Source of the DNA: Bradyrhizobium sp. CCBAU 53421
GTDB lineage: Bacteria > Pseudomonadota > Alphaproteobacteria > Rhizobiales > Xanthobacteraceae
NCBI RefSeq assembly: GCF_015291625.1
Contig: NZ_CP030047.1
Location: forward strand, 6,820,001-6,884,000
DNA: 64,000 nt
Direction: 5' to 3'
The notes under the pieces were generated by a model. It had not been told where the DNA came from, did no database searches, and saw only the letters and a program-made list of their open reading frames with translations. Below, in pieces: positions 1 to 64,000 of this stretch. The number at the start of each line of letters is the position of its first letter. Positions within the stretch are counted from its first letter, which is position 1. The translations under genes were made by a program, and so were the position numbers.

Positions 1-1
1 A

Positions 2-163
2 TGGCAATCGCTGGGATCGTTGCAGCGGCGGCTGCGCGCCTGCATCACCGGCATCCGCGCGCAGGCTTATGATTATGGCTCGCCCGAGCTGATCGAGCTC
101 GAGCTCTATCTGATGTCGCGGGCGCGCGGCATGCCGATCGAGACGCCCGCGGTCAGGCCCTAA
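2..163 (+). CDS. 3' end of an unidentified protein
   Basis: An open frame runs in from the window edge and stops with TAA at 161-163, giving the last 53 residues of a protein. The visible tail is mostly helical in character, with an acidic-hydrophobic stretch (LIELELYLMSR) before a proline-containing end. No family is recognisable from so short a piece. It is followed by two palindromic elements and converges on the ferredoxin reductase gene. It may belong to the nicotinate island that follows, but nothing in the sequence proves this. Confidence 0.45.
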   Translation, partial: WQSLGSLQRRLRACITGIRAQAYDYGSPELIELELYLMSRARGMPIETPAVRP

Positions 164-180
164 CGCATCAGCCCATCGCA

Positions 181-242
181 AGCGACGCGAAGCAATCCAT
201 TGCTCCCGGCTGTACCGGAAGATGGATTGCTTCGTCGCTTCA
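181..242. repeat. Palindromic intergenic repeat (family B)
   Basis: Inverted arms CGCGAAGCAATCCAT (186-200) and ATGGATTGCTTCG (222-234) face each other across a short loop. The same arms recur at 30798-30873 and 47189-47310, so this is a dispersed family. It lies between convergent genes and could fold as a hairpin in RNA from either strand. Confidence 0.75.
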
Positions 243-244
243 GC

Positions 245-267
245 GCAAAATTGCTGTGCAATTTTGC
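245..267. terminator. Perfect stem-loop between convergent genes
   Basis: GCAAAATTGC (245-254) and GCAATTTTGC (258-267) form a perfect 10-bp stem with a 3-base loop. It sits 45 bases beyond the stop of the minus-strand fpr gene and about 80 bases beyond the plus-strand gene that ends at 163. There is no clear T-tract after it, so a terminator role is only likely. Confidence 0.4.
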
Positions 268-311
268 CGTGAACTCTTCGCAACGACGGGGCTGGAGATC
301 AGCGCGAAGCT

Positions 312-1085
312 TTAGCGCTCGGCGAACGCCTTCTCCACCACGAACTGCGCTGGCTCGCCGTGATTGCCCTCAGCGAAGCCGCGGCCATTCAGCAGCGTGC
401 GGGTGTCGGCGACCAGCGCCGGCGAACCGCAGATCATGACGCGGTCATGCGCGGCATCGAGCGCCGGCAGGCCGATGTCGGCGAACAGCTTCCCCGAGGT
501 GATGAGGTCGGTGATGCGGCCGCGGTTGCGGAACGGATCGCGCGTCACGGTCGGATAGTAGATCAGCTGGTCGCGCACCAGCTCGCCGATCAGTTCGTCC
601 TGCGGCAGCTTCTCGGTGATCATCTCGCCGTAGGCGAGCTCCTTGACGCGGCGGCAGCCGTGCAGCAGCACGACCTTCTCGAACCGGTCATAGGTCTCGG
701 GATCCTTGATCACGCTGAGGAACGGCGCGAGGCCCGTGCCGGTGCCGATCAGATAGAGGTTGCGGCCGTCCTCGAGATTGTCGATGACCAGCGTGCCGGT
801 GGCCTTGCGGCTGACGATGATCTCATCGCCTTCCTTGAGGTGCTGGAGGCGCGAGGTGAGCGGACCGTCCGGAACCTTGATCGAGAAGAATTCGAGCGTG
901 TCCTCGTAATTCGCGCTGGCGACGCTGTAAGCGCGCAGCAGCGGCTTCTCGCCGACCTTGAGCCCGATCATGGTGAACTCGCCGTTGCGGAAGCGGAACG
1001 ACGGATTGCGCGTGGTCTTGAAGGAAAACAGCGTGTCGGTCCAGTGATGGACGCTGAGGACGCTTTCCTGGTTGAAATTGCTCAT
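312..1085 (-). CDS. fpr: Ferredoxin--NADP(+) reductase
   Basis: A 257-residue flavoprotein that moves electrons between NADPH and ferredoxin or flavodoxin. The FAD-binding motif RAYSVAS lies near residue 52, the NADP-binding GTGTGLAPFLS near residue 115, and the C-terminus VVEKAFAER is typical of bacterial (subclass I) Fpr. Length matches the family. The start at 1085 gives MSNFNQESV with an AGGGG ribosome site about 8 bases upstream; a longer open frame to 1163 runs through the operator and is unlikely. It is divergent from the enamidase gene, and a strong inverted repeat at 1146-1177 lies between them. Its place in the nicotinate island suggests it supplies reduced ferredoxin to 6-hydroxynicotinate reductase; that link is inference. 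No ferredoxin gene was seen nearby. Confidence 0.9.
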   Translation of the reverse strand: MSNFNQESVLSVHHWTDTLFSFKTTRNPSFRFRNGEFTMIGLKVGEKPLLRAYSVASANYEDTLEFFSIKVPDGPLTSRLQHLKEGDEIIVSRKATGTLVIDNLEDGRNLYLIGTGTGLAPFLSVIKDPETYDRFEKVVLLHGCRRVKELAYGEMITEKLPQDELIGELVRDQLIYYPTVTRDPFRNRGRITDLITSGKLFADIGLPALDAAHDRVMICGSPALVADTRTLLNGRGFAEGNHGEPAQFVVEKAFAER

Positions 1086-1145
1086 CGCACCAACCCCTGA
1101 TTTGTGCTGCGGCGGGCAAGGACTTGAACCAGTTGACCGGCCGGA

Positions 1146-1177
1146 TCGTTTGTATACGATCATTCGTATACAAACGA
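1146..1177. promoter_or_regulatory. Double GTATAC operator between fpr and ena
   Basis: TCGTTTGTATACGA (1146-1159) and TCGTATACAAACGA (1164-1177) are exact reverse complements of each other, separated by TCAT. Each arm carries a GTATAC core. Closely related palindromes lie at 13506-13523 and 13640-13657, upstream of the other nicotinate genes. The site is 61 bp before the fpr start and 80 bp before the ena start, a fitting place for a dimeric repressor acting on both promoters. The MarR-family protein encoded at 5213-5668 is the most likely binder, by inference. Confidence 0.7.
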
Positions 1178-1256
1178 ATAATCCGGCTTGATCGAAAAGT
1201 CAAGCCGGGCTCAAATTCCCGGGCAATTTCGGAAAGAAAACAGAAGGAAAACACCC

Positions 1257-2453
1257 ATGGCTCACGACGCGCCCCAGGCCACCGGTCCCAGCAAGCTGGT
1301 GATCCGCAATATCGGGCTATTGCTGTCGGGAGCGCTGGAGAAGCCGATCCTGGACGCCGATACCATCGTCGCCGAGAACGGCAAGATCACTGCGATCGGC
1401 CGCCTCAAGGACGTCGACACCGACGGCGCCACCACGATCGTCGACGCCATGGGCACGACGGTCGCGCCCGGCCTGATCGACAGCCACGTGCATCCCGTCG
1501 CCGGCGACTGGACGCCGCGGCAGAACCAGATCAACTGGATCGACAGCTATCTGCATGGCGGCGTCACCACCATGATCTCCGCCGGCGAAGTGCACATGCC
1601 CGGCCGGCCGCGCGACGTGGTCGGCGTGAAGGCGATGGCGATCTTCGCGCAGCGCGCGTTCTGGACGCTGCGGCCGGGCGGCGTGAAGGTGCACGCCGGC
1701 GCGCCCGTCATCGAATGCGAGATGGTCGAGGACGATTTCAAGGAAATGGCCGCCGCCGGCGTCAAGCTGCTCGGCGAGGTCGGGCTAGGTGGCGTGAAGG
1801 ACGGACCGACGGCGCGGAAGATGGTCGGCTGGGCGCGCAAATACGGCATTCAAAGCACGATCCACACCGGCGGCCCGTCGATCCCGGGCTCCGGCCTGAT
1901 CGACAAGGACGTGGTGCTGGAGGCCGACACCGACGTGGTCGGCCACATCAACGGCGGCCACACCGCCCTGCCCGACGACCAGATCCGCTGCATCTGCGAG
2001 GGCTGCAAGCGCGGGCTCGAGCTGGTGCATAACGGCAACGAACGCTCGGCGCTGTTCACCTTGCGCACCGCGCGCGAGATGGGCGATCTGCACCGCGTCA
2101 TCCTCGGCACCGACGCACCGGCCGGCTCCGGCGTGCAGCCGCTCGGCATCTTGCGGATGGTCTCATTGCTGTCCTCGCTCGGCGAGCTGCCTGCTGAGCT
2201 CGCATTCTGCCTTGCGACCGGCAACACCGCGCGGATGCGCGAGCTCGACTGCGGCCTGATCGAGGTCGGCCGCTCCGCCGATTTCGTGCTGATGGACAAG
2301 GCGCAGCACTCGCCGGGCAAGAACATCCTGGAGAGCGTTCAGCTCGGCGACCTCCCTGGCATCGGCATGACCATCATCGACGGCATCGTCCGCACCCAGC
2401 GCAGCCGCAACACGCCGCCCGCAGGCAAGGTGCCGGAGATCGTCGCGAAGTAG
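1257..2453 (+). CDS. ena: Enamidase (6-oxotetrahydronicotinate amidohydrolase)
   Basis: A 398-residue amidohydrolase-superfamily enzyme. Metal ligands are visible in order: H77 and H79 in DSHVH, E174 as a possible bridging residue, H203 in TIHTGG, H230 in VVGHINGG, and D286 in LGTDAP. This layout and the overall sequence fit the enamidase of Eubacterium barkeri, which hydrolyses 1,4,5,6-tetrahydro-6-oxonicotinate to ammonia and 2-formylglutarate. The start at 1257 follows GAAGGA by 8 bases; an upstream in-frame ATG at 1188 lacks such a site. The gene is divergent from fpr behind a shared operator, and the island also encodes a 6-hydroxynicotinate reductase homologue, which strengthens the call. 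A different cyclic amide substrate cannot be excluded from sequence alone. Confidence 0.8.
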   Translation: MAHDAPQATGPSKLVIRNIGLLLSGALEKPILDADTIVAENGKITAIGRLKDVDTDGATTIVDAMGTTVAPGLIDSHVHPVAGDWTPRQNQINWIDSYLHGGVTTMISAGEVHMPGRPRDVVGVKAMAIFAQRAFWTLRPGGVKVHAGAPVIECEMVEDDFKEMAAAGVKLLGEVGLGGVKDGPTARKMVGWARKYGIQSTIHTGGPSIPGSGLIDKDVVLEADTDVVGHINGGHTALPDDQIRCICEGCKRGLELVHNGNERSALFTLRTAREMGDLHRVILGTDAPAGSGVQPLGILRMVSLLSSLGELPAELAFCLATGNTARMRELDCGLIEVGRSADFVLMDKAQHSPGKNILESVQLGDLPGIGMTIIDGIVRTQRSRNTPPAGKVPEIVAK

Positions 2454-2478
2454 TGGGCGAGAACAACTCTTAATCCGT

Positions 2479-2612
2479 CCCCCCCCCCCCCCCGCGCAAC
2501 GGCTCTGCCGTTGTCGCTGGAGGTGCACGCGCAGCGTGCCTCGAAGGCTGCCCGGCCCGCAGCCGGGCCGTCTACCCTTCGAGACGCGCTGCGCGCTCCT
2601 CAGGGTGACGGT
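2479..2612. repeat. Family A palindromic repeat with C15 tract
   Basis: A long imperfect inverted repeat of the type that recurs five more times here (5057, 51003, 52949, 54431, 54601), with arms containing GCCTCGAAGG and CCCTTCGAGA and ending CCTCAGGGTGACGG. This copy starts with an uninterrupted run of 15 C (2479-2493) where the 5057 copy has TCATCCCC. The rest of the gap up to 2865 holds no recognisable gene and presumably carries the promoter of the next gene. Confidence 0.7.
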
Positions 2613-2865
2613 GAGACATTGGTTCCGCAGGGACACACAGCGAGGCTTGCCCAACCTCTTGAAGGGGCTGCCGGATCATAGGCTCGGCACCGCGTGGCTT
2701 TGCCGCGCCGCTTCCGTAACTTGTTTCCACCCGTCATCATTGAGGTGTATCGTGCCGCCACGCGAACCTAGCCGGCGGCGCTCGCAAGAGCCACGCGACG
2801 ATTAAGTTCCCGTCGCATGCCGCCGTGCCGTGTTGGTCCACACCAGGCAAACAGGAGGCAGCACG

Positions 2866-4266
2866 ATGACGATGAGGCCAGATCCCACGTTTCATGCGTC
2901 GCCGAAGCTTGCGATGGAAGCTCCGGCGGAGAACTTCGCCTACACCGTGCTGCTCAGCCCGGATTTTTCCAAGCCCGACGCGCTTGCCGTCATCGACGTC
3001 AAGCCGGGCTCGCCGACCTACAGCAAGATCGTCCACACCGTGACGATGCCCAACAAGGGCGACGAGTTTCACCATTTCGGCTGGAACGCGTGCTCGTCGG
3101 CATTGTCCCCGCTTGCGGGCCATGCCTTCATCGAGCGCCGCTATCTCATCGTGCCCGGCATGCGGTCGTCGCGGATCTACGTCATCGACACCAAGCCGGA
3201 TCCGACGCAGGCCAAGATCCACAAGATCATCGAGCCTGAGGAGGTGTTCAGGAAGACCGGCTATTCGCGGCCGCATACCATCCACTGCGGACCGGACGGC
3301 ATTTATGTCTCCACGCTCGGCGGCGGCGGCAAGGACGGCACCGACGGGCCGCCCGGCGTCTTCATCATGGATTGCGAGACCTTCGAGGTGCTCGGACGCT
3401 GGGAGATCGATCGCGGTCCCCAGACCAAGCACTATGATTTCTGGTGGAACCTGCCGCGCGACTACATGGTGAGCAGCGAATGGGCGCTGCCGCCGCAATT
3501 CGAGAACGGCATCGCGCCGGAAGACCTGCTCTCGAACAAATACGGCCATCGCATCCACTTCTGGGATCTGCGCGCGCGTCGCAATGTGCAGACCATCGAT
3601 CTCGGCGCCAACCATCAGATGGCGCTGGAGGTGCGGCCAGCGCACGATCCGGTTCGCGAATACGGCTTCGTCGGCGTCGTGGTCGACACCACCAACCTCG
3701 AAGGTTCGATCTGGACCTGGTGGCGCGAGGGCGGCAAGTTTCACATCGAGAAGACGGCGACGATCCCGCCCGAGCCCGCGCCCAAGGAGCAGTTGCCGCC
3801 CCTGCTGCAGGGTTTCGGCGCCGTGCCGCCGCTGGTGACCGACATCGACCTGTCGATGGACGACAGGTTCCTGTACGTCTCCTGCTGGGCCACCGGCGAG
3901 ATGCGCCAATACGATGTCCGCGATCCGCGCAAGCCGAAGCTCGCCGGATCGGTGCACATCGGCGGCATCGCCCGGCGCACCCCGCATCCCAACGGCCAGA
4001 CATTTGCCGGCGGTCCGCAAATGGTCGAGATCAGCCGCGACGGCAAGCGGGTCTACTGGACCAATTCGCTGTACTCGACCTGGGACGACCAGTTCTATCC
4101 CGACGGCATTCCCGGCGCCGAGGTGATGGCGCATGCCAGCCCGGGCGGCGGGCTTGAACTCGCCAAGGACTACTGGGTCAGCCTCCCCGACGGGTACCGC
4201 GCGCACCAGATCCGGCTCGACGGCGGCGACTGCTCGACGGATTCGTTCTGCTATCCATCGGCGTGA
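2866..4266 (+). CDS. mtoX: Selenium-binding protein 56 family / methanethiol oxidase
   Basis: A 466-residue protein of the SBP56 family. Bacterial members characterised as methanethiol oxidase convert methanethiol to formaldehyde, hydrogen sulfide and peroxide and bind copper. Family hallmarks are DEFHHFGWNACSS near residue 65, HYDFWWNLPRDYM near residue 190, HQMALEVRPAHDP near residue 248 and CWATGEMRQYDVRDP near residue 345, spread over a seven-bladed propeller of the usual length. No signal peptide is evident, unlike the periplasmic Hyphomicrobium enzyme, so the location is uncertain. The start at 2866 sits 7 bases after AGGAGG. The stop overlaps the GTG start of the next gene. Neighbours concern nicotinate, so the gene pair may be an insertion into that island. 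Confidence 0.85.
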   Translation: MTMRPDPTFHASPKLAMEAPAENFAYTVLLSPDFSKPDALAVIDVKPGSPTYSKIVHTVTMPNKGDEFHHFGWNACSSALSPLAGHAFIERRYLIVPGMRSSRIYVIDTKPDPTQAKIHKIIEPEEVFRKTGYSRPHTIHCGPDGIYVSTLGGGGKDGTDGPPGVFIMDCETFEVLGRWEIDRGPQTKHYDFWWNLPRDYMVSSEWALPPQFENGIAPEDLLSNKYGHRIHFWDLRARRNVQTIDLGANHQMALEVRPAHDPVREYGFVGVVVDTTNLEGSIWTWWREGGKFHIEKTATIPPEPAPKEQLPPLLQGFGAVPPLVTDIDLSMDDRFLYVSCWATGEMRQYDVRDPRKPKLAGSVHIGGIARRTPHPNGQTFAGGPQMVEISRDGKRVYWTNSLYSTWDDQFYPDGIPGAEVMAHASPGGGLELAKDYWVSLPDGYRAHQIRLDGGDCSTDSFCYPSA

Positions 4267-4937
4267 ATGTGAGTGCAGCCGACTGGACACCGGCTTGGTT
4301 GTGGCTGGCGGTGATTGCGAGCGGCCTCTACCACGGGATCAACCCGGGCATGGGCTGGCCGCTCGCGGTTTCGGCCGGATTGATGCAGAGGAGTTCGCGC
4401 GCGCTGCTCGCCGCGCTTGGCCCGCTCGCAATCGGTCATCTGCTGGCGATGCTGCTCGTGATCCTGCCCTTCGCGCTGCTGATCACCCTCGTCGAATGGC
4501 AGCGCACGATCCGGATCGGCGCGAGCGTGCTTGTAATCGGCTTCGGCATCTATCGGCTGATCGACCGGCGCCATCCGCGGGCTCTGGCGCGGATACCGCC
4601 GACGCAGCTCGCTTTGTGGTCGTTCGCGGTGGCGATCGCCCATGGCGCGGCGCTGATGCTGGTGCCGATCTATCTCGGACTATGCCGCGCAGCCGAGCCG
4701 GACCAAGGCCATGCGGCGGCCAACAGCCTGATCGACACCAGTCTCACCATGGCCGTGCTGGTCTCCATCGTCCATGCCGGCGCAATGATCGCCGCCGGTG
4801 GATGCCTGGCGTGGCTGGTCTACCGCTATCTCGGTCTCAAATTCGTGGCCCGGAGCTGGTTCAACCTGGACACGGTGTGGGCCCTCAGCCTGGTGCTGGT
4901 CGGTGCCGTTGCGCTGGCGTTCGGCCTGAGATCGTAG
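4263..4937 (+). CDS. Integral membrane protein paired with SBP56
   Basis: A 224-residue polytopic protein with about six hydrophobic helices and no soluble domain. The motif GLYHGINPGMGWPLAVS follows the first helix. The GTG start at 4263 overlaps the stop of the methanethiol oxidase gene (GTGA), so the two are translationally coupled. The biochemical role is not known to me; assistance with export, metal supply or transport for the oxidase is possible. The family resembles small permease-like proteins, but no transporter signature is clear. Confidence 0.75.
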   Translation: MNVSAADWTPAWLWLAVIASGLYHGINPGMGWPLAVSAGLMQRSSRALLAALGPLAIGHLLAMLLVILPFALLITLVEWQRTIRIGASVLVIGFGIYRLIDRRHPRALARIPPTQLALWSFAVAIAHGAALMLVPIYLGLCRAAEPDQGHAAANSLIDTSLTMAVLVSIVHAGAMIAAGGCLAWLVYRYLGLKFVARSWFNLDTVWALSLVLVGAVALAFGLRS

Positions 4938-5016
4938 GGCGGGTAGAGCGAAGCAAAACCCACCATCTCGCCGCCGGTACCAATGATGGGTTTCGCTGCG
5001 CTCTACCCATCCTACG
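4933..5016. repeat. Palindromic repeat (family E)
   Basis: An imperfect inverted repeat whose arms include GTAGGGCGGGTAGAGCG and CGCTCTACCCATCCTACG. It begins inside the last codons of the membrane protein gene and may serve as its terminator. Only one copy was seen in the window. Confidence 0.6.
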
Positions 5017-5056
5017 GTGCGCGATCGTGGCGAAGTAGGGAGCGCGAACGATGTGT

Positions 5057-5200
5057 CCCGTCATCCCCGCGCAACGGCTTCGCCGTTGTCGCTGGAGGTG
5101 CGAGCGCAGCGAGCCTCGAAGGATGCACGGCCCACGTGGGGCCACGGCCGGGCCGTCGACCCTTCGAGACGGTCGCTTCGCGACCTCCTCAGGGTGACGG
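5057..5200. repeat. Family A palindromic repeat
   Basis: Same family as 2479-2612 and in the same orientation. The two copies share CGCGCAACGGCT and GCCGTTGTCGCTGGAGGTGC near their left ends. Together they bracket the methanethiol oxidase cassette. Arms are GCCTCGAAGGATGC and CGACCCTTCGAGACGG, ending CCTCAGGGTGACGG. Confidence 0.75.
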
Positions 5201-5212
5201 TGATAGATTGCG

Positions 5213-5668
5213 TCAGCGTAATTTCCCGAGCAGTGCCATCAGCGTCTCGCGCTCCTTGGCGTCGAGCGGCGCCAGCGTCTCGCGGGAGATCACAAGCGCA
5301 TTCGGAGCTGCCTTGTCGGCCATCTGCTGGCCGGCGCGCGTCAGGCTCACCAGCAGGCGGCGGCCGTCGTCGGGATCGGGCGAGGTCTCGGTCAGGCCGC
5401 GCGCGGTCAGGCGATCGATCACGCCCTTGATGGTCGCAACGTCCATCGAGGTGAGCCGCCCGAGCTGGTTCTGCGAGCACGCCCCGACCTCCGACAGCTT
5501 CGACAGCGCGGCCCACTGCGTCGGCGTCAAATTGATGCCGATCTCGCGGGCGAAGATCACGGCGTGGCGCTGCGACACCTGGCGCAGGATGAAGCCGATC
5601 TGCTCGTCGAGCACGTAACCGGGCTTGGCCGCCTTGACGCTTCGCTTCTGTGCAGCACTCCTCGCCAT
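5213..5668 (-). CDS. MarR-family transcriptional regulator, NicR/BpsR-like
   Basis: A 151-residue winged-helix regulator. The recognition region reads SQNQLGRLTSMDVATIKGVI (about residues 68-87), followed by the wing PDPDDGRRLLVSLT. MarR proteins of this type (NicR in Pseudomonas, BpsR in Bordetella) repress nicotinate catabolic genes and respond to 6-hydroxynicotinate. The gene is the last of a minus-strand run from the reductase through the ABC transporter, 15 bases after livF, so it would be expressed with the genes it is likely to control. The GTATAC palindromes upstream of fpr, ena, hnr and nicA are its probable targets. The family assignment is firm; effector and targets are inference. 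Confidence 0.85.
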   Translation of the reverse strand: MARSAAQKRSVKAAKPGYVLDEQIGFILRQVSQRHAVIFAREIGINLTPTQWAALSKLSEVGACSQNQLGRLTSMDVATIKGVIDRLTARGLTETSPDPDDGRRLLVSLTRAGQQMADKAAPNALVISRETLAPLDAKERETLMALLGKLR

Positions 5669-5683
5669 TGTCCACCCCGCCCT

Positions 5684-6388
5684 TTACAGCGACAGATGCG
5701 CGTCGCGGACATCCGGACGCGCATCGAGTTCCGCCATGGTGCCGCCGAAACAGATCCGGCCGCGCTCGATGATGTAGGCGCGATCCGAGATCAGCCGGGC
5801 GAAATGCAGATTTTGCTCTGACACGACGATGCTGACGCCCTCTTTCTTCATCGCCAGGATCGCATCGACCATCTGCTCGACGATCTTCGGCGACAGACCT
5901 TCCGACGGTTCGTCGAGCAGCACCAGCGACGGATTGCCCATCAAGGTGCGTGCGATCGTCAGCATCTGCTGCTCGCCGCCGCTCATGCGCCCGCCCGGCC
6001 GGCCGCGCATCTCGCCGAGGTTGGGGAACAACTTGAACAATTTGTCGCGATCCCATTGCGGCGCACCCGGCCGCTTCGGCTGGCGGCCGACCTCGAGATT
6101 CTCCTCGACCGTCAAATCGGTGAAGATGCGCCGCTCCTCCGGCACATAGCCGAGCCCGCCGCGCACGATCGCATGGGTCGGCAGCTCAGAGACGTCTCTG
6201 CCCTCGAACATCACGCGGCCGGAGCGGTTCTCGACCAGGCCGACGATGGAGCGGAACGTGGTCGACTTGCCGGCGCCGTTGCGGCCGAGCAACGCGACCA
6301 CTTCGCCCTCGCCGACCTCGAGCGCGATGTCGAACAGGATATGCGCCGGACCGTAGAAGCTGTTGAGGTCCTTCACCGTGAGCTTCAT
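5684..6388 (-). CDS. livF: ABC transporter ATP-binding protein, LivF type
   Basis: A 234-residue ATPase with Walker A GRNGAGKST near residue 36, signature MSGGEQQ near residue 138 and Walker B LVLLDEP near residue 158. Short length and sequence place it in the LivF subgroup of branched-chain amino acid-type (HAAT) importers. The start overlaps the livG stop by ATGA at 6385-6388. With LivG, LivHM and the binding protein it forms a complete importer at the inner membrane. The position inside the nicotinate island suggests nicotinate or a related pyridine carboxylate as cargo. Confidence 0.9.
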   Translation of the reverse strand: MKLTVKDLNSFYGPAHILFDIALEVGEGEVVALLGRNGAGKSTTFRSIVGLVENRSGRVMFEGRDVSELPTHAIVRGGLGYVPEERRIFTDLTVEENLEVGRQPKRPGAPQWDRDKLFKLFPNLGEMRGRPGGRMSGGEQQMLTIARTLMGNPSLVLLDEPSEGLSPKIVEQMVDAILAMKKEGVSIVVSEQNLHFARLISDRAYIIERGRICFGGTMAELDARPDVRDAHLSL

Positions 6389-7176
6389 GCCGATGCTCCC
6401 TCGCGGTGCCGCGCGTCGTAGACCAGGCCTTCGCCGAGATAGATCGCGCGCACCTGGGCGTTGCCGCGGACCTCTTCGGGCGAGCCCTCGGCGATCAGGC
6501 TGCCGCGGTTGAGCACCAGGATGCGGTCGGCATGCTCGAACACCACGTCCATGTCGTGCTCGGTGAAGAGAACACCGATCGACTGCTCGCGCGCGATCCG
6601 CGCCGTCAGCCGCATCAGCTCGACGCGCTCGCGCGGCGCCATGCCGGCGGTTGGTTCATCCATCAAGAGCAGCTTCGGCTGGTTGGCGAGCGCGATCGCA
6701 AGCTCGAGCCGCTTGACGTCGCCATAGGCGAGCTCGCCGCAGGGCCGCTCCGCATAGGCACCCATGCCGACCAGATCGAGCAGCCGACCGGCCTCGTCGC
6801 GGGCGTGCCGCGCGGTCGAGGCCCACAGGTTGAACAATTGCCCGCCATGCGAGACCAGTGCGACCTGCACGTTCTCGCGCACCGTCATGGTCGGGAACGT
6901 CGCCGCGATCTGGAAGGTGCGACCGACGCCCATCCGCCAGATCACGCGCGGCTTCTTGCCGGTGGTCTCCGCCCCCAGCACGCGGATGCGGCCGCTATCG
7001 GGGATGTTCTGGCCGTTGAGCATATCGAAGCAGGTGCTCTTGCCCGCCCCGTTCGGTCCGATCAGCGCCAAAATCTCGCCGGCGCGCAGTTCGAACGAGA
7101 CGCCGCGCACGGCATGCACGCCGCCATAGGATTTGGTCAGCCCCTCGACCGACAGCAATGTGGGGACCATGCTCAT
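6385..7176 (-). CDS. livG: ABC transporter ATP-binding protein, LivG type
   Basis: A 263-residue ATPase with Walker A GPNGAGKST near residue 38, a signature-like LAYGDVKRLE where LSYG is typical, and Walker B LLLMDEPTAG. The C-terminal extension after the H-loop (TEHDMDVVF) is typical of LivG. The start MSMVPT at 7176 overlaps the permease stop by four bases (7173-7176), and its own stop overlaps livF. The gene is the first of two ATPases in the island's importer. Confidence 0.9.
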   Translation of the reverse strand: MSMVPTLLSVEGLTKSYGGVHAVRGVSFELRAGEILALIGPNGAGKSTCFDMLNGQNIPDSGRIRVLGAETTGKKPRVIWRMGVGRTFQIAATFPTMTVRENVQVALVSHGGQLFNLWASTARHARDEAGRLLDLVGMGAYAERPCGELAYGDVKRLELAIALANQPKLLLMDEPTAGMAPRERVELMRLTARIAREQSIGVLFTEHDMDVVFEHADRILVLNRGSLIAEGSPEEVRGNAQVRAIYLGEGLVYDARHREGASA

Positions 7177-9062
7177 TCGGCAGTCTCGATGCGGGAGGTC
7201 AGCGCGGGCGACGCCGACGACGAAGATTTGCGCCGACGATGCAGGAAAGCTTCCAGCGTGCCGACGATGCCCTTCGGGAAGGAGACCACGATCAACACGA
7301 CGAAGGCGCCGAGCACGAGCTTCGACCAGTCGGTCTGGCTGACCAGCCAGATGTTGAGCGCCTTGTAGACGATCGCGCCGACCACCGCGCCCGACACCGT
7401 CTCGACGCCGCCGAGCAGCACCATGACCAACGCATCGACCGACAGCGAGATGCCCATGTTGTCGGGGAACACGCTGCCCTTGAGATAAGCGAACAGCGCG
7501 CCGGCAAGGCCGGCAACCGTGCCCGCGATCACGAAGGCGGTCCACTGGATCCGCTTGCCGTTGATGCCGACGGCTTCGCTGCGCAGCGGCGAATCGCGCG
7601 TGGCGCGCAGCGCAAAGCCGAACGGCGAGAACACGATGATACGCAGGATCACGACCGCGAGCGCGGCGATGCCGAGCGACAGCCAGTAGAAATGCGACGG
7701 GCTCGCCGCCCATTTTTCCGGCCAGACCCCGAGGATGCCGTTGTCGCCGCCGGTGACCGACACCCACTGGAACGCGATCGACCAGACGATCTGGGCAAAC
7801 GCCAGCGTCAGCATCGCGAAATAGACGCCCGAGAGCTGCACCGCGAAGAAGCCGAACACGGCGGCGCCCAGGAGCCCCAGCAGCGGGCCGAGCAGCAGGC
7901 AGGCGATCATCGGCAGACCCGCCATCTTGGCAAGCAGCGCCACGCCATAGGCGCCGAGGCCGAAATAGGCGGCGTGGCCGAACGAGGCGAGCCCGCCGAC
8001 CGACATCAGGAAGTGCAGGCTGACCGCGAAGATCACGAAGATCGCGATCTCCGAGCCGACGGTGAGCAGGTAATTGCCGGCGACGAACGGCAGCGCGGCG
8101 GCGACAATGAGCACCGCTATCGCGGCCATCCGTTCATTCATCGTCAGCGGCCGCCACGGATTGACGGTGAGGCCCGGCGTGCGCCGCACTGGGGCCTCCG
8201 GCTTGCCGAACAGCCCCCACGGACGGACGATCAGCACCACCGCCATCACCAGGAATACCAGGATGATGGAGATCTTCGGGAAGATCAGGATGCCGAAGGC
8301 ATTGAGCTCCGAGACCAGCACCGCCGCGACGAAGGCGCCGATGATGCTGCCGAGGCCGCCGATCACGACCACGACGAAGACCTCGACGATGACGCGCAAA
8401 TCCATCGCATGGTTGACCGCATCGCGCGGGATCTGCAGCGCGCCGCCGAGGGCGGCGAGGAAGACGCCGAGCGCGAACACGCTGGTGAACAGCCATTTCT
8501 GATTGACGCCGAGCGCCGCGACCATATCGCGGTCCTGCGTCGCCGCGCGCACCAGCACGCCCCAGCGGGTGCGCTGGAACAATAGCCAGAGCACGCCGAG
8601 CACGACCGGCCCGAGCACGATCAGGAACAGATCATAGCTTGGGATATTCTGGCCGAAGAAATCGATCGCGCCCTTGAAGCCGGGCGCGCGGCGGCCGACC
8701 AGATCGTCCGGCCCCCAGATCAGCACCACGAGGTCCTCGACCATCAGCGTGAGGCCGAAGGTTGCGAGCAATTGGAACAGCTCCGGCGAATGATAGATCC
8801 GGCGCAGCAGCACCATCTCGACCAGCACACCGATCGCAGCAACCGCCAGCGCCGCGACGATGATGCCGCCCCAAAAGCCGAACGCGCCGGCGAAGCGCTC
8901 GGTCAAGGTGAAGGCGACGTATGCGCCGAGCATGTAGAACGCGCCGTGTGCGAAATTCACGATCCGCGTCACGCCGAAGATGATCGACAGGCCCGAAGCG
9001 ACCAGGAACAGCGACGCCGCGCTGGCAAGACCGGTCAGGAACTGGACGACGTAGAAAGCCAT
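7173..9062 (-). CDS. Fused LivH-LivM ABC permease
   Basis: A 629-residue membrane protein in which the two permease subunits of a Liv-type importer are one chain. Residues 1-290 are LivH-like (MAFYVVQFLTGLASAASLFL, then GLSIIFGVTRIVNFAHGAFYM). Residues 310-629 are LivM-like (SFGHAAYFGLGAYGVALLAK, then ATRDSPLRSEAVGING). Several other Bradyrhizobiaceae Liv systems show the same fusion. The start at 9062 gives MAFYVV; an upstream frame to 9173 passes through a repeat and is rejected. A 182-base gap with a family D repeat separates it from the binding protein gene upstream. Confidence 0.9.
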   Translation of the reverse strand: MAFYVVQFLTGLASAASLFLVASGLSIIFGVTRIVNFAHGAFYMLGAYVAFTLTERFAGAFGFWGGIIVAALAVAAIGVLVEMVLLRRIYHSPELFQLLATFGLTLMVEDLVVLIWGPDDLVGRRAPGFKGAIDFFGQNIPSYDLFLIVLGPVVLGVLWLLFQRTRWGVLVRAATQDRDMVAALGVNQKWLFTSVFALGVFLAALGGALQIPRDAVNHAMDLRVIVEVFVVVVIGGLGSIIGAFVAAVLVSELNAFGILIFPKISIILVFLVMAVVLIVRPWGLFGKPEAPVRRTPGLTVNPWRPLTMNERMAAIAVLIVAAALPFVAGNYLLTVGSEIAIFVIFAVSLHFLMSVGGLASFGHAAYFGLGAYGVALLAKMAGLPMIACLLLGPLLGLLGAAVFGFFAVQLSGVYFAMLTLAFAQIVWSIAFQWVSVTGGDNGILGVWPEKWAASPSHFYWLSLGIAALAVVILRIIVFSPFGFALRATRDSPLRSEAVGINGKRIQWTAFVIAGTVAGLAGALFAYLKGSVFPDNMGISLSVDALVMVLLGGVETVSGAVVGAIVYKALNIWLVSQTDWSKLVLGAFVVLIVVSFPKGIVGTLEAFLHRRRKSSSSASPALTSRIETAE

Positions 9063-9099
9063 GGGCGGTCCGCGTTGGAGATTACAAGCGTCACTTTCC

Positions 9100-9235
9100 T
9101 TCACCTCGCCCCGCTTGCGGGGAGAGGTCGAATTCAAGCGCCAGCTTGAATTCGGGTGAGGGGGACTCTCCACGCGCTCGCTCGCGGAGATAGCCCCTCA
9201 CCCCAACCCTCTCCCCGCAAGAGCGGGGCGAGGGA
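9100..9235. repeat. Palindromic repeat (family D)
   Basis: Arms CCTCGCCCCGCTTGCGGGGAG and CTCCCCGCAAGAGCGGGGCGAG enclose a second nested palindrome, AATTCAAGCGCCAGCTTGAATT. It lies between the binding protein and permease genes and may act as a stabilising or attenuating hairpin, which would favour binding protein over permease expression. A related fragment is at 21381-21424. Confidence 0.7.
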
Positions 9236-9244
9236 GTAAAAAGC

Positions 9245-10459
9245 TCAATCCTTCGGCCGCAGCTTCTCGATCTCGGCATCACCAGGCAGATAGTCCGAGC
9301 CCTTGCGATAGGCGGTGTCGACCATGATGCCCTTGCCGTCCTTCAGCGCGGTCTTGCCGGTGAAGGCCCCGAGCGTCGACTGGTGATCGATCTTGCGGAA
9401 GGTGATCTCGCCGAACGGTGACGGCATCGAGATGCCTTCCGCCGCCGCGATCAGCTTCTCCGGATCGCTCGAGCCGGCTTTGGCGAGGATCGCCGCCGCC
9501 GCCTTGATGGTCTGGTAGCCGACGATCGAGCCGAGCCGCGGATAGTCGTTGTACTTGGCCTGATAGGCCTTCAGGAACGCGTCGTGCTCGGGCGTCTTGA
9601 TCGAGTACCAGGGGTAACCGGTGACGATCCAGCCTTCCGGCGTCTCGTCCTTCAGCGGGTCGAGATATTCCGGCTCGCCGGTCAGGAAGCTCACCACCGT
9701 GCGGCCCTTGAACAGGCCGCGGGTGTTGCCTTCGCGCACGAGCTTGACGAGGTCGGCGCCGAAGGTGACGTTGAGGATCGCCTCGGGGTTCGCCGCAGCC
9801 GCCGCCTGCACCACCGGGCCGGCGTCGATCTTGCCCTGCGGCGGCCACTGCTCGTCGACCCACTGGATGTCGGGCCGCTTCTCCGACATCAGCTTCTTGA
9901 ACACCGCGACCGCCGACTGGCCGTATTCATAGTTCGGCGCGATCGTCGCCCAACGCTTTGCGGGAAGTTTTGCGGCTTCTTCCACCAGCATCGCCGCTTG
10001 CATGTAGTTCGACGGCCGCAGGCGGAACGTGTAGCGGTTGCCCTTCGACCAGGTGATGGCGTCGGTCAGCGGCTCAGCCGCGAGGAAAAACACCTTCTTC
10101 TGGTTGGCGAAATCGCTGACGGCAAGGCCGATATTGGACAGGAACGTGCCGGTGAGCATCGCGACATTCTCGCTCGACACCAGTTCGTTGGCCGCGGTCT
10201 GCGCATCCGCAGGCTTGCCGCCGTCATCCTTGGAAACGACGACGAGCTTCTTGCCGTTGATGCCGCCGGCCGCGTTGATCTCCTCCACCGCGAGCTGCCA
10301 GCCCTTGCGATAGGGCTCGGTGAACGCCGGCAGCAAGGAATAAGAGTTGATCTCTCCGATCTTGATTTCGCTCTGCGCCATGGCCTGCGTTGTCATGGCA
10401 CTCGTTGCCATGGTCGCGACCGCGATCGCCAATCCCGCCCCTACGAAATAACCACGCAT
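9245..10459 (-). CDS. ABC transporter substrate-binding protein, LivK type
   Basis: A 404-residue periplasmic binding protein. A signal peptide (residues 1-28, MRGYFVGAGLAIAVATMATS and ending AMAQ) precedes EIKIGEINSYSLLPAFTEPY. The body is a Peripla_BP_6 fold with typical segments such as EINAAGGINGKKLVVVSKDD. It is expected to deliver a small carboxylate to the fused LivHM permease. Encoded 28 bases after the AA_synth gene in the same run as the 6-hydroxynicotinate reductase. Nicotinate is the probable ligand from context; the binding pocket cannot be read from sequence. Confidence 0.88.
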   Translation of the reverse strand: MRGYFVGAGLAIAVATMATSAMTTQAMAQSEIKIGEINSYSLLPAFTEPYRKGWQLAVEEINAAGGINGKKLVVVSKDDGGKPADAQTAANELVSSENVAMLTGTFLSNIGLAVSDFANQKKVFFLAAEPLTDAITWSKGNRYTFRLRPSNYMQAAMLVEEAAKLPAKRWATIAPNYEYGQSAVAVFKKLMSEKRPDIQWVDEQWPPQGKIDAGPVVQAAAAANPEAILNVTFGADLVKLVREGNTRGLFKGRTVVSFLTGEPEYLDPLKDETPEGWIVTGYPWYSIKTPEHDAFLKAYQAKYNDYPRLGSIVGYQTIKAAAAILAKAGSSDPEKLIAAAEGISMPSPFGEITFRKIDHQSTLGAFTGKTALKDGKGIMVDTAYRKGSDYLPGDAEIEKLRPKD

Positions 10460-10487
10460 CCCGTCCTCCAGTTTTTCTTCAAAGAGA

Positions 10488-11072
10488 TTATCGCAATCCG
10501 TCTTCGCCCTTGATCTCGCCGACCGTCAGCCCGCCGACGCGCGGCAGCGGCCGTCCGCTGTCGGTGACCGCAACCGCGACCATGATCTCGTTGGCCCGCG
10601 GCGCGTCGTTAATCTGCACCTCCATGCCGTCGAAATGGCTGCGTACGAAGGCAGCGTCCTTGTGCCCGAGCGGAATATCCAGCGTGGTGCCGGGACCCGA
10701 GCGCTTCTTCGACGATGGGATCAGCGCGGCGCCCTTGGAGAGCACCTTGCGGACCGGCGCGCCCATCTTGGGGTGCAGGATCGCCGCCGCGTGCTCGAGC
10801 TCGCCGTTTTCGCCGACGGCGGCGGCCTTGCCGTAGCTGTGCGCCTTGGCGCCGTCGATGCCGAGCGCGGCAATTGCCCGCTTCGACAGCAATTCGCCGA
10901 GCTCCTCGCCGATCGTGATCAGCGGCGACAAATCCTCGACATAACGGCCGGCAAAGGGGTTCTCGATCACGGCGATCGCAGCGGCCCGCCTTGTCGGCGG
11001 TGCAATGGTCTTGCCCATCTCCAGATGGGTCTCCTCGACCACGGTGACGATCTTGCGAATGACGGCGCTCAT
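10488..11072 (-). CDS. AA_synth (PF06684) family protein
   Basis: A 194-residue protein recognisable as the amino acid synthesis family (PF06684, formerly DUF1185) from the N-terminal IRKIVTVVEETHLEMGK, the central NPFAGRYVEDLSPLI and the C-terminal RANEIMVAVAVTDSGRP. The family has no settled biochemical function. No signal peptide or membrane segment is seen. The start at 11072 lies 16 bases after the UPF0280 gene, and 28 bases separate it from the binding protein gene. Its repeated place among ring-amide and amidohydrolase genes suggests a cytoplasmic catabolic step or a metabolite-proofreading role in nicotinate breakdown; this is inference. Confidence 0.75.
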   Translation of the reverse strand: MSAVIRKIVTVVEETHLEMGKTIAPPTRRAAAIAVIENPFAGRYVEDLSPLITIGEELGELLSKRAIAALGIDGAKAHSYGKAAAVGENGELEHAAAILHPKMGAPVRKVLSKGAALIPSSKKRSGPGTTLDIPLGHKDAAFVRSHFDGMEVQINDAPRANEIMVAVAVTDSGRPLPRVGGLTVGEIKGEDGLR

Positions 11073-11088
11073 CTTGCCTCGCTCCCGG

Positions 11089-11997
11089 TCATGCCTGCAG
11101 CATGATTTCTGACGTTCTTCCTTGAAACGCGTGCGACGCCGGCGTCTCGTTCCCAGTTGCACCGACAAGCCGCGTTTCGCCCAGTAGACGCAATGCCGCG
11201 CCCTCGATCAATCCCGACATCAGGAGGTCGCGTGCCCGCGCCGCCCCCGCCTCGAGCGCCTGATCGATCTCGTGTTCCGCGAGCCGTCCGACGTCGCGAG
11301 TCACCAGCCGCGCGCCGAGATCGCTGTCCGGCTGCAATTCGCACGCCGGAATGCGCAGGATCGCGGGATGGCTGGGCAGATCGACCGCATTGGCGATCAC
11401 GGTTGCGGCGGCATCGGCCTGTGCTGCCGTCCGCGCCAGCACGGTGACGGCATCGGCGATGCCGAGCGAGAAGCTGCGGCCGTGGCGGCCGCTGGTCGCA
11501 ATGCCGCGGACCGGCATGTCGCTATCTACGGTCATGGTGCGCATCACGCCATGGCGGTCCGGCCGATCCATCAGGCCGACGGTGAACTGTTCGTTGGCTG
11601 CGAGATGCAAGGCAATGTCGCCGCCGTTGTTGACATAGGCGCGGTCGAGCACCGCCGCCTGCCGCATCGCGCCGAGGATTTCCTCTGCGACCGAACCCGC
11701 GACGGCCGCCATCGGCGTGATGAAACCGTCGGCGGCAAACGGCGCGACGGCCGCATGCATGCGCCGGGCGACCACGCCCTTCAACGTGCACCGCTGCGGA
11801 TCGGCCGCACTGCGTAGCCCGGCTAGTTCCGCGCAGAGTTCGTCAAGCAAACCGGTGAAGCGCGCTGCCGCGGCCCGATAGGCGGCACTGACGTCCGCAT
11901 CCCGGCCCTTGGCCTCGATGACCAGATCAATCGGACCGTCCTGCAAATGCAGCCGCTTGCCGTCAGGAAGAAGCGCGATTTGCGGGAGCCGGCTCAT
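11089..11997 (-). CDS. UPF0280 family protein, ApbE-like; possible flavin transferase
   Basis: A 302-residue protein of the UPF0280 family, which is related in fold to the ApbE FAD:protein FMN transferases. Visible family features are TPMAAVAGSVAEEIL near residue 100, AYVNNGGDIALHL near residue 122, and RGIATSGRHGRSFSLGIADAV near residue 160, equivalent to the nucleotide-contacting segments of ApbE. The start at 11997 overlaps the reductase stop (ATGA), so the two proteins are made together. The E. barkeri 6-hydroxynicotinate reductase is reported to carry covalently bound flavin, so a role in attaching flavin to the neighbour is attractive. No canonical ApbE target motif (DxxSGAT) was found in the reductase, which leaves this open. 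Confidence 0.75.
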   Translation of the reverse strand: MSRLPQIALLPDGKRLHLQDGPIDLVIEAKGRDADVSAAYRAAAARFTGLLDELCAELAGLRSAADPQRCTLKGVVARRMHAAVAPFAADGFITPMAAVAGSVAEEILGAMRQAAVLDRAYVNNGGDIALHLAANEQFTVGLMDRPDRHGVMRTMTVDSDMPVRGIATSGRHGRSFSLGIADAVTVLARTAAQADAAATVIANAVDLPSHPAILRIPACELQPDSDLGARLVTRDVGRLAEHEIDQALEAGAARARDLLMSGLIEGAALRLLGETRLVGATGNETPASHAFQGRTSEIMLQA

Positions 11998-13442
11998 GCG
12001 CGCCGTCCTGGGAGGAATGGCATCGGCCGGACTTCGGCGCTGTCCCGCAGCGACGACAGCGGCCGGACGTAGTCCATATGACCGCCGAGCGCCGCGTAAT
12101 CCGACAGCCGCATCGTGAACTCGATCGGCGCCACCAGTGCCGGGGTCGGCACGTAACCGAAGGCGCCGGCCGGCATCTGCGTGACATCGACCATGAAGGT
12201 GATGCCGCCGCCGGGCCAAACATAAACCGGCGCGCCGCCGCTAGTCACCCTTGTGAGCGCATCCTTCACCGAGCGGGTCAGCCGCACCGGATTGTCGGTG
12301 ACGCCGGCGCGCAGCGATCCGCCCGCGCCGCCCATGAACAGCACGGTGCACAGCGCCGGCTCGCAATTCTCCTGGATGCGCTCGACCGAGAATTTCAGAT
12401 CCGCCGGCATCTCGGTCTCGACCGGCCTCAAGACCTCGTCGAGCACGTAGTACGAGGCATGCTCGCCTGTCGTCGAGACCATCAGCATGGTCAGTCCCGG
12501 CCGCGCCTCCTTGGCATTGAAGGGCCCGAGGATCGACAGCGGATCTGAAATGTTGGTGCCGCCCCATCCGGTGCCGGGATCGGCGACCTGGAAATAGCGA
12601 CCGGGCGTCGAACGGCGGCCCTTCATCTTGATGCCGGTGTCGGCGATGTCGAGCAGCTTACCGGCCTGATGCTCGCTGAGCACGCCGGTGATGTGGTCGT
12701 CGACCACCACGACTTCATCGACCTTGCCGTGCCATTGCTTGGCGAACATGCCGATGGTCGCCGAGCCGCAGCCGACCCGCATGCGCTCTTCGGCCGTGCC
12801 GTTGACGATCGGCGGCTTGCCGGCTTGCACCACGACGGTGGCGCCGCCGTCGATGGTCAGCTCCACCGCCTTGCAGTTGGAGAGATCCATCAGCGTGTCG
12901 CAGGTGACGCGGCCTTCCTTCTTGGAGCCGCCGGTCAGATGATGCACGCCGCCGAGCGAGAGCATCTGCGAGCCATATTCACTGGTCGTGACATGGCCGA
13001 CCGCCTCGCCGTCCGCGCGCACGGTCGCGGTCTCCGGCCCGAGATAGCGGTCGGTGTCGATCTTCACCTTGACGCCGCAATAGGAGAAAATGCCCTCGGT
13101 CACCACCGTGACCATGTCGATGCCGTCGACCTCCGACGACACGATGAAGGGCGCCGGCTTGTAGTCAGGATAGGTGGTTCCGGCGCCGATCGCGGTGACG
13201 AACAGTTCGGGCTGACGGACGATCTTGCCGTCCCAGTCGCCGCTCACCTGGAACGGCACCAGCTTGCCGCCATGCGAGACGGTGCGCTCCAGCACGACAT
13301 GCGGATCGACGCGCACCAGCGTGCCGTCGTGATTGGCATAACGGTCGCAGGCGCCGGCCGCGCCCGGCTTGATGTAGCACATCACCGGACAGGCATCGCA
13401 GCGGATCTTGTCGCCGGCGGCGACGGTCATTGTGTCAGCCAT
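11994..13442 (-). CDS. hnr: 6-hydroxynicotinate reductase homologue
   Basis: A 482-residue iron-sulfur protein matching the reductase that turns 6-hydroxynicotinate into 1,4,5,6-tetrahydro-6-oxonicotinate. The N-terminus carries a cysteine cluster C15, C18, C22 and C32 (CDACPVMC, then GACDRYA), suited to one [4Fe-4S] centre. Further cysteines in FSYCG, VTCDTLMDLSNC, VGCGSA and ENCEPALC could hold more. The E. barkeri enzyme has one [2Fe-2S] centre, two [4Fe-4S] centres and covalent flavin and takes electrons from ferredoxin. ATG at 13442 is preferred over an upstream TTG. The gene heads the minus-strand run with UPF0280, AA_synth, the ABC transporter and marR, and is divergent from nicAB across an operator region. 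The call rests on family resemblance plus strong context. Confidence 0.78.
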   Translation of the reverse strand: MADTMTVAAGDKIRCDACPVMCYIKPGAAGACDRYANHDGTLVRVDPHVVLERTVSHGGKLVPFQVSGDWDGKIVRQPELFVTAIGAGTTYPDYKPAPFIVSSEVDGIDMVTVVTEGIFSYCGVKVKIDTDRYLGPETATVRADGEAVGHVTTSEYGSQMLSLGGVHHLTGGSKKEGRVTCDTLMDLSNCKAVELTIDGGATVVVQAGKPPIVNGTAEERMRVGCGSATIGMFAKQWHGKVDEVVVVDDHITGVLSEHQAGKLLDIADTGIKMKGRRSTPGRYFQVADPGTGWGGTNISDPLSILGPFNAKEARPGLTMLMVSTTGEHASYYVLDEVLRPVETEMPADLKFSVERIQENCEPALCTVLFMGGAGGSLRAGVTDNPVRLTRSVKDALTRVTSGGAPVYVWPGGGITFMVDVTQMPAGAFGYVPTPALVAPIEFTMRLSDYAALGGHMDYVRPLSSLRDSAEVRPMPFLPGRRA

Positions 13443-13505
13443 CGTGACCAAGCCTGGACTTGTGGTGGCGGTCGATCATACTGCGCTTCCGCCTCCCTGC
13501 CTATA

Positions 13506-13523
13506 TCGTTCGTATACGAATGA
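13506..13523. promoter_or_regulatory. GTATAC operator upstream of hnr
   Basis: TCGTTCGTATACGAATGA contains the perfect 12-bp palindrome TTCGTATACGAA (13509-13520). It matches the arms at 1146-1177 with one substitution per half site. Its centre is about 70 bp upstream of the hnr start, where a repressor would cover the promoter. Confidence 0.65.
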
Positions 13524-13639
13524 TCCTGCGCGCGAGCCTCAAGCCTGTCAAGCAGCCTTTGCAATCAAACCCTGCCATTCGCTTGCGCACCCTGTTCATA
13601 AAGCGTGCACTCGCTGCAGCGCGGCATGCCGCCGCTTGC

Positions 13640-13657
13640 ACGTTTGTATACAAACGT
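13640..13657. promoter_or_regulatory. Perfect 18-bp palindromic operator upstream of nicA
   Basis: ACGTTTGTATACAAACGT is its own reverse complement over all 18 bases. It shares CGTTTGTATAC with the left arm at 1146-1159. It lies 62 bp before the nicA start. The 277-base gap between hnr and nicA thus holds one operator for each divergent gene, and nothing else recognisable. Confidence 0.75.
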
Positions 13658-13719
13658 TATCCTCACCGGCGGATTTGACGCTGACGTTGCAGCGCAAACA
13701 TCAGGGGAGAACCAGGGCA

Positions 13720-14187
13720 ATGCGCCTGACCGTCAACGGCAGGAATCATGATGTCGACGCCGCTCCCGACACCGCATTGCTTTATGTGCTGCGCAACGAT
13801 CTCGAATTGAACGGACCGAAATATGGCTGCGGGCTCGGCGAGTGCGGCGCCTGCGCGGTGCTGATCGACGGCGTCGCGGCGCGCTCCTGCGTGATTCCGA
13901 TCGAGGGCTGTGCGGGGCACGACATCGTCACGCTCGAGGGCCTCGGCAGCCGCGAGCATCCCGATCCGGTGCAGGATGCATTCATTCGCGAACAGGCCGC
14001 GCAATGCGGCTATTGCCTCAACGGCATGATCATCACCACCAAGGCGCTGCTCACGCGCAATGCAAATCCGTCCGAACACGAGGTGCTGGAAGCGCTGCGC
14101 TACAATCTCTGCCGCTGCGGTGCCCATATCGAGATCATCCGCGCCGCGATGCGCGCCGCCGGCCACGCGCTCGAGGCGCGCGATTAA
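13720..14187 (+). CDS. nicA: Nicotinate hydroxylase small [2Fe-2S] subunit, NicA type
   Basis: A 155-residue two-cluster ferredoxin subunit of the xanthine dehydrogenase family. C37, C42, C45 and C57 (CGLGECGAC, then RSC) bind the plant-type cluster; C96, C99, C131 and C133 (CGYC and CRC) bind the second. It carries electrons from the molybdenum centre of the next gene product to its haems. The size matches Pseudomonas putida NicA (about 157 residues). The stop codon overlaps the following ATG (TAATG), so the two subunits are coupled. The substrate nicotinate is inferred from the reductase, enamidase and pncB around it; other azaheterocycle hydroxylases share this subunit. Confidence 0.85.
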   Translation: MRLTVNGRNHDVDAAPDTALLYVLRNDLELNGPKYGCGLGECGACAVLIDGVAARSCVIPIEGCAGHDIVTLEGLGSREHPDPVQDAFIREQAAQCGYCLNGMIITTKALLTRNANPSEHEVLEALRYNLCRCGAHIEIIRAAMRAAGHALEARD

Positions 14188-17100
14188 TGACGGACGCGCG
14201 GTCTCCAGAGCAACGCATGCTCGGCTCACTGTCGGTCGTCCGCCCCGCGGTGCTGGGCGCGGAAGGCGCGTTCGAGACCTTCATCACCATCACGGCCGAT
14301 GGTTCCGTCAACGCTTACAACGGCCATGTCGATCTCGGCACCGGCATCCGCACCGCGCTCGGACAGATCGTCGCCGAAGAACTCGACGTCTCCTTTGCCC
14401 GCGTGGTCGTGATCCTCGGCGATACCGCCGTGGTGCCGAACCAGGGCGCGACGATCGCAAGCGAAACCATCCAGATCACCGCTGTTCCCTTGCGCAAGGC
14501 CGCTGCGCAAGCGCGGCACTTTTTGCTCGCGCGCGCGGCCGCGCGGCTCGAATTGGCGGAGAGTGACCTCACGATCGAGGATGGGCTGGTCCGCGGCCAT
14601 GACAACCGCAGCGTCAGCTATGGCGAGTTGATCGCGGACGAGACCATCCGGCTCGAGCTCGCCGACGACGTTGCGGTCAAGGAAGTGAGTGCGTATTCCG
14701 TGGTCGGCAAATCCGTGCCGCGCGTCGACTTGGCGGCGAAGGCCACCGGAGAACTCGTTTATGTTCACGACGTGCGCGTGCCAGGCATGCTGCACGGCCG
14801 CGTCGTCCGCCCGCCCTATGCCGGCGTCGATGCCGGCCCGTTCGTCGGCACCAGCTTGATCGCAGTCGATGAAGCCTCGGTGCGCGATATCCCCGGCCTC
14901 GTCGCGGTGGTGCGGATCGGCGATTTCGTCGGCGTCGTCGCCGAGCGCGAGGAGAACGCGATCAAGGCCGCCGCGCAGCTCGAGGTGAGCTGGAAGCCGG
15001 GGCCTGTTTTGACCGATCTCTCCGACATCGAACAGGCGCTGCGCGCCAATCCCTCGACGCCGCGGCAGCTGATCGACAAGGGCGACGTCGATGGCGCGAT
15101 CAAGGCGGCGGCCAAGCCGATGCAGCGGACGTACGTCTGGCCCTACCAGATGCACGGCTCGATCGGCCCGTCCTGCGCGGTCGCCGACTGCGGCGAGGGC
15201 GCGGTCCGGGTCTGGTCCGGCACCCAGAACCCGCACATCCTGCGCGGCGATCTGGCGCTGTTGATCCAGCGGCCGGAATCCGAGATCGACGTGATCCGGA
15301 TGGAGGCCGCCGGCTGCTACGGCCGCAACTGCGCCGACGACGTCTCCGCCGATGCGCTGCTGCTGTCGCGCGCGGTCGGCCGGCCGGTGCGCGTGCAGCT
15401 TACCCGCGAGCAGGAGCACGCCTGGGAGCCGAAGGGCACCGCGCAGCTGATGGACGTCAATGGCGGGCTCAATGCCGACGGCAGCGTCGCCGGCTACGAT
15501 TTTGCCACGCGCTATCCCTCAAACGGCGCGCCGACCCTGGCGCTGCTGCTCACCGGGCGGATCGCGCCTGAAGCGGCCGTGTTCGAGATGGGCGACCGCA
15601 CCGCGATCCCGCCCTACGACTACGAGAACATGCGCGTGGTCGCCAACGACATGCCGCCGATCGTGCGCGCCTCCTGGCTTCGCGGCGTCTCGGCACTGCC
15701 GAACACCTTCGCGCATGAATCCTATATCGACGAGCTTGCCGCCGAGGCCGAGGTCGATCCGATCGAATACCGGCTGCGGTATCTAAAGGACAAGCGTGCG
15801 ATCGATCTCGTCAACGCGGTTGCCGAGCGCGCCGGCTGGACGCCGCGCCCGGTGTGGAAGGAGCCTGAGGCGAACGGCGATATCGTCCGCGGCCGCGGCT
15901 TTGCCTATGCGCTCTACATGCACAGCAAGTTTCCCGGCTACGGCGCGGCATGGTCGGCGTGGATCGCCGACGTCGCCGTCAACAAGACGACCGGCGACGT
16001 CAGCGTGACGCGCGTGGTCGCCGGCCAGGATTCCGGGTTGATGATCAACCCGGAAGGCGTGCGGCACCAGATCGAAGGCAACGTGATCCAGTCGACCAGC
16101 CGCGCGCTGATGGAGGAGGTCTCATTCGAACGCGGCGCGGTGACGGCACGTGAATGGGGCGCCTACCCCATCATCAAGTTTCCTGAGCTGCCGAAGATCG
16201 ACGTGCTGATGCTGCCGCGGCAGGACCAGCCGCCGCTCGGCGTCGGCGAATCCGCCTCGGTGCCGAGCGCGGCTGCGATCGCCAATGCGATCTATGACGC
16301 GACCGGCGTGCGTTTTCGCGAATTGCCGTTCACGCCGGAACGCATCCTGAAGGGCTTGCACGGCGAGCAGCCCGCAGCGCCCGCCCCTCTTCCGCCGCCT
16401 GCGCGGACGGCTGATCTCAACAGGTGGCAGAATCCTTTTGCGAAGCGCAGCGGCCTGCTCGCCGGCATTGCCGCGCTCTGCGCCGCCGCTATTGGTGTCG
16501 GCGCGGCGGTGCTGCCCTGGCGCGCGATCGCGCCGATCGCCCGGCCCGACGCCTCGGTCTATTCCGCCGCGACGATCGCGCGCGGCAAGGAGCTTGCGTC
16601 ACTCGGCGCCTGCGCCGTCTGCCACACCTCGGAGCATGGAATCGCGAACGCCGGCGGCCGGCCGCTCGAGACGCCGTTCGGCACCATCTACACCACCAAC
16701 ATCACACCCGACGTCGCAACCGGGATCGGCGCCTGGTCCTATCCCGCCTTCGAGCGCGCGATGCGCGAGGGCATTCATCGCGACGGGCGCCATCTCTATC
16801 CGGCGCTTCCGTACACGCATTTCGCCAGGACCAGCGATGCCGACCTGCAGGCGCTCTATGCCTATCTGATGGCGCAGGCGCCGGTGAGCGCCGAGGCGAA
16901 GGCGAACGCGCTGGCCTTTCCGTTCAACCTGCGGCCGCTGCTCGCCGGATGGAATGCGCTGTTCCACCAGCCCAGCACGTTCCAGCCCGGTCCATCGAAG
17001 TCGGCGATATGGAATCGCGGTGCCTATCTGATCGAGGGCCTCGGCCATTGCAGCGCCTGCCACTCGCCGCGCAACGCGCTCGGCGCCGAGCGGCAAGCGG

Positions 17101-17729
17101 CCTATCTCGCCGGCGGTTTCGCCGAAGGCTGGGAGGCGCCGGCGCTGACGTCGCTGTCGAAGGCGCCGATCCCCTGGAGCGAGGACGAACTCTACGCCTA
17201 CTTGCGCACCGGCGAGTCGCGCCTGCACGGCGTCGCCGCCGGCCCGATGGCGCCCGTCGTGCAGGAACTCGCCGCGCTGCCCGATCAGGACATCCGCGCG
17301 ATGGCGGTCTACCTCGCCTCGTTCAACGAGGCCGCCGATCGGCCGGCCCACGATGCGCTTGCCGCGAAGCTCGAGACCAGTACCGCCGTCACCACCGCCG
17401 CCTCGACCGGCGCGCGGATCTATCAGGGCGCCTGCGCGGTCTGCCACGAGGTCGGCGGCCCGCCGCTGTTCGGCAGCCGGCCGTCGCTGGCGCTGAACAG
17501 CAATCTGCACAGCGATGCGCCCGACAATCTGATCCAGGTGATCCTGCACGGCATCACGAAGCCGGCCGTGACCGATCTCGGCTACATGCCGGCCTTCAAG
17601 GACAGCATGAGCGACGGCCAGGTCGCCGAGCTCGCCACCTTCCTCCGGCGGCAATTTGCCCCGGACAAGCCGGCCTGGACCGATGTCGCCGCCAAGGTCG
17701 GCCGTATACGGCAGACCATAGCGCGCTGA
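14187..17729 (+). CDS. nicB: Nicotinate hydroxylase large subunit, NicB type: Mo domain fused to triheme cytochrome c
   Basis: A 1180-residue fusion. Residues 1 to about 735 form a molybdopterin-binding hydroxylase domain of the xanthine dehydrogenase/IorB type (VDLGTGIRTALGQIVAEEL near residue 48, GVGESASVPSAAAIANAIYD near residue 690). A single hydrophobic helix follows at about 753-775, then a cytochrome c region with three CXXCH haem sites at residues 809-813, 955-959 and 1083-1087. P. putida NicB (about 1187 residues) has the same architecture and hydroxylates nicotinate at C6 with electrons passing to the respiratory chain. The helix would anchor the haems to the membrane. Start at 14187 overlaps the nicA stop. 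Function is well supported by architecture and context; the exact substrate is inferred. Confidence 0.85.
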   Translation: MTDARSPEQRMLGSLSVVRPAVLGAEGAFETFITITADGSVNAYNGHVDLGTGIRTALGQIVAEELDVSFARVVVILGDTAVVPNQGATIASETIQITAVPLRKAAAQARHFLLARAAARLELAESDLTIEDGLVRGHDNRSVSYGELIADETIRLELADDVAVKEVSAYSVVGKSVPRVDLAAKATGELVYVHDVRVPGMLHGRVVRPPYAGVDAGPFVGTSLIAVDEASVRDIPGLVAVVRIGDFVGVVAEREENAIKAAAQLEVSWKPGPVLTDLSDIEQALRANPSTPRQLIDKGDVDGAIKAAAKPMQRTYVWPYQMHGSIGPSCAVADCGEGAVRVWSGTQNPHILRGDLALLIQRPESEIDVIRMEAAGCYGRNCADDVSADALLLSRAVGRPVRVQLTREQEHAWEPKGTAQLMDVNGGLNADGSVAGYDFATRYPSNGAPTLALLLTGRIAPEAAVFEMGDRTAIPPYDYENMRVVANDMPPIVRASWLRGVSALPNTFAHESYIDELAAEAEVDPIEYRLRYLKDKRAIDLVNAVAERAGWTPRPVWKEPEANGDIVRGRGFAYALYMHSKFPGYGAAWSAWIADVAVNKTTGDVSVTRVVAGQDSGLMINPEGVRHQIEGNVIQSTSRALMEEVSFERGAVTAREWGAYPIIKFPELPKIDVLMLPRQDQPPLGVGESASVPSAAAIANAIYDATGVRFRELPFTPERILKGLHGEQPAAPAPLPPPARTADLNRWQNPFAKRSGLLAGIAALCAAAIGVGAAVLPWRAIAPIARPDASVYSAATIARGKELASLGACAVCHTSEHGIANAGGRPLETPFGTIYTTNITPDVATGIGAWSYPAFERAMREGIHRDGRHLYPALPYTHFARTSDADLQALYAYLMAQAPVSAEAKANALAFPFNLRPLLAGWNALFHQPSTFQPGPSKSAIWNRGAYLIEGLGHCSACHSPRNALGAERQAAYLAGGFAEGWEAPALTSLSKAPIPWSEDELYAYLRTGESRLHGVAAGPMAPVVQELAALPDQDIRAMAVYLASFNEAADRPAHDALAAKLETSTAVTTAASTGARIYQGACAVCHEVGGPPLFGSRPSLALNSNLHSDAPDNLIQVILHGITKPAVTDLGYMPAFKDSMSDGQVAELATFLRRQFAPDKPAWTDVAAKVGRIRQTIAR

Positions 17730-17790
17730 CCTGCCATGTTCCGCCCGATACCCACTGGGCGGCCGCCGCGGGGCAGGCTAAGGTTCCCGC

Positions 17791-19095
17791 ATGACCGTGA
17801 CAGATATCGCGACCCGGACCTACAACCACGGCTGGCGGCTCGACCCGATCGTGCGCAGCCTGCTGGACACCGATTTCTACAAGCTGTTGATGCAGCAGAT
17901 GATCCGGGAAAGCTATCCGGACACCCGCACGACCTTTTCGGTGATCAACCGCTCCACCCATATCCGGCTTGCCGAGGTCATCGACGAGGGCGAGCTGCGC
18001 GCCCAGCTCGACCATGCGCGCACCATCCGCTTCGCCAAGAAGGAACTGATCTGGCTCGCCGGCAACACGTTCTACGGCAAGACCCAGATGTTCTCGCCCG
18101 ATTTCATCAACTGGCTCTCGACCTTCCGCCTGCCCGAATACGAGCTGCACAAGGTCGACGGCCAGTATGAGCTGCATTTCCACGGGCCGTGGACCCACAC
18201 CACGATGTGGGAGATTCCGGCGCTCGCGATCCTCAACGAGCTGCGCTCGCGCGCGGCGACCAAGACTTACGGCCGCTTCGCGCTCGACGTGCTCTACGCC
18301 CGCGCCAAGGCCAAGCTGTGGGCCAAGGTCGAGCGGCTGCGCAAGCTGGACGGATTGCGGCTGTCCGATTTCGGCACGCGCCGCCGTCACGGCTTCCTGT
18401 GGCAGCGCTGGTGCGTCGAGGCGGTGAAGGAAGGCCTCGGCCCGTCCTTCACCGGAACGTCGAACGTGCTGCTCGCGATGGACAACGACCTCGAGGCGAT
18501 CGGCACCAATGCGCACGAGCTGCCGATGGTGGCTGCCGCGCTCGCCAACGACGACCAGGAGCTGCGCTGGGCCCCCTATCGCATCCTCGACCAATGGCGC
18601 CACGCCTATGGCGGCAACCTGCTGATCGCGCTGCCCGATGCGTTCGGCACCAAGCCGTTCCTGCGCGATGCGCCGGACTGGGTCGCCGACTGGACCGGCT
18701 TTCGTCCCGACAGCGCGCCGCCGATCACGGCCGGCGAAGAGATCATCAAGTGGTGGAAGCAGAAGGGCCGCGATCCCAAGGAGAAGCTCCTGGTGTTCTC
18801 CGACGCGATGGATGTCGGCTCGATCGAGGAGACGTTCCATCACTTCAAGGGACGCGTGCGCGTCAGCTTCGGCTGGGGCACCAACCTCACCAACGATTTC
18901 GTCGGCTGCGCGCCTGACGGAACCGCCGAGCTCGACCCGATCTCGATCGTGTGCAAGGTGACGTCGGTCGACGGACGCCCGGCCGTGAAGCTCTCCGACA
19001 ATCCGGAGAAGGCGACCGGCATCCCGTCCGAGGTCGAGCGCTATTTGCGCGTGTTCGGCAATGTCGGCCGCGTTCGCACCGCAGTTCACGTCTAA
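17791..19095 (+). CDS. pncB: Nicotinate phosphoribosyltransferase
   Basis: A 434-residue enzyme of NAD salvage that joins nicotinate to phosphoribosyl pyrophosphate to give nicotinate mononucleotide, with ATP. N-terminal [15 protein letters not shown] and the central [20 protein letters not shown] are family signatures; H242 in GTNAHELPM is the expected phosphorylated histidine. [12 protein letters not shown] lies near residue 370. Full length. It begins 61 bases after nicB on the same strand and may be read from the same transcript. That would link nicotinate salvage with its catabolism, two competing fates of one compound. Confidence 0.95.
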
Positions 19096-19140
19096 CCTCA
19101 CGCGGTAATTACATTCATCGACTGACCTGACGAGCTTCGC

Positions 19141-20436
19141 ATGCCCGCACCCAAGCCGCCTGCCTTCGAAACCCTGAGCCTGCACGCCGGCCAGCGCCCT
19201 GATCCCGCGACCGGCGCGCGCGCGGTTCCGATCTATCAGACCACGTCCTACGTCTTCCAGGACGCCGACCATGCCGCTGCGCTGTTCAACCTGGAACGTG
19301 CCGGCCACATCTACACGCGCATCTCGAACCCGACGACCGCGGTGCTGGAAGAGCGCATCGCCGCGCTCGAATGCGGCGTCGGCGCGATCTGCACCGCCAG
19401 CGGCATGGCCGCGATGCATCTTGCGATCGCGACGCTGCTCAATGCCGGCGACCACATCGTCGCCTCCGCCTCGCTCTATGGCGGCACGATCAACATTTTG
19501 GCGCACACGTTGCCGCGGTTCGGCATCACCACGACCTTCGTGAAGCCCCGCGCGCTCGACGAATTCCGGGCCGCGATCAAGCCGAACACGCGGCTCGTGA
19601 TCGGCGAGACCATCGGCAATCCCGGCCTCGAAGTGCTCGATATCCCGGCGGTCGCTCAAATCGCGCATGATGCGAAGATTCCGCTGTTGATCGACAACAC
19701 CTTCGCGACGCCCTATCTGAGCCAGCCGATCGAGCTCGGCGCCGACATCACCATGAACTCGGCGACCAAGTGGATGGGCGGCCATGGCATCGCGATCGGC
19801 GGCGTCATCGTCGACGGCGGCCGGTTCGACTGGCGCGCCTCCGGCAAGTTCCCGCAGCTCACCGAACCCTATGCCGGCTATCACGGCATCGTCTTCGACG
19901 AGCAGTTCGGCAAGGCCGCCTTCATCATGCGCGCCCGCACCGAGGGCCTGCGCGATTTCGGCGCCTGCCTGTCGCCGACCAACGCTTTCCAGCTGCTGCA
20001 GGGCATCGAGACGCTCGGCGTCCGCATGGACCGCCACATCAGCAACACCCATGCGGTGCTGGACGCCCTCGCCGCCAACAAGGCGGTCGACTGGGTGCTG
20101 CATCCGTCGCTGGAGACGCATCCGGACTACTCGCTGGCCAAGAAGCTGCTGCCGCGCGGCGCCGGCTCGATCATCAGCTTCGGCATCAAGGGCGGCCGCG
20201 CCGCCGGCAAGAAGTTCATCGAGTCCCTGAAGCTGATCAGCCATCTCGCCAATGTCGGCGACGCCAAGACGCTGGTGATCCACCCCGCCAGCACCACGCA
20301 CCAGCAGATGGACGCCGAACAGCTCAAGGCCGCCGGCATCGGCGAGGAGCTGGTGCGGCTGTCGGTCGGCATCGAGACCGCGCAGGATATCATCGACGAT
20401 CTCGGCCAGGCGCTGCGCGCCTCGCAAAGGACTTGA
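19141..20436 (+). CDS. metY: O-acetylhomoserine sulfhydrylase (PLP-dependent)
   Basis: A 431-residue Cys/Met metabolism PLP enzyme. The N-terminus reads FETLSLHAGQRPDPATGARA; the cofactor lysine is K210 in NSATKWMGGHG, and the phosphate-binding part is GVGAICTASGMAAMHLA. Length and the HAGQ start are typical of MetY, which makes homocysteine from O-acetylhomoserine and sulfide. Related MetZ or methionine gamma-lyase activity cannot be excluded. It is followed after 4 bases by an alpha/beta hydrolase gene, so the two form an operon. Sulfide is also a product of the methanethiol oxidase encoded 15 kb away, but no direct link is shown. Confidence 0.88.
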   Translation: MPAPKPPAFETLSLHAGQRPDPATGARAVPIYQTTSYVFQDADHAAALFNLERAGHIYTRISNPTTAVLEERIAALECGVGAICTASGMAAMHLAIATLLNAGDHIVASASLYGGTINILAHTLPRFGITTTFVKPRALDEFRAAIKPNTRLVIGETIGNPGLEVLDIPAVAQIAHDAKIPLLIDNTFATPYLSQPIELGADITMNSATKWMGGHGIAIGGVIVDGGRFDWRASGKFPQLTEPYAGYHGIVFDEQFGKAAFIMRARTEGLRDFGACLSPTNAFQLLQGIETLGVRMDRHISNTHAVLDALAANKAVDWVLHPSLETHPDYSLAKKLLPRGAGSIISFGIKGGRAAGKKFIESLKLISHLANVGDAKTLVIHPASTTHQQMDAEQLKAAGIGEELVRLSVGIETAQDIIDDLGQALRASQRT

Positions 20437-20440
20437 GCCC

Positions 20441-21220
20441 ATGCAGCTTTCCGTCAACGGGTTGGACACCTTCATCGCGACCGGCGGCAAGCCGTTCGAT
20501 GCTTCGTTGCCGGCTGTGGTGATGATCCACGGCGCCGGCTTCGATTCCTCGACCTGGGCGCTGCACAGCCGCTGGTTCGCCCATCACGGCTATTCCGTGC
20601 TGGCGCCTGATCTACCCGGCCACGGCCGCTCCGCCGGCAAGCCGCTCGCGACCATCGCCGAGATGGCCGACTGGGTCGCGGCGCTGATCACCGCCGCCGG
20701 TGCATCGAAGGCGCGGCTGATCGGCCATTCGATGGGCTCGCTGATCGCGATCGAGACCTCGGCGCGGCATCCCGACAAGGTGTCCGGCCTCGCGCTGATC
20801 GGCACCGCCGCGACCATGACGGTCGGCCCCGATCTGTTGAAGGCCGCCGAGGCCAACGATGCCGACGCTATCGACATGGTCTCGATCTGGGGCCTCGGCT
20901 TCAAGGCCGAGCTCGGCGGCAGCCTCGCGCCCGGCCTGTGGATGCACCAGGGCGCGCAGCGGGTGTTGCAGGAGGCCAAGCCCGGCGTGCTCTACAACGA
21001 CCTCAACGCCTGCAACGCCTACCAGAACGCGCTCACCGCAGCAGCCGCGGTCAAGGTGCCCGCGACCTTCGTGCTCGGCGAGCGCGACATGATGACCCCG
21101 GCCAAGGCCGGCAAGGCGCTCGCCGCGGCGACGCCGAATGCCCGCATTGTGGTGCTTCCAGGCGCCGGTCACATGATGATGGTCGAGCAGCCCGACGAGC
21201 TGCTGGCGGCGCTGCGGTAG
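20441..21220 (+). CDS. Alpha/beta hydrolase
   Basis: A 259-residue hydrolase. The oxyanion segment HGAGFDSSTW (residues 30-39) and nucleophile elbow GHSMGS with S97 are clear; the acid is probably in LGERDMM and the histidine in GAGHMMMVEQP close to the C-terminus. No signal peptide, so it acts in the cytoplasm on an ester or related bond. It starts 4 bases after the sulfhydrylase stop. The substrate is unknown. A 30-base near-copy of its 3' end occurs at 27311-27340. Confidence 0.85.
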   Translation: MQLSVNGLDTFIATGGKPFDASLPAVVMIHGAGFDSSTWALHSRWFAHHGYSVLAPDLPGHGRSAGKPLATIAEMADWVAALITAAGASKARLIGHSMGSLIAIETSARHPDKVSGLALIGTAATMTVGPDLLKAAEANDADAIDMVSIWGLGFKAELGGSLAPGLWMHQGAQRVLQEAKPGVLYNDLNACNAYQNALTAAAAVKVPATFVLGERDMMTPAKAGKALAAATPNARIVVLPGAGHMMMVEQPDELLAALR

Positions 21221-21511
21221 GCGAGCGCACACAAAATATCGAAAACAACCCCATGCAAAGTAGCCGGGGCCGCCGGCCCCCGGACCAGTAACTTGACACG
21301 TCGGGCAACTCAGCGATATCTTCTATTATTCCGAAGTTATGCAGCGATAGGTTTTGGCTGAATAGGCTGTGCTATCGACCGACCTCTCCTTGGGAGAGGT
21401 CGATTTGCGCAGCAAATCGGGTGAGCGGTTGCGGTCTATCGAGAGAGCGAGAGGAGGAGGAGGCGCCCGCGCGCGGCCGCCTTCATGTACGATGCCGGTC
21501 GGATAGTCTCG
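21221..21511. other. Intergenic region with partial repeats
   Basis: No gene is evident. A GC-rich hairpin (GGGGCC/GGCCCC around 21266-21280) may end the preceding operon, though no T-tract follows. A fragment resembling family D (CTCTCCTTGGGAGAGG and GATTTGCGCAGCAAATC) occupies 21381-21424. The next gene converges from the other strand. Confidence 0.5.
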
Positions 21512-22528
21512 CTAGTGAAGCTTGTCGCCCCTCAATTCTCGCCAGCGGCTCGGCGTCACACCTTCCCGATCCCGGAACGCGCGATAAAAGGAACTTGTAT
21601 CCTGGTAGCCCAGAAGACAGGCCACCTCGTCGATTTCGGCGGAAGGGTCCAGGAGAAGCTGCCGCCCGAGCTCTTGCCGTGCTTCGGCAAGTAGCTCACG
21701 GAAGCTCGCGCCTTCCTCGGTAATCCTTCGTTGCAGCGTGCGTTCGCTCAAGCCGAGATCGCGCGCCACGTCCGCCAACTCCGGCCGTCCGCTGGCAAGG
21801 CTTCTCTTGAGAACGACCTTCACTTGTTCCTTGATCGAGCTGCACGCTTGTAACTCGCCGAGCGCCGAGGCCAAGGCCGGTGTGAGAATTTCGAGCAGTT
21901 CCTGGTTGTGTCCCGGAAATGGCCGGTCGAGGTCCGATGGTTTGAGGATGAGGCGGTTCTGCGCGACACCAAAGCGGACCGGGCATTCGAAATAGTTCTG
22001 ATATACAGCGCTTTTGGGACGTTCGCGGACGAGTTCGACACGTAAAGGAGCAAGTGGCTGCCCGGTACCCCGGCGTCCAAGCTCAACGAGCGAAGCAAAG
22101 GTCACATCTGTTGAGATCGCGGGCTCGGGTTCGGTGGCGTAAGGCCATTCGACCGTAACCGCGCATTCTTCCCTGCCTTGCGCCACACGGACTTGTTCGG
22201 GCGAGCAGAGCCGCTTGAACCGCGCGATGCGAAGCAAGCCATCGCGAAAGTCCCGCGCATAGAACGCGGCGAGGCTAGAGGGCGGATGCACGGCCGTATC
22301 CGTGCTCTGAACGAGCGTGAGACCGAGACCCGGCTCCGGCTTCAGTTCTTCCAGTGCCCGCCACAGCGCAAAATACTGCGCCGTCGTGACCTGCCCCTGG
22401 CCGTTCACATGCAAGGTGGCCGGAAGCCGTGCCTGCCGGAGCAGCGCGGCTGGCGGCACGCCGATGCGCTCGGCGGTCTGCCAGAACGCCTGCGGCACCT
22501 TGCACCGATCTGCTGCCACTCCACGCAT
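21512..22528 (-). CDS. AraC-family transcriptional regulator
   Basis: A 338-residue regulator. The N-terminal two thirds match the arabinose-binding-like domain of the OruR/VirS group (start CKVPQAFWQTAERIGVPPAA). The C-terminal 90 residues are two helix-turn-helix units (VARDLGLSERTLQRRITEEG, then VACLLGYQDTSSFYRAFRDR, GVTPSRWR). ATG at 22528 is preferred because it leaves 8 bases after the upstream SDR stop; an ATG at 22588 would overlap that gene by 52 bases. It is probably co-transcribed with the SDR gene and may control it. The inducer is unknown. Confidence 0.88.
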   Translation of the reverse strand: MRGVAADRCKVPQAFWQTAERIGVPPAALLRQARLPATLHVNGQGQVTTAQYFALWRALEELKPEPGLGLTLVQSTDTAVHPPSSLAAFYARDFRDGLLRIARFKRLCSPEQVRVAQGREECAVTVEWPYATEPEPAISTDVTFASLVELGRRGTGQPLAPLRVELVRERPKSAVYQNYFECPVRFGVAQNRLILKPSDLDRPFPGHNQELLEILTPALASALGELQACSSIKEQVKVVLKRSLASGRPELADVARDLGLSERTLQRRITEEGASFRELLAEARQELGRQLLLDPSAEIDEVACLLGYQDTSSFYRAFRDREGVTPSRWRELRGDKLH

Positions 22529-22536
22529 AGCCGCCC

Positions 22537-23367
22537 CTAGCGCATCTGGCTCATGATCATGCGATCGAACATCCGATCGCCGAACCATTCGCGGATCTTG
22601 ATCATGGGCAAGGCGTATCTACCCGCGACGTAGCGCGTGCGCGGCTTCGCCGCCTTCACGGCCTTCGACACGACGCCGGCGACGACGTTGGGATCAGTGC
22701 CACGGCCGTGGCCGTAAGCGTCCTTTGTCGACTTGGCGACCGCTTGCGTTTGCTTGGCATACGGTCCCGAGCCTGAACGCTTCAGGAGGCCATTGGCTAC
22801 CACATCGCCAAAACCCGTCTCGATCAGACCGGGCTCGACGACGACGACCTTGATGCCGAAGGGGGCGAGTTCAAGGCGCAAGCAATCGGACCAGCCTTCG
22901 AGCGCATGCTTGGTCGCGTGATACCAGGCCCCGAGCAGCGTATAAATCTTGCCGCCCATGGAAGTGATGTTCACGATGGTACCGCTGCGCTTCTCCCGCA
23001 TCTTTGGCAAGAGCAGTTGCGTGAGGCGCGCCGCGCCGAACAAGTTCACTTCGAACTGGTAGCGCGCTTCGTCGATGCCGACCTCTTCGACGGGACCATA
23101 AAGGCCGAACCCGGCGTTGTTCACGAGTACATCGACACCGTCGGTTTCACGCAAAATCGTATCAACCGTCGCCATGATCTCGGCCTCGTTCGAGATGTCC
23201 ATGCGCAACGCCCGCGCGCCGAGCTTGACGAGGTCATTCATCTTGTCGGTATGCCGCGCCGCGACAAAGACCTGAAAGCCGTCCTTGATCAGGCGCTTTG
23301 CGATTTCCTTGCCCATGCCGGACGAAGCTCCGGTCACGAGCGCTGTTTTCTTTCGTCTGTCGTCCAT
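22537..23367 (-). CDS. Short-chain dehydrogenase/reductase
   Basis: A 276-residue classical SDR. The nucleotide motif TGASSGMG is at residues 12-19, NNAG at 83-86, and the catalytic S136, Y149 and K153 (YHATK) are all present. An extended C-terminus (PKTRYVAGRYALPMIKIREW) is common in a subgroup of bacterial SDRs linked to AraC regulators. NAD(P)-dependent oxidation or reduction of an alcohol or ketone is expected. It precedes the AraC gene by 8 bases on the same strand. Confidence 0.88.
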   Translation of the reverse strand: MDDRRKKTALVTGASSGMGKEIAKRLIKDGFQVFVAARHTDKMNDLVKLGARALRMDISNEAEIMATVDTILRETDGVDVLVNNAGFGLYGPVEEVGIDEARYQFEVNLFGAARLTQLLLPKMREKRSGTIVNITSMGGKIYTLLGAWYHATKHALEGWSDCLRLELAPFGIKVVVVEPGLIETGFGDVVANGLLKRSGSGPYAKQTQAVAKSTKDAYGHGRGTDPNVVAGVVSKAVKAAKPRTRYVAGRYALPMIKIREWFGDRMFDRMIMSQMR

Positions 23368-23679
23368 CGTAACCTCTCACAGTGTGCAACCAACCTAGCG
23401 CCTTCGGTCACCCACACACTGGCGAAGCCCGCCAATAGACTTGCATATCACGCCAATCATCGCCAGTGACGCCAGAACAAGAACGCTCGTGGAAACAGCG
23501 CCTTGGTCGCTAATTGGCGCAACTCAGCCCCTCCCCGCAACAGGTAGCCGGGAGTCACGACTGATCCCGGCGTCGAGGCCATGCCCCCCCGAAGAGACCC
23601 GCCGCGTACTGAACCACCGTCGACAACAGCAACCCATGGGAAGGCATGACAGGAACGAGCTTCTCTTGCGGCGAGCGTG
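23368..23679. other. Intergenic region, nothing recognised
   Basis: About 310 bases between the SDR start and the stop of the DUF2147 gene. Open frames here overlap each other on both strands and show no family features or ribosome sites. The part near 23368-23420 should hold the SDR promoter, but no clear -35/-10 pair was identified. Confidence 0.4.
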
Positions 23680-24150
23680 TCAGCCGCGAACGCGATGGAA
23701 GGTGCGGGTCTGTCCCATCGCCGGAATGCCGAGATAACCCCGCAATCCCATCTTTCCGTTCCTGATCTCGGCCTTGCAATTGTAGGTGCGGCCGGACGAG
23801 GCATCGTAGATCGAACCGCCGCTCCATTCGCCCTCAGTCCAGCGCAGACCCGTGATGAACACGATGTTCTTCAGCGAGCGCGAGCGCAGCGCCGGGTCCG
23901 GATTGTTGGCGTCTTTCTTGAACGTGACGTTGTCGGCTTCCACGATCTCGTTGCCGTAGAGCATATGCGCCTGGAATTCCGATCCGGCCTTGAACATGTC
24001 GAGCTTCACCGTGCCGTCATCGGCCTCCCAGATTCCGACCAGCGCATCGGCCGGCAAAGGTTCGGCATCAGCCGCGGGCATCATGAACAGGGCCGAGGTG
24101 GCAAGTGCCAGCGCCAGCGCGGCGCGTCGGGTATATCTAGGTGCTTGCAT
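23680..24150 (-). CDS. DUF2147 domain exported protein
   Basis: A 156-residue protein with a signal peptide (YTRRAALALALATSALFMM, cleavage probably near ADA at 28-30), then the DUF2147 pattern LVGIWEADDGTVKLDMF and the end GLRGYLGIPAMGQTRTFHRV. The family is a small beta-barrel of unknown function found in the periplasm. The start at 24150 places the signal at the N-terminus; an upstream in-frame ATG at 24270 would add 40 residues that look like non-coding sequence. Confidence 0.8.
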   Translation of the reverse strand: MQAPRYTRRAALALALATSALFMMPAADAEPLPADALVGIWEADDGTVKLDMFKAGSEFQAHMLYGNEIVEADNVTFKKDANNPDPALRSRSLKNIVFITGLRWTEGEWSGGSIYDASSGRTYNCKAEIRNGKMGLRGYLGIPAMGQTRTFHRVRG

Positions 24151-24596
24151 GGGCGTCCTTTGACCTTGGGGGACCGTCGCTGAATGGCGGGCATGAACGA
24201 GCAAAGCGGTATCATGCGAAGCCACAACAAATGACCGACGGAGCGAACGTCGTCCGATCGGCTTGCCCACAGTTTGAATGTGTTTCGCTGCGAGCGCTTT
24301 GAACCTGGATTTTCTCAGAGGGCGGGACAGTGACAGATCGCGCCAATCGAATTGCGCGTGACGCCATCAGAGCATGCCGCATCGGATGCGCTCGCTACCG
24401 GTCCCACTCTTATGTCCGCCTTGGATCACAGCCGGCAAAGCCGAGGACGGCGCAAGATTTCCGCTCGCTCCAGACCGTCGTGCGCCGTGCCAAGAAAGAT
24501 CCGGGCGATCCGACGGTTTGACGCCCAAGGGGACAGGTTCCCTTGGGCATTCAAGCCGATCAACAGCGTCCTCAAATGCCCGGGGCCACCGATCAT
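24151..24596. other. Intergenic region, nothing recognised
   Basis: About 445 bases between the DUF2147 start and the DoxX stop. Several short open frames cross it on both strands, but none shows a ribosome site, family motif or sensible start. It could be the remains of a lost gene; no similarity was recognised. Confidence 0.4.
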
Positions 24597-24914
24597 TCAG
24601 GAAGTCCGGCTCGCCATCAGGAGCAAGGCAGCGAAGCAACCGATCGGTACGAGATGGGAAAACTCCCGATGTCGCAGGATGGTCAAAGCTGCCGCGGCGA
24701 GAATGACGGCGCAGAGGATCAAGCCTGCTGCACGGGTTGCCGGTAGTGCGACCAGGATCGCGGCCGATATCTCCAATCCGCCGGTGACCCGGCACCACCA
24801 CGCGGGATACCCCCATCGAACAAAGTTGCTCCGCGTCGTCGGCGTCGCGATCGCATTGAACAGACCTGCACTGGCGAAGGCAGCGGCAAGCAGCCTGATG
24901 AATATCGTGTGCAT
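24597..24914 (-). CDS. DoxX-like small membrane protein
   Basis: A 105-residue protein with four hydrophobic stretches and the DoxX/DUF4870-like features RLLAAAFASAGLFNAI, a tryptophan pair in YPAWWCRVTGGLEI, and a short C-terminus. Such proteins sit in the inner membrane, and several are tied to oxidative stress or quinone metabolism, but this one's role is unknown. It begins 3 bases after the stop of the epimerase gene, so the two form an operon. Confidence 0.75.
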   Translation of the reverse strand: MHTIFIRLLAAAFASAGLFNAIATPTTRSNFVRWGYPAWWCRVTGGLEISAAILVALPATRAAGLILCAVILAAAALTILRHREFSHLVPIGCFAALLLMASRTS

Positions 24915-24917
24915 GAC

Positions 24918-25808
24918 CTAAGCGACCGCCAACGCATAAGCGCGCAACTCGTCGATGATCGATCCTCGCGAAGGGTTCCAGCCGAGTTCGCGCTTCGCCT
25001 TCTCGCCCGAGATGATCTGATCGGAGGCGATGGCATCGGCGAAACCCCAGAGGATCTTGCGCGCCTCTTCGAGCGGCCATGCCGCTACCCGGCCGCCGGC
25101 ACCGCCCAACTCGCTCGCTGCGCGTGCGATCTCGACGAGCCGCGGCGCCGAACCGTGCGCGCCATTGAAGACGGATCCCGCCGGTGCCCGATCGAGCGCG
25201 AGCGCATAGAGATCGGCCAGATCGTCGGCATGCACGGTCGACCAGCGATTTTGACCGTCACCGACATGAAGCGCCGCACCATGTTCCTTGGCCGATGCGA
25301 CCATCATCATCGCGGCGCCGCCCCAGTTGCCATATACCCAGGCAGGCCGGATAACGACCGAATGGACGCCCTCGCCTTCGGCCGCGAGGATTTCGCGTTC
25401 CAGCGGCTGGCGCCAGCGGACCATCTCGACCGGGTTCAATGGCGTGCGCTCGGTCACTGGCGTGTCACCCGTGGAGCCGTAGACCAGGCTGCCACTGGTA
25501 TAGATGAAGCGCTGACCCGTTCCGCGCTGGGCTGCGAGGATCGCACGCGTCGCAATCTCATCGAGAGAGGCAGCGTTCTGATCGTTGGGCGAAGCGGCAT
25601 GGACGACGGCGTCCACGCCCCGCACCGCCGAGGCCAGGCTCACCGGGTCGGCAAGCTCACCTGTCTCCGCCACGAAGCCTCGGTCGAGCAGCTTGGCCGC
25701 GCTGGCTTCCGACCGGGCGAGTCCCACGACTTCATGACCTCCCTCTTTCAACCGGTGCGCTACCGCACCGCCGATCAGGCCAGTCGCGCCTGTTATCAAA
25801 ACTCGCAT
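24918..25808 (-). CDS. NAD-dependent epimerase/dehydratase (extended SDR)
   Basis: A 296-residue extended SDR with the N-terminal MRVLITGATGLIGGAVA, the glycine motif GATGLIG at residues 7-13, and a serine-rich YTSGSLVYG in place of the classic YxxxK region near residue 145. These features fit the atypical nucleoside-diphosphate-sugar epimerase-like group. ATG at 25808 follows GAAGAG by 8 bases; a GTG at 25817 is possible. The substrate is unknown. It lies in an operon with the DoxX-like gene and is preceded by a LysR gene on the same strand that may control it. Confidence 0.82.
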   Translation of the reverse strand: MRVLITGATGLIGGAVAHRLKEGGHEVVGLARSEASAAKLLDRGFVAETGELADPVSLASAVRGVDAVVHAASPNDQNAASLDEIATRAILAAQRGTGQRFIYTSGSLVYGSTGDTPVTERTPLNPVEMVRWRQPLEREILAAEGEGVHSVVIRPAWVYGNWGGAAMMMVASAKEHGAALHVGDGQNRWSTVHADDLADLYALALDRAPAGSVFNGAHGSAPRLVEIARAASELGGAGGRVAAWPLEEARKILWGFADAIASDQIISGEKAKRELGWNPSRGSIIDELRAYALAVA

Positions 25809-25908
25809 GTCGATCACTCTTCAATTTCGGTGAATCCAACAAAGCGGAACGGCAATGCGGATGGAAATCGCGAGTTCTGATGTGGCGCTATCGATCGCGC
25901 CGATGGCG

Positions 25909-26829
25909 TCAAGCCGAGGCGGCGATTTTGGTGATGATGCCGCGCAGCCAGGCAATAGCCCCATGCGTATCCGCCCGCCGGTGCCACATCAGGTGAAGTG
26001 GCCAGGTGGGCAGTTCGAGCGGCGGATCATAAATCGCTATGCCTGCTCCGGTACCAGCGAACCTTCGTGCGACCCGGCAGGCCAGCGTCGCGACAAGGTC
26101 GGTCCCGGCGATCACGAAGGGGGCGGCCAGGAATTGTGGCAGGCTCAGCACGACGCGCCGTTCGAGGCCGAGATCGGCAAGCCTCAGATCGACGATCCCG
26201 GAGCGGTCGCCTTCCGGAGAGACCAGAAGGTGCGGCGCCGCTGCGAAAGCCTTCAGGCTTGGACCATCCGCGAACGCCGGGTGCCCCTCCCGCACGACGC
26301 AGGCGAAACTCTCAAAAAAGAGCGGGCTGCTGATGATGCGCGCCGACGTCTCGACGGGGAAACCGATCGCCAGATTCGCCTCGCCGCTGTCGAGCAGCGT
26401 GATGGCTTCGTCGCGTCCGAATATCCCGCAGACCCGCACGTTGACGTGCGGGGCATCGATGCTGAGGCGGGCCATGAGTGGCGGCAACAAGACGAACGCC
26501 GCATAGTCGCTCATCGCGAGCGTGACGGTATTGTCGGCCCTCGCGGGATCGAAGCTATCGGCCTGTAGCGCGCTCCGGAGCAGCCGGAGCGCATCCGAGA
26601 CGGGACCAGCAAGGTCATGGGCGCGGGGCGTTGGCTGCATGCCTGAAGGCGTTCGCACGAAGAGCTCGTCCCCAAGAAGCTCTCGCAAGCGCGTGAGCGC
26701 GCCGCTCATCGCCGACTGGCTGAGGCCGATCCGCGATCCGGCGCGCGTCACGTGGCGCTCCGCGTACAGCGCATCAAAGGCCTTCATCAAGTTGAGGTCG
26801 AAGCCGGCTATATCCATGTGGCCGACCAT
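25909..26829 (-). CDS. LysR-family transcriptional regulator
   Basis: A 306-residue regulator. The N-terminal helix-turn-helix LMKAFDALYAERHVTRAGSR and QSAMSGALTRLRELLGDELF is typical of the NodD/NahR-like branch. The C-terminal two thirds form the co-inducer domain. Start could be 26829 or the in-frame ATG at 26817; neither has a strong ribosome site. It is upstream of the epimerase gene by 100 bases and divergent from a small secreted protein gene. Confidence 0.87.
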   Translation of the reverse strand: MVGHMDIAGFDLNLMKAFDALYAERHVTRAGSRIGLSQSAMSGALTRLRELLGDELFVRTPSGMQPTPRAHDLAGPVSDALRLLRSALQADSFDPARADNTVTLAMSDYAAFVLLPPLMARLSIDAPHVNVRVCGIFGRDEAITLLDSGEANLAIGFPVETSARIISSPLFFESFACVVREGHPAFADGPSLKAFAAAPHLLVSPEGDRSGIVDLRLADLGLERRVVLSLPQFLAAPFVIAGTDLVATLACRVARRFAGTGAGIAIYDPPLELPTWPLHLMWHRRADTHGAIAWLRGIITKIAASA

Positions 26830-26998
26830 AAGGGAATGCGCCGAACGGGGATAGCGGCCGTGCGTCGACCGCTCGCCGCCTGGAAGGCGGCGCAGTCTGC
26901 AAAGGGTCGATAGGCGCCGTCTTCCTTTCAGTCTATGCTAATGTGGTGCGTCATTTGGTGCACATGGAGCGTGCACTCTCAGGTCAGGAGGCCGATGC

Positions 26999-27283
26999 AT
27001 GAAGATGAAGATTGCGAGCTTCGCGTGCGCTCTCGGAGCAGCCCTGGTGCTGTGTAACCTCGGAGTGTCCAGTGCTGAAGCCCGGGCGCGGAAGGCACAA
27101 GTCGTTCATGAACGGGCGAGGGTCGTTATCACGACGCCCGTGATCACGCCGACTCCGTGGGATTATTATATTGTTCCACGCTATCGCTATCGCCCTGAAG
27201 ACGACCGGGTCGATCCATACGGACCGCCTGTGGTGTCGTCTTGGGACCTCTATGAGGGGTGGCGGTGGCCATACTGGTGGTGA
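26999..27283 (+). CDS. Small exported Trp-rich protein
   Basis: A 94-residue protein with a clear signal peptide (MKMKIASFACALGAALVLCN, cleavage near SSAEA). The mature part is rich in proline, tyrosine and tryptophan and ends WDLYEGWRWPYWW. A strong AGGAGG site 8 bases before the ATG supports real translation. No family is recognised; similar short exported proteins are common in rhizobia. Function unknown. Confidence 0.7.
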   Translation: MKMKIASFACALGAALVLCNLGVSSAEARARKAQVVHERARVVITTPVITPTPWDYYIVPRYRYRPEDDRVDPYGPPVVSSWDLYEGWRWPYWW

Positions 27284-27310
27284 ACAGCGATCACGCGAAG
27301 CGGATCGCAT

Positions 27311-27340
27311 TCCGACGAGCTGCTGGCGGCGTTGCAGTAG
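27311..27340 (+). pseudogene. 3' remnant of an alpha/beta hydrolase gene
   Basis: TCCGACGAGCTGCTGGCGGC followed by GTTGCAGTAG matches the last 30 bases of the hydrolase gene at 21191-21220 with three differences, and in the same frame ends DELLAALQ-stop. No other part of such a gene is present. It looks like the tail of a lost homologue. Confidence 0.45.
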
Positions 27341-27375
27341 GGTGTGTGGCTCACGAGCGGCACCAAATACTCAGT

Positions 27376-27494
27376 GTCGTCCCGGCGAAAGCCGGGACCC
27401 AACCACTGAAGCCATTGGTACGCAACGCTGGGGCCACAGCCTTTCTCAACAATCCAACCCTGTGGTTATGGGTCCCGGCTTTCGCCGGGACGAC
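27376..27494. repeat. Palindromic repeat (family C)
   Basis: Arms GTCGTCCCGGCGAAAGCCGG and CCGGCTTTCGCCGGGACGAC are exact reverse complements, framing about 80 bases. Related copies are at 34038-34157 and 34199-34300. It lies between a plus-strand small gene and the minus-strand protease, downstream of both, and may terminate transcription. Confidence 0.8.
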
Positions 27495-27586
27495 ACCGGG
27501 TATGTTGCATCGCTTTCAGCCCATCATCCTAAAGGAGCGCGGAACGCGCGCCTCACCATGAGTGGCTGATATCAGCGCACCGCCCC

Positions 27587-28633
27587 TCACTGCTTCGCCG
27601 GCTTGCGCCCGATCGGGTGGATGTCGATCGCGCGCAGGCGGCCGAGGCGGAGCACGTCCATCGACAACGTGCGGTCGATCCGGCTGTGATCGAGCGCGCG
27701 GATCAGGTCGTCGACGCCGTTGATCTCGATACCGTCGAGCCTGATCACCACGTCGCCGGGCAGCAGGCTGGCGCGCGCGGCCGGGCTGTCCGGCTCGATC
27801 TGCATCAGCAGCGCGCCCATCTTGTTCTCGACGCCGGCCAGCACCGCATGGCGCCGCGGCACCGGCGCGGTCTGTCCGGCAACGCCGATATAGGCGCGGC
27901 GGACATAGCCGTGGCGGATGATCTCCGACAGCACGAACTGCGCGGTGTTAGAGGCGACCGCAAAGCAGATGCCCTGCGCGCCATTGATGATCGCGGTGTT
28001 GATGCCGATCACCTCGCCCTTCGACGACACCAGCGGCCCGCCGGAATTGCCCGGGTTGAGCGCGGCGTCGGTCTGGATCACGTCCTCGATGGTGCGGCCG
28101 CTAACCGAGCGGATCGAGCGGCCGAGCGCCGACACCACGCCGGCGGTGACCGTCGATTCGAAGCCGAGCGGATTGCCGATCGCGACCACGAGCTGGCCGC
28201 GGCGCAAGGTCTTGGAATTGCCGAGCGAGGCATAGGGCAGATCGCGCGCGCCATCGGCCCGCAGCAAGGCGAGATCGGTGTCGGGATCGACGCCGAGCAC
28301 ATGGGCGTCGGTGACGAAGCCCTCAGTGTCGCGCAGCCGGATCTCCTTGGACGATCCGACCACATGGCTGTTGGTCAGCACGAAGCCGTCGGGCGAGATC
28401 ACGATGCCCGAGCCGAGCCCGCCGCGCTCGCGCGCGTTGCGCACTTTCGGCCCGGTTTCGACCCGGACCACGGCCGGACCGACGCGGTCGGTCACGTCGA
28501 TCACGGCATTCGAATAGGCATCCAGCAAGGCCCGGTCATCGACCTGGCTTTTGACTTGGCCTGTAACTTGGGTAGCGTCAGCCGCCCGCGGCGACGTCGT
28601 GTCACCGGCGGCATCTGAGGTAATATCCAGCAT
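27587..28633 (-). CDS. Trypsin-like serine protease with PDZ domain (HtrA/DegP type)
   Basis: A 348-residue protein. The catalytic triad is visible as H90 (LTNSHVVG), D120 (DPDTDLALL) and S197 (NPGNSGGPL). A PDZ domain occupies about 255-335 (GALLMQIEPDSPAARASLLP, GDVVIRLDGIEINGVDDL). No signal peptide or membrane anchor is seen at the N-terminus, which is unusual for DegP-like proteases and suggests a cytoplasmic location or an unusual export route. No neighbour explains its role. Confidence 0.87.
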   Translation of the reverse strand: MLDITSDAAGDTTSPRAADATQVTGQVKSQVDDRALLDAYSNAVIDVTDRVGPAVVRVETGPKVRNARERGGLGSGIVISPDGFVLTNSHVVGSSKEIRLRDTEGFVTDAHVLGVDPDTDLALLRADGARDLPYASLGNSKTLRRGQLVVAIGNPLGFESTVTAGVVSALGRSIRSVSGRTIEDVIQTDAALNPGNSGGPLVSSKGEVIGINTAIINGAQGICFAVASNTAQFVLSEIIRHGYVRRAYIGVAGQTAPVPRRHAVLAGVENKMGALLMQIEPDSPAARASLLPGDVVIRLDGIEINGVDDLIRALDHSRIDRTLSMDVLRLGRLRAIDIHPIGRKPAKQ

Positions 28634-28712
28634 GGCGAGAGTCCTTTGGTCACCTCAGATGGTGACCGGCTCCCGCTACCGCAAGTGGTTACGCCTGTAC
28701 CTGCCCGAATGG

Positions 28713-29162
28713 CTAGGTCGCCCGCCGCAGCGTACCGCCCCTTGCCTTGACCGGGTCGAGCAGCGACCAGTCGCCGTCCGGCAGCACGTGGCCCTTGGGG
28801 AACGGGGCGCGCAGCTCGAGCCCGAGCGAACGCAGCACGCGGTCGTCGCGGTAGTAGCATTGCAGCACCACGCGGACGAGCGTCGCCGCGGCAGCGCCGC
28901 CAAGCTTGCGAAACTCCCGCGCCACCGCGTCGCGCCCGGCATCGTCGAGCTCGGCGAGCGGCTTGCCGGCAAGCTGCGCCAGACGATCCAGCGCCTGCGC
29001 GACCAGCGCGGTATCGCGGCCGAGCGTTGCCAGCATGTCGGCCTGGATCGCGGCATCATCAGCACCCGGCACCCTGTACTCGGCGCTTTCGGGGACGATC
29101 ATCGCGGCGACGGTGCGCAGATCGGCGCGTTGGGCTGCGGTCAGTTGTTTTACTTCGGACAT
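28713..29162 (-). CDS. Small subunit-like partner of the GMC dehydrogenase
   Basis: A 149-residue helical protein beginning MSEVKQLTAAQRADLRTVAA, MIVPESAEYRVPGADD. The pattern resembles the gluconate 2-dehydrogenase subunit 3 family, small proteins that accompany membrane-linked GMC flavin dehydrogenases, although the usual twin-arginine signal is absent. It starts 7 bases after the GMC gene stop, so co-expression is expected. Assignment by family resemblance and position. Confidence 0.6.
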   Translation of the reverse strand: MSEVKQLTAAQRADLRTVAAMIVPESAEYRVPGADDAAIQADMLATLGRDTALVAQALDRLAQLAGKPLAELDDAGRDAVAREFRKLGGAAAATLVRVVLQCYYRDDRVLRSLGLELRAPFPKGHVLPDGDWSLLDPVKARGGTLRRAT

Positions 29163-29169
29163 GGTAGCC

Positions 29170-30771
29170 TCAGTCGAACAGGTTGGCGAGGCGCTGCTTC
29201 ATCTGGTCGGCGATGTAGAGCGCGAGGGCCTGGATGGTGGAGGTCGGGTTCACGCCGCCCGAGGTGACGAAGATGCTGCCGTCGACGATGAACAGGTTCT
29301 TCACGTCGTGCGAGCGGCCCCATTCGTTGACCACGGAGCGCGCGGGATCGGTCCCCATCCGCGCGGTGCCGAGCAGATGCCAGCCGCCCCACGGGATCGG
29401 ATCGTTGATGCAGATGTCGGTGGCGCCGGCGGCCTCGAGAATCTCGCGGCCGCGCGCCAGCCCATGGTCCATCATCTTCCGGCTGTTTGCGCTGATCGTG
29501 TAGTCGATCTTCGGCGCGGGGATGCCATGGCTGTCCTTCAGATCAGGATCGAGCGTGACGCGGTTGTGCTCCTCCGGCAGATCCTCGCAGATCGCCGACA
29601 CCGCAAGGCGGTGGCCGTTGAGCTTGCGGAACACGCGGTGATGGTCCTTGCCCCAGGGCAGGATGCCCTTCTGCTCGCTTGCGACAGCCTCGAACACCGG
29701 CCCGGCGCCGCGACCGAACTGGATGCCGTAACCGCGGACGAAGCCGCGCGACAGGTCCGTGTCGTAGAACTCCTTGCTCCACAGGCAGGTCGGCGGTGCG
29801 CGGTTGCTGTCGGTCGGCTCCTTCACGAAGCCGTAGATCTGCGCGTAGGGGTGGAACATCAGGTTCTTGCCGACCAGGCCGGACGAATTGGCGAGGCCGT
29901 TCGGAAACTTGCCCGACACCGAATTGAGCAGCAGCCGCGGCGTACCGACGCCGTTGCAGGCGATGATGACGACCTCGGCCGGCTGGAATTGCTCGACGCC
30001 GTCCTTGTCGTAATAGACGACGCCGGAGGCCATGCCGTGCTCATTGGTCAGGATCTCGCGCACCCGGCAATGGGTCTTGAGCTCGACCCCGGCGCGGATC
30101 GCGTGCGGCCAGTAGGTGATGTCGGTCGAGGCCTTGGCGCCTTGCGCGCAGGCCGGCGTGCAATGGCCGAGATTGATGCAGCGCGCCCTGCCCTCGTAGT
30201 CCATCGTCGCAACCGTCGTGTCCGACGGCCACCAGTGCCAGCCGAGCTTGTTCATGGCCTTGCCGATCAGCGGGCCTGACAGGCCGAGCGGCTGCTGCGG
30301 CATCGGCGGATGGCTCAGCGGCGACAGCGGATCGCCCGACAGGCCCGACGTGCCCATCATGCGATCGTTCTCCTCGAAGAACGGGGTGAGCGCGTCGTAG
30401 TCGATCGGCCAGTCGTCGGCGACGCCGTCGAGCGTCTTCACCTTGAAGTCGGACGGATGCAGCCGCGGCCAATGCGCGGTGTACATCACGGTCGAGCCGC
30501 CGACGGCGTTGAAGTTGACGACCTTGATCGGTGAGTTGTCGTCGTTGATCGGGTAGTCCTCGGGCCGCTTGCGGACATTGGGGCTGGACGACCACTCGCC
30601 GTAGAATTTCGCCTCCCAGTCGCGCCCGGTGCTCGGATATTCGGCAGGGTTCATCCAGCCGCCCTGGTCGAGGCAGAGGATGTGCATCTTGGTATCGGCG
30701 AGGCTCCAGGCTATCGCGGCGCCGGATGCGCCGGCGCCGATGATCAGGACGTCAACGGGATCGTTCTTCAT
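29170..30771 (-). CDS. GMC-family flavin alcohol dehydrogenase
   Basis: A 533-residue FAD enzyme of the glucose-methanol-choline family. The dinucleotide motif GAGASG is at residues 12-17, the substrate-side segment GGSTVMYTAHWPR near residue 91, a cysteine-bearing NLGHCTPACAQGAK near residue 201, and the C-terminal WHLLGTARMG with VNPTSTIQALAL supplies the catalytic histidine and asparagine. It would oxidise an alcohol, passing electrons to a quinone or cytochrome through its small partner. It is followed by that partner gene and preceded by a P450 gene, so it may oxidise the P450 product. Confidence 0.85.
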   Translation of the reverse strand: MKNDPVDVLIIGAGASGAAIAWSLADTKMHILCLDQGGWMNPAEYPSTGRDWEAKFYGEWSSSPNVRKRPEDYPINDDNSPIKVVNFNAVGGSTVMYTAHWPRLHPSDFKVKTLDGVADDWPIDYDALTPFFEENDRMMGTSGLSGDPLSPLSHPPMPQQPLGLSGPLIGKAMNKLGWHWWPSDTTVATMDYEGRARCINLGHCTPACAQGAKASTDITYWPHAIRAGVELKTHCRVREILTNEHGMASGVVYYDKDGVEQFQPAEVVIIACNGVGTPRLLLNSVSGKFPNGLANSSGLVGKNLMFHPYAQIYGFVKEPTDSNRAPPTCLWSKEFYDTDLSRGFVRGYGIQFGRGAGPVFEAVASEQKGILPWGKDHHRVFRKLNGHRLAVSAICEDLPEEHNRVTLDPDLKDSHGIPAPKIDYTISANSRKMMDHGLARGREILEAAGATDICINDPIPWGGWHLLGTARMGTDPARSVVNEWGRSHDVKNLFIVDGSIFVTSGGVNPTSTIQALALYIADQMKQRLANLFD

Positions 30772-30797
30772 TGTTATTTCCTGGAGTTTCTTCTTGT

Positions 30798-30873
30798 GTC
30801 ATTGCGAGCGAAGCGAAGCAATCCACCTCTCCACTTGTGGCTCCATGGATTGCTTCGCTTTGCTCGCAATGAC
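30798..30873. repeat. Palindromic repeat (family B)
   Basis: GTCATTGCGAGCGAAGCGAA and TTCGCTTTGCTCGCAATGAC open and close a near-perfect 28-bp inverted repeat that includes the GCGAAGCAATCCA core seen at 181-242. It lies between the P450 and GMC genes, which are on the same strand. Confidence 0.8.
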
Positions 30874-30886
30874 GGGGTGATGCGGC

Positions 30887-32110
30887 TCAATCGGCGATTC
30901 TCACCGGCAAGCTTCGTATACCGCGGATGAAATTGGAATAGAGCCGTTGCGGCGGGCCCATCAGCGTAAAACGCAGATCGCGCGCCAGGACCTCCTCCCA
31001 GAGGATGCGCAATTGCTGCTCGGCGAGGCGATCGCCGACGCAGCGGTGGATGCCGGCGCCGAAGGCGAGGTGCTGGCGCGGCTTGGCGCGGTCGATGATG
31101 AATTCATCGGCCCGCTCGATCTTGTCCTCGTCGCGGTTGCCGGAGATGTACCACATCACCACCTTGTCGCCCTTTTTGATATCGCGGCCGGCGAGCTCGA
31201 CATCGTTGCGCGCGGTGCGGCGCATGTGCAGCACCGGCGTGTGGTAACGGATGGTCTCGGACACCAGGTTGGGGATCAGCTCGCGGCGGGCGCGGACCAG
31301 CTCGAACTGCTCCGGATTCTCGCACAGCGCCATCAGGCCTGCGGACATCGAATTCCGCGTGGTGTCGTTGCCGCCGACGATCAGAAGCCCGATGGTGCCG
31401 ATGAACTCGCGCGGCTCCAGATTCCGCGTCGCCGGCGAATGGGCCAGCATCGAGATCAGGTCGAAGGTCGGCGGCGCATCGATCCGCGCGTCCCATAATT
31501 TTCGGAAATATTCTCCCATCTTGACCAGCTCAGCGGTGCGTTCGGCCTCCGAATGCACCACCGCGTCGGGGGATTCGACGTTGGCAATCGCGACATCCGA
31601 CCACCAGGTCAGCTTGGCGCGATCCTCCGAGGGGAAATCGAACAGCGTCGCCAGCATCATGTTGGTGAGGTCGACCGAGACCCGCTCGGCCCAATCGAAG
31701 GTCTCGTTGCGCGGCAGCGCATCGAGCACGGCCGCGGTGCGCTGGCGGATCAGCGCATCGAAATTGGCGAGGTGCGACGGCGCCACGATCGGCGCCACCG
31801 TGCGGCGCTGCGCGGTGTGGCCAGGCGGGTCCATGCGGATGAAGCTCGGCCGCTCCTGCCCCTTCGGCTGGTCAGCGACCTGGATACCGCCAAGCTCGGA
31901 AGCCGAGGAATAGTTCTGGTGATCCAGCTCGACCGCAAAGATGTCGTCGTAGCGCGTCACCGACCAGTACGGGCCGTAGGCCGACGCCTCGCAATAATGC
32001 ACGGGATCGTCGCGGCGGAGCTGCGCGAACAGCGGCCGCCAGGTGTCGTCCTGATAAAGCCGGGGATTGCTGACGTCTGTTGCCGTCGGCCTGCGCGGCG
32101 CCTCTCCCAT
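30887..32110 (-). CDS. Cytochrome P450, CYP153/CYP108-like
   Basis: A 407-residue soluble bacterial P450. The I-helix motif GGNDTTRNS is near residue 252, EXXR is ETIR near residue 289, and the haem loop FGAGIHRCVGDRLAEQQLRI has C357 as the axial ligand. GGNDTTRNS and the LAEQQLRILWEEV continuation resemble the CYP153 and CYP108 groups, which hydroxylate alkanes or terpenes. It needs a ferredoxin and reductase, and no ferredoxin gene is adjacent. It is divergent from a Baeyer-Villiger monooxygenase gene across 233 bases and lies upstream of the GMC dehydrogenase, suggesting hydroxylation then oxidation. Confidence 0.88.
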   Translation of the reverse strand: MGEAPRRPTATDVSNPRLYQDDTWRPLFAQLRRDDPVHYCEASAYGPYWSVTRYDDIFAVELDHQNYSSASELGGIQVADQPKGQERPSFIRMDPPGHTAQRRTVAPIVAPSHLANFDALIRQRTAAVLDALPRNETFDWAERVSVDLTNMMLATLFDFPSEDRAKLTWWSDVAIANVESPDAVVHSEAERTAELVKMGEYFRKLWDARIDAPPTFDLISMLAHSPATRNLEPREFIGTIGLLIVGGNDTTRNSMSAGLMALCENPEQFELVRARRELIPNLVSETIRYHTPVLHMRRTARNDVELAGRDIKKGDKVVMWYISGNRDEDKIERADEFIIDRAKPRQHLAFGAGIHRCVGDRLAEQQLRILWEEVLARDLRFTLMGPPQRLYSNFIRGIRSLPVRIAD

Positions 32111-32343
32111 CGCTCACTCCCGTCAGGTTCCGTCGCCGCTTGACGGGCGATCGTCTTGTCGGGCCGACGATAGAGGCAATCCCACGGCCGAGTAAAGCCG
32201 CGGAGCGAACAGTCCGCCGCGCGGAATGCGCGCAGCTTACGCACCCGGCAAATCCCGATAGCTGCCCCGCTGTTCGATGTTTGTCGGCGGCAGGAAGACC
32301 GGCTAGCCTTGGCGGCAATCAACCCAGCAGGGAGCGACGACAG

Positions 32344-33978
32344 GTGGCCGCAACGCGCCAGGACAACAGCCCCGAGAAGGCTGCGCTGGACTCCGACGTC
32401 ATCATCATCGGCGCCGGCCTGTCCGGCATGTACCAGCTTTACCGGCTGCGCGAGCTCGGCCTCACCGCGCGCGTGTTCGAGGCCGGCACCGGCGTCGGCG
32501 GCACCTGGTACTGGAACCGGTATCCCGGCGCACGATTCGATTCCGAAAGCTACTCCTACGGCTACTCGTTCTCGAAGGAGCTGCTCGAGGAATGGGAATG
32601 GTCGGAGCATTTCGCCGGCCAGCCCGAGACCTTGCGCTACTGCAACTTCGTCGCCGACAAGTTCGATCTGCGCCGCGACATCCAGTTCGAGAGCCGCGTC
32701 ACCTCTGCGACCTACCAGGACGACACGCGAAGCTGGCGGGTCACGCTGGAGAGCGGCGCGCAATACAGTTGCCGCTTCCTGATCACCGCGATCGGCCCGT
32801 TGTCGACGCCCACTTTGCCGCGCATCGAGGGCCGCGACGATTTCACGGGGCAATCGTTTCACACCGCGCGCTGGCCGAAGCAGAAGGTGGATTTCACCGG
32901 CAAGCGCGTCGCCGTGATCGGCACAGGCGCGACCGGCATCCAGACCATCCAGACCATTGCCGGCGAGGTCGGGCACCTCACCGTGTTCCAGCGCACCGCC
33001 AACTGGGCAGCCCCGCTGCACAACGGCAAGATCGACGCGGAAACGCAGGCGAAGATCAAGGCCGGCTATCCCGAGATTTTTGCACGCTGCAAGGAGACCT
33101 TTGCCTGCTTCGTGCATACGCCCGATCCGCGCGGCGCTTTCGAGGTCAGCGATGCCGAGCGTGAGGCGTTCTACGAAAAACTCTATGGCGAGCGCGGCTT
33201 CGGCATCTGGCAGGGCAATTTCAGGGATATCCTGATCGATCGCGCGGCCAATGCGACGATCAGCGACTTCGTCGCGCGCAAGATCCGCCAGCGCGTGAAG
33301 GACCAGGCGGTGGCCGAAAAGCTGATCCCGAAGAACCACGGCTTTGGCACACGGCGACTGCCGCTCGAGACCTTCTATTACGAAGTCTACAACCGCGACA
33401 ATGTCGAGCTGGTCGATCTGAAGCAGACGCCGATCGAGCGGATCACGCCCGAGGGCATCCGCACGACCGACAGGGACTACGCCTTCGACATCATCATCTA
33501 CGCCACCGGCTTCGATGCCATCACCGGCAGTTTCGACAAGATCGATATCCGTGGTGCCGGTGGCGCGCGACTGAAGCAGAAGTGGGCGCACGGCCCGGAG
33601 ACCTATCTCGGGCTGATGGTCGACGGCTTCCCCAACATGATGATGCTGATGGGCCCGCACACCGCGCTCGGCAACATCCCGCGCAGCATCGAATACAGCG
33701 TCGACTGGGTCACCGGCCTGATCCGCTTCGCGAAAGCGAGAGGCCTGACCTTCCTCGACGCCACCCCTGAAGGCACTGCCGGCTGGACCGATCACGTCAA
33801 GGCGCTCGGTGTCGGGCTGTTGTCCAACGAGGTCGATTCCTGGATGACCGGCATCAACCGCAACGTCGAAGGCAAGCAAACCCGCATCGTCGCCCGCTAC
33901 AGCGGCAGCGCGCCGGCCTATCGCGCACGATGCGATGAGGTGGCGGCGCAGGGGTATGCGGAGCTGCGGTTGGGCTAA
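32344..33978 (+). CDS. FAD-containing Baeyer-Villiger-type monooxygenase
   Basis: A 544-residue class B flavin monooxygenase. FAD motif GAGLSG at residues 23-28, the Baeyer-Villiger fingerprint FTGQSFHTARWP at 167-178, and a second dinucleotide motif GTGATG near residue 196 for NADPH. The GTWYWNRYPGARFDSES segment near residue 56 fits the cyclohexanone/steroid monooxygenase group. Translation probably starts at the GTG at 32344, which follows GGGAG by 9 bases; this makes a family-length protein. It would insert oxygen next to a ketone to form an ester or lactone. Divergent from the P450. Confidence 0.85.
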   Translation: MAATRQDNSPEKAALDSDVIIIGAGLSGMYQLYRLRELGLTARVFEAGTGVGGTWYWNRYPGARFDSESYSYGYSFSKELLEEWEWSEHFAGQPETLRYCNFVADKFDLRRDIQFESRVTSATYQDDTRSWRVTLESGAQYSCRFLITAIGPLSTPTLPRIEGRDDFTGQSFHTARWPKQKVDFTGKRVAVIGTGATGIQTIQTIAGEVGHLTVFQRTANWAAPLHNGKIDAETQAKIKAGYPEIFARCKETFACFVHTPDPRGAFEVSDAEREAFYEKLYGERGFGIWQGNFRDILIDRAANATISDFVARKIRQRVKDQAVAEKLIPKNHGFGTRRLPLETFYYEVYNRDNVELVDLKQTPIERITPEGIRTTDRDYAFDIIIYATGFDAITGSFDKIDIRGAGGARLKQKWAHGPETYLGLMVDGFPNMMMLMGPHTALGNIPRSIEYSVDWVTGLIRFAKARGLTFLDATPEGTAGWTDHVKALGVGLLSNEVDSWMTGINRNVEGKQTRIVARYSGSAPAYRARCDEVAAQGYAELRLG

Positions 33979-34037
33979 CGTGCGGTCGCTCACGCCCGAC
34001 ACCGCCAGCGGTGCGAGGCGCCCGCCCATCCACCGCC

Positions 34038-34157
34038 GTCGTCCTGGCGAAGGCCAGGACCCATAACCACCGCATTCAGTGACGAACGGATCGCGGCCCC
34101 AGTATCGCGCAACAATCAATATTTGGGGTAATGGGTCTTGGCTTTCGCCCGGACGAC
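34038..34157. repeat. Palindromic repeat (family C)
   Basis: GTCGTCCTGGCGAAGGCCAG with a diverged partner arm TGGCTTTCGCCCGGACGAC. Less perfect than the 27376 copy. It lies in the 352-base gap between the monooxygenase and carboxylase stops, which holds no gene. Confidence 0.65.
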
Positions 34158-34198
34158 ATCGGTGGATGGCGCCTGATTCAAGATGTCAAAGATGCGGT

Positions 34199-34300
34199 GT
34201 CATCACCCGCGAAAGCGGGTGATCCAGTATTCCAGAGACGGTGGTTATCGAGCCGGGAAGCCGCGGCGCACTGGATCGCCCGGTCGAGCCGGGCGATGAC
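34199..34300. repeat. Palindromic repeat (family C variant)
   Basis: GTCATCACCCGCGAAAGCGG and CCGGTCGAGCCGGGCGATGAC, with inner arms GATCCAGT and ACTGGATC, form an imperfect palindrome. It is adjacent to another copy and probably serves as the terminator zone of two convergent genes. Confidence 0.65.
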
Positions 34301-34330
34301 AGTTGGGGTGGGAACGCAGCTCCGTCCTCA

Positions 34331-37300
34331 CTACCACGCATCGATGCACGGCCGCTTGCGGTGCGTACGCGGCTCTGCCTTCGGCACCGAGCGGAGGCCG
34401 ACCATGATCCAGTGCCGGGTGTCAGCGGGGTCGATCACCTCGTCGATCTCGAGCACCGAGGCGATCGAGACCGCCTTGCCGTTGGCGTAGAGCTCGGCGA
34501 CCTTGGTCTGGAAGTACTTCTCGCGCTCGACCGGGTCCGCGATCGCCTCCATCTCCTTGCGGAAGCCGAGGCGGACATAGCCTTCCAGGCCCATGCCGCC
34601 GAATTCGCCGGTCGGCCAGGCCACCGTGAAGAACGAGGCGTGGAAGCCGCCGCCGATCATCGATTGCGCGCCGAGACCGTAGCCCTTGCGCAGCACGACG
34701 CCGAACAGCGGCACCGTGATGCTGGCGCCGGTGACGAACATCCGCGCGACATGGCGCACGATCGCGGTCTTCTCGGCCTCGGGGCCGACCATGAAGCCCG
34801 GCGTGTCGCACAGCGAGACGATCGGGATGTCGAAGGCATCGCACAGCTGCATGAAGCGCGCGGCCTTGTCGCCGGCCGCAGCGTCGATCGCGCCGCCGAG
34901 ATGCTTCGGATTGTTGGCGATCAGGCCGAACGGCTTGCCTTCGATGCGGATGAAGGCCGTGATCATGCCGACGCCGAAATCCCTGCGGATCTCCAGCACC
35001 GAGCCTTCGTCGGCGATCAGGTCGATCACGTTGCGGATGTCGTAGACCCGCAGGCGATTTTCCGGGATCGCGCGGCGCAGCAGCCGCTGGTCCGGCGCCT
35101 TCCAGTCCTGCACCGCGCCCTGGAAGTAGGAGAGATATTTCTGCGCCACCGTCGTGGCCTCTTCCTCGTCTTCGACCAGGATGTCGATCACGCCGTTCGG
35201 CGACTGGAACGAGACCGGGCCGACCTCGGCCGGATGATAGACGCCGAGGCCGCCGCCCTCGATCATCGCGGGGCCGCCCATGCCGATCGAGGCGTTTTTG
35301 GTCGCGATGATGACGTCGCAGACGCCGAGCATCGCGGCGTTGCCGGCGAAGCAATAGCCCGAGACCACGCCGACCACGGGCACCAGCCCGGAAAGCTTTG
35401 CGAACTGTACGAAGGACGGGCCGTCGAGGCCGGTCATGCCGAGCCGGTCGGTATCGCCGGGACGGCCGCCGCCGCCCTCGGCATAGAACACCAGCGGCAT
35501 GCGCCACTGCTCGGCAAGGCCGAGCATGCGGTCGATCTTCTTGTGGTTCATATGGCCTTGCGTGCCCGCGAGCACCGTGTAGTCGTACGAGATCACCATG
35601 CAGCGCGCGCCGTCGGCGCCGAAATCCCTGGCGTTGACGGTGGCGACGCCGGCGATCAGGCCGTCGGCCGGCGTGTTCTTGATGAGATCCTCGACCTTGC
35701 GGCGGCGGCGCTGCGCCGCAATCGCAAGCGAGCCGTATTCGACGAACGAGCCGTCATCGACCAGCTGCGCGATGTTCTCGCGCGCGGTGCGCTGGTTGGT
35801 CTTGCGGCGGCGCTCCACCGACGCCGGGCGATTCTCGTCGAGCGTGATCGCCCTGCGCGCGATCAATTCGCCGAGGTCGGGACGGATGTGATCGAGATCG
35901 ATCGCGGCCTCTTCCGCCGCGGCATGACCGTCGACCTCGGCGGGCTCGAGGAACAGGATCGGCTCGCCATGCATCAGGGTGACGCCGGGACCGCCCGCAA
36001 TCCTGGTCACGCGGCCGCCATGCGGCGCGGTGACGAGATGCTCCATCTTCATCGATTCCAGCACCGCGATCTGCTGACCGGGGCGAACCAGATCGCCCTC
36101 CGCGACCTCGATGGCGACGATGGTGCCCTGCAACGGCGCCGGCACCGGCAGCGATCCTTCGGGCGCCGCCTCGATAGCGACGGCCTTGGTCGCCGCCGCC
36201 TCGCTCACCTCGAGCAGCGGCGCGGCATGCTCCTGCGCGGCGCCGACCAGCGCCGCGACGTGGGTATCGATGAAGTTGGTGCTGATCTTGTTCCGGGCAA
36301 AACTCTGGTGCGCCAGGATCGCGCCGAGGAACGGGATGTTGGTGGCGACGCCGCCGATGCGGAATTCGCGTAACGTGCGCGATGCCTTGTGCACCACGTC
36401 GGTCCATTTCGGGCTCGGCGAATGCACGATGACCTTCGCCAGCAGCGAATCGAACGCGGCAGAGGTCCGGTAGCCGGAATAGCCGAACGTATCGACGCGG
36501 ACGCCGGGACCGGACGGCAGGTCGAACACGCTGAGCGTGCCGCCGGTCGGCTTTGTCACGCCCTTCTCGTCCATCACCTCCATGTTGACGCGCAGCTGCA
36601 TGGCATAGCCGCGCGGCAGCGGCACCGCTGACTGCGCCAGCCCGAGCGATGCCAGCGTCGCGCCGCCAGCGACCGCAAGCTGCGACCGCACGAGGTCGAC
36701 GCCGAGCACCGCCTCGGTGACGGTGTGCTCGACCTGAAGGCGCGGATTGGCCTCGATGAAGGCGAACGCGCCCTCACCTTCGCCGGCCTCGTCATCGACC
36801 AGGAATTCGAAGGTGCCGAGATTGTCGTAACGCGCCGCGGTCGCGAGCTGCTTTGCCGCCTCGATGATGCGGGCGCGCATTCCATCGCTCAGCGACGGGC
36901 TCGGCGCCACCTCGATCAGTTTCTGGTTGCGGCGCTGGATGGTGCATTCGCGCTCCCAGAGATGGCTGATCGCGCCATGGCGGTCGCCGATGATCTGCAC
37001 CTCGATGTGACGCGCTTTCCGGATCAACCGCTCGACATAGACGGCGTCGCTCCCGAATGCCGCCTTGGCCTCCGACTGGCAGCGCGCATAGGCTTCATCG
37101 AGCTTCGCCAAGTCCTCAACCACCCGCATGCCGCGCCCACCGCCGCCGGCGATTGCCTTGATCATGACAGCGGCATTGGCGCCGAGCGAGGTGAAGAAGG
37201 CCTTTGCCTCGTCAAGCGACGTTGCGCCCGAGGTGCCGGCGATGATCGGCACGCCGCATTTCTTCGCCAGCGCCTTGGCCTTGGCCTTGTCGCCGAACAG

Positions 37301-37633
37301 GTCGAGCGCCTCCGGCGATGGGCCGACGAAAGTGATCTTCTCCTCGGCACAGCGCCGCGCGAGCTGGGTGTTCTCGCTGAGGAAGCCGTAGCCCGGATGC
37401 AGCGCGTCGCAGCCGGTGGCCTTGGCCGCAGCGATGACAGCCTCGATGTCGAGATACGCCCGCGCACCGTGACCGGGAATCTCGTGGCTCGCATCGGCGG
37501 ACCGGACATGCAGCGAGGCGGCATCGTCGGCCGGATAGATCGTGACAGTCGCGATACCGCTCTCGGCCGCGGCGCGGGCAATGCGGATCGCGATCTCACC
37601 GCGGTTGGCAATCAGCAATTTCTTGAACGACAT
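34331..37633 (-). CDS. Single-chain acyl-CoA carboxylase (biotin carboxylase + BCCP + carboxyltransferase)
   Basis: An 1100-residue multidomain enzyme. Residues 1-450 are biotin carboxylase (KKLLIANRGEIAIRIARAAA, and HPGYGFLSEN near residue 80). Residues about 495-570 are the biotin carrier, with the biotinylated K529 in ESMKMEH. Residues about 590-1095 are carboxyltransferase (DYTVLAGTQGHMNHKKIDRM, and DTPGFMVGPEAEKTAI). This architecture is that of the single-chain long-chain acyl-CoA carboxylases described from Mycobacterium avium and Rhodopseudomonas palustris. It adds CO2 to an acyl-CoA using ATP and bicarbonate. Substrate chain length is not readable. The neighbouring oxidative genes suggest it handles an acyl-CoA made from their substrate. 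Confidence 0.9.
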   Translation of the reverse strand: MSFKKLLIANRGEIAIRIARAAAESGIATVTIYPADDAASLHVRSADASHEIPGHGARAYLDIEAVIAAAKATGCDALHPGYGFLSENTQLARRCAEEKITFVGPSPEALDLFGDKAKAKALAKKCGVPIIAGTSGATSLDEAKAFFTSLGANAAVMIKAIAGGGGRGMRVVEDLAKLDEAYARCQSEAKAAFGSDAVYVERLIRKARHIEVQIIGDRHGAISHLWERECTIQRRNQKLIEVAPSPSLSDGMRARIIEAAKQLATAARYDNLGTFEFLVDDEAGEGEGAFAFIEANPRLQVEHTVTEAVLGVDLVRSQLAVAGGATLASLGLAQSAVPLPRGYAMQLRVNMEVMDEKGVTKPTGGTLSVFDLPSGPGVRVDTFGYSGYRTSAAFDSLLAKVIVHSPSPKWTDVVHKASRTLREFRIGGVATNIPFLGAILAHQSFARNKISTNFIDTHVAALVGAAQEHAAPLLEVSEAAATKAVAIEAAPEGSLPVPAPLQGTIVAIEVAEGDLVRPGQQIAVLESMKMEHLVTAPHGGRVTRIAGGPGVTLMHGEPILFLEPAEVDGHAAAEEAAIDLDHIRPDLGELIARRAITLDENRPASVERRRKTNQRTARENIAQLVDDGSFVEYGSLAIAAQRRRRKVEDLIKNTPADGLIAGVATVNARDFGADGARCMVISYDYTVLAGTQGHMNHKKIDRMLGLAEQWRMPLVFYAEGGGGRPGDTDRLGMTGLDGPSFVQFAKLSGLVPVVGVVSGYCFAGNAAMLGVCDVIIATKNASIGMGGPAMIEGGGLGVYHPAEVGPVSFQSPNGVIDILVEDEEEATTVAQKYLSYFQGAVQDWKAPDQRLLRRAIPENRLRVYDIRNVIDLIADEGSVLEIRRDFGVGMITAFIRIEGKPFGLIANNPKHLGGAIDAAAGDKAARFMQLCDAFDIPIVSLCDTPGFMVGPEAEKTAIVRHVARMFVTGASITVPLFGVVLRKGYGLGAQSMIGGGFHASFFTVAWPTGEFGGMGLEGYVRLGFRKEMEAIADPVEREKYFQTKVAELYANGKAVSIASVLEIDEVIDPADTRHWIMVGLRSVPKAEPRTHRKRPCIDAW

Positions 37634-37651
37634 GGACGGTTCCGTTAGAGG

Positions 37652-38536
37652 TCAACGATCCTTCATCGTGGGATCGAGCACGACACGCAAGGATTCCCCG
37701 AGCGCATTGAACGCCAGGGAAACGACGAGAATGGCAACGCCCGGCGCATACATCTGCTCCGGGGCGATTTCCATATATTGATAGGCGCGCGCCAGCATGG
37801 CGCCCCAGCTCGGGTCCGGCGGCTGGATGCCGAGGCCGAGGAACGACAGGCTGGCCTCGGCCAGCAGCGCCGCGGCGAGCAGCAGCGTCACCTGCACGAT
37901 CACGGGCTGCAGCGTGTTCGGCAGCACATGGCGCCATAGCACATGCCAGGTCGGCGCGCCGAAGCCGCGCGATGCGTCGACATAGAGCTCCTGCCGAACG
38001 ATCAGGGTACGGGCGCGGACGATCCGAGCCAGCGCCGGAAACATCGTGATGCCGATCGCGATCATGCCGTTGGTGAGCCCGATTCCGAGCGCGCCGGTGA
38101 CGGCGATCGCCAGCACGATGGCGGGGAACGACAGGAAGGTGTCGATGATGCGGCTGATGATGTCGTCGATCCAGCCGCCGAAATAGCCGGCGATCAGGCC
38201 GACCGGCAGCCCGATCAGAACCGCGACGCCGACCGCGAGCAGGCTGGCATAGACGGTCGCCGGCGCGCCGTAGATCAGGCGCGAGAAGATGTCGCGGCCG
38301 AGATCGTCGGTGCCGAGCAGATGCAGCGGCCCCGGCGGCGCCAGCATGTTGTTGACGTCCTGCGCGGTCGGCGCATAGGGCGCGATCCAGGGCGCGCCGA
38401 TCGCGACGATCACGAGCACCGAGAGCACCAGGATCGACAGCGCGGCACGCAGGTCGCCGGCGAGCCAGCGCAGGAAGCGGCCCAGCCGGGTCGGCCTGGC
38501 GGGTGCCTTGAGCGGAGCGAGCGCCGTGTCGGTCAT
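37652..38536 (-). CDS. dppC: Dpp/Opp-type ABC permease, DppC
   Basis: A 294-residue permease with the N-terminal OppC-type helix and the EAA-loop region IVRARTLIVRQELYVDASRG. The C-terminus holds the typical GIQPPDPSWGAMLARAYQYM. The ATG at 38536 overlaps the dppB stop (ATGA). It is the last gene of the six-gene operon that starts at 45558. It forms the translocation pore with DppB in the inner membrane. Confidence 0.9.
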   Translation of the reverse strand: MTDTALAPLKAPARPTRLGRFLRWLAGDLRAALSILVLSVLVIVAIGAPWIAPYAPTAQDVNNMLAPPGPLHLLGTDDLGRDIFSRLIYGAPATVYASLLAVGVAVLIGLPVGLIAGYFGGWIDDIISRIIDTFLSFPAIVLAIAVTGALGIGLTNGMIAIGITMFPALARIVRARTLIVRQELYVDASRGFGAPTWHVLWRHVLPNTLQPVIVQVTLLLAAALLAEASLSFLGLGIQPPDPSWGAMLARAYQYMEIAPEQMYAPGVAILVVSLAFNALGESLRVVLDPTMKDR

Positions 38537-39489
38537 TGCTCGATCCTCGGATCGACCGCGGCGCACAGCAGGTCGGTGATCAAATTCACTGCGATGACCA
38601 CGACCACCATCGTGAAGACCACGCCCTGCACGATCGGGAAATCGCGCTGGATCGCGCCGCGCACGATCAGGCTGCCGAGGCCGGGAATGGCGAACACCGC
38701 CTCGATCACGACGGTCGCCGCCAGCATGCGGTTGACCAAAAGGCTGACGATGGTCAGCAGATTGACGCTGACATTCTTCAGGCCGTGCTGCCAGAGGATC
38801 CGCGACATCGACAGCCCCTTGGCATGCAGCGTGCGGACATATTGCGAGGACAGCACCTCCAGCAATGCGCCGCGCAGCTGGCGTGCGACCTCGGCCATGC
38901 CATAGGCCGCGATCGCGATCGCAGGCAGCAGCGCGTGCCGGATCGCATCGATCGGCGAGACGCTGAAGGATTTGGCGCCGGTCGCCGGCAGCCAGTTCAG
39001 CTTCAGCGAGAACTCCGCCACCAGGATCATCGCGAGCCAGAAGCCGGGCACCGCGACGCCGAGCGAGGCGATCATGCTGATCAGCTTGTCGACCCAGCCG
39101 TTCGGCTGGATCGCGGCCATCACGCCCATCGGGATGCCGGTGACCAGCGCCAGCAGCAGCGCGATCACGACAATCAGCAGCGTGTTCGGGAAAGCGCGGC
39201 CGATCGAAACCGCGACCTTCTCGCCGGTCAGCAGCGATTGCGACAGATCACCCTGCGCGACATGGCCGAGCCATGTGCCATATTGCACCAGGAACGGCCG
39301 GTCGAGGCCGTAGATCTTCCTGATCTCGGTGATCCGCGCGTCGGTCGCGTTGTCGCCCGCCAAGGTCACGGCGACGTCGCCGGGCACCAGCTTGAGCAGC
39401 GCGAACACCATGAAGGTCGCGAGCAGGATCACGGGCAGCGCCTGCACCAGGCGGCTGCCGATGACCCGGACTGGTGACCGTCGCGCCAT
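38533..39489 (-). CDS. dppB: Dpp/Opp-type ABC permease, DppB
   Basis: A 318-residue permease starting with the DppB pattern VIGSRLVQALPVILLATFMV, including the periplasmic KIYGLDRPFLVQYGTWL. The EAA-type loop is RGALLEVLSSQYVRTLHAKG. Six transmembrane segments are expected. It begins 3 bases after the binding-protein stop and overlaps dppC. Confidence 0.9.
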   Translation of the reverse strand: MARRSPVRVIGSRLVQALPVILLATFMVFALLKLVPGDVAVTLAGDNATDARITEIRKIYGLDRPFLVQYGTWLGHVAQGDLSQSLLTGEKVAVSIGRAFPNTLLIVVIALLLALVTGIPMGVMAAIQPNGWVDKLISMIASLGVAVPGFWLAMILVAEFSLKLNWLPATGAKSFSVSPIDAIRHALLPAIAIAAYGMAEVARQLRGALLEVLSSQYVRTLHAKGLSMSRILWQHGLKNVSVNLLTIVSLLVNRMLAATVVIEAVFAIPGLGSLIVRGAIQRDFPIVQGVVFTMVVVVIAVNLITDLLCAAVDPRIEQ

Positions 39490-39492
39490 CGA

Positions 39493-41040
39493 TTAGCTCT
39501 CCAGCCAGACGTCGTCGTATTTCGGCTTGCCCAGCAGATTGGGCCGATAGCCCTGCACCTTCTTGTTCATGGCGACCAGCTCGAACTGGAACGCCAGCGG
39601 CACCACGAAGGCATTCTCCATCACCAGCCGCTGCACGGTGGAGAACGCCTTGCGCCTGACCTCGATATCTTCAGAGGCGCGCGATTCCTTGATCGCCGCT
39701 TCGAGTTCCGGCGGCACCGGCGCCCGGCCGCCATTGTAGTAGGCGTCCTTGGTGAACATCAGCGAATAGGTCAGGCTCGGGTCGGGACGTCCGGTCCAGG
39801 CCGACAACAACCCCGCCCCTTTCTTCTCCGGACCGAAGAAGGCAGCAGAGGCTTCCGCGACCGTGCCGTTGACGAAACGCACGGTGATGCCGGCCTTCCG
39901 CAATTGCTCGATCAGGATCTCCTCGCGCTGTACCGAATCCTGATCGGAATAGCCGCCGATCTCGATTGGGGTGCCTTCCTTGAAGCCGGCCTCGGCAAGC
40001 AGCTTGCGGGCCTTGTCGGGATCATAGGGATAGAGCTTGGCGACCTCGGCGTCATAAGCCCAGTGCGACTTCGGCAGGTTCATGTAGGCCGGCTCGGCGA
40101 GGCCGGCGAGCGCGGCCTTGGCGAAGGATTCGCGGTCGATCGCGAAGTTCAGCGCCTGGCGGACCTTGATGTTGTCGAACGGCGGCTTGGCCCAGTTCAG
40201 GAAGATCTGGAACACATAGAGCGTCGGACCGTGCACGACCTTGACGCTGGAGGCGCGCTCGATGATCGCCTTCTGCCGCGGCGGCAGCTGGTAGATCAGA
40301 TCGTTCTGGCCCGCGGTGACCGAGCGGGCGCCGGTGGTGAGTTCGGGAATGATCGAGATCTCGATCGCGTCGGGATACGGCCGGTCCGGCTTCCAGTATT
40401 TCTCGTTGCGCTTGACCACGATCTTCTCGCCATCGGCCCAGCTCACGAACGAATAGGCGCCGGCGCCGACCGGCTTGCGGGTCACGACGCCGCCCTCGGC
40501 CGCCTTCAGCGCCGTCGGCGACACCATCATGCCGGCGCGATCGGAGAGGATGCCCGGCAGCGCGGTGTCCGGCGTCTTCAGCTTCAACGTCACCTGCTGC
40601 GGCCCGGTGACCTCGACGGCGGCAACCGAGAGCAGGTCGGCCTTGATATTCGACTTCGCATCACTGCGGTTGCGATCGAGGTTGAACTTCACGGCCTCCG
40701 CATCGAGCGGCGTGCCGTCATGGAAGGTGACGCCGGCGCGGATGTTGAGCACCAGCGTATTGGGATCGGTGAACTTCCAGCTCTCGGCAAGCCCCGGCTT
40801 CGGCTTCAGCGTGTCGAACTCCCATTCGGTCAGCGTGTCGTACATCGTGAACAGGAAAGCATGGTCGGAGCCGGCGCCGCCGGTTGCGGGATCGAGGCTC
40901 GACGGATTGGCCGGCGCGGAGATGCGCAAGGTGCCGCCCTTCTTCGGCGCGCCTTCCGCAAACGCACGGCCGCCGAGCGTGGTGCTGGCGAGTGCGCCCG
41001 AAATCAGCGCCATGGCCTCGCGTCGTGTGGTCATTGTCAT
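39493..41040 (-). CDS. dppA: ABC substrate-binding protein, SBP_bac_5 (DppA/OppA) family
   Basis: A 515-residue periplasmic binding protein. The N-terminus has a twin-arginine-type signal (TTRREAMALISGALASTTLG) before GGTLRISAPANPSSLDPATG. The family signature region LAESWKFTDPNTLVLNIRAG is near residue 87. Ligands of this family include peptides, opines, nickel and glutathione; the pocket cannot be predicted here. ATG at 41040 overlaps the upstream ATPase stop; a longer frame to 41130 is unlikely. Confidence 0.9.
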   Translation of the reverse strand: MTMTTRREAMALISGALASTTLGGRAFAEGAPKKGGTLRISAPANPSSLDPATGGAGSDHAFLFTMYDTLTEWEFDTLKPKPGLAESWKFTDPNTLVLNIRAGVTFHDGTPLDAEAVKFNLDRNRSDAKSNIKADLLSVAAVEVTGPQQVTLKLKTPDTALPGILSDRAGMMVSPTALKAAEGGVVTRKPVGAGAYSFVSWADGEKIVVKRNEKYWKPDRPYPDAIEISIIPELTTGARSVTAGQNDLIYQLPPRQKAIIERASSVKVVHGPTLYVFQIFLNWAKPPFDNIKVRQALNFAIDRESFAKAALAGLAEPAYMNLPKSHWAYDAEVAKLYPYDPDKARKLLAEAGFKEGTPIEIGGYSDQDSVQREEILIEQLRKAGITVRFVNGTVAEASAAFFGPEKKGAGLLSAWTGRPDPSLTYSLMFTKDAYYNGGRAPVPPELEAAIKESRASEDIEVRRKAFSTVQRLVMENAFVVPLAFQFELVAMNKKVQGYRPNLLGKPKYDDVWLES

Positions 41041-42058
41041 GGCGTGGTCTCCGGTTGTGAGTTCGGCGAAAAATGCGGGCGGCCGGCGAAATGGCAGGCC
41101 ACCCAGTGATCGGGCTTCAGCTCGCGCCACTCCGGCACACGCTCGGTGCAGAGCGGCTGCGCATGCGGGCAGCGGGTGCGGAAGCGGCAGCCCGACGGCG
41201 GATCGATCGGGCTCGGCACCTCGCCCTGCAGCACGATGCGGCTCTCCTGCCGCATCGAAGACGGCAGCGGCCGCGGCTCGGCCGACAGCAGCGCAATGGT
41301 GTAGGGATGCAGCGGCCGCTCGGCGACCTCTTCGGTGGGCCCGAGCTCGACGAACTGGCCGAGATACATCACCGCGACGCGCTCGCTGATATGCGACACC
41401 ACGGCAAGATCGTGGGTGATGAAGACATAGGTCAGGCCGAGGTCGCGCTGCAGGTCGGCAAACAAATTGAGCACGTCGCCGCGGATCGACATGTCGAGTG
41501 CGGCCACCACCTCGTCGCAGACGATCAGCTTCGGCTTGAGCGTCAGCGCGCGGGCGATCACCACGCGCTGCTTCTGGCCGCCGGAGAGCTGATGCGGATA
41601 GCGCTCGCCGAATTCCTGCGGCAGGCCGACGCGCTCAAGCGCCTCCCGCGCCTGCCGCTCGCGCTCGGCCCGGCTGCCGACACCGGCGAGCTCCAGCGGC
41701 TCCAGCACCGAGGCCAGGATCGTCATGCGCGGGTTCAGTGCGGCGTTCGGATCCTGGAAGATGATCTGGTAGTCGCGGCGATGGCTCTGGAATTCGCGGC
41801 GCGGCAACGCCAGCGGATCGATGCCATCGTGCAGGATGGCGCCCGCGCTCGGCTTCAGCAGGAACACCAGCGCGCGGCCGATCGTGGTCTTGCCCGAGCC
41901 GGACTCGCCGATGATGCCAAACGTCTCGCCGCGGCGGACGTCGAAATTGACGCCGTCGACCGCCTTCACGGTGGCGCGGCGGTCCGAGGTCTGGAAGCGG
42001 ACCTGGAGGTCGCGCACCGAGACGATGGGCTCGCGGCGCTGTTCAGCGGATGCTGCGG

Positions 42059-42062
<4 letters not shown>
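41037..42062 (-). CDS. dppF: Dpp/Opp-type ABC ATP-binding protein, DppF
   Basis: A 341-residue ATPase with Walker A GESGSGKTT, signature LSGGQKQR and Walker B LIVCDEV. The C-terminal oligopeptide extension PIDPPSGCRFRTRCPHAQPL marks the Opp/Dpp family. Both ends overlap neighbours by ATGA. With DppD it powers the importer. Confidence 0.92.
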
Positions 42063-43134
<1,072 letters not shown>

Positions 43135-43135
<1 letters not shown>

Positions 43136-45558
43136 CAGCCCGCCGCCCGCTTCTTCTGTTTCACCAACTGCTCCTCCATCAGCATCTCGGTGCCGATGAT
43201 GCCCTCGCGGCTGAGCTCTTCGAGCTCGGCGTCGGAGAGGCCGAGCATGCCGGACAGGATCTCGCGGTTGTGCTCGCCGAGCGTCGGCGGCACCGAGCGG
43301 ATCGCAAACGGTGCATCGGCCTCGCGGAACGGCATCGATGGCTGCGGGTGCTTACCGATGAAGGCGCGGTCGACCTGCTGGATGAAGCCGCGGGCGTGCA
43401 GCTGCGGATCCTCGAGGAGATCGATCGGCAGCCGCGCCACGCCGGAGGCGACGCCGGCGCCTTGCAGCTCAGTCATTGCAGTGTCTGGATTGCGGGTCGA
43501 GGTCCAGGCCGTGATCGCAGCCTCGATCTCGGCTTCGATGGCGCGGCGGCCCGCGGCGGTCCTGAGCCTGGCGTCCGTCGCCCAGTCCTCGCGGCCGAGC
43601 AGCCGCGCGAGTTTCGGCCACATCGCGTCATCGGACACCGCGACCACGATCCAGTTGTCCTCGCCATCGCAGCGAAAGCAGCCATGCGGCACGAAATCCG
43701 GATGGCGGTTGCCGTATTTGATCGGCGGTTTGCCACTGGTCGCATGCGCGACGATCCAGGGCGCGGCGAACGGCATCATGCATTCGATCTGCGCGAGATC
43801 GACGAACTGGCCCTGCCCCGTCAGCCTGGCGTGGATCAGCGCGGTCAGCACCGCGGCAGCGCCATTGAGCCCGCCGACGGCATCGCCGAACGCGGTATGG
43901 CTCATCACGGGCGGGCCGCCGGGATCACCGACGACGCTGGGCAGGCCGGAGCCCTGCTCCAGTGTCGAGCCGTAAGCTCGGCAGTCGCGATGCACGCTGC
44001 CGGCGCCGAACGCCGACATCGACATCATCACGAGCTTCGGATTGAGCTTGCTCAGCACATCGTAACCGAGGCCGAGCTTGGGCAGCACCTCGACCGAATA
44101 ATTGTCGACCACGAGGTCGGCATCGGCGAGCAGGCGTTTTGCGAGCGCGAGCCCCTTCGGCCGGGTCAGATCGAGCGTGATGCCGCGCTTGTTGCGGTTC
44201 ATGATGCAGTAGCGCACCGACTTCTCGTACATCTGCTCTAGCACATAGGCCGGGCGGCGATCGACGCCGCGCCACCAGTCCGGATACTGGGTCGCCTCGA
44301 TCTTGATGACGTCGGCGCCGAGATCGGCGAGCGTGCGGGTGCAGATCGGCCCGGCCCAGCCCATCGAGAAGTCGACGACGCGGATGCCCTCGAGCGGCAG
44401 GCGATTGGCCGGAGCCGGCTTCGGTACCGGCACGCGCGGTGCCGCCTCCCGCCTCGCCTGCTGCTCGTCGAGGTCGGGCACCCGCCCGCCCCGCAGCGGC
44501 GGCGTTCCCGTCAGCCGCTGCATCGTGCCGGCGGAAAAGTCGGTCTCGTCGCCGACCGAGATCGGAACGATGGCGCCGCGGGCGCGCTTCTCCTCATCGG
44601 CGATGAGATCGGCGATCTCCGGCACCGGCACGATCGGGATCTTGCGCTTGAGGCCTTCGACGAACCATTCCTGCGCGGTGCGCTGCTTCAGCTTCGGCAG
44701 GATCTTGCCTTCGATCTCGGCGACGTGCTGCAGCCGGTCGACGCCCATCACCAGCGTCGGGTCGTCGCGCAGATCGGTGAGATCAAGCATCTCGCAGAAC
44801 GCGCGCCACTGCGCCGGGGTCACCGTGGTGACGCCGAGCCAACCCTGCCTGGTCTCGTAGATGCCGACCGGAAAGGTCGGCCAGAACCGGTTGACGCCGA
44901 TCCGCCGCATGATGTCGCCGCGCGAAAACGCCTCGAACATGATGTATTCGGTGACCGCGATAGAGGCCTCGAACAGGCTGAGATGGCTTTCGCGCCCGCG
45001 CCCGTCCTGCATGCGGCCGAGCACTGACGAGGCGGCCGCGATGAAGCCCCACAGCCCGCCCAGAATGCCGGTCTGGAAATCCGGCGCGTGCATCGGCGGG
45101 CCCTGCTCGGGTCCGACCAGCTTCACGAGGCCGGTGAGCGCGCGGATCGTGGAGTCCGTTGCCGCGAAATCGGCATAGGGACCGCGATCGCCGAACCAGG
45201 CGAGGTCGAGATGGATCAGGCCCGGATTGTCGCGCTTGATCGCGTCGAGATCGATGTCGGGACAATCAGCCGCAGCGATGCCGCGCCCATCGAGCAGGAT
45301 GTCGCAGCCGGTGATCAGCTCGCGCAGGCGCGACGCGGCGTCCTTGTCGAGAACGACACTCGATTTGTTGAAATTGAGAAACGCAAACCACGCGCTGTGC
45401 CCGTGCGGCGTCAGCGGCGCGGTGCGGCGAATCGGATCACCCTCAGGCGGCTCGACCTTCTGCACGTCGGCGCCGAAATCGGCGAATAGCCGCGCGCAAT
45501 AGCTCGTCGCCGCAGCACTTCCGATCTCGACAATCCGCAGATGCGACAACGCGCCCAT
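43135..45558 (-). CDS. Tandem CaiB/BaiF (class III) CoA-transferase
   Basis: An 807-residue protein with two class III CoA-transferase domains in one chain. Domain 1 covers about 1-390 (GALSHLRIVEIGSAAATSYC, ARLFADFGADVQKVEPPEGD). Domain 2 covers about 420-800 (LEGIRVVDFSMGWAGPICTR, TLADLGADVIKIEATQYPDW). Each domain has a candidate catalytic aspartate: APDFQTG in the first and AFGDAVGG in the second. Class III enzymes normally dimerise as interlocked chains, so this looks like a built-in dimer. The start at 45558 gives the canonical N-terminus. It is the first gene of an operon with a Dpp importer, so it may activate the imported acid as its CoA ester. Confidence 0.87.
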
Positions 45559-45733
45559 CAGGCTTCCTCGCCAACAACATGACCAGCCGCTGACAGCGGT
45601 TGATTCAGTTTCTTGTTGGGGTGAACTTGAAGCCGCGCCGACTGTGTGATGCAAGTGGAATTTTCTTCCGCTTGACGGAATTAGCGCGCGTACGATCGGC
45701 GCTGCTGCTCAGCGCGAAGCGAGGATTGCGCAG

Positions 45734-47170
45734 CTAATTGCAGGTTGGCTGCGCTTCGAACCAGCCTTGCAGCTGATGCGACAATCGCGGCCATGCGCGC
45801 AAGACATGCGCGTATGTGGCCGCGCTGGCGCGATGGATGTCCCGCAGTTCGTGCTCCATGGCGGGAAGATCAACACCGAGGCACCGGCCGGCCTGTGCGA
45901 CGGTGCGACTATCGACCACAAGCTCTGATATCAGCGACGCATTGCCGCGCGCGAACAGGAGGTCGAGCGGATCGGCATCAAGAATCTGATCGCGCTCGAG
46001 CCGGGCGAGATCGATGCTAACGAAATCGGCCGGCGCGCCGACGGCGAGCTCGCCGGTTCCCGGCGCGCCGGTGGCGCGGCGGCCGTTGCGGATCGCGAGT
46101 GCGAAGAATTCCTGCGGGGTCCAGCTGCGTTTGAAGCCGAGGCCGCCGTGCATCATCTGCACCAGCCGCATCTCGCGCAGCACGTCGTCGTCTTCATCGA
46201 GCGCGAGGCCATCGACGCCGACCGCGATCGCGCAGCCACAACCGTGAGCCGCGGCGATCGGCGCCAGGCCGGAACGCAGATGCAAATTGGAGGAGAAATT
46301 GGTGACGATGCGCGCGCCTGACGCCGCGATCATCTCGATCTCGTCGGGCCGCGCGTGAATGCAATGCGCCAGCGTCAGCCGCTCGGAGAGCAAGCCGATA
46401 TCGCGGAGATAGCGGACGATGCCGCCGGGAAAGTGCTCATCCGCCCAGGCGCGCTGATAGATCGTCTCGAGCAGATGCATGTGAACGCGGCGGCCGGTCC
46501 GCGCCGAATTGTCCGCGACCGCCTCCAGCAGCGGCTTCGAGCACCATTGCACTCCGGCCGGCCCAAGCTGCACGTCGACCTTCGGCCCGCCGATCGCCGC
46601 AGCGATCGCGTCGGTCAGCTCGATATAGGCTTTTGGCGACATCGGGGTACGGACGAACAGCTCCTCGATCGTCTTGCGCTCGTCGCCGGCGAGCCCTGCA
46701 AGCACCGGCTCGCTGTCGCCATAGACGATCGGATTCTGGTCGCGCACCGCGATGGCAAAGGCGATGCGAATACCGACATCGCCGGCGGCGCGGCCGATCG
46801 CCTTGACCTCGTCGAGCAATGGCATGGTGCCGCTCGGCCGTGTGTAGTGCACCATCATCGCCGCGCAGCCGGCCCGCGCTGCGCGGGCAAACGCCGAGGC
46901 TGCGGTGAGATAGGGATCGACCGGCGTGCCGACCACCGTGCGCAGGATCCAGCTCTCCAGGGGCATGCCGACCGCGCCGAAGCTGGATGCCCGCGGACGG
47001 GCGTGGTCGTGGGCGTTGATGAAGGCCGGGAGGATGAGGGAGCGCGGGCCCGTTGCCGGGGCTGCTGCTTCCGAAATATCGGTGATGAGACCGCCATCGT
47101 GACGGAGCACGATGTTGTTGCGAATGCCGCGGTCAGTGCCGGAGAACAGACGGGTTGCCGTGACGTCCAT
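45734..47170 (-). CDS. Amidohydrolase-superfamily hydrolase (TRZ/ATZ type)
   Basis: A 478-residue metal hydrolase. The ligand motifs are HDH in FINAHDHARP near residue 55, HMHLLET near residue 245, HCIHAR near residue 281 and the aspartate of AVGVDGLALDEDD near residue 332, the set used by mononuclear deaminases and chlorohydrolases such as AtzA, TrzN and guanine deaminase. Start at 47170 follows GGAG by 7 bases; a longer frame to 47464 runs through a repeat. It is downstream of the NMT1-type transporter operon on the same strand, behind the family B repeat. It may process the imported compound. Substrate unknown. Confidence 0.83.
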   Translation of the reverse strand: MDVTATRLFSGTDRGIRNNIVLRHDGGLITDISEAAAPATGPRSLILPAFINAHDHARPRASSFGAVGMPLESWILRTVVGTPVDPYLTAASAFARAARAGCAAMMVHYTRPSGTMPLLDEVKAIGRAAGDVGIRIAFAIAVRDQNPIVYGDSEPVLAGLAGDERKTIEELFVRTPMSPKAYIELTDAIAAAIGGPKVDVQLGPAGVQWCSKPLLEAVADNSARTGRRVHMHLLETIYQRAWADEHFPGGIVRYLRDIGLLSERLTLAHCIHARPDEIEMIAASGARIVTNFSSNLHLRSGLAPIAAAHGCGCAIAVGVDGLALDEDDDVLREMRLVQMMHGGLGFKRSWTPQEFFALAIRNGRRATGAPGTGELAVGAPADFVSIDLARLERDQILDADPLDLLFARGNASLISELVVDSRTVAQAGRCLGVDLPAMEHELRDIHRASAATYAHVLRAWPRLSHQLQGWFEAQPTCN

Positions 47171-47188
47171 GAACGCGCTCCACTCGGG

Positions 47189-47310
47189 CGTCATTGCGAG
47201 CCACCCGGTCGGCGCGAAGCGCCGCCGGATGACAGGCTCCGGGAAGCAATCCATATCGCCGCATGCGGAAAGATGGATTGCTTCGTCGCTTCGCTCCTCG
47301 CAATGACGAA
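47189..47310. repeat. Palindromic repeat (family B)
   Basis: GTCATTGCGAG (47190-47200) and CTCGCAATGACG (47298-47309) bound the element, with inner GAAGCAATCCAT and ATGGATTGCTTCG arms. It starts just after the binding-protein gene stop and ends before the amidohydrolase start, so it may separate the transporter message from the enzyme message. Confidence 0.75.
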
Positions 47311-47315
47311 CTGCG

Positions 47316-48341
47316 TCAGTTCGCAGTATACACCAACTCCCGCTCCGCGCGCGGCGGTAGGAACTCGCGCGAGAACACCTCGGCAGGCGTCGGGGTGCGG
47401 GCGAGCTGGTAGCCTTCGACGATGAAGCCGATGGCGCGGGCCATGCGGTCGTCCTTGACGTCACCGATGCCGATGTCCTTCATCTCCGGCGAGACGATCA
47501 GCTTCTCGAAGGAATATTGCAGCCGGCGCTTCTCGACATCGACATTGATCAGATTGTCGTAGTTCAGCGCCGCCTTCATCGCGGCGTTCTGGTCCTTGGC
47601 GACCGCGATCGCGCCCTTGTTGATGGCGCGCACCAGGCCGGCGACCGCCTTCGGGTTCGCGGCGATCAGCTTGCGCGAGACCATCACGCCGTTGGAATAG
47701 AGATCGAGCCCGTAATCGCCGAACGAGAACCACTTGAAGTCCTTGTCGGGGTCCTGGCGATTGAGCACCAGGTTGAAATAGCTCGTGATGTTGAACACCA
47801 GCGCGGCATCGATGTCGCCCTTGATCAGCATCGGCTCCTGCAGGTTCGGTGCCATGTTGGAGATCTTGATCTTCTCGCCGTCGAGCCCGTTCTTGTGCAC
47901 GAACACCGGCAACAATCGCGTGGTCGGCGTACCCTGCGCGCCACCCAGCGTATGCCCCTCGAAATCCTTGATCGACGTGATGCCGCTCGAATTCTTGGCG
48001 ACGATCGCGAACGGCGGCTGGTTCCACATCATGTAGACCATCACGGGCGCGTCCTGCGGCTTGGTCGCAGCGTTCTGGATGATCGCGTTGACGTCACCGA
48101 AGCCGGCGTCATAGGCGCCCGACATGATCCGCGTCACCGTCGCACCGGAGCCCTCGCCCTGGTCGATCACGACGTTGAGGCCCTGCTCTTTGAAGTAGCC
48201 GTTGTCCTTGGCATAGAAGAACGCGGCATCGCTGCCTTGCGTCTTCCAGCCCAGCGTGAACTTGATCGTGGTTTCCTCGGCGCGCGCGGGCCCCGCGACC
48301 AGGGCCAATCCCAGCAGTGCGGCGCTCATTGTCTTCAGCAT
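47316..48341 (-). CDS. ABC substrate-binding protein, NMT1/SsuA type
   Basis: A 341-residue exported protein with signal peptide MLKTMSAALLGLALVAGPAR, cleaved near ARAEE. The next part, IKFTLGWKTQGSDAAFFYAK, NGYFKEQGLNVVI, is characteristic of NMT1/THI5-like proteins that bind sulfonates, nitrate, pyrimidines or riboflavin precursors. It is the third gene of an ATPase, permease, binding protein set. Ligand unknown; the nearby amidohydrolases suggest a nitrogen heterocycle or amide. Confidence 0.87.
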   Translation of the reverse strand: MLKTMSAALLGLALVAGPARAEETTIKFTLGWKTQGSDAAFFYAKDNGYFKEQGLNVVIDQGEGSGATVTRIMSGAYDAGFGDVNAIIQNAATKPQDAPVMVYMMWNQPPFAIVAKNSSGITSIKDFEGHTLGGAQGTPTTRLLPVFVHKNGLDGEKIKISNMAPNLQEPMLIKGDIDAALVFNITSYFNLVLNRQDPDKDFKWFSFGDYGLDLYSNGVMVSRKLIAANPKAVAGLVRAINKGAIAVAKDQNAAMKAALNYDNLINVDVEKRRLQYSFEKLIVSPEMKDIGIGDVKDDRMARAIGFIVEGYQLARTPTPAEVFSREFLPPRAERELVYTAN

Positions 48342-48377
48342 GACGACCTCCTCAACTCCAGTGAACGGCGAAACGAT

Positions 48378-49154
48378 TCAGGTGGCGATGACGTTGTCCT
48401 TGCGCGTCGCCCAACCCGTCACCCGGCCCTCGATCAGCGAGAACAGGACGTAGAGCGCGACGCCGAGGCCGGCGAGCACGAACAACCCGGCGAACACCAG
48501 CGGCACGTTGAAATTGGAAGACGCGGTCATCATGACGTTGCCGATGCCGCGGTTCGAGGCGACAGTCTCCGACAGCACCGCGCCGACGAAGGCGTAGGAC
48601 ACCGCGACCTTCAGCGAGGCGAAGAAGAACGGCATCGTGCGCGGCAGCCCGACATTCCACAGGATGTCGAACTTGCTGGCGCCGAGTGGCTTGAGCACGT
48701 CCTCGAGCTCGGGCTCGGTGGTGGCAAGGCCGGTCGCGATGTTGACGACGATCGGGAAGAAGCAGATCGACAGCGAGGTCAGCACTGCCGGCACGGTGCC
48801 GGAGCCGAACCACAGCACGAAGATCGGCACCACCGCGACCTTCGGGATCGAGGAGAACCCGACCAGCAGCGGGTAGCAGGTGTCGTAGGCGGTCTTCGAC
48901 ACCCCGATCACGGCGCCGAGCGCAACGCCCAGCGCCACGCCGAGCACGAAGCCGATCATCGTGGTCAGCAATGTCTGGATGATGTGCGGCCAGAGGATCG
49001 GGAATTTTTCGAACAGCGTGACGAATATCTGCGACGGCCGCGGCAGCACGAGGTCCGACATGCCCGTCATCAGGCAGAACAATTCCCAGGCCACGAAGAA
49101 CAGCACGATCAGGGCCACCGACCAGGCTTTCTGCCTGATCTCTGATGTGGGCAT
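48378..49154 (-). CDS. ABC permease, SsuC/TauC type
   Basis: A 258-residue inner-membrane permease with about six helices. The cytoplasmic coupling loop ATTEPELEDVLKPLGASKFD, followed by ILWNVGLPRTMPFFFASLKV, is the standard SsuC/TauC motif. It begins 2 bases after the ATPase gene stop, and 36 bases separate it from the binding-protein gene. Confidence 0.9.
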   Translation of the reverse strand: MPTSEIRQKAWSVALIVLFFVAWELFCLMTGMSDLVLPRPSQIFVTLFEKFPILWPHIIQTLLTTMIGFVLGVALGVALGAVIGVSKTAYDTCYPLLVGFSSIPKVAVVPIFVLWFGSGTVPAVLTSLSICFFPIVVNIATGLATTEPELEDVLKPLGASKFDILWNVGLPRTMPFFFASLKVAVSYAFVGAVLSETVASNRGIGNVMMTASSNFNVPLVFAGLFVLAGLGVALYVLFSLIEGRVTGWATRKDNVIAT

Positions 49155-49156
49155 GG

Positions 49157-50017
49157 TCAGGCTCCCTCTCGAGCAGCGGTGCGCGCATCGACGATGAAGG
49201 CGCGGAGCTTCTGGTTGAGCGCCACGAAATCGGGCTCAAAGGTCATCGCCACGGTGCGCGGGCGGGCGAAATCGACACGGCTGTCGTCGAGAATGCGGCC
49301 CGGCCGCGCGCTCATCACGCAGATGCGGCTGGCGAGGAAGCCGGCCTCGCGCAGATCGTGGGTGACCAGCAGCACGGTCGGCTTGTGGCTGATCCAGAGC
49401 GCTTGCAGGATCCCCCACAGCTCCTCGCGGGTGAACTGGTCGAGCGCGCCGAACGGCTCGTCGAGCAAGAGCATGCGCGGCTCGTGGATCAGCGCGCGGC
49501 ACAGATTGGCGCGCTGGAGCATGCCGCCGGAGAGCTGCCAGGGATAGCGGCCGCCAAATCCCTTCAATCCAACCTGCTCGAGCAGCGCATTGGCCTTGTC
49601 GCGAAACTCGGTCTTGCGCAGCTTGCGGAATTGCGAGCGGAACGGCTCGACGATCTTCAGCGGCAGCATGATGTTCTTTTCGATCGTCATCCACGGCAGC
49701 ATGGTCGGGTTCTGGAACGCCATCCCGACCCGCATCGCGCGCGCCGCGACCTCGCGGCCGCCGACAATGACGACGCCTGTGGTCGGCCGCGCCAGGCCCG
49801 ACACCAGCCGCAGGATGGTCGACTTGCCACAGCCGGACGGCCCGACCAGCGCCACGAACTCGCCATCGGCGATCCGCAGCGTGGTTGTCGAGAGGGCCGG
49901 CACGGCGCGGGCGCCGCGGCCGAAGGTGACGGAGGCTTCCGACAGCTCGATCGCGGTCGGCGCGGAGCCGGCGGCAACAGGCTCGCCGGCAAATTCGGAG
50001 TTTGGTTGCATGCGCAT
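49157..50017 (-). CDS. ABC ATP-binding protein, SsuB/TauB type
   Basis: A 286-residue ATPase with Walker A GPSGCGKST near residue 69, signature LSGGMLQR and Walker B MLLLDEPFGALDQFTREELW. The start is uncertain: 50017 (MRMQPNSEF) or 50011. A longer open frame to 50215 would cross the operator region and is rejected. It is first in the transporter operon and divergent from gntR. Confidence 0.87.
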   Translation of the reverse strand: MRMQPNSEFAGEPVAAGSAPTAIELSEASVTFGRGARAVPALSTTTLRIADGEFVALVGPSGCGKSTILRLVSGLARPTTGVVIVGGREVAARAMRVGMAFQNPTMLPWMTIEKNIMLPLKIVEPFRSQFRKLRKTEFRDKANALLEQVGLKGFGGRYPWQLSGGMLQRANLCRALIHEPRMLLLDEPFGALDQFTREELWGILQALWISHKPTVLLVTHDLREAGFLASRICVMSARPGRILDDSRVDFARPRTVAMTFEPDFVALNQKLRAFIVDARTAAREGA

Positions 50018-50141
50018 CACGGTCAAAGTGCATGCAAGCTGGATGCCAGTGCACGACCCGTTGAAAATCAAAGGGATCACACGACCGGTGCCTTGGAGCG
50101 CCGGATTCCTTTTGGGCAATCCACAGCCGAGACTGCATGCA
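50007..50141. promoter_or_regulatory. TGCATGCA operator sites between transporter and gntR
   Basis: Two perfect TGCATGCA palindromes lie at 50029-50036 and 50134-50141, and an imperfect third (TGCATGCG) at 50007-50014 overlaps the ATPase start. GntR/FCD proteins usually bind short palindromes of this size. The layout, one site near each divergent promoter, suggests control by the adjacent GntR protein. Confidence 0.55.
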
Positions 50142-50214
50142 ATTCGGGCGGTCGATTGCTTTTGCGGTATGATAGAGAGGCGATCCAAGCACCTTTCGAG
50201 AGGGATTCGCGGCA

Positions 50215-50940
50215 ATGGCGGGGCGCGACAGCACGAGCAAGACGGCTGAATCGACCGACAAGGTCGGCGTGATCTGCCGTGCGCTGCGACGCGCGATCAT
50301 CGAGCAGGCATTGGAGCCCGGCGCCAAGCTGCCGGAGGATTCGCTCGGCGAACGGTTCGGCGTCAGCCGCACCATTGCGCGCCATGCGCTCGGGCAACTG
50401 GCCGCGGAGGGCCTTGTCGAACTGCGCCGCAACCGCATCGCGGTGGTGGCGACGCCGAGCTGGCAGGAGGCGCGCGATGCCTTCGACATCCGCATCGAGC
50501 TCGAGCGGCTGGTGGTGCGCCAGCTCGCGGGCAAGCTGACCAAGCCGCAGATCGCCGAACTCACCGCCCATGTCGACGCCGAGGATCGTGCCCGCGACGG
50601 CACCGATGCGGTCTCGATCCGGCTCGCCACCGAATTCCACATCCTGCTCGCCCAGATGACGAACAGCCCGATCCTGGTGCGCTATGTCAGCGAGGTCGCC
50701 TACCGCTGCTGCCTGACGCTGTCGCTGTACAGCCGGCCGCATTCGTCGGAATGCGCGATCAACGAGCACCGCGCGATCATCGCGGCGCTGGTGAAGGGCG
50801 ATGTGGCCAAGGTGATGGAGCTGATGCACCACCATCTGGATTCCGTCGCGACCCGCGCGCTGGTCGCACCGAGCCCGCAGCGCGGCCGCGATCTGCTGGA
50901 TATCCTGGCGCCTTACGCGGACGAGGCGAGCGGGTGGTGA
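50215..50940 (+). CDS. GntR-family regulator, FCD subgroup
   Basis: A 241-residue regulator. The winged helix is at about 15-75 (AKLPEDSLGERFGVSRTIAR, HALGQLAAEGLVEL). The FCD effector domain has the metal-ligand pattern with ATEFHILLAQ, CAINEHRAIIAAL and LMHHHLD. It is divergent from the NMT1-type transporter operon, which it most likely represses. Ligands of FCD regulators are usually small organic acids. The operator candidates are the TGCATGCA sites at 50029-50036 and 50134-50141. Confidence 0.9.
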   Translation: MAGRDSTSKTAESTDKVGVICRALRRAIIEQALEPGAKLPEDSLGERFGVSRTIARHALGQLAAEGLVELRRNRIAVVATPSWQEARDAFDIRIELERLVVRQLAGKLTKPQIAELTAHVDAEDRARDGTDAVSIRLATEFHILLAQMTNSPILVRYVSEVAYRCCLTLSLYSRPHSSECAINEHRAIIAALVKGDVAKVMELMHHHLDSVATRALVAPSPQRGRDLLDILAPYADEASGW

Positions 50941-51002
50941 AGCTATCGAAGGCGGCGCGGCGCTAGCCATCAAGCGCACTCCATCAGCGTCATGCTCTAT
51001 CC

Positions 51003-51110
51003 CCGTCACCCTGAGGAGCGCGCCCATGCGCGCGTCTCGAAGGGTCGACGGCCCGACTGTGGCCGATTCATCCTTCGAGGCTCGCTTCGCTCGCACCTCA
51101 GGATGACGGG
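51003..51110. repeat. Family A palindromic repeat
   Basis: Here the element is inverted relative to the 2479 and 5057 copies: it begins CCGTCACCCTGAGGAGCGCG and ends GCACCTCAGGATGACGGG. It lies between the convergent gntR gene and the broken NTF2-like gene. Confidence 0.75.
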
Positions 51111-51129
51111 GAAGAGGCGACGCGTTCCC

Positions 51130-51548
51130 CTACGCCTCGATCCCCCGCTGCACCAAAATCCGCTCGGCGCTGTCGTTCCAGACGTCCATCTTGACGATCT
51201 GCCCGCCCTCCACCACGAAGCGGTCGACATAGCGGTTGCCCTCGAACGGGGTGCCGTCGATCCATTCGCCGTAGAGCGTACCGACGCTGTAGACGACGGT
51301 CTCGCCTGTACCCGGGCAGACATCGAAGCGGTCCATCCGCTTCTTCACCCAGCGATAGCGCTTGGCGTTGAAGCCGGTCGGCCCGCGCGGATGGTCGAAT
51401 TCGCGCCCGCCAGTGAAGTGATCACCGTGCCCGGCTTCATATAGGCCGCGGCCGCATCCGGATCGGGGATCATCGACGCCGTCAGATACGCCTCGACGAT
51501 CTCGGCATCGGACAGCGGGCGGGCGTCGGCTTTGGCGGTGACGGACAT
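51130..51548 (-). pseudogene. NTF2/SnoaL-like protein gene with a frameshift
   Basis: Two minus-strand frames join to give one NTF2-like protein of about 139 residues. The first part (51548 down to 51420) begins MSVTAKADARPLSDAEIVEA after a strong AGGAGG site and reads AAYMKPGTVI. The second, from 51417, reads FTGGREFDHPRGPTGFNAKR and ends ERILVQRGIEA. One base is missing at 51418-51419; without it the protein stops early at 51345. The reconstructed sequence has the cone-shaped-fold pattern of SnoaL-like enzymes or small ligand-binding proteins. It may be a true pseudogene or a sequencing error. It is divergent from the CodA-like amidohydrolase. Confidence 0.75.
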
Positions 51549-51598
51549 TGCGGGCCTCCTGGGCTGATCGGGACTCTACAATCTGCCCGGCAAAGTGT

Positions 51599-51643
51599 AT
51601 GCATATTTTTTAGACAATCTGGTGATCAATCTGCACACAATCT
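51599..51643. promoter_or_regulatory. Candidate control region with CAATCT repeats
   Basis: CAATCT occurs at 51615-51620, 51627-51632 and 51638-51643, spaced 12 and 11 bases apart, about one helical turn. A TATGCATA palindrome is at 51598-51605. The region is between divergent genes starting at 51548 and 51700. A regulator binding one face of the DNA is possible; none is identified. Confidence 0.3.
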
Positions 51644-51699
51644 AGTGCTGCCGGTTCCCGCTCCTTTCGCTAGGCTCAAACCATCCTGATATTTCCCCG

Positions 51700-52959
51700 A
51701 TGATCGCGAAACCTGCCTTCGACCTGGTCTTCCGTAATGCCGTGACGCGCCGATCCGCGTCGGCGGTCGATATCGGCGTTGCCGACGGCAGGATCGCCGC
51801 GGTCGCGCCGCAGCTTGCCTGCGAGGCCGTCGAGGTCGATCTGGGCGGACGGCTGGCGCTGCCGGGCTTCGTCGACACCCATATCCATCTCGACAAGGCC
51901 TGTCTGCTCGGCCGCTGCGGCCACGATCACGCCAGCCTCTCGGAAGCGATCCGCGCGGTATCGGCGATGAAGCGCGACTTCACCGTCGAGGACGTCTATG
52001 CGCGCGGCGCAAAGGTGATCGAGCGCGCGATCACCGCGGGCACCACGCGGATGCGGACCCATGTCGAGATCGACCCGCGGATCGGACTGCGCGGTTTCGA
52101 GGCCGTCAAGGCACTGAAGCGCGATTATGCCTGGGCGCTCGAGCTCTCTCTTTGCGCCTTCCCGCAGGAGGGCCTGACCAACGATCCCGGCGCCGACGAG
52201 CTGCTGGTGGCCGCGCTCAACGACGGCGCCGAGGCGGTCGGCGGCTGTCCCTATGTCGACACCGATCCGAACGCGCATATCGCACGCATCTTCGATCTGG
52301 CGCAGCAATTCGACGTCGACGTCGACTTCCACCTCGATTTCGACCTCGACCCCTCCTGGTCGCACATGGAGGAGGTCTGCCGGCAGACCGAGCGGCGCAA
52401 TTACCACGCACGCGTCGCGATCGGGCACGCGACCAAGCTGTCCGCGCTGCCGCCCGACCGGCTGAAGGCGGCGAGCGCGCGTCTCGCCGCGGCCGGCGTC
52501 GCGGTCACCGTGCTGCCGGCGACCGACCTCTATCTGATGGGGCGCGACGCCACGCATAACGCCCCGCGCGGGCTGACGGCGGCGCACCGGCTGGTCGCCG
52601 ACGGCGTGCTCTGCTCGGTCGCGACCAACAATGTGCAAAATCCCTTCACGCCGTTCGGCGATGCATCGCTGCTGCGGATGGCCAACCTCTACGCCAACGC
52701 CGCGCATGCCGGAATCGGCGAGTTCGACACCTGCCTCGATCTCGTCACCGACCTGCCGGCGCGGCTGATGAACCTGAGGGATTACGGCATCGCGGTCGGC
52801 AATCCCGCCGACATCATCGTGCTCGATACCGACAGCGGAACCAACGCCATCGCCGAACTGCCCGACGTGCTGATGGGCTTCAAGCGCGGCCGCAAGACGT
52901 TCGAGCGCCAGCGGCCGACATTGTTCCGGCCCGGCACGAATCTCTCCCCGTCATCCTGA
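51700..52959 (+). CDS. CodA-like amidohydrolase (cytosine deaminase family)
   Basis: A 419-residue amidohydrolase related to bacterial cytosine deaminases. DTHIHLDKACLLGR near residue 60 carries the HxH metal ligands. DFHLDFDLDPSW near residue 208 and IGHATKLSALP near residue 245 supply further histidines, and TNNVQNPFTPFGDASLLRM near residue 309 holds the late acidic ligand. Deamination or hydrolysis of a cyclic nitrogen compound is expected. The last codons run into a family A repeat. It lies near the enolase-superfamily and hydantoinase genes. Confidence 0.85.
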   Translation: MIAKPAFDLVFRNAVTRRSASAVDIGVADGRIAAVAPQLACEAVEVDLGGRLALPGFVDTHIHLDKACLLGRCGHDHASLSEAIRAVSAMKRDFTVEDVYARGAKVIERAITAGTTRMRTHVEIDPRIGLRGFEAVKALKRDYAWALELSLCAFPQEGLTNDPGADELLVAALNDGAEAVGGCPYVDTDPNAHIARIFDLAQQFDVDVDFHLDFDLDPSWSHMEEVCRQTERRNYHARVAIGHATKLSALPPDRLKAASARLAAAGVAVTVLPATDLYLMGRDATHNAPRGLTAAHRLVADGVLCSVATNNVQNPFTPFGDASLLRMANLYANAAHAGIGEFDTCLDLVTDLPARLMNLRDYGIAVGNPADIIVLDTDSGTNAIAELPDVLMGFKRGRKTFERQRPTLFRPGTNLSPSS

Positions 52960-53075
52960 GGTGCGCGCTCTTGCGCGCCTCGAAGGATGCACGGCCCCCG
53001 CTAGACCCACACGGAGAGAGCCGGGCCGTCGACCCTTCGAGACGCGCGCAAGAGCGCGCTCCTCAGGGTGACGGT
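52949..53075. repeat. Family A palindromic repeat
   Basis: Starts within the last 11 bases of the CodA-like gene (CGTCATCCTGAGG contains its TGA stop) and ends CTCCTCAGGGTGACGGTG. The overlap suggests that insertion of the repeat, or a gene fused to it, set the present C-terminus. Confidence 0.75.
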
Positions 53076-53197
53076 GAACGTAAAGGCGGGTGCCGCCCTA
53101 CTGATACGCATTGTCGCCTTGCCCTGGCGCGAATTGACGCGTCCGTCGATCCGTTGTTGGTATCCCCTCAACACCAACAACAGCCGGGCAGGAAACC

Positions 53198-54412
53198 ATG
53201 AGCAAATCCACCACGATCAAAAGCGTCGAGACGCTCGCCTGCGATGCCGGCTGGCGGAATTATCATTTCGTCAAGGTGACGACCACGGACGGGCTGGTCG
53301 GCTGGAGCGAATATGACGAAGGTTTTGGTGCACCCGGCGTGACCGCGGCGATCGAGCGGCTGTCGGCGCGCGTGGTCGGCAAGAATGCCTTCGAGCACGA
53401 GCGGATCCATGTCGAGCTGTTCGCCGCGACACGCCCTGCCGCCGGCGGCGTAGTGGCGCTGGCGCTCGGGGCGATCGAGAACGCGCTGCTCGACGTCAAG
53501 GCCAAGGCGCTCGGCGTGCCCTGCTACGATCTGCTCGGCGGCAAGATCCGCGACCGCGTGCGGGTCTACTGGTCGCATTGCGCGACCTGGCGCATCAATC
53601 ATCCCGACTGGTACAAGCCGGCAATCACCGATCTCGACGGCGTCAAGGCGATCGGGGCCGAGGTGCGCGAGAAGAAGTTCTCGGCGATGAAGACCAACAT
53701 CTTCGTCTACACTGACGGCAAGCCGCAGGGCTGGCGCCCCGGCTTCGGCTCGCCGTTCCAGCCCGAGATCAATATCGACCGCACCGTGCTCCGCAATCTC
53801 TGCATGCATCTGGAAGCGATCCGCGACGGCGCGGGGCCGGATGTCGATCTCCTGCTCGACCTCAACTTCAACGCCAAGACCGAGGGCTATCTCAAGATCC
53901 TGCGCGCCATCGAGAAGATGGACATGTTCTGGGTCGAGATCGACACCTTCAACCCGCAGGCGCTCGGCTATATCCGCCGCCAGAGCCCGCACCCGATCTC
54001 GTCCTGCGAGACGCTGCTCGGCCTGCGCGAATTTCTGCCTTACTTCACCGAGCAGGCGATGGACGTCGCGATCATCGACACGCCGTGGAACGGGGTCTGG
54101 CAGTCGATGAAGATCGCCGCCGCCGCCGAGCATTTCGAGGTCAACGTCGCGCCGCATAATTTCTACGGCCACCTCTGCACCATGATGAACGCGCATTTCT
54201 GCGCCGCGGTGCCGAACCTGCGCATCATGGAGACCGACATCGATCGCCTCGCCTGGGACCACGAGTTGTTCACCCACGTGCCGGAGTTCGTCGACGGCCA
54301 TCTCGTGATCCCGGATCGCCCGGGCTGGGGTACCGAGCCGAACGAGGAAGGCCTGCGCGCGCATCCGCCGAAGAACAAGGGCGGGCTGCTGAATTATGGA
54401 CTGAAGAAGTAG
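53198..54412 (+). CDS. Mandelate racemase / muconate lactonizing enzyme family protein
   Basis: A 404-residue enolase-superfamily enzyme. The N-terminal capping domain (about 1-130) precedes a barrel with the putative metal ligands D in LLLDLNFNAK near residue 216, E in FWVEIDTF near residue 247 and E in SSCETLLGLREF near residue 269. The base residues are probably in SAMKTNIFVYTD and near APHNFYGHL. Members dehydrate sugar acids or racemise and lactonise small acids. The exact reaction is unclear. It stands alone between two repeat elements, with its own AGGA ribosome site 6 bases before the ATG. Confidence 0.85.
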   Translation: MSKSTTIKSVETLACDAGWRNYHFVKVTTTDGLVGWSEYDEGFGAPGVTAAIERLSARVVGKNAFEHERIHVELFAATRPAAGGVVALALGAIENALLDVKAKALGVPCYDLLGGKIRDRVRVYWSHCATWRINHPDWYKPAITDLDGVKAIGAEVREKKFSAMKTNIFVYTDGKPQGWRPGFGSPFQPEINIDRTVLRNLCMHLEAIRDGAGPDVDLLLDLNFNAKTEGYLKILRAIEKMDMFWVEIDTFNPQALGYIRRQSPHPISSCETLLGLREFLPYFTEQAMDVAIIDTPWNGVWQSMKIAAAAEHFEVNVAPHNFYGHLCTMMNAHFCAAVPNLRIMETDIDRLAWDHELFTHVPEFVDGHLVIPDRPGWGTEPNEEGLRAHPPKNKGGLLNYGLKK

Positions 54413-54430
54413 GTGGTTACGCTATCAGAC

Positions 54431-54539
54431 CCGTCATCCTGAGGTGCGAGCGCAGCGAGCCTCGAAGGATGCACGGCCACAGTGGGGCCGTCGACCCTTC
54501 GAGGGCCGCTGAAGAAGCGGCCACCTCAGGGTGACGGTG
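54431..54539. repeat. Family A palindromic repeat
   Basis: One of two tandem copies filling the gap between the enolase-family gene and the binding protein. It starts CCGTCATCCTGAGGTGCGAG and ends CCTCAGGGTGACGGTG. Confidence 0.78.
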
Positions 54540-54600
54540 ATAGAGCGACGAACTTCGCAGACCGCGAAGCAAATCGTCGCCAACAACACCACTGTTACTC

Positions 54601-54703
54601 CGTCATCCTGAGGTGCGAGCGGAGCGAGCCTCGAAGGATGCGCGGCCACAGTGGGGCCGTCGACCCTTCGAGACGCGCGTTCCGCGCTCCTCAGGGTGAC
54701 GGT
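54601..54703. repeat. Family A palindromic repeat
   Basis: Second tandem copy, same orientation as the one at 54431, with arms GCCTCGAAGGATGCGCGGCC and CGACCCTTCGAGACGCGCG. The two share nearly all of their left arms. Between them is a short stem-forming stretch (54541-54600) with no gene. Confidence 0.78.
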
Positions 54704-54717
54704 CGTGGAGAACGACC

Positions 54718-55962
54718 TCAATTATCCTCACGCACCGGCGTGAACGCGCTCTCGATCACGTCGCCGATCGGCTGCCAGGCGTTGCCGTCGAACTGCACCA
54801 GCCGCATCTGCTTGATCGGGCGGAAATCCTTCGGCCCGGTATTGATCACGATCCCGGGCAGCGCGATCGGGCTCTGATAGTCCTTCAGCGAGGCGGCCTG
54901 CCGCATGATGTTCTCGCGCGACAGGTCGTCGCCGCACTGGCGCAGCACCTGCATCAGCGTGTCGGCGGCGGCATAACCGAACACGGCGTAGATGTCGTCC
55001 TTGTCGCCGTCGGGATAGTATTTGTCCATGAAGGCGTCCCACGCCTTGATCTGCGGATCGTTCTTCCAGGAGGCGTCGCCGGCGTCCTTCAGGAACGAGG
55101 TCGAGATCACGCCGAGCGAATTCTGCAGGCCCGCCGGCCGCAACGCGCTGGCGATCGAGGCCGATGCATTGTCGAGGATGAACACCGGATGCCAGTCGAG
55201 GTCGGCGGCGACGCGGATCGCGCGCGCCGCGATCGCCGGCGCGCCGTCGAACACCAGGATGTCGGCGCCGGAGCCTTTCAGGATTCCGATCTGGTTCTGG
55301 ATCGCGGTCTCCGACGCGTCGAAGGCAAGATCGGCGACGATCATCCCTGCGGTGTCGCCGAGCCCTTCCTGCAAGCCCCGGAACAGATCGCGGCCGAACT
55401 GGTCGTTCTGCCACAGCACCGCGATCTTGCGGGAGGGATAGGCGGCCTGGATGTAGTTGGCATAGATCCGTCCCTCGGCGCGGAAGGTCGGTTGCCAGCC
55501 CATGGTCCAGGGAAAGGTCTTCGGGTGTGCCCACTCCTCGTCGCCGGAGGCGACGAACAGCTGCGGGATGTTCTTTTCGTTGAGGTATTTTCGGACCGCG
55601 AGATTGCTCGGCGTGCCGAACGAGCCGAACATCAACAGCACGTCCTGCTTCTCGACCAGGTCGCGGGTCTGCTCGATCGCGGTCTTCGGATTGGAGCTGT
55701 CATCGACCGAGATGAACTTGACCTTGCGGCCGTTGATGCCGCCATGCTCGTTGACCATGTCGAAATAGGCCGCTTCCGCCCGTCCGATGGTCGCGAACGC
55801 GGCGAGCGGCCCGGTGTAGGGCATGACATTGCCGACACGGATCTCGCCGCCGGCCGCGTCCTGCGCCTGCTGGGCGCGCAACGGCGCCGCCGCGAGAACA
55901 GCTGCGAAGGCGAGCGAAATCGAAAGCGCAGTTTGTCGTTTTGTTTGCATCAACATCGCCAC
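54718..55962 (-). CDS. Orphan LivK-type substrate-binding protein
   Basis: A 414-residue periplasmic binding protein of the branched-chain amino acid type. The signal peptide (QTKRQTALSISLAFAAVLAA, cleaved near LRAQQ) is followed by EIRVGNVMPYTGPLAAFATI and VNEHGGINGRKVKFISVDDS. The start may be 55962, 55956 or 55950. No permease or ATPase genes lie next to it in the window, so it must use a shared Liv transporter or one encoded elsewhere. It is downstream of hyuBA on the same strand after 95 bases and may bind their substrate. Confidence 0.87.
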   Translation of the reverse strand: MAMLMQTKRQTALSISLAFAAVLAAAPLRAQQAQDAAGGEIRVGNVMPYTGPLAAFATIGRAEAAYFDMVNEHGGINGRKVKFISVDDSSNPKTAIEQTRDLVEKQDVLLMFGSFGTPSNLAVRKYLNEKNIPQLFVASGDEEWAHPKTFPWTMGWQPTFRAEGRIYANYIQAAYPSRKIAVLWQNDQFGRDLFRGLQEGLGDTAGMIVADLAFDASETAIQNQIGILKGSGADILVFDGAPAIAARAIRVAADLDWHPVFILDNASASIASALRPAGLQNSLGVISTSFLKDAGDASWKNDPQIKAWDAFMDKYYPDGDKDDIYAVFGYAAADTLMQVLRQCGDDLSRENIMRQAASLKDYQSPIALPGIVINTGPKDFRPIKQMRLVQFDGNAWQPIGDVIESAFTPVREDN

Positions 55963-56057
55963 AACGCCGGCACCAGGCCGGCGCTCCCTCCCAGCGCATA
56001 GAGCTTATCGCCCAAGCCAATGCCGGAAAAATGAAATGTTGATGGCGGAGGCACGCC

Positions 56058-58097
56058 TCAGCGCAATGTTATGTCGAGCCAGCCCAGCGGGTTGACCGTG
56101 ACGCGGTCACCGCTGTCGACCAGAACCGTGGTGGTCTCGGCCTCGATGATCGCGGGACCGGCCAGCACATTGCCGGGCTTGAGATCGTCGAGCGCATAGA
56201 CCGGCACCTCGCGCCAGGCGCCGAACCAGGCCTGCCGCTTGCCGCGCGGCACACAGGGCGCGGCTGACGTCGCCTCGCCGGCATCGCTGCTGCGCGGCGC
56301 GACCTTGCCGACCGCGGCGACGCGGGCGTTGACGAACACCACCTCCTGCCCGCGCGAAGCATAGGTGTAGAGCTCCTCGTGGCGGCGATGGAAGCGTTCC
56401 TCGATCTGGGCGACGAGATCCGCGGCGCCGAGATCGAGGTCGCCGAGCGGCACGTCGATCTCGAACACCTGCTCGCCATAGCGCATCTCGGCCGAGCGCT
56501 CGATCGCGATGTCGCCCTTGAACCAGTCGCGCAAACGCCCTGCGGCCTGCTCCTCCAGCCCGGCGAACAGCGCCCTCACCTCATCGGCGGAGATCCGGCC
56601 GGTGCCGTAATGCGTGCGGCTGACCTCGTAACGCAGATCGCTGGTCAGCATGCCCCAGGCCGAGAGCACGGAGGCAACCGTCGGCACGATGATGCGCTTG
56701 ATCTCGAGCTCGCGCGCGACTTCGGCCGCATGCATGCCGGCGGCGCCGCCGAAGCTGAGCAGCGCGAATTTGCGGGGATCGACGCCGCGGCGCAGCGTCA
56801 TCAGGCGGATGCCGTCGGCCATCTTCAGATTGATCATCTTGTAGATGCCGGCGGCAGCCTCGATCCGCGACAGCTCGAGCGCCGTCGCGATCCGATCCAC
56901 CGCGGCTTCCGACGCCGCGCGGTCGAGCGGCCGTGCGCCGCCCATGAAGGCGCTCGCATCGAGATAGCCGAGCACGACATTGGCGTCGGTGACGGTGGCA
57001 GCCGTTCCGCCATTGCCGTAGCAGGCCGGGCCCGGCACCGAGCCCGCGCTCTCCGGCCCGACCCGCAAGGTGCGGCTGCCGTCGACACCGGCAATCGAGC
57101 CGCCGCCCGCCGCGATGCTGGCGATATCGAGGCTGCGCAGCGCGATGCGCTGGCCCGCAAGCATGCCGTCGGCCGACAGCGACGCCTCGCCGTCCGCGAT
57201 CAGCGAGATGTCGGTCGAGGTGCCGCCCATGTCGAACGGCACGAGATCGGGAATCCCGAGCATCTCGGCGCAGCGGCGGCTGCCGGAAATGCCGCCGGCC
57301 GGGCCCGACAGCACGGTGCCGGCGGCGAGCCGCGAGGCTTCCTCGACCGGCGCCATGCCGCCATGCGACAGCACGACGAACAGCGAGCCTTTGAAGCCGG
57401 CCTCGTGCAGGCTGCGCTCCAGATTGGTGAGATAGCGCCGCACCGTCGGCTCGACATAGGCGTTCACGATCGTGGTCGAGACGCGCTCATATTCCTTGAT
57501 CTGCGGCAGCACGTCGCTGGAGCGCGACACGCTGACATCGGGCAATTCCTTCCTAAGCCGCTCGACCGCGGCGAGCTCATGCGCCGGGTTGAGATAAGCG
57601 TGCAGGAAGCAGACCGCGACCGAGTTCGCACCGGATCGTTTCACCTCGGCGAGGACGCCGCCGAGCGCTGTGGCATCGAGCGCAACCGCCGCGCTGCCGT
57701 CGGCCTTCAGCCGCTCGCGCACGCCGAAGCGGCGCTCGCGCGGCACCAGCGGCTCGGGCGGCGGCGTGCGCAGATCGTAGCGATCCGGCTTCAGCCCCTC
57801 GCGCATCTCGACGACGTCGCGATGGCCCTCGGTGGTCAGCAGCGCGACCTTGGCGCCCTTGCGCTCCAGCAGCGCATTGGTCGCGACCGTCGTGCCGTGC
57901 ACCAGCCGATCGGTCGCAGCCAGCATCGCTGCGCGCGTGACGCCGAGGCGGCGCGCCAGCTCCTCAAGTCCCGCCATGACACCGACCGACTGATCGGCCG
58001 GCGTGGATGGTGATTTCGCGAAAACGGTGCGCCCGGTTTGATCCGTCGCAACCAGGTCGGTGTAGGTGCCGCCAACGTCAACCCCAATCGTATACAT
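56058..58097 (-). CDS. Hydantoinase/oxoprolinase subunit A (HyuA family)
   Basis: A 679-residue ATP-dependent subunit with the actin-like N-terminus YTIGVDVGGTYTDLVATDQT and the central FDMGGTSTDISLIADGEASL, which bind ATP and metal. The C-terminal region holds SFGGAAGMHAAEVARELEIK. HyuA works with HyuB to open hydantoins, 5-oxoproline or related lactams, or to carboxylate ketones (acetone and acetophenone carboxylases share the fold). Start MYTIGV at 58097 lies 7 bases after hyuB. Confidence 0.88.
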   Translation of the reverse strand: MYTIGVDVGGTYTDLVATDQTGRTVFAKSPSTPADQSVGVMAGLEELARRLGVTRAAMLAATDRLVHGTTVATNALLERKGAKVALLTTEGHRDVVEMREGLKPDRYDLRTPPPEPLVPRERRFGVRERLKADGSAAVALDATALGGVLAEVKRSGANSVAVCFLHAYLNPAHELAAVERLRKELPDVSVSRSSDVLPQIKEYERVSTTIVNAYVEPTVRRYLTNLERSLHEAGFKGSLFVVLSHGGMAPVEEASRLAAGTVLSGPAGGISGSRRCAEMLGIPDLVPFDMGGTSTDISLIADGEASLSADGMLAGQRIALRSLDIASIAAGGGSIAGVDGSRTLRVGPESAGSVPGPACYGNGGTAATVTDANVVLGYLDASAFMGGARPLDRAASEAAVDRIATALELSRIEAAAGIYKMINLKMADGIRLMTLRRGVDPRKFALLSFGGAAGMHAAEVARELEIKRIIVPTVASVLSAWGMLTSDLRYEVSRTHYGTGRISADEVRALFAGLEEQAAGRLRDWFKGDIAIERSAEMRYGEQVFEIDVPLGDLDLGAADLVAQIEERFHRRHEELYTYASRGQEVVFVNARVAAVGKVAPRSSDAGEATSAAPCVPRGKRQAWFGAWREVPVYALDDLKPGNVLAGPAIIEAETTTVLVDSGDRVTVNPLGWLDITLR

Positions 58098-58104
58098 CGC
58101 TGCC

Positions 58105-59757
58105 CTATACCGCCTTCGAAACCAGACCTTGCGCTGCGTCGCGCGCCCGCGCCTCCGCCGATCGCTTCTCGGGCGGACCCCAGCCGCCGCCACCGGAGGA
58201 GCGGATCTCCAGGCAATCGCCGGGCCGCAATTCGATGCCGACCTCCTTGGTCTTCAGCACCCGCGGCTCGCGGCCTTCCGACAGCAGGCGATAGCGATGC
58301 GGCTCGCCGTCCTTGCCGCCGAGCATGCCGCAAGGGCCGTGACGCGCGCCGTCGCCGGCGGTGTTGCCCTTGGCCGGCTTCCCAGTCTCCAGCACCATGT
58401 CGAGCGCGACGCCAAGGCCGCCGCGATGCTGGCCGTCGCCGCCGGAATCCGGCCGGAACTCGTGCTGGCGGAAATGCAAGGGAAAGCGCACCTCGGCAAC
58501 TTCGATGCTGCCGAATTTGAGGCCGCCGACCGAATGCCACTCGCCGATCGAGGAGTAGCCGTCGCCGCCGGGCGATGCGCCGCCGCCGGGCCGCGCCTGG
58601 AACATGTGCCAGATGAAATTGCGTCCGTTGCGCGGATCCTCGCCCTGGATCGCGATACGGAACCTGCGGCCCCATCCGCCCATCACGCGATCCGGGCAGG
58701 ACGCCGACATCGCCTTGATGATCGCTTCGACGATCTCGTTGGAGGGATGGCTGGTGCACAGCGTCACCGGGCGGCCGGGATCGGCCCACACGATGGTGCC
58801 CTGTTTGGCCACCACCTTGAGCGGCCGCAGCGCGCCGGTGTTCTTCGGAATGTCGGCGTCGATCAGATAGGCAAACGCCATCGCGACCGCGGCCTGCATG
58901 TTGGCGTGCGAGGAATTCACAAAGCTCGTCGACTGCGGATCGGAGCCGGTGAGATCGACCTCGATGTCGCTGCCCTTCTTGGTCACCTTGGCCGCGATCT
59001 TGATGTCGGAGCGGCCGTGGCCGTCATCGTCGAGCAAGGCCTCGCCGTAGAACACGCCGTCCTTCCAGGTCGACACCACGGCGCGGGTCTGCTGCTCGGT
59101 GGCGTCGAGGATCGCCTCGATCGCGGCTTCGACGGTCTCGGCGCCGAACTCGCTGAACAGCTTTGCGACGCGGCGCTCGCCGAGATGCGCCGCACCCAGC
59201 ATCGCCGCGAGGTCGCCGCGGAATTCCCGGGGGTTGCGGATGTTCAAAGCCAACAGGTCGAGCAGGTCCTCGCGCGGCTTGCCGGCCTCATAGAGCTTGA
59301 TCGGCGGAATCCGGATGCCTTCCTGATAGATCTCGGTCGCGGCCGGATTGTAGGCGCCATGGGTGGCGCCGCCGATGTCGCTCTGATGCGCGCGCACGAT
59401 GGTCCAGAGCAATCGCTTGCCGCCGTCGAACACCGGCACGAAGGCGGTGAGATCAGGCAGATGGCTGCCGCCCTGATAGGGATCGTTGAGCAGGATGACG
59501 TCGCCGGGCGCGACATCCTTGAAGCGCTCCTCGACCGCGAGCGTCGCCCACGGCAAGGCGCCGACATGCACCGGGATGTGGTCGGCCTGCGCGATCAGCC
59601 GCCCGCTGGTGTCGCAGATCGCCAGCGAGAAATCGCGACTGGAATTGAGGATCTGCGAATAGGAGGTGCGAAGCATGGCTTCGCCCATCTCCTTCACGAT
59701 CGACGACAGGCGGTGCTGGACGACGGAACGGGTGATCGGATCGATCTTGGCGGACAT
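58105..59757 (-). CDS. Hydantoinase/oxoprolinase subunit B (HyuB family)
   Basis: A 550-residue subunit. The N-terminus SAKIDPITRSVVQHRLSSIV is followed by MLRTSYSQILNSSRDFSLAI, the standard start of the family, and the C-terminal part has GGDGQHRGGLGVALDMVLET and RPGDCLEIRSSGGGGWGPPE. First gene of the hyuBA pair. The substrate could be a hydantoin, an oxoproline-like lactam or a ketone; the amidohydrolases nearby favour a cyclic amide. No regulator is adjacent. Confidence 0.88.
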   Translation of the reverse strand: MSAKIDPITRSVVQHRLSSIVKEMGEAMLRTSYSQILNSSRDFSLAICDTSGRLIAQADHIPVHVGALPWATLAVEERFKDVAPGDVILLNDPYQGGSHLPDLTAFVPVFDGGKRLLWTIVRAHQSDIGGATHGAYNPAATEIYQEGIRIPPIKLYEAGKPREDLLDLLALNIRNPREFRGDLAAMLGAAHLGERRVAKLFSEFGAETVEAAIEAILDATEQQTRAVVSTWKDGVFYGEALLDDDGHGRSDIKIAAKVTKKGSDIEVDLTGSDPQSTSFVNSSHANMQAAVAMAFAYLIDADIPKNTGALRPLKVVAKQGTIVWADPGRPVTLCTSHPSNEIVEAIIKAMSASCPDRVMGGWGRRFRIAIQGEDPRNGRNFIWHMFQARPGGGASPGGDGYSSIGEWHSVGGLKFGSIEVAEVRFPLHFRQHEFRPDSGGDGQHRGGLGVALDMVLETGKPAKGNTAGDGARHGPCGMLGGKDGEPHRYRLLSEGREPRVLKTKEVGIELRPGDCLEIRSSGGGGWGPPEKRSAEARARDAAQGLVSKAV

Positions 59758-59933
59758 CTTGGCCCTTATTGGCGCCCAGGTGGCGCGGGGAGGATCGAGA
59801 AACCGGCTGGTTGGAACCGGAATTCCCTCTTTATAACCAGACGCTTCCAGATCGCAAACCGCTGCTCAGCGGTCGAAGAATTTATTCCGTCGTTCAGTAA
59901 TTCGTGATCGGCACGATTCTTCGCTCCTCGACC

Positions 59934-59958
59934 GGAATAGAATTCGCCGCTCCGCGTC
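59934..59958 (+). promoter_or_regulatory. Possible ECF sigma promoter of the DUF305-sigma operon
   Basis: GGAAT (59934-59938) and CGTC (59955-59958) are 16 bases apart, as in promoters read by ECF sigma factors. It lies 35 bases before the ATG of the first operon gene, which encodes its own ECF sigma factor, so positive autoregulation is plausible. A chance match is possible because the motif is short. Confidence 0.35.
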
Positions 59959-59992
59959 CCACCCGTGCAAGCCAACTTACAGGGTGAACGTG

Positions 59993-60493
59993 ATGATCCT
60001 GCGATTCTTCAGACCCGGCATCGGTGCCGCGCTGCTCGGCGCGCGTGTGCTGTTTGCCGTTGTTCTCTCCCCAGTGGCGCTCGCGCAAGAGGCGCACCAA
60101 CCGGCACCGACGGCGCAGTCGGCCGAAGAGAGCGCCTTCCTCGCCGAGAACGATGCGGCGATGACCAAGATGATGAATGACATGGCGGCCAAGCCGAGCG
60201 GCGACATCGACCGCGACTTCGTCGCGATGATGACGCCGCACCACCAGGGTGCGATCGACATGGCCGTGATCGAGCTGCGCTACGGCAAGAACGAGCGGCT
60301 GCGCCGGATCGCCCAGGAGATCATCGTCGAGCAACGCCAGGAGATCGACGCCATGAAGCTCGCGATCGGCGAGCCGGTCACGGACACGACACCGGCCCAG
60401 ACACAACAACCCGGCGCCACACCGGGCGCGGCGGCGACGATCCACGATCACATGCACATGCACCACGACATGATGAAGCAGGAGACCAAGTGA
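59993..60493 (+). CDS. DUF305 family exported protein
   Basis: A 166-residue protein with a signal peptide (FRPGIGAALLGARVLFAVVL, cleaved near ALAQ), then the DUF305 core DRDFVAMMTPHHQGAIDMAV and IAQEIIVEQRQEIDAMKLAI. The C-terminal tail is rich in histidine and methionine (HDHMHMHHDMMK), a likely copper or other metal-binding tail. DUF305 proteins are four-helix ferritin-like proteins often near copper genes. ATG at 59993 follows AGGGTG by 7 bases; a GTG at 59984 is possible. It leads an operon with a propeller protein, a sigma factor and an anti-sigma factor. Confidence 0.82.
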   Translation: MILRFFRPGIGAALLGARVLFAVVLSPVALAQEAHQPAPTAQSAEESAFLAENDAAMTKMMNDMAAKPSGDIDRDFVAMMTPHHQGAIDMAVIELRYGKNERLRRIAQEIIVEQRQEIDAMKLAIGEPVTDTTPAQTQQPGATPGAAATIHDHMHMHHDMMKQETK

Positions 60494-61950
60494 TGACGAG
60501 CCAGTTCATGAAGGGCCTGTTGGCGACCAGCATGATCGTGCTGTCGACGTCGGCGTTTGCCGGACAGGCGCCGGGCGCCGTGTCCGCGCCCGACATTGCG
60601 ATCAGCCATCACGACCGCGTCTACGCGGCCGAGCAGTTCTCGAACACCGTGTCGGTCACCGATCCGGTCGACAACAAGCTGCTCGGCGTGATCCGGCTCG
60701 GCGACCCGCAGCCCGGCAATTTCAGCCCGCTCTACAAGGGACAGGTGCTGGTCCACGGCATGGGATATTCGCCCGACCACCACACCCTCGCCATCGTCTC
60801 GATCGGCTCGAATTCGGTGACCTTCATCGACACGGCGACCAACGCGGTCAAGCACGTCACCTATGTCGGGCGTTCGCCGCACGAGGCCTTCTTCACGCCG
60901 GACGGCAAGGAGGTTTGGGTCACCGTGCGCGGCGAGAATTACATCTCGGTGATCGACGCGCAGAGCTTCAAGGAGACGATGCGGATCGAGGTGCCGGCGG
61001 GACCGGGCATGCAGATCTTCTCGCCCGACGGCAAGTACGGCTACATCTGCTCGTCGTTCAATCCGGAGACCGATGTGGTCTCGGTGGCCGACCATCAGAT
61101 CGTCGCCAAGGTGAAGCAGGAGAGCCCGTTCTGCCCGAACATCGCGGCGACGCCCGACGGCGAGCAGGTGTGGTTCACGCTGAAGGATACCGGCAGGACG
61201 CAGGTCTTCAACGCCAGGCCGCCGTTCAACCCGATCAAGACCATCGACACCGGCCCGATCACCAACCACGTCAATTTCGCCAACACCGCCAAGGGGACTT
61301 TTGCCTATGTGACGATCGGCGGCACCAACCAGGTCAAGGTGTTTCGGACCGACGACTTCTCGCAGGTCGCGACCATTCCGGTCGGCAATCTGCCGCATGG
61401 CGTCTGGCCATCCGGCGACGGCACGCGGATCTATGTCGGCCTTGAAAATGCCGACGCGCTGGCCGCGATCGACACCGCGACCAACAAGGTGATCGCCAAT
61501 ATCCCGATTGGCCAGGCACCCCAAGCGATCGCCTATGTGCCGAACGCCGTGCCGAATCCCGATGATCGCCAGAACTTGCAGGCGCTTGGCGCTGCGGGCC
61601 AGGTCGCCCACCTCGCGCTCGCGGCAAAGAACCAGGCCAAGGGCGACAATCCGCCGACCAGCGTCTCGCTGTTCGATCAGGGATTGATTCAGGTGCTGCA
61701 AGCATCGGTCACCGGGCTCGAACCCAAGCAGCACTACGTGCTAGGATTGGCCGAACGTGCCGACGGCACGGGCTCGGTGGAGCCACTGGCAGCCTTCATG
61801 ACCAATCCCGCCGGCTCCGCCATCGTCAACACCACCGGGCCGATCCGGCAGATCGTGCAAAGCGCGGCCAAGGCCGAACGACGCTATCTCGTCATCACGT
61901 CAGGCGAGCCGGCCAAGCTCGGCGCCGTCGTGCAGGTGCAAACGCCATGA
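60493..61950 (+). CDS. Exported YncE-like beta-propeller protein
   Basis: A 485-residue protein with a signal peptide (MKGLLATSMIVLSTSAFAGQ) and about seven propeller repeats of the YVTN type (SVTDPVDNKLLGVIRLG, VTFIDTATNAVKHVTYVGRS, ISVIDAQSFKETMRIEVPAG, ALAAIDTATNKVIANIPIGQ). A separate C-terminal region after about residue 365 (VSLFDQGLIQVLQASVTGLE) may be a small domain. Periplasmic location is likely. The ATG overlaps the DUF305 stop (TGATG), and the stop overlaps the sigma factor start. A sensing, scaffold or metal-related role is possible; not known. Confidence 0.83.
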   Translation: MTSQFMKGLLATSMIVLSTSAFAGQAPGAVSAPDIAISHHDRVYAAEQFSNTVSVTDPVDNKLLGVIRLGDPQPGNFSPLYKGQVLVHGMGYSPDHHTLAIVSIGSNSVTFIDTATNAVKHVTYVGRSPHEAFFTPDGKEVWVTVRGENYISVIDAQSFKETMRIEVPAGPGMQIFSPDGKYGYICSSFNPETDVVSVADHQIVAKVKQESPFCPNIAATPDGEQVWFTLKDTGRTQVFNARPPFNPIKTIDTGPITNHVNFANTAKGTFAYVTIGGTNQVKVFRTDDFSQVATIPVGNLPHGVWPSGDGTRIYVGLENADALAAIDTATNKVIANIPIGQAPQAIAYVPNAVPNPDDRQNLQALGAAGQVAHLALAAKNQAKGDNPPTSVSLFDQGLIQVLQASVTGLEPKQHYVLGLAERADGTGSVEPLAAFMTNPAGSAIVNTTGPIRQIVQSAAKAERRYLVITSGEPAKLGAVVQVQTP

Positions 61951-62474
61951 ACGACATGCTGCGCCTGGTCGAGCCGCTGATCCCCGCCTTGCGGCGGTAT
62001 GCGCGGGCCCTGGTTCGCGACCACGCCGCGGCCGACGACCTGGTGCAGGATTGCCTAGAACGCGCCGTGATTCACTGGGAGCAGCGGCGGTCGGACAATC
62101 CCCGGCCGTGGCTGTTCGCGATCCTGCATAATCTCGCCATCAATCAGTTTCGCCGCGCAACGACGCGCGGCGTCCACGTCGCGATCGACGAAGCGAACGA
62201 GAATGCATTCGGCCAGGACGCGGACCAGGAGCAGAAGGTGATGTACCGCGACGTCATGGCGAAGCTCGCAAGGCTTCCGCATGACCAGCGTGCGGTCCTG
62301 CTGCTCGTCGGCGTCGAGGATTTGTCCTATGCCGACGCCGCGAAGGTGCTCGGTGTGCCCATCGGCACGGTGATGTCACGCCTGGCGCGCGCCCGCGAAC
62401 GGCTGCATCAGGAGCTGGAGGGCCCTGCCGGCCAACTGGATAGTAATGTCGTGCAATTGCGGAATAAGACATGA
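61947..62474 (+). CDS. RNA polymerase ECF sigma factor
   Basis: A 175-residue sigma-70 family factor. Region 2 reads RYARALVRDHAAADDLVQDC, LERAVIHWEQRRS; region 4 has HDQRAVLLLVGVEDLSYADA, KVLGVPIGTVMSRLARARER. No region 3 or extra C-terminal domain. Both ends overlap neighbours by ATGA, so sigma and anti-sigma are made in step. Its likely first target is the operon's own promoter. Confidence 0.92.
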   Translation: MNDMLRLVEPLIPALRRYARALVRDHAAADDLVQDCLERAVIHWEQRRSDNPRPWLFAILHNLAINQFRRATTRGVHVAIDEANENAFGQDADQEQKVMYRDVMAKLARLPHDQRAVLLLVGVEDLSYADAAKVLGVPIGTVMSRLARARERLHQELEGPAGQLDSNVVQLRNKT

Positions 62475-63235
62475 ACAGTCGACCCATTACCGAAGACGAT
62501 CTGCACGCCTATGTGGATCGCGCGCTCGAGCCGGAACGCGAGGCCGAAGTCGCGGCCTATCTGGAGAAGCATCCTGACGTGGCCAAGCGCATCGCCGCCT
62601 ATTCCGACGAGCGTAATCTTTTGCGATCGGCCCTGCTGCCGATCACCGAGGAGCCGCTGCCGCCGCAGCTCAACCTCGCCAGGATGCTCGAGAGCCCGCG
62701 GCGCCGCCCCTCGTCGTTGCGCTGGGCCATCGCGGCGATGCTGATGCTCACGATCGGCGGCCTCGGCGGATGGGTGATGCGTGGCGCGACGCTGGCGCCG
62801 GCGGGCGGGCTTGCGGCGCTCGCCGAGGAGGCCAGCGATTCCTACAAGGTGTTCGCCTCCGATCGCACCCGGCCGGTCGAGCTGCGCGACAATGCCGAGC
62901 TGGTGCAATGGGTCTCCAACAGGCTGCACCAACCGGTCAAGCTGCCGGATCTGACCAAGTCGGGATATCGCCTGATGGGTGGACGCGTGGTGCCGACCGC
63001 GCATGGTCCGGCGGCGATGTTCATGTACGACGATGATCGCGGCGAGCGGCTTGTGGTCCTCACCCGCCCGATGACGACAGATCAGAACGCGCCGATGGCC
63101 GCGCATTCGGCCGGCGATATCGCCGGTTTCTCCTGGGCGGACGGCGGCACCGGCTACAGCCTGGTCGGGCCACGCGGGATCGACTCGTTGCGGCCGCTTG
63201 CCAACGAGATCCGCAAGCAGGCGCAGACGATCTAG
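62471..63235 (+). CDS. Transmembrane anti-sigma factor
   Basis: A 254-residue protein. The N-terminal cytoplasmic part (ITEDDLHAYVDRALEPEREA, EVAAYLEKHP) matches the anti-sigma pattern, but the usual zinc-binding HxxxCxxC is replaced, so it is a non-zinc variant. One membrane helix lies at about 78-98 (WAIAAMLMLTIGGLGGWVM), followed by a periplasmic domain of about 150 residues (AALAEEASDSYKVFASD, then SGYRLMGGRVVPTAHGPAAM). The periplasmic part may sense the state of the two exported operon products. It starts with ATGA overlap with the sigma gene, and its stop overlaps the stop of the next gene on the opposite strand. Confidence 0.87.
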   Translation: MNSRPITEDDLHAYVDRALEPEREAEVAAYLEKHPDVAKRIAAYSDERNLLRSALLPITEEPLPPQLNLARMLESPRRRPSSLRWAIAAMLMLTIGGLGGWVMRGATLAPAGGLAALAEEASDSYKVFASDRTRPVELRDNAELVQWVSNRLHQPVKLPDLTKSGYRLMGGRVVPTAHGPAAMFMYDDDRGERLVVLTRPMTTDQNAPMAAHSAGDIAGFSWADGGTGYSLVGPRGIDSLRPLANEIRKQAQTI

Positions 63236-64000
63236 TTACCGGAGGGTTTGGTGTAGACCAGGAACAGCACGATCCCGATCACCAGCGCGCCCGCGATGAA
63301 CAGCAGCACCGCGGGCAGCCCGAACAACGCCGCGACACCGGCGGTGCTGAATTGCAGCAGCGCCGCGCCGAGGAAGAACGCAAGATTGACCGACGACAAC
63401 GCCTTGCCGGTGTTCTGGGCGGCGACGAGCTGCCGCGTCATGCCGTAGATCAGCGGCTGCGCCGAGGTCGCAAACCCGATCAGGACCAGCAGCACCAGGT
63501 CATATTGCACCGGCATCACGGAAACGCCGAGCAGGTTCGCGACCAAAAAATGCGGCGCGCCGGCCGCCATCAACACCAGCAGCAGCGCTGCGACGGCATG
63601 CGTCGACGCCACCATGGTGCGGCGATGCCCGAACTTGCGATCGATGGCGCCGATACAGGCCGGGCCGATGATCATCGCCAGCGTGAACAGGCCAAGCAAA
63701 TTGCCGGCCTCGATGCGGCTCAACCCCTTCACATCCATCAGCCACGGCCCGCCCCACAATCCGCGCAGCACCAGCGAGGCGCCGAGCGACACCAGCGACA
63801 GCGCGATCAATCCGCGCAGGCCACGCGACAGGCCGAGCCGCAGCACCTCGGCCATCTGCCGCAAGGGCGAGGAATCATCGGCATGCGCCGCCGGCTGGCG
63901 CGGCACCAGCGCGAACACTGCGATCAACACCACAATGCCGAAGCCGGCCGAGCCCCAGAAGCCGGCGCGCCAGCCGAACTGATCGACCACGAAGGCCAGC
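63232..64000 (-). CDS. Major facilitator superfamily transporter, C-terminal part
   Basis: The frame is open to the window end and gives at least 255 residues; the N-terminal half lies outside. At least seven hydrophobic helices are visible, with the loop RKFGHRRTMVASTHAVAALL between helices typical of MFS permeases. An early WRAGFWGSAGFG segment fits the centre of the protein. Cargo unknown. The stop codon overlaps the anti-sigma stop by 3 bases (CTAG). Confidence 0.85.
   Translation of the reverse strand, partial: LAFVVDQFGWRAGFWGSAGFGIVVLIAVFALVPRQPAAHADDSSPLRQMAEVLRLGLSRGLRGLIALSLVSLGASLVLRGLWGGPWLMDVKGLSRIEAGNLLGLFTLAMIIGPACIGAIDRKFGHRRTMVASTHAVAALLLVLMAAGAPHFLVANLLGVSVMPVQYDLVLLVLIGFATSAQPLIYGMTRQLVAAQNTGKALSSVNLAFFLGAALLQFSTAGVAALFGLPAVLLFIAGALVIGIVLFLVYTKPSGN

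Follow-up and report, generated by a model that had tools for sequence, protein, structure and literature searches.

Gene content of the island

The window analysed here is a stretch of 64,000 nt (NZ_CP030047.1, positions 6,820,001-6,884,000) from a genome that consists of a single contig of 9.26 Mb, and it carries an island of predicted nicotinate catabolism genes. On the plus strand, a NicA-like [2Fe-2S] subunit of nicotinate dehydrogenase (13720..14187; PF01799 and PF00111) is followed by a NicB-like molybdopterin subunit (14187..17729; PF20256, PF02738, and three stretches of PF13442) that is fused to a C-terminal triheme cytochrome c with three CXXCH haem motifs. Divergent from nicA-nicB, a minus-strand run comprises hnr, encoding a homologue of 6-hydroxynicotinate reductase that takes its name from its relatives (11994..13442), a UPF0280/COG2122 gene (11089..11997), AA_synth paralogue 1 (10488..11072; PF06684, 249.5 bits), the ORFs of a Liv-type ABC transporter whose homologues also adjoin Hnr elsewhere (5684..10459; LivF, LivG, a permease at 7173-9062, and a substrate-binding protein at 9245-10459), and a MarR-type regulator (5213..5668; PF01047). 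All of these reading frames are open, and the hnr stop and UPF0280 start share the overlap ATGA. Further left, a ferredoxin--NADP+ reductase-like gene (FNR; 312..1085, minus strand; 162 bits to NF008178, below its cut-off of 390) and the enamidase gene ena (1257..2453, plus strand) diverge from each other; an FNR homologue lies inside the fetched stretch of 8 of 23 other Hnr loci. The initial annotation had placed a molybdenum, [2Fe-2S], and triheme NicAB beside Hnr and enamidase homologues, and the reading frames, domains, and coordinates bear this out.

Residues 12-395 of Ena align with residues 2-385 of the Eubacterium barkeri enamidase in a PDB search (2vun, E 1.5e-108), while the second-best match reaches only 6.9e-06, making the E. 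barkeri enzyme by far the closest solved homologue, as had been anticipated for this gene. The alignment retains the HVH, EVGLG, HTGG, HINGG, and DAP segments, which we take to hold the metal-binding His, Glu, and Asp residues. Hnr is 98-99% identical to the Hnr of several Bradyrhizobium species, and its relatives carry the name 6-hydroxynicotinate reductase in several sources. No relative was found in the PDB up to E 1, nor in a profile search up to E 10; a Pfam profile search returned GCV_T_C in 14 of 15 members (best 0.0047) and one other weak match. The predicted Hnr structure had a pLDDT of 49.2 and was unusable. 6-Hydroxynicotinate reductase contains Fe-S clusters and a covalent flavin, and seven Cys residues that are invariant in 15 aligned copies of Hnr (15, 18, 22, 32, 122, 225, and 360) are compatible with Fe-S clusters.

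Of 353 loci in the Hnr contig scan, the best 80 were covered; almost all of these came from Bradyrhizobium or close kin, with Firmicutes and archaeal loci outside them. Among the matches listed in the Hnr protein searches (120 rows each, out of up to 8000 scored candidates), the proteins were likewise close kin. Alignments of Hnr used 15 of 21 locus copies chosen for diversity (A2) and 91 of 192 listed proteins plus the window (A4); those of UPF0280 used 13 of 21 copies chosen for diversity (A1) and 79 of 120 listed proteins plus the window (A3). Near copies and five proteins of odd length (P0001, P0010, P0017, P0028, and P0059) were omitted from A3 and A4.

Several further genes accompany the island. 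Between ena and marR lie an SBP56-family gene (2866-4266, plus strand; relatives are methanethiol oxidases, and the score is under that family's cut-off) and, directly after it, a gene for a small protein without a Pfam family (4263-4937, plus strand). This pair also occurs in a locus of another Bradyrhizobium (L113) and was not seen in the other 22 Hnr loci compared; in locus L165, which lacks Hnr, an SBP56 homologue (78%) likewise stands close to AA_synth. The gaps at 2454-2865 and 4938-5212 are similar intergenic stretches that both end in CTCAGGGTGACGGTGA. Immediately 3' of nicB, a nicotinate phosphoribosyltransferase gene (17791-19095, plus strand) places salvage and catabolism of one vitamin side by side. 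A second NicA/NicB-like hydroxylase pair (44% and 27% identity) lies about 3.5 kb left of FNR, outside the window (L161:8165-10817).

A shared operator defines one regulon

The palindrome TTYGTATACRAA occurs four times in the 64-kb window when up to one mismatch is allowed, compared to an expectation of 0.05, and all four copies fall in two intergenic regions: FNR|Ena (1149-1160, with one mismatch, and 1163-1174, exact) and Hnr|NicA (13509-13520 and 13643-13654, both exact). Across the 9.26-Mb genome the strict palindrome is found at four places, three of them in the island; the fourth, within an ORF 3 Mb away, was set aside. Because both divergent promoter regions carry this operator, FNR, Ena, Hnr, and NicAB are tied into one regulon, and the same sharing makes FNR the probable electron source for Hnr. 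The MarR protein of the island is most likely the regulator of the operator-bearing promoters. In one relative (G328) the palindrome precedes marR (L114:5030), nicA, and ena, and in another (G279) it lies between marR and the hydroxylase. The operator is not widespread among Hnr loci: the strict form is present in 3 of 23 relative loci (L113-L135), and in all four loci scanned among 80 close Bradyrhizobium-type loci.

Co-inheritance of UPF0280 and Hnr

UPF0280 is co-inherited with Hnr in both genome samples that we surveyed. Among 348 Pseudomonadota genomes, Hnr was detected in 32, and UPF0280 exceeded its cut-off in exactly the same 32; two further genomes gave UPF0280 matches of only 20-22 bits. 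In every one of these pairs the two genes share a contig and a strand, and no more than 542 bases separate the ends of their matches; this includes a genome in which a MarR gene stands between them (G155). A further sample of 274 genomes from the class contained 48 with Hnr, and the genomes with strong UPF0280 matches were these 48, 47 of them over the cut-off. The UPF0280 gene is cut by a contig end in G408, the pair was on different contigs in G516, and four extra UPF0280 matches were all below 30 bits. With the four positives common to both draws counted once, all 76 distinct genomes that have Hnr retain UPF0280, although these genomes are related and the counts do not represent independent events. 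One in-frame TGA was present within the UPF0280 match of two genomes (G332 and G392). The association of AA_synth is looser, with matches in 59 of the 348 genomes, 31 of the 32 Hnr genomes among them. The distribution of Hnr within families is patchy, and its pairing with UPF0280 persists through changes of neighbouring genes. The Hnr of locus L128 (from G016) is divided between two frames, and the adjoining UPF0280 is open.

Variant clusters and a proposed second ring-opening enzyme

We compared 24 Hnr loci, comprising the window, 20 fetched genomes, and three plasmids; gene sets of this kind were also present in other genera, and one lactamase-type cluster lies on plasmid pSM30-1 of Pleomorphomonas SM30. 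UPF0280 was present in all 24, whichever hydroxylase or ring-opening enzyme accompanied it. The hydroxylase was NicAB with cytochrome in eight loci and of the FAD/Mo xanthine dehydrogenase type in 14, and none was seen in the remaining two (L126 and L133). For ring opening, 23 loci could be assigned: nine had Ena only, 13 had only a two-subunit ATP-dependent hydrolase, and one had both (G170). The locus outside this tally (L113, from G174) comes from a fetched stretch that ends before the expected position of Ena. For nine of the 13 hydrolase-only loci the CapA/CapB-like enzyme stands in place of enamidase within the fetched stretch (L116, L118, L122, L124, L126, L128, L129, L131, and L133), with three showing subunit A alone there; in the other four (G071, G223, G313, and G279), as well as in G170, subunit B is elsewhere in the genome. 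Ena was absent genome-wide in the six hydrolase-only cases checked of the 13, and a close subunit B was absent in the three checked of nine Ena-only cases, one of which has a 43% paralogue (G285); the Ena match of that genome holds an in-frame TGA.

The best NCBIfam match of the two-subunit hydrolase is caprolactamase CapA/CapB (480 and 320 bits, under the cut-off of 1000), a type of match in keeping with a six-membered lactam. On the Hnr tree, in which G016 is represented by one of its two pieces and forms a long branch, the switch between enamidase and lactamase requires at least three changes. A limited literature search for this lactamase variant did not find '6-hydroxynicotin' and 'hydantoinase' together. 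An ATP-dependent second form of the breakdown route of vitamin B3 is predicted. Some of the Hnr clusters also carry an isochorismatase-type protein; the one that was scored (L117:15450-16064) is a nicotinamidase over the NCBIfam cut-off, and homologues 69-100% identical to it lie beside Hnr in six loci of one family, f3 (L117, L118, L119, L129, L131, and L132), with weaker homologues (53-54%) in two loci of f43 (L123 and L125). This suggests that nicotinamide is an entry point in these clusters.

UPF0280 has an ApbE fold

The UPF0280 protein of the window scores 421.1 bits against NF003322, over the family cut-off of 290, and has the ApbE fold; apart from 2o34, its fold neighbours are flavin transferases (VIA-align). 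In an hhalign comparison, for which 20 of 21 UPF0280 copies passed the filter and the ApbE set excluded L156 (itself a UPF0280 protein) and ORFs with fewer than six links, D195, T199, and S169 of UPF0280 correspond to the Asp and Thr of ADxxAT and the Ser of TSG in the ApbE core; all three are invariant in 13 diverse members. UPF0280 differs from the ApbE, Ftp, and FmnB flavin transferases, with which it shares 12-20% identity, in that the segment holding the catalytic His (His257 in Vc_ApbE; PMC12052999) is gapped. Among the 13 diverse members no His position is invariant; H17 lies outside the core and is kept in about nine in ten members. The proposed client also departs from the known pattern, as the strict ApbE client motif, D-x-x-[S/T]-G-A-[S/T] (PMC12052999), occurs in none of 192 listed Hnr proteins and none of 22 locus entries. 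The nearest conserved stretch in Hnr is MRVGCGSAT. We rejected its Thr (Thr229) as a proven flavin site, given that Ala stands there in 2 of 21 locus copies and 2 of 192 listed proteins. An apparent Hnr-UPF0280 gene fusion (P0059, 764 aa) was likewise rejected and not counted, as the end of its Hnr part is unlike that of its relatives and resembles the result of a frameshift.

A predicted route and a probable role for UPF0280

Taken together, the genes predict the following route. The Liv-type transporter would take up nicotinate, a function that we infer for this branched-chain-type system. NicAB would then hydroxylate nicotinate to 6-hydroxynicotinate and pass the electrons out via its triheme cytochrome. 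For the reduction of the ring to 1,4,5,6-tetrahydro-6-oxonicotinate, Hnr would draw on low-potential electrons that probably come from NADPH via the FNR of the island. Ena would open the ring to give 2-formylglutarate and ammonia, AA_synth-1 would probably act on the Ena product or just after it, and UPF0280 would serve as an ApbE-fold maturase of Hnr, most likely by attaching or loading the flavin of this enzyme.

The island combines features of two known systems. The nicotinate fermentation of E. barkeri, reportedly treated by Alhapel in 2006, uses the selenium enzyme NdhFSLM as its hydroxylase and leads to propionate; the island shares with it the Hnr and Ena homologues and the same predicted intermediates, whereas its hydroxylase is NicAB with a cytochrome. 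The NicA/NicB architecture is that of the Pseudomonas putida Nic pathway, which is not known to include ring reduction. Pseudomonas converts 6-hydroxynicotinate to 2,5-dihydroxypyridine (PMC3511419), and the downstream part of the island would lead to glutarate, as named for the Azorhizobium route (PMC3511419), in contrast to the end point of the fermentation.

The same nicotinate cluster has been described in Azorhizobium caulinodans, Bradyrhizobium japonicum USDA110, Rhodopseudomonas palustris HaA2, and the Bradyrhizobiaceae strain SG-6C (Shettigar et al. 2012, PMC3511419). That study names a putative nicotinate ABC transporter, reports 42% identity between the Hnr proteins of SG-6C and E. 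barkeri, and infers the route via tetrahydro-6-oxonicotinate from homology; its SG-6C experiments detected no metabolite from 6-hydroxynicotinate, and chemical evidence is credited to work on Azorhizobium (Kitts 1989, 1992, as cited in PMC3511419). The sequence of intermediates to 2-formylglutarate proposed in the initial annotation is thus well supported by homology, through the match of Ena to 2vun and the SG-6C cluster (PMC3511419). Its description of the pathway as mixed aerobic and anaerobic holds for the provenance of the enzymes, but not as a peculiarity, since the mixture is usual for this cluster type. Its view of the gene set as little studied holds only in part: the set has been published in the four named strains, and the portions of that paper dealing with the cluster propose no role for its two unknown proteins (PMC3511419), which we here tie to Hnr (UPF0280) and to the Ena branch (AA_synth-1). 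The island itself adds one more example to a published type of cluster; the new elements are the pairing of Hnr with UPF0280, the variant with a lactamase, and the regulon.

Other roles for UPF0280 must be weighed against flavin maturation. In Desulfovibrio, homocysteine synthesis depends on COG2122 along with DUF39 and NIL/ferredoxin proteins (PMC5764234), and the Methanosarcina acetivorans protein has been called a sulfur trafficking protein (PMC12068725); together with the seven invariant Cys residues of Hnr, this favours a role for UPF0280 in delivering sulfide or Fe-S to Hnr, in line with the proposal made for COG2122 and DUF39 in Desulfovibrio and methanogens. We consider such a role unlikely, as no Cys column of UPF0280 is conserved in the 13 diverse members (the fullest has Cys in 5 of 13, although some Cys is present in 19 of 21 copies and the close-relative set A3 retains two Cys columns), and its fold neighbours point to flavin transfer. 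Moreover, the COG2122 proteins of Desulfovibrio and methanogens (DVU1097, structure 2o34; MA1715) partner DUF39, whereas none of the 348 genomes surveyed, the host genome among them, had DUF39 (PF01837), for which 3 of 14 control genomes were positive. The constancy of UPF0280 across the 24 loci, whatever the hydroxylase and ring-opening enzyme, would also be expected of an Hnr subunit or of a catabolic enzyme whose substrate is an intermediate shared by every variant; yet only the Hnr reaction itself is common to all clusters, and UPF0280 has the fold of a family that modifies proteins, which leaves this reading doubtful, although an Hnr subunit is conceivable.

Two more general objections carry still less weight. 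Hnr has no solved or Pfam-named relative and the assignments here come from sequence, such that the island might degrade another N-heterocycle under an inherited nicotinate label. This is improbable given the closeness of Ena to a characterised enamidase, the nicotinamidase identified in the one variant cluster tested (L117), and the ability of SG-6C, which has the same cluster, to use nicotinate and 6-hydroxynicotinate as sole carbon source (PMC3511419). Overlapping reading frames would ease joint transfer of hnr and UPF0280, but that the two are neighbours through operon hitchhiking alone, with no functional tie, is hardly credible when UPF0280 is kept in all 76 Hnr genomes while AA_synth and the neighbouring modules vary.

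UPF0280 is thus probably a dedicated maturation factor of Hnr rather than a pathway enzyme. Our main reading, to which we assign a probability of roughly 55%, is that the island is a self-regulated aerobic nicotinate regulon with UPF0280 as the flavin maturation factor of Hnr; the substrates, the electron path, the role of AA_synth, and the flavin chemistry are the inferred parts of this reading. The gapped catalytic-His segment, the lack of the strict client motif in Hnr, and the in-frame TGA in two UPF0280 matches count against it. The island points to a function for a family known mainly from homocysteine synthesis, and flavinylation of Hnr by UPF0280, if true, would offer a testable explanation of why anaerobic sulfur assimilation needs COG2122. 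More tentatively, UPF0280/COG2122 proteins may be cytosolic ApbE-fold maturases without the catalytic His that flavinylate, branch by branch, one low-potential Fe-S client each (Hnr in nicotinate-degrading proteobacteria and DUF39 in anaerobes), with an ATP-dependent CapAB-like enzyme replacing enamidase in a second reductive nicotinate route.

AA_synth and the enamidase branch

A quick tree of 47 AA_synth rows placed the window's protein in a group of 12 (SH-aLRT 83) and a second island paralogue in a group of 22 that includes one Hnr-free row, while 11 of 13 rows from Hnr-free loci stand apart. AA_synth-1 was found in 10 of 10 Ena-bearing loci or genomes, compared to 1 of 13 lactamase-only fetched loci, a contrast that amounts to two to three independent pairs on the tree, too few for significance (sign test p 0.5). 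The window's protein matches PDB 2qtp at 294 bits. The connection of two PF06684 crystal structures with amino-acid metabolism drew in part on neighbouring branched-chain transporter genes, and the published fold is chorismate-mutase-like (PMC2954203). Given this fold and Glu, His, and Arg residues that are kept in at least 95% of rows, our analysis suggests that AA_synth is an enzyme, and we would guess that AA_synth-1 acts at the enamine or formylglutarate stage. The 'amino acid synthesis' name of PF06684 may mislead, and the island, where a branched-chain-type transporter would serve nicotinate, suggests why. In 5 of 13 Hnr-free loci (L162, L163, L164, L168, and L170), AA_synth adjoins an alpha/beta hydrolase that is 27-42% identical to the one in L133, a hint that the family may have a broader role.
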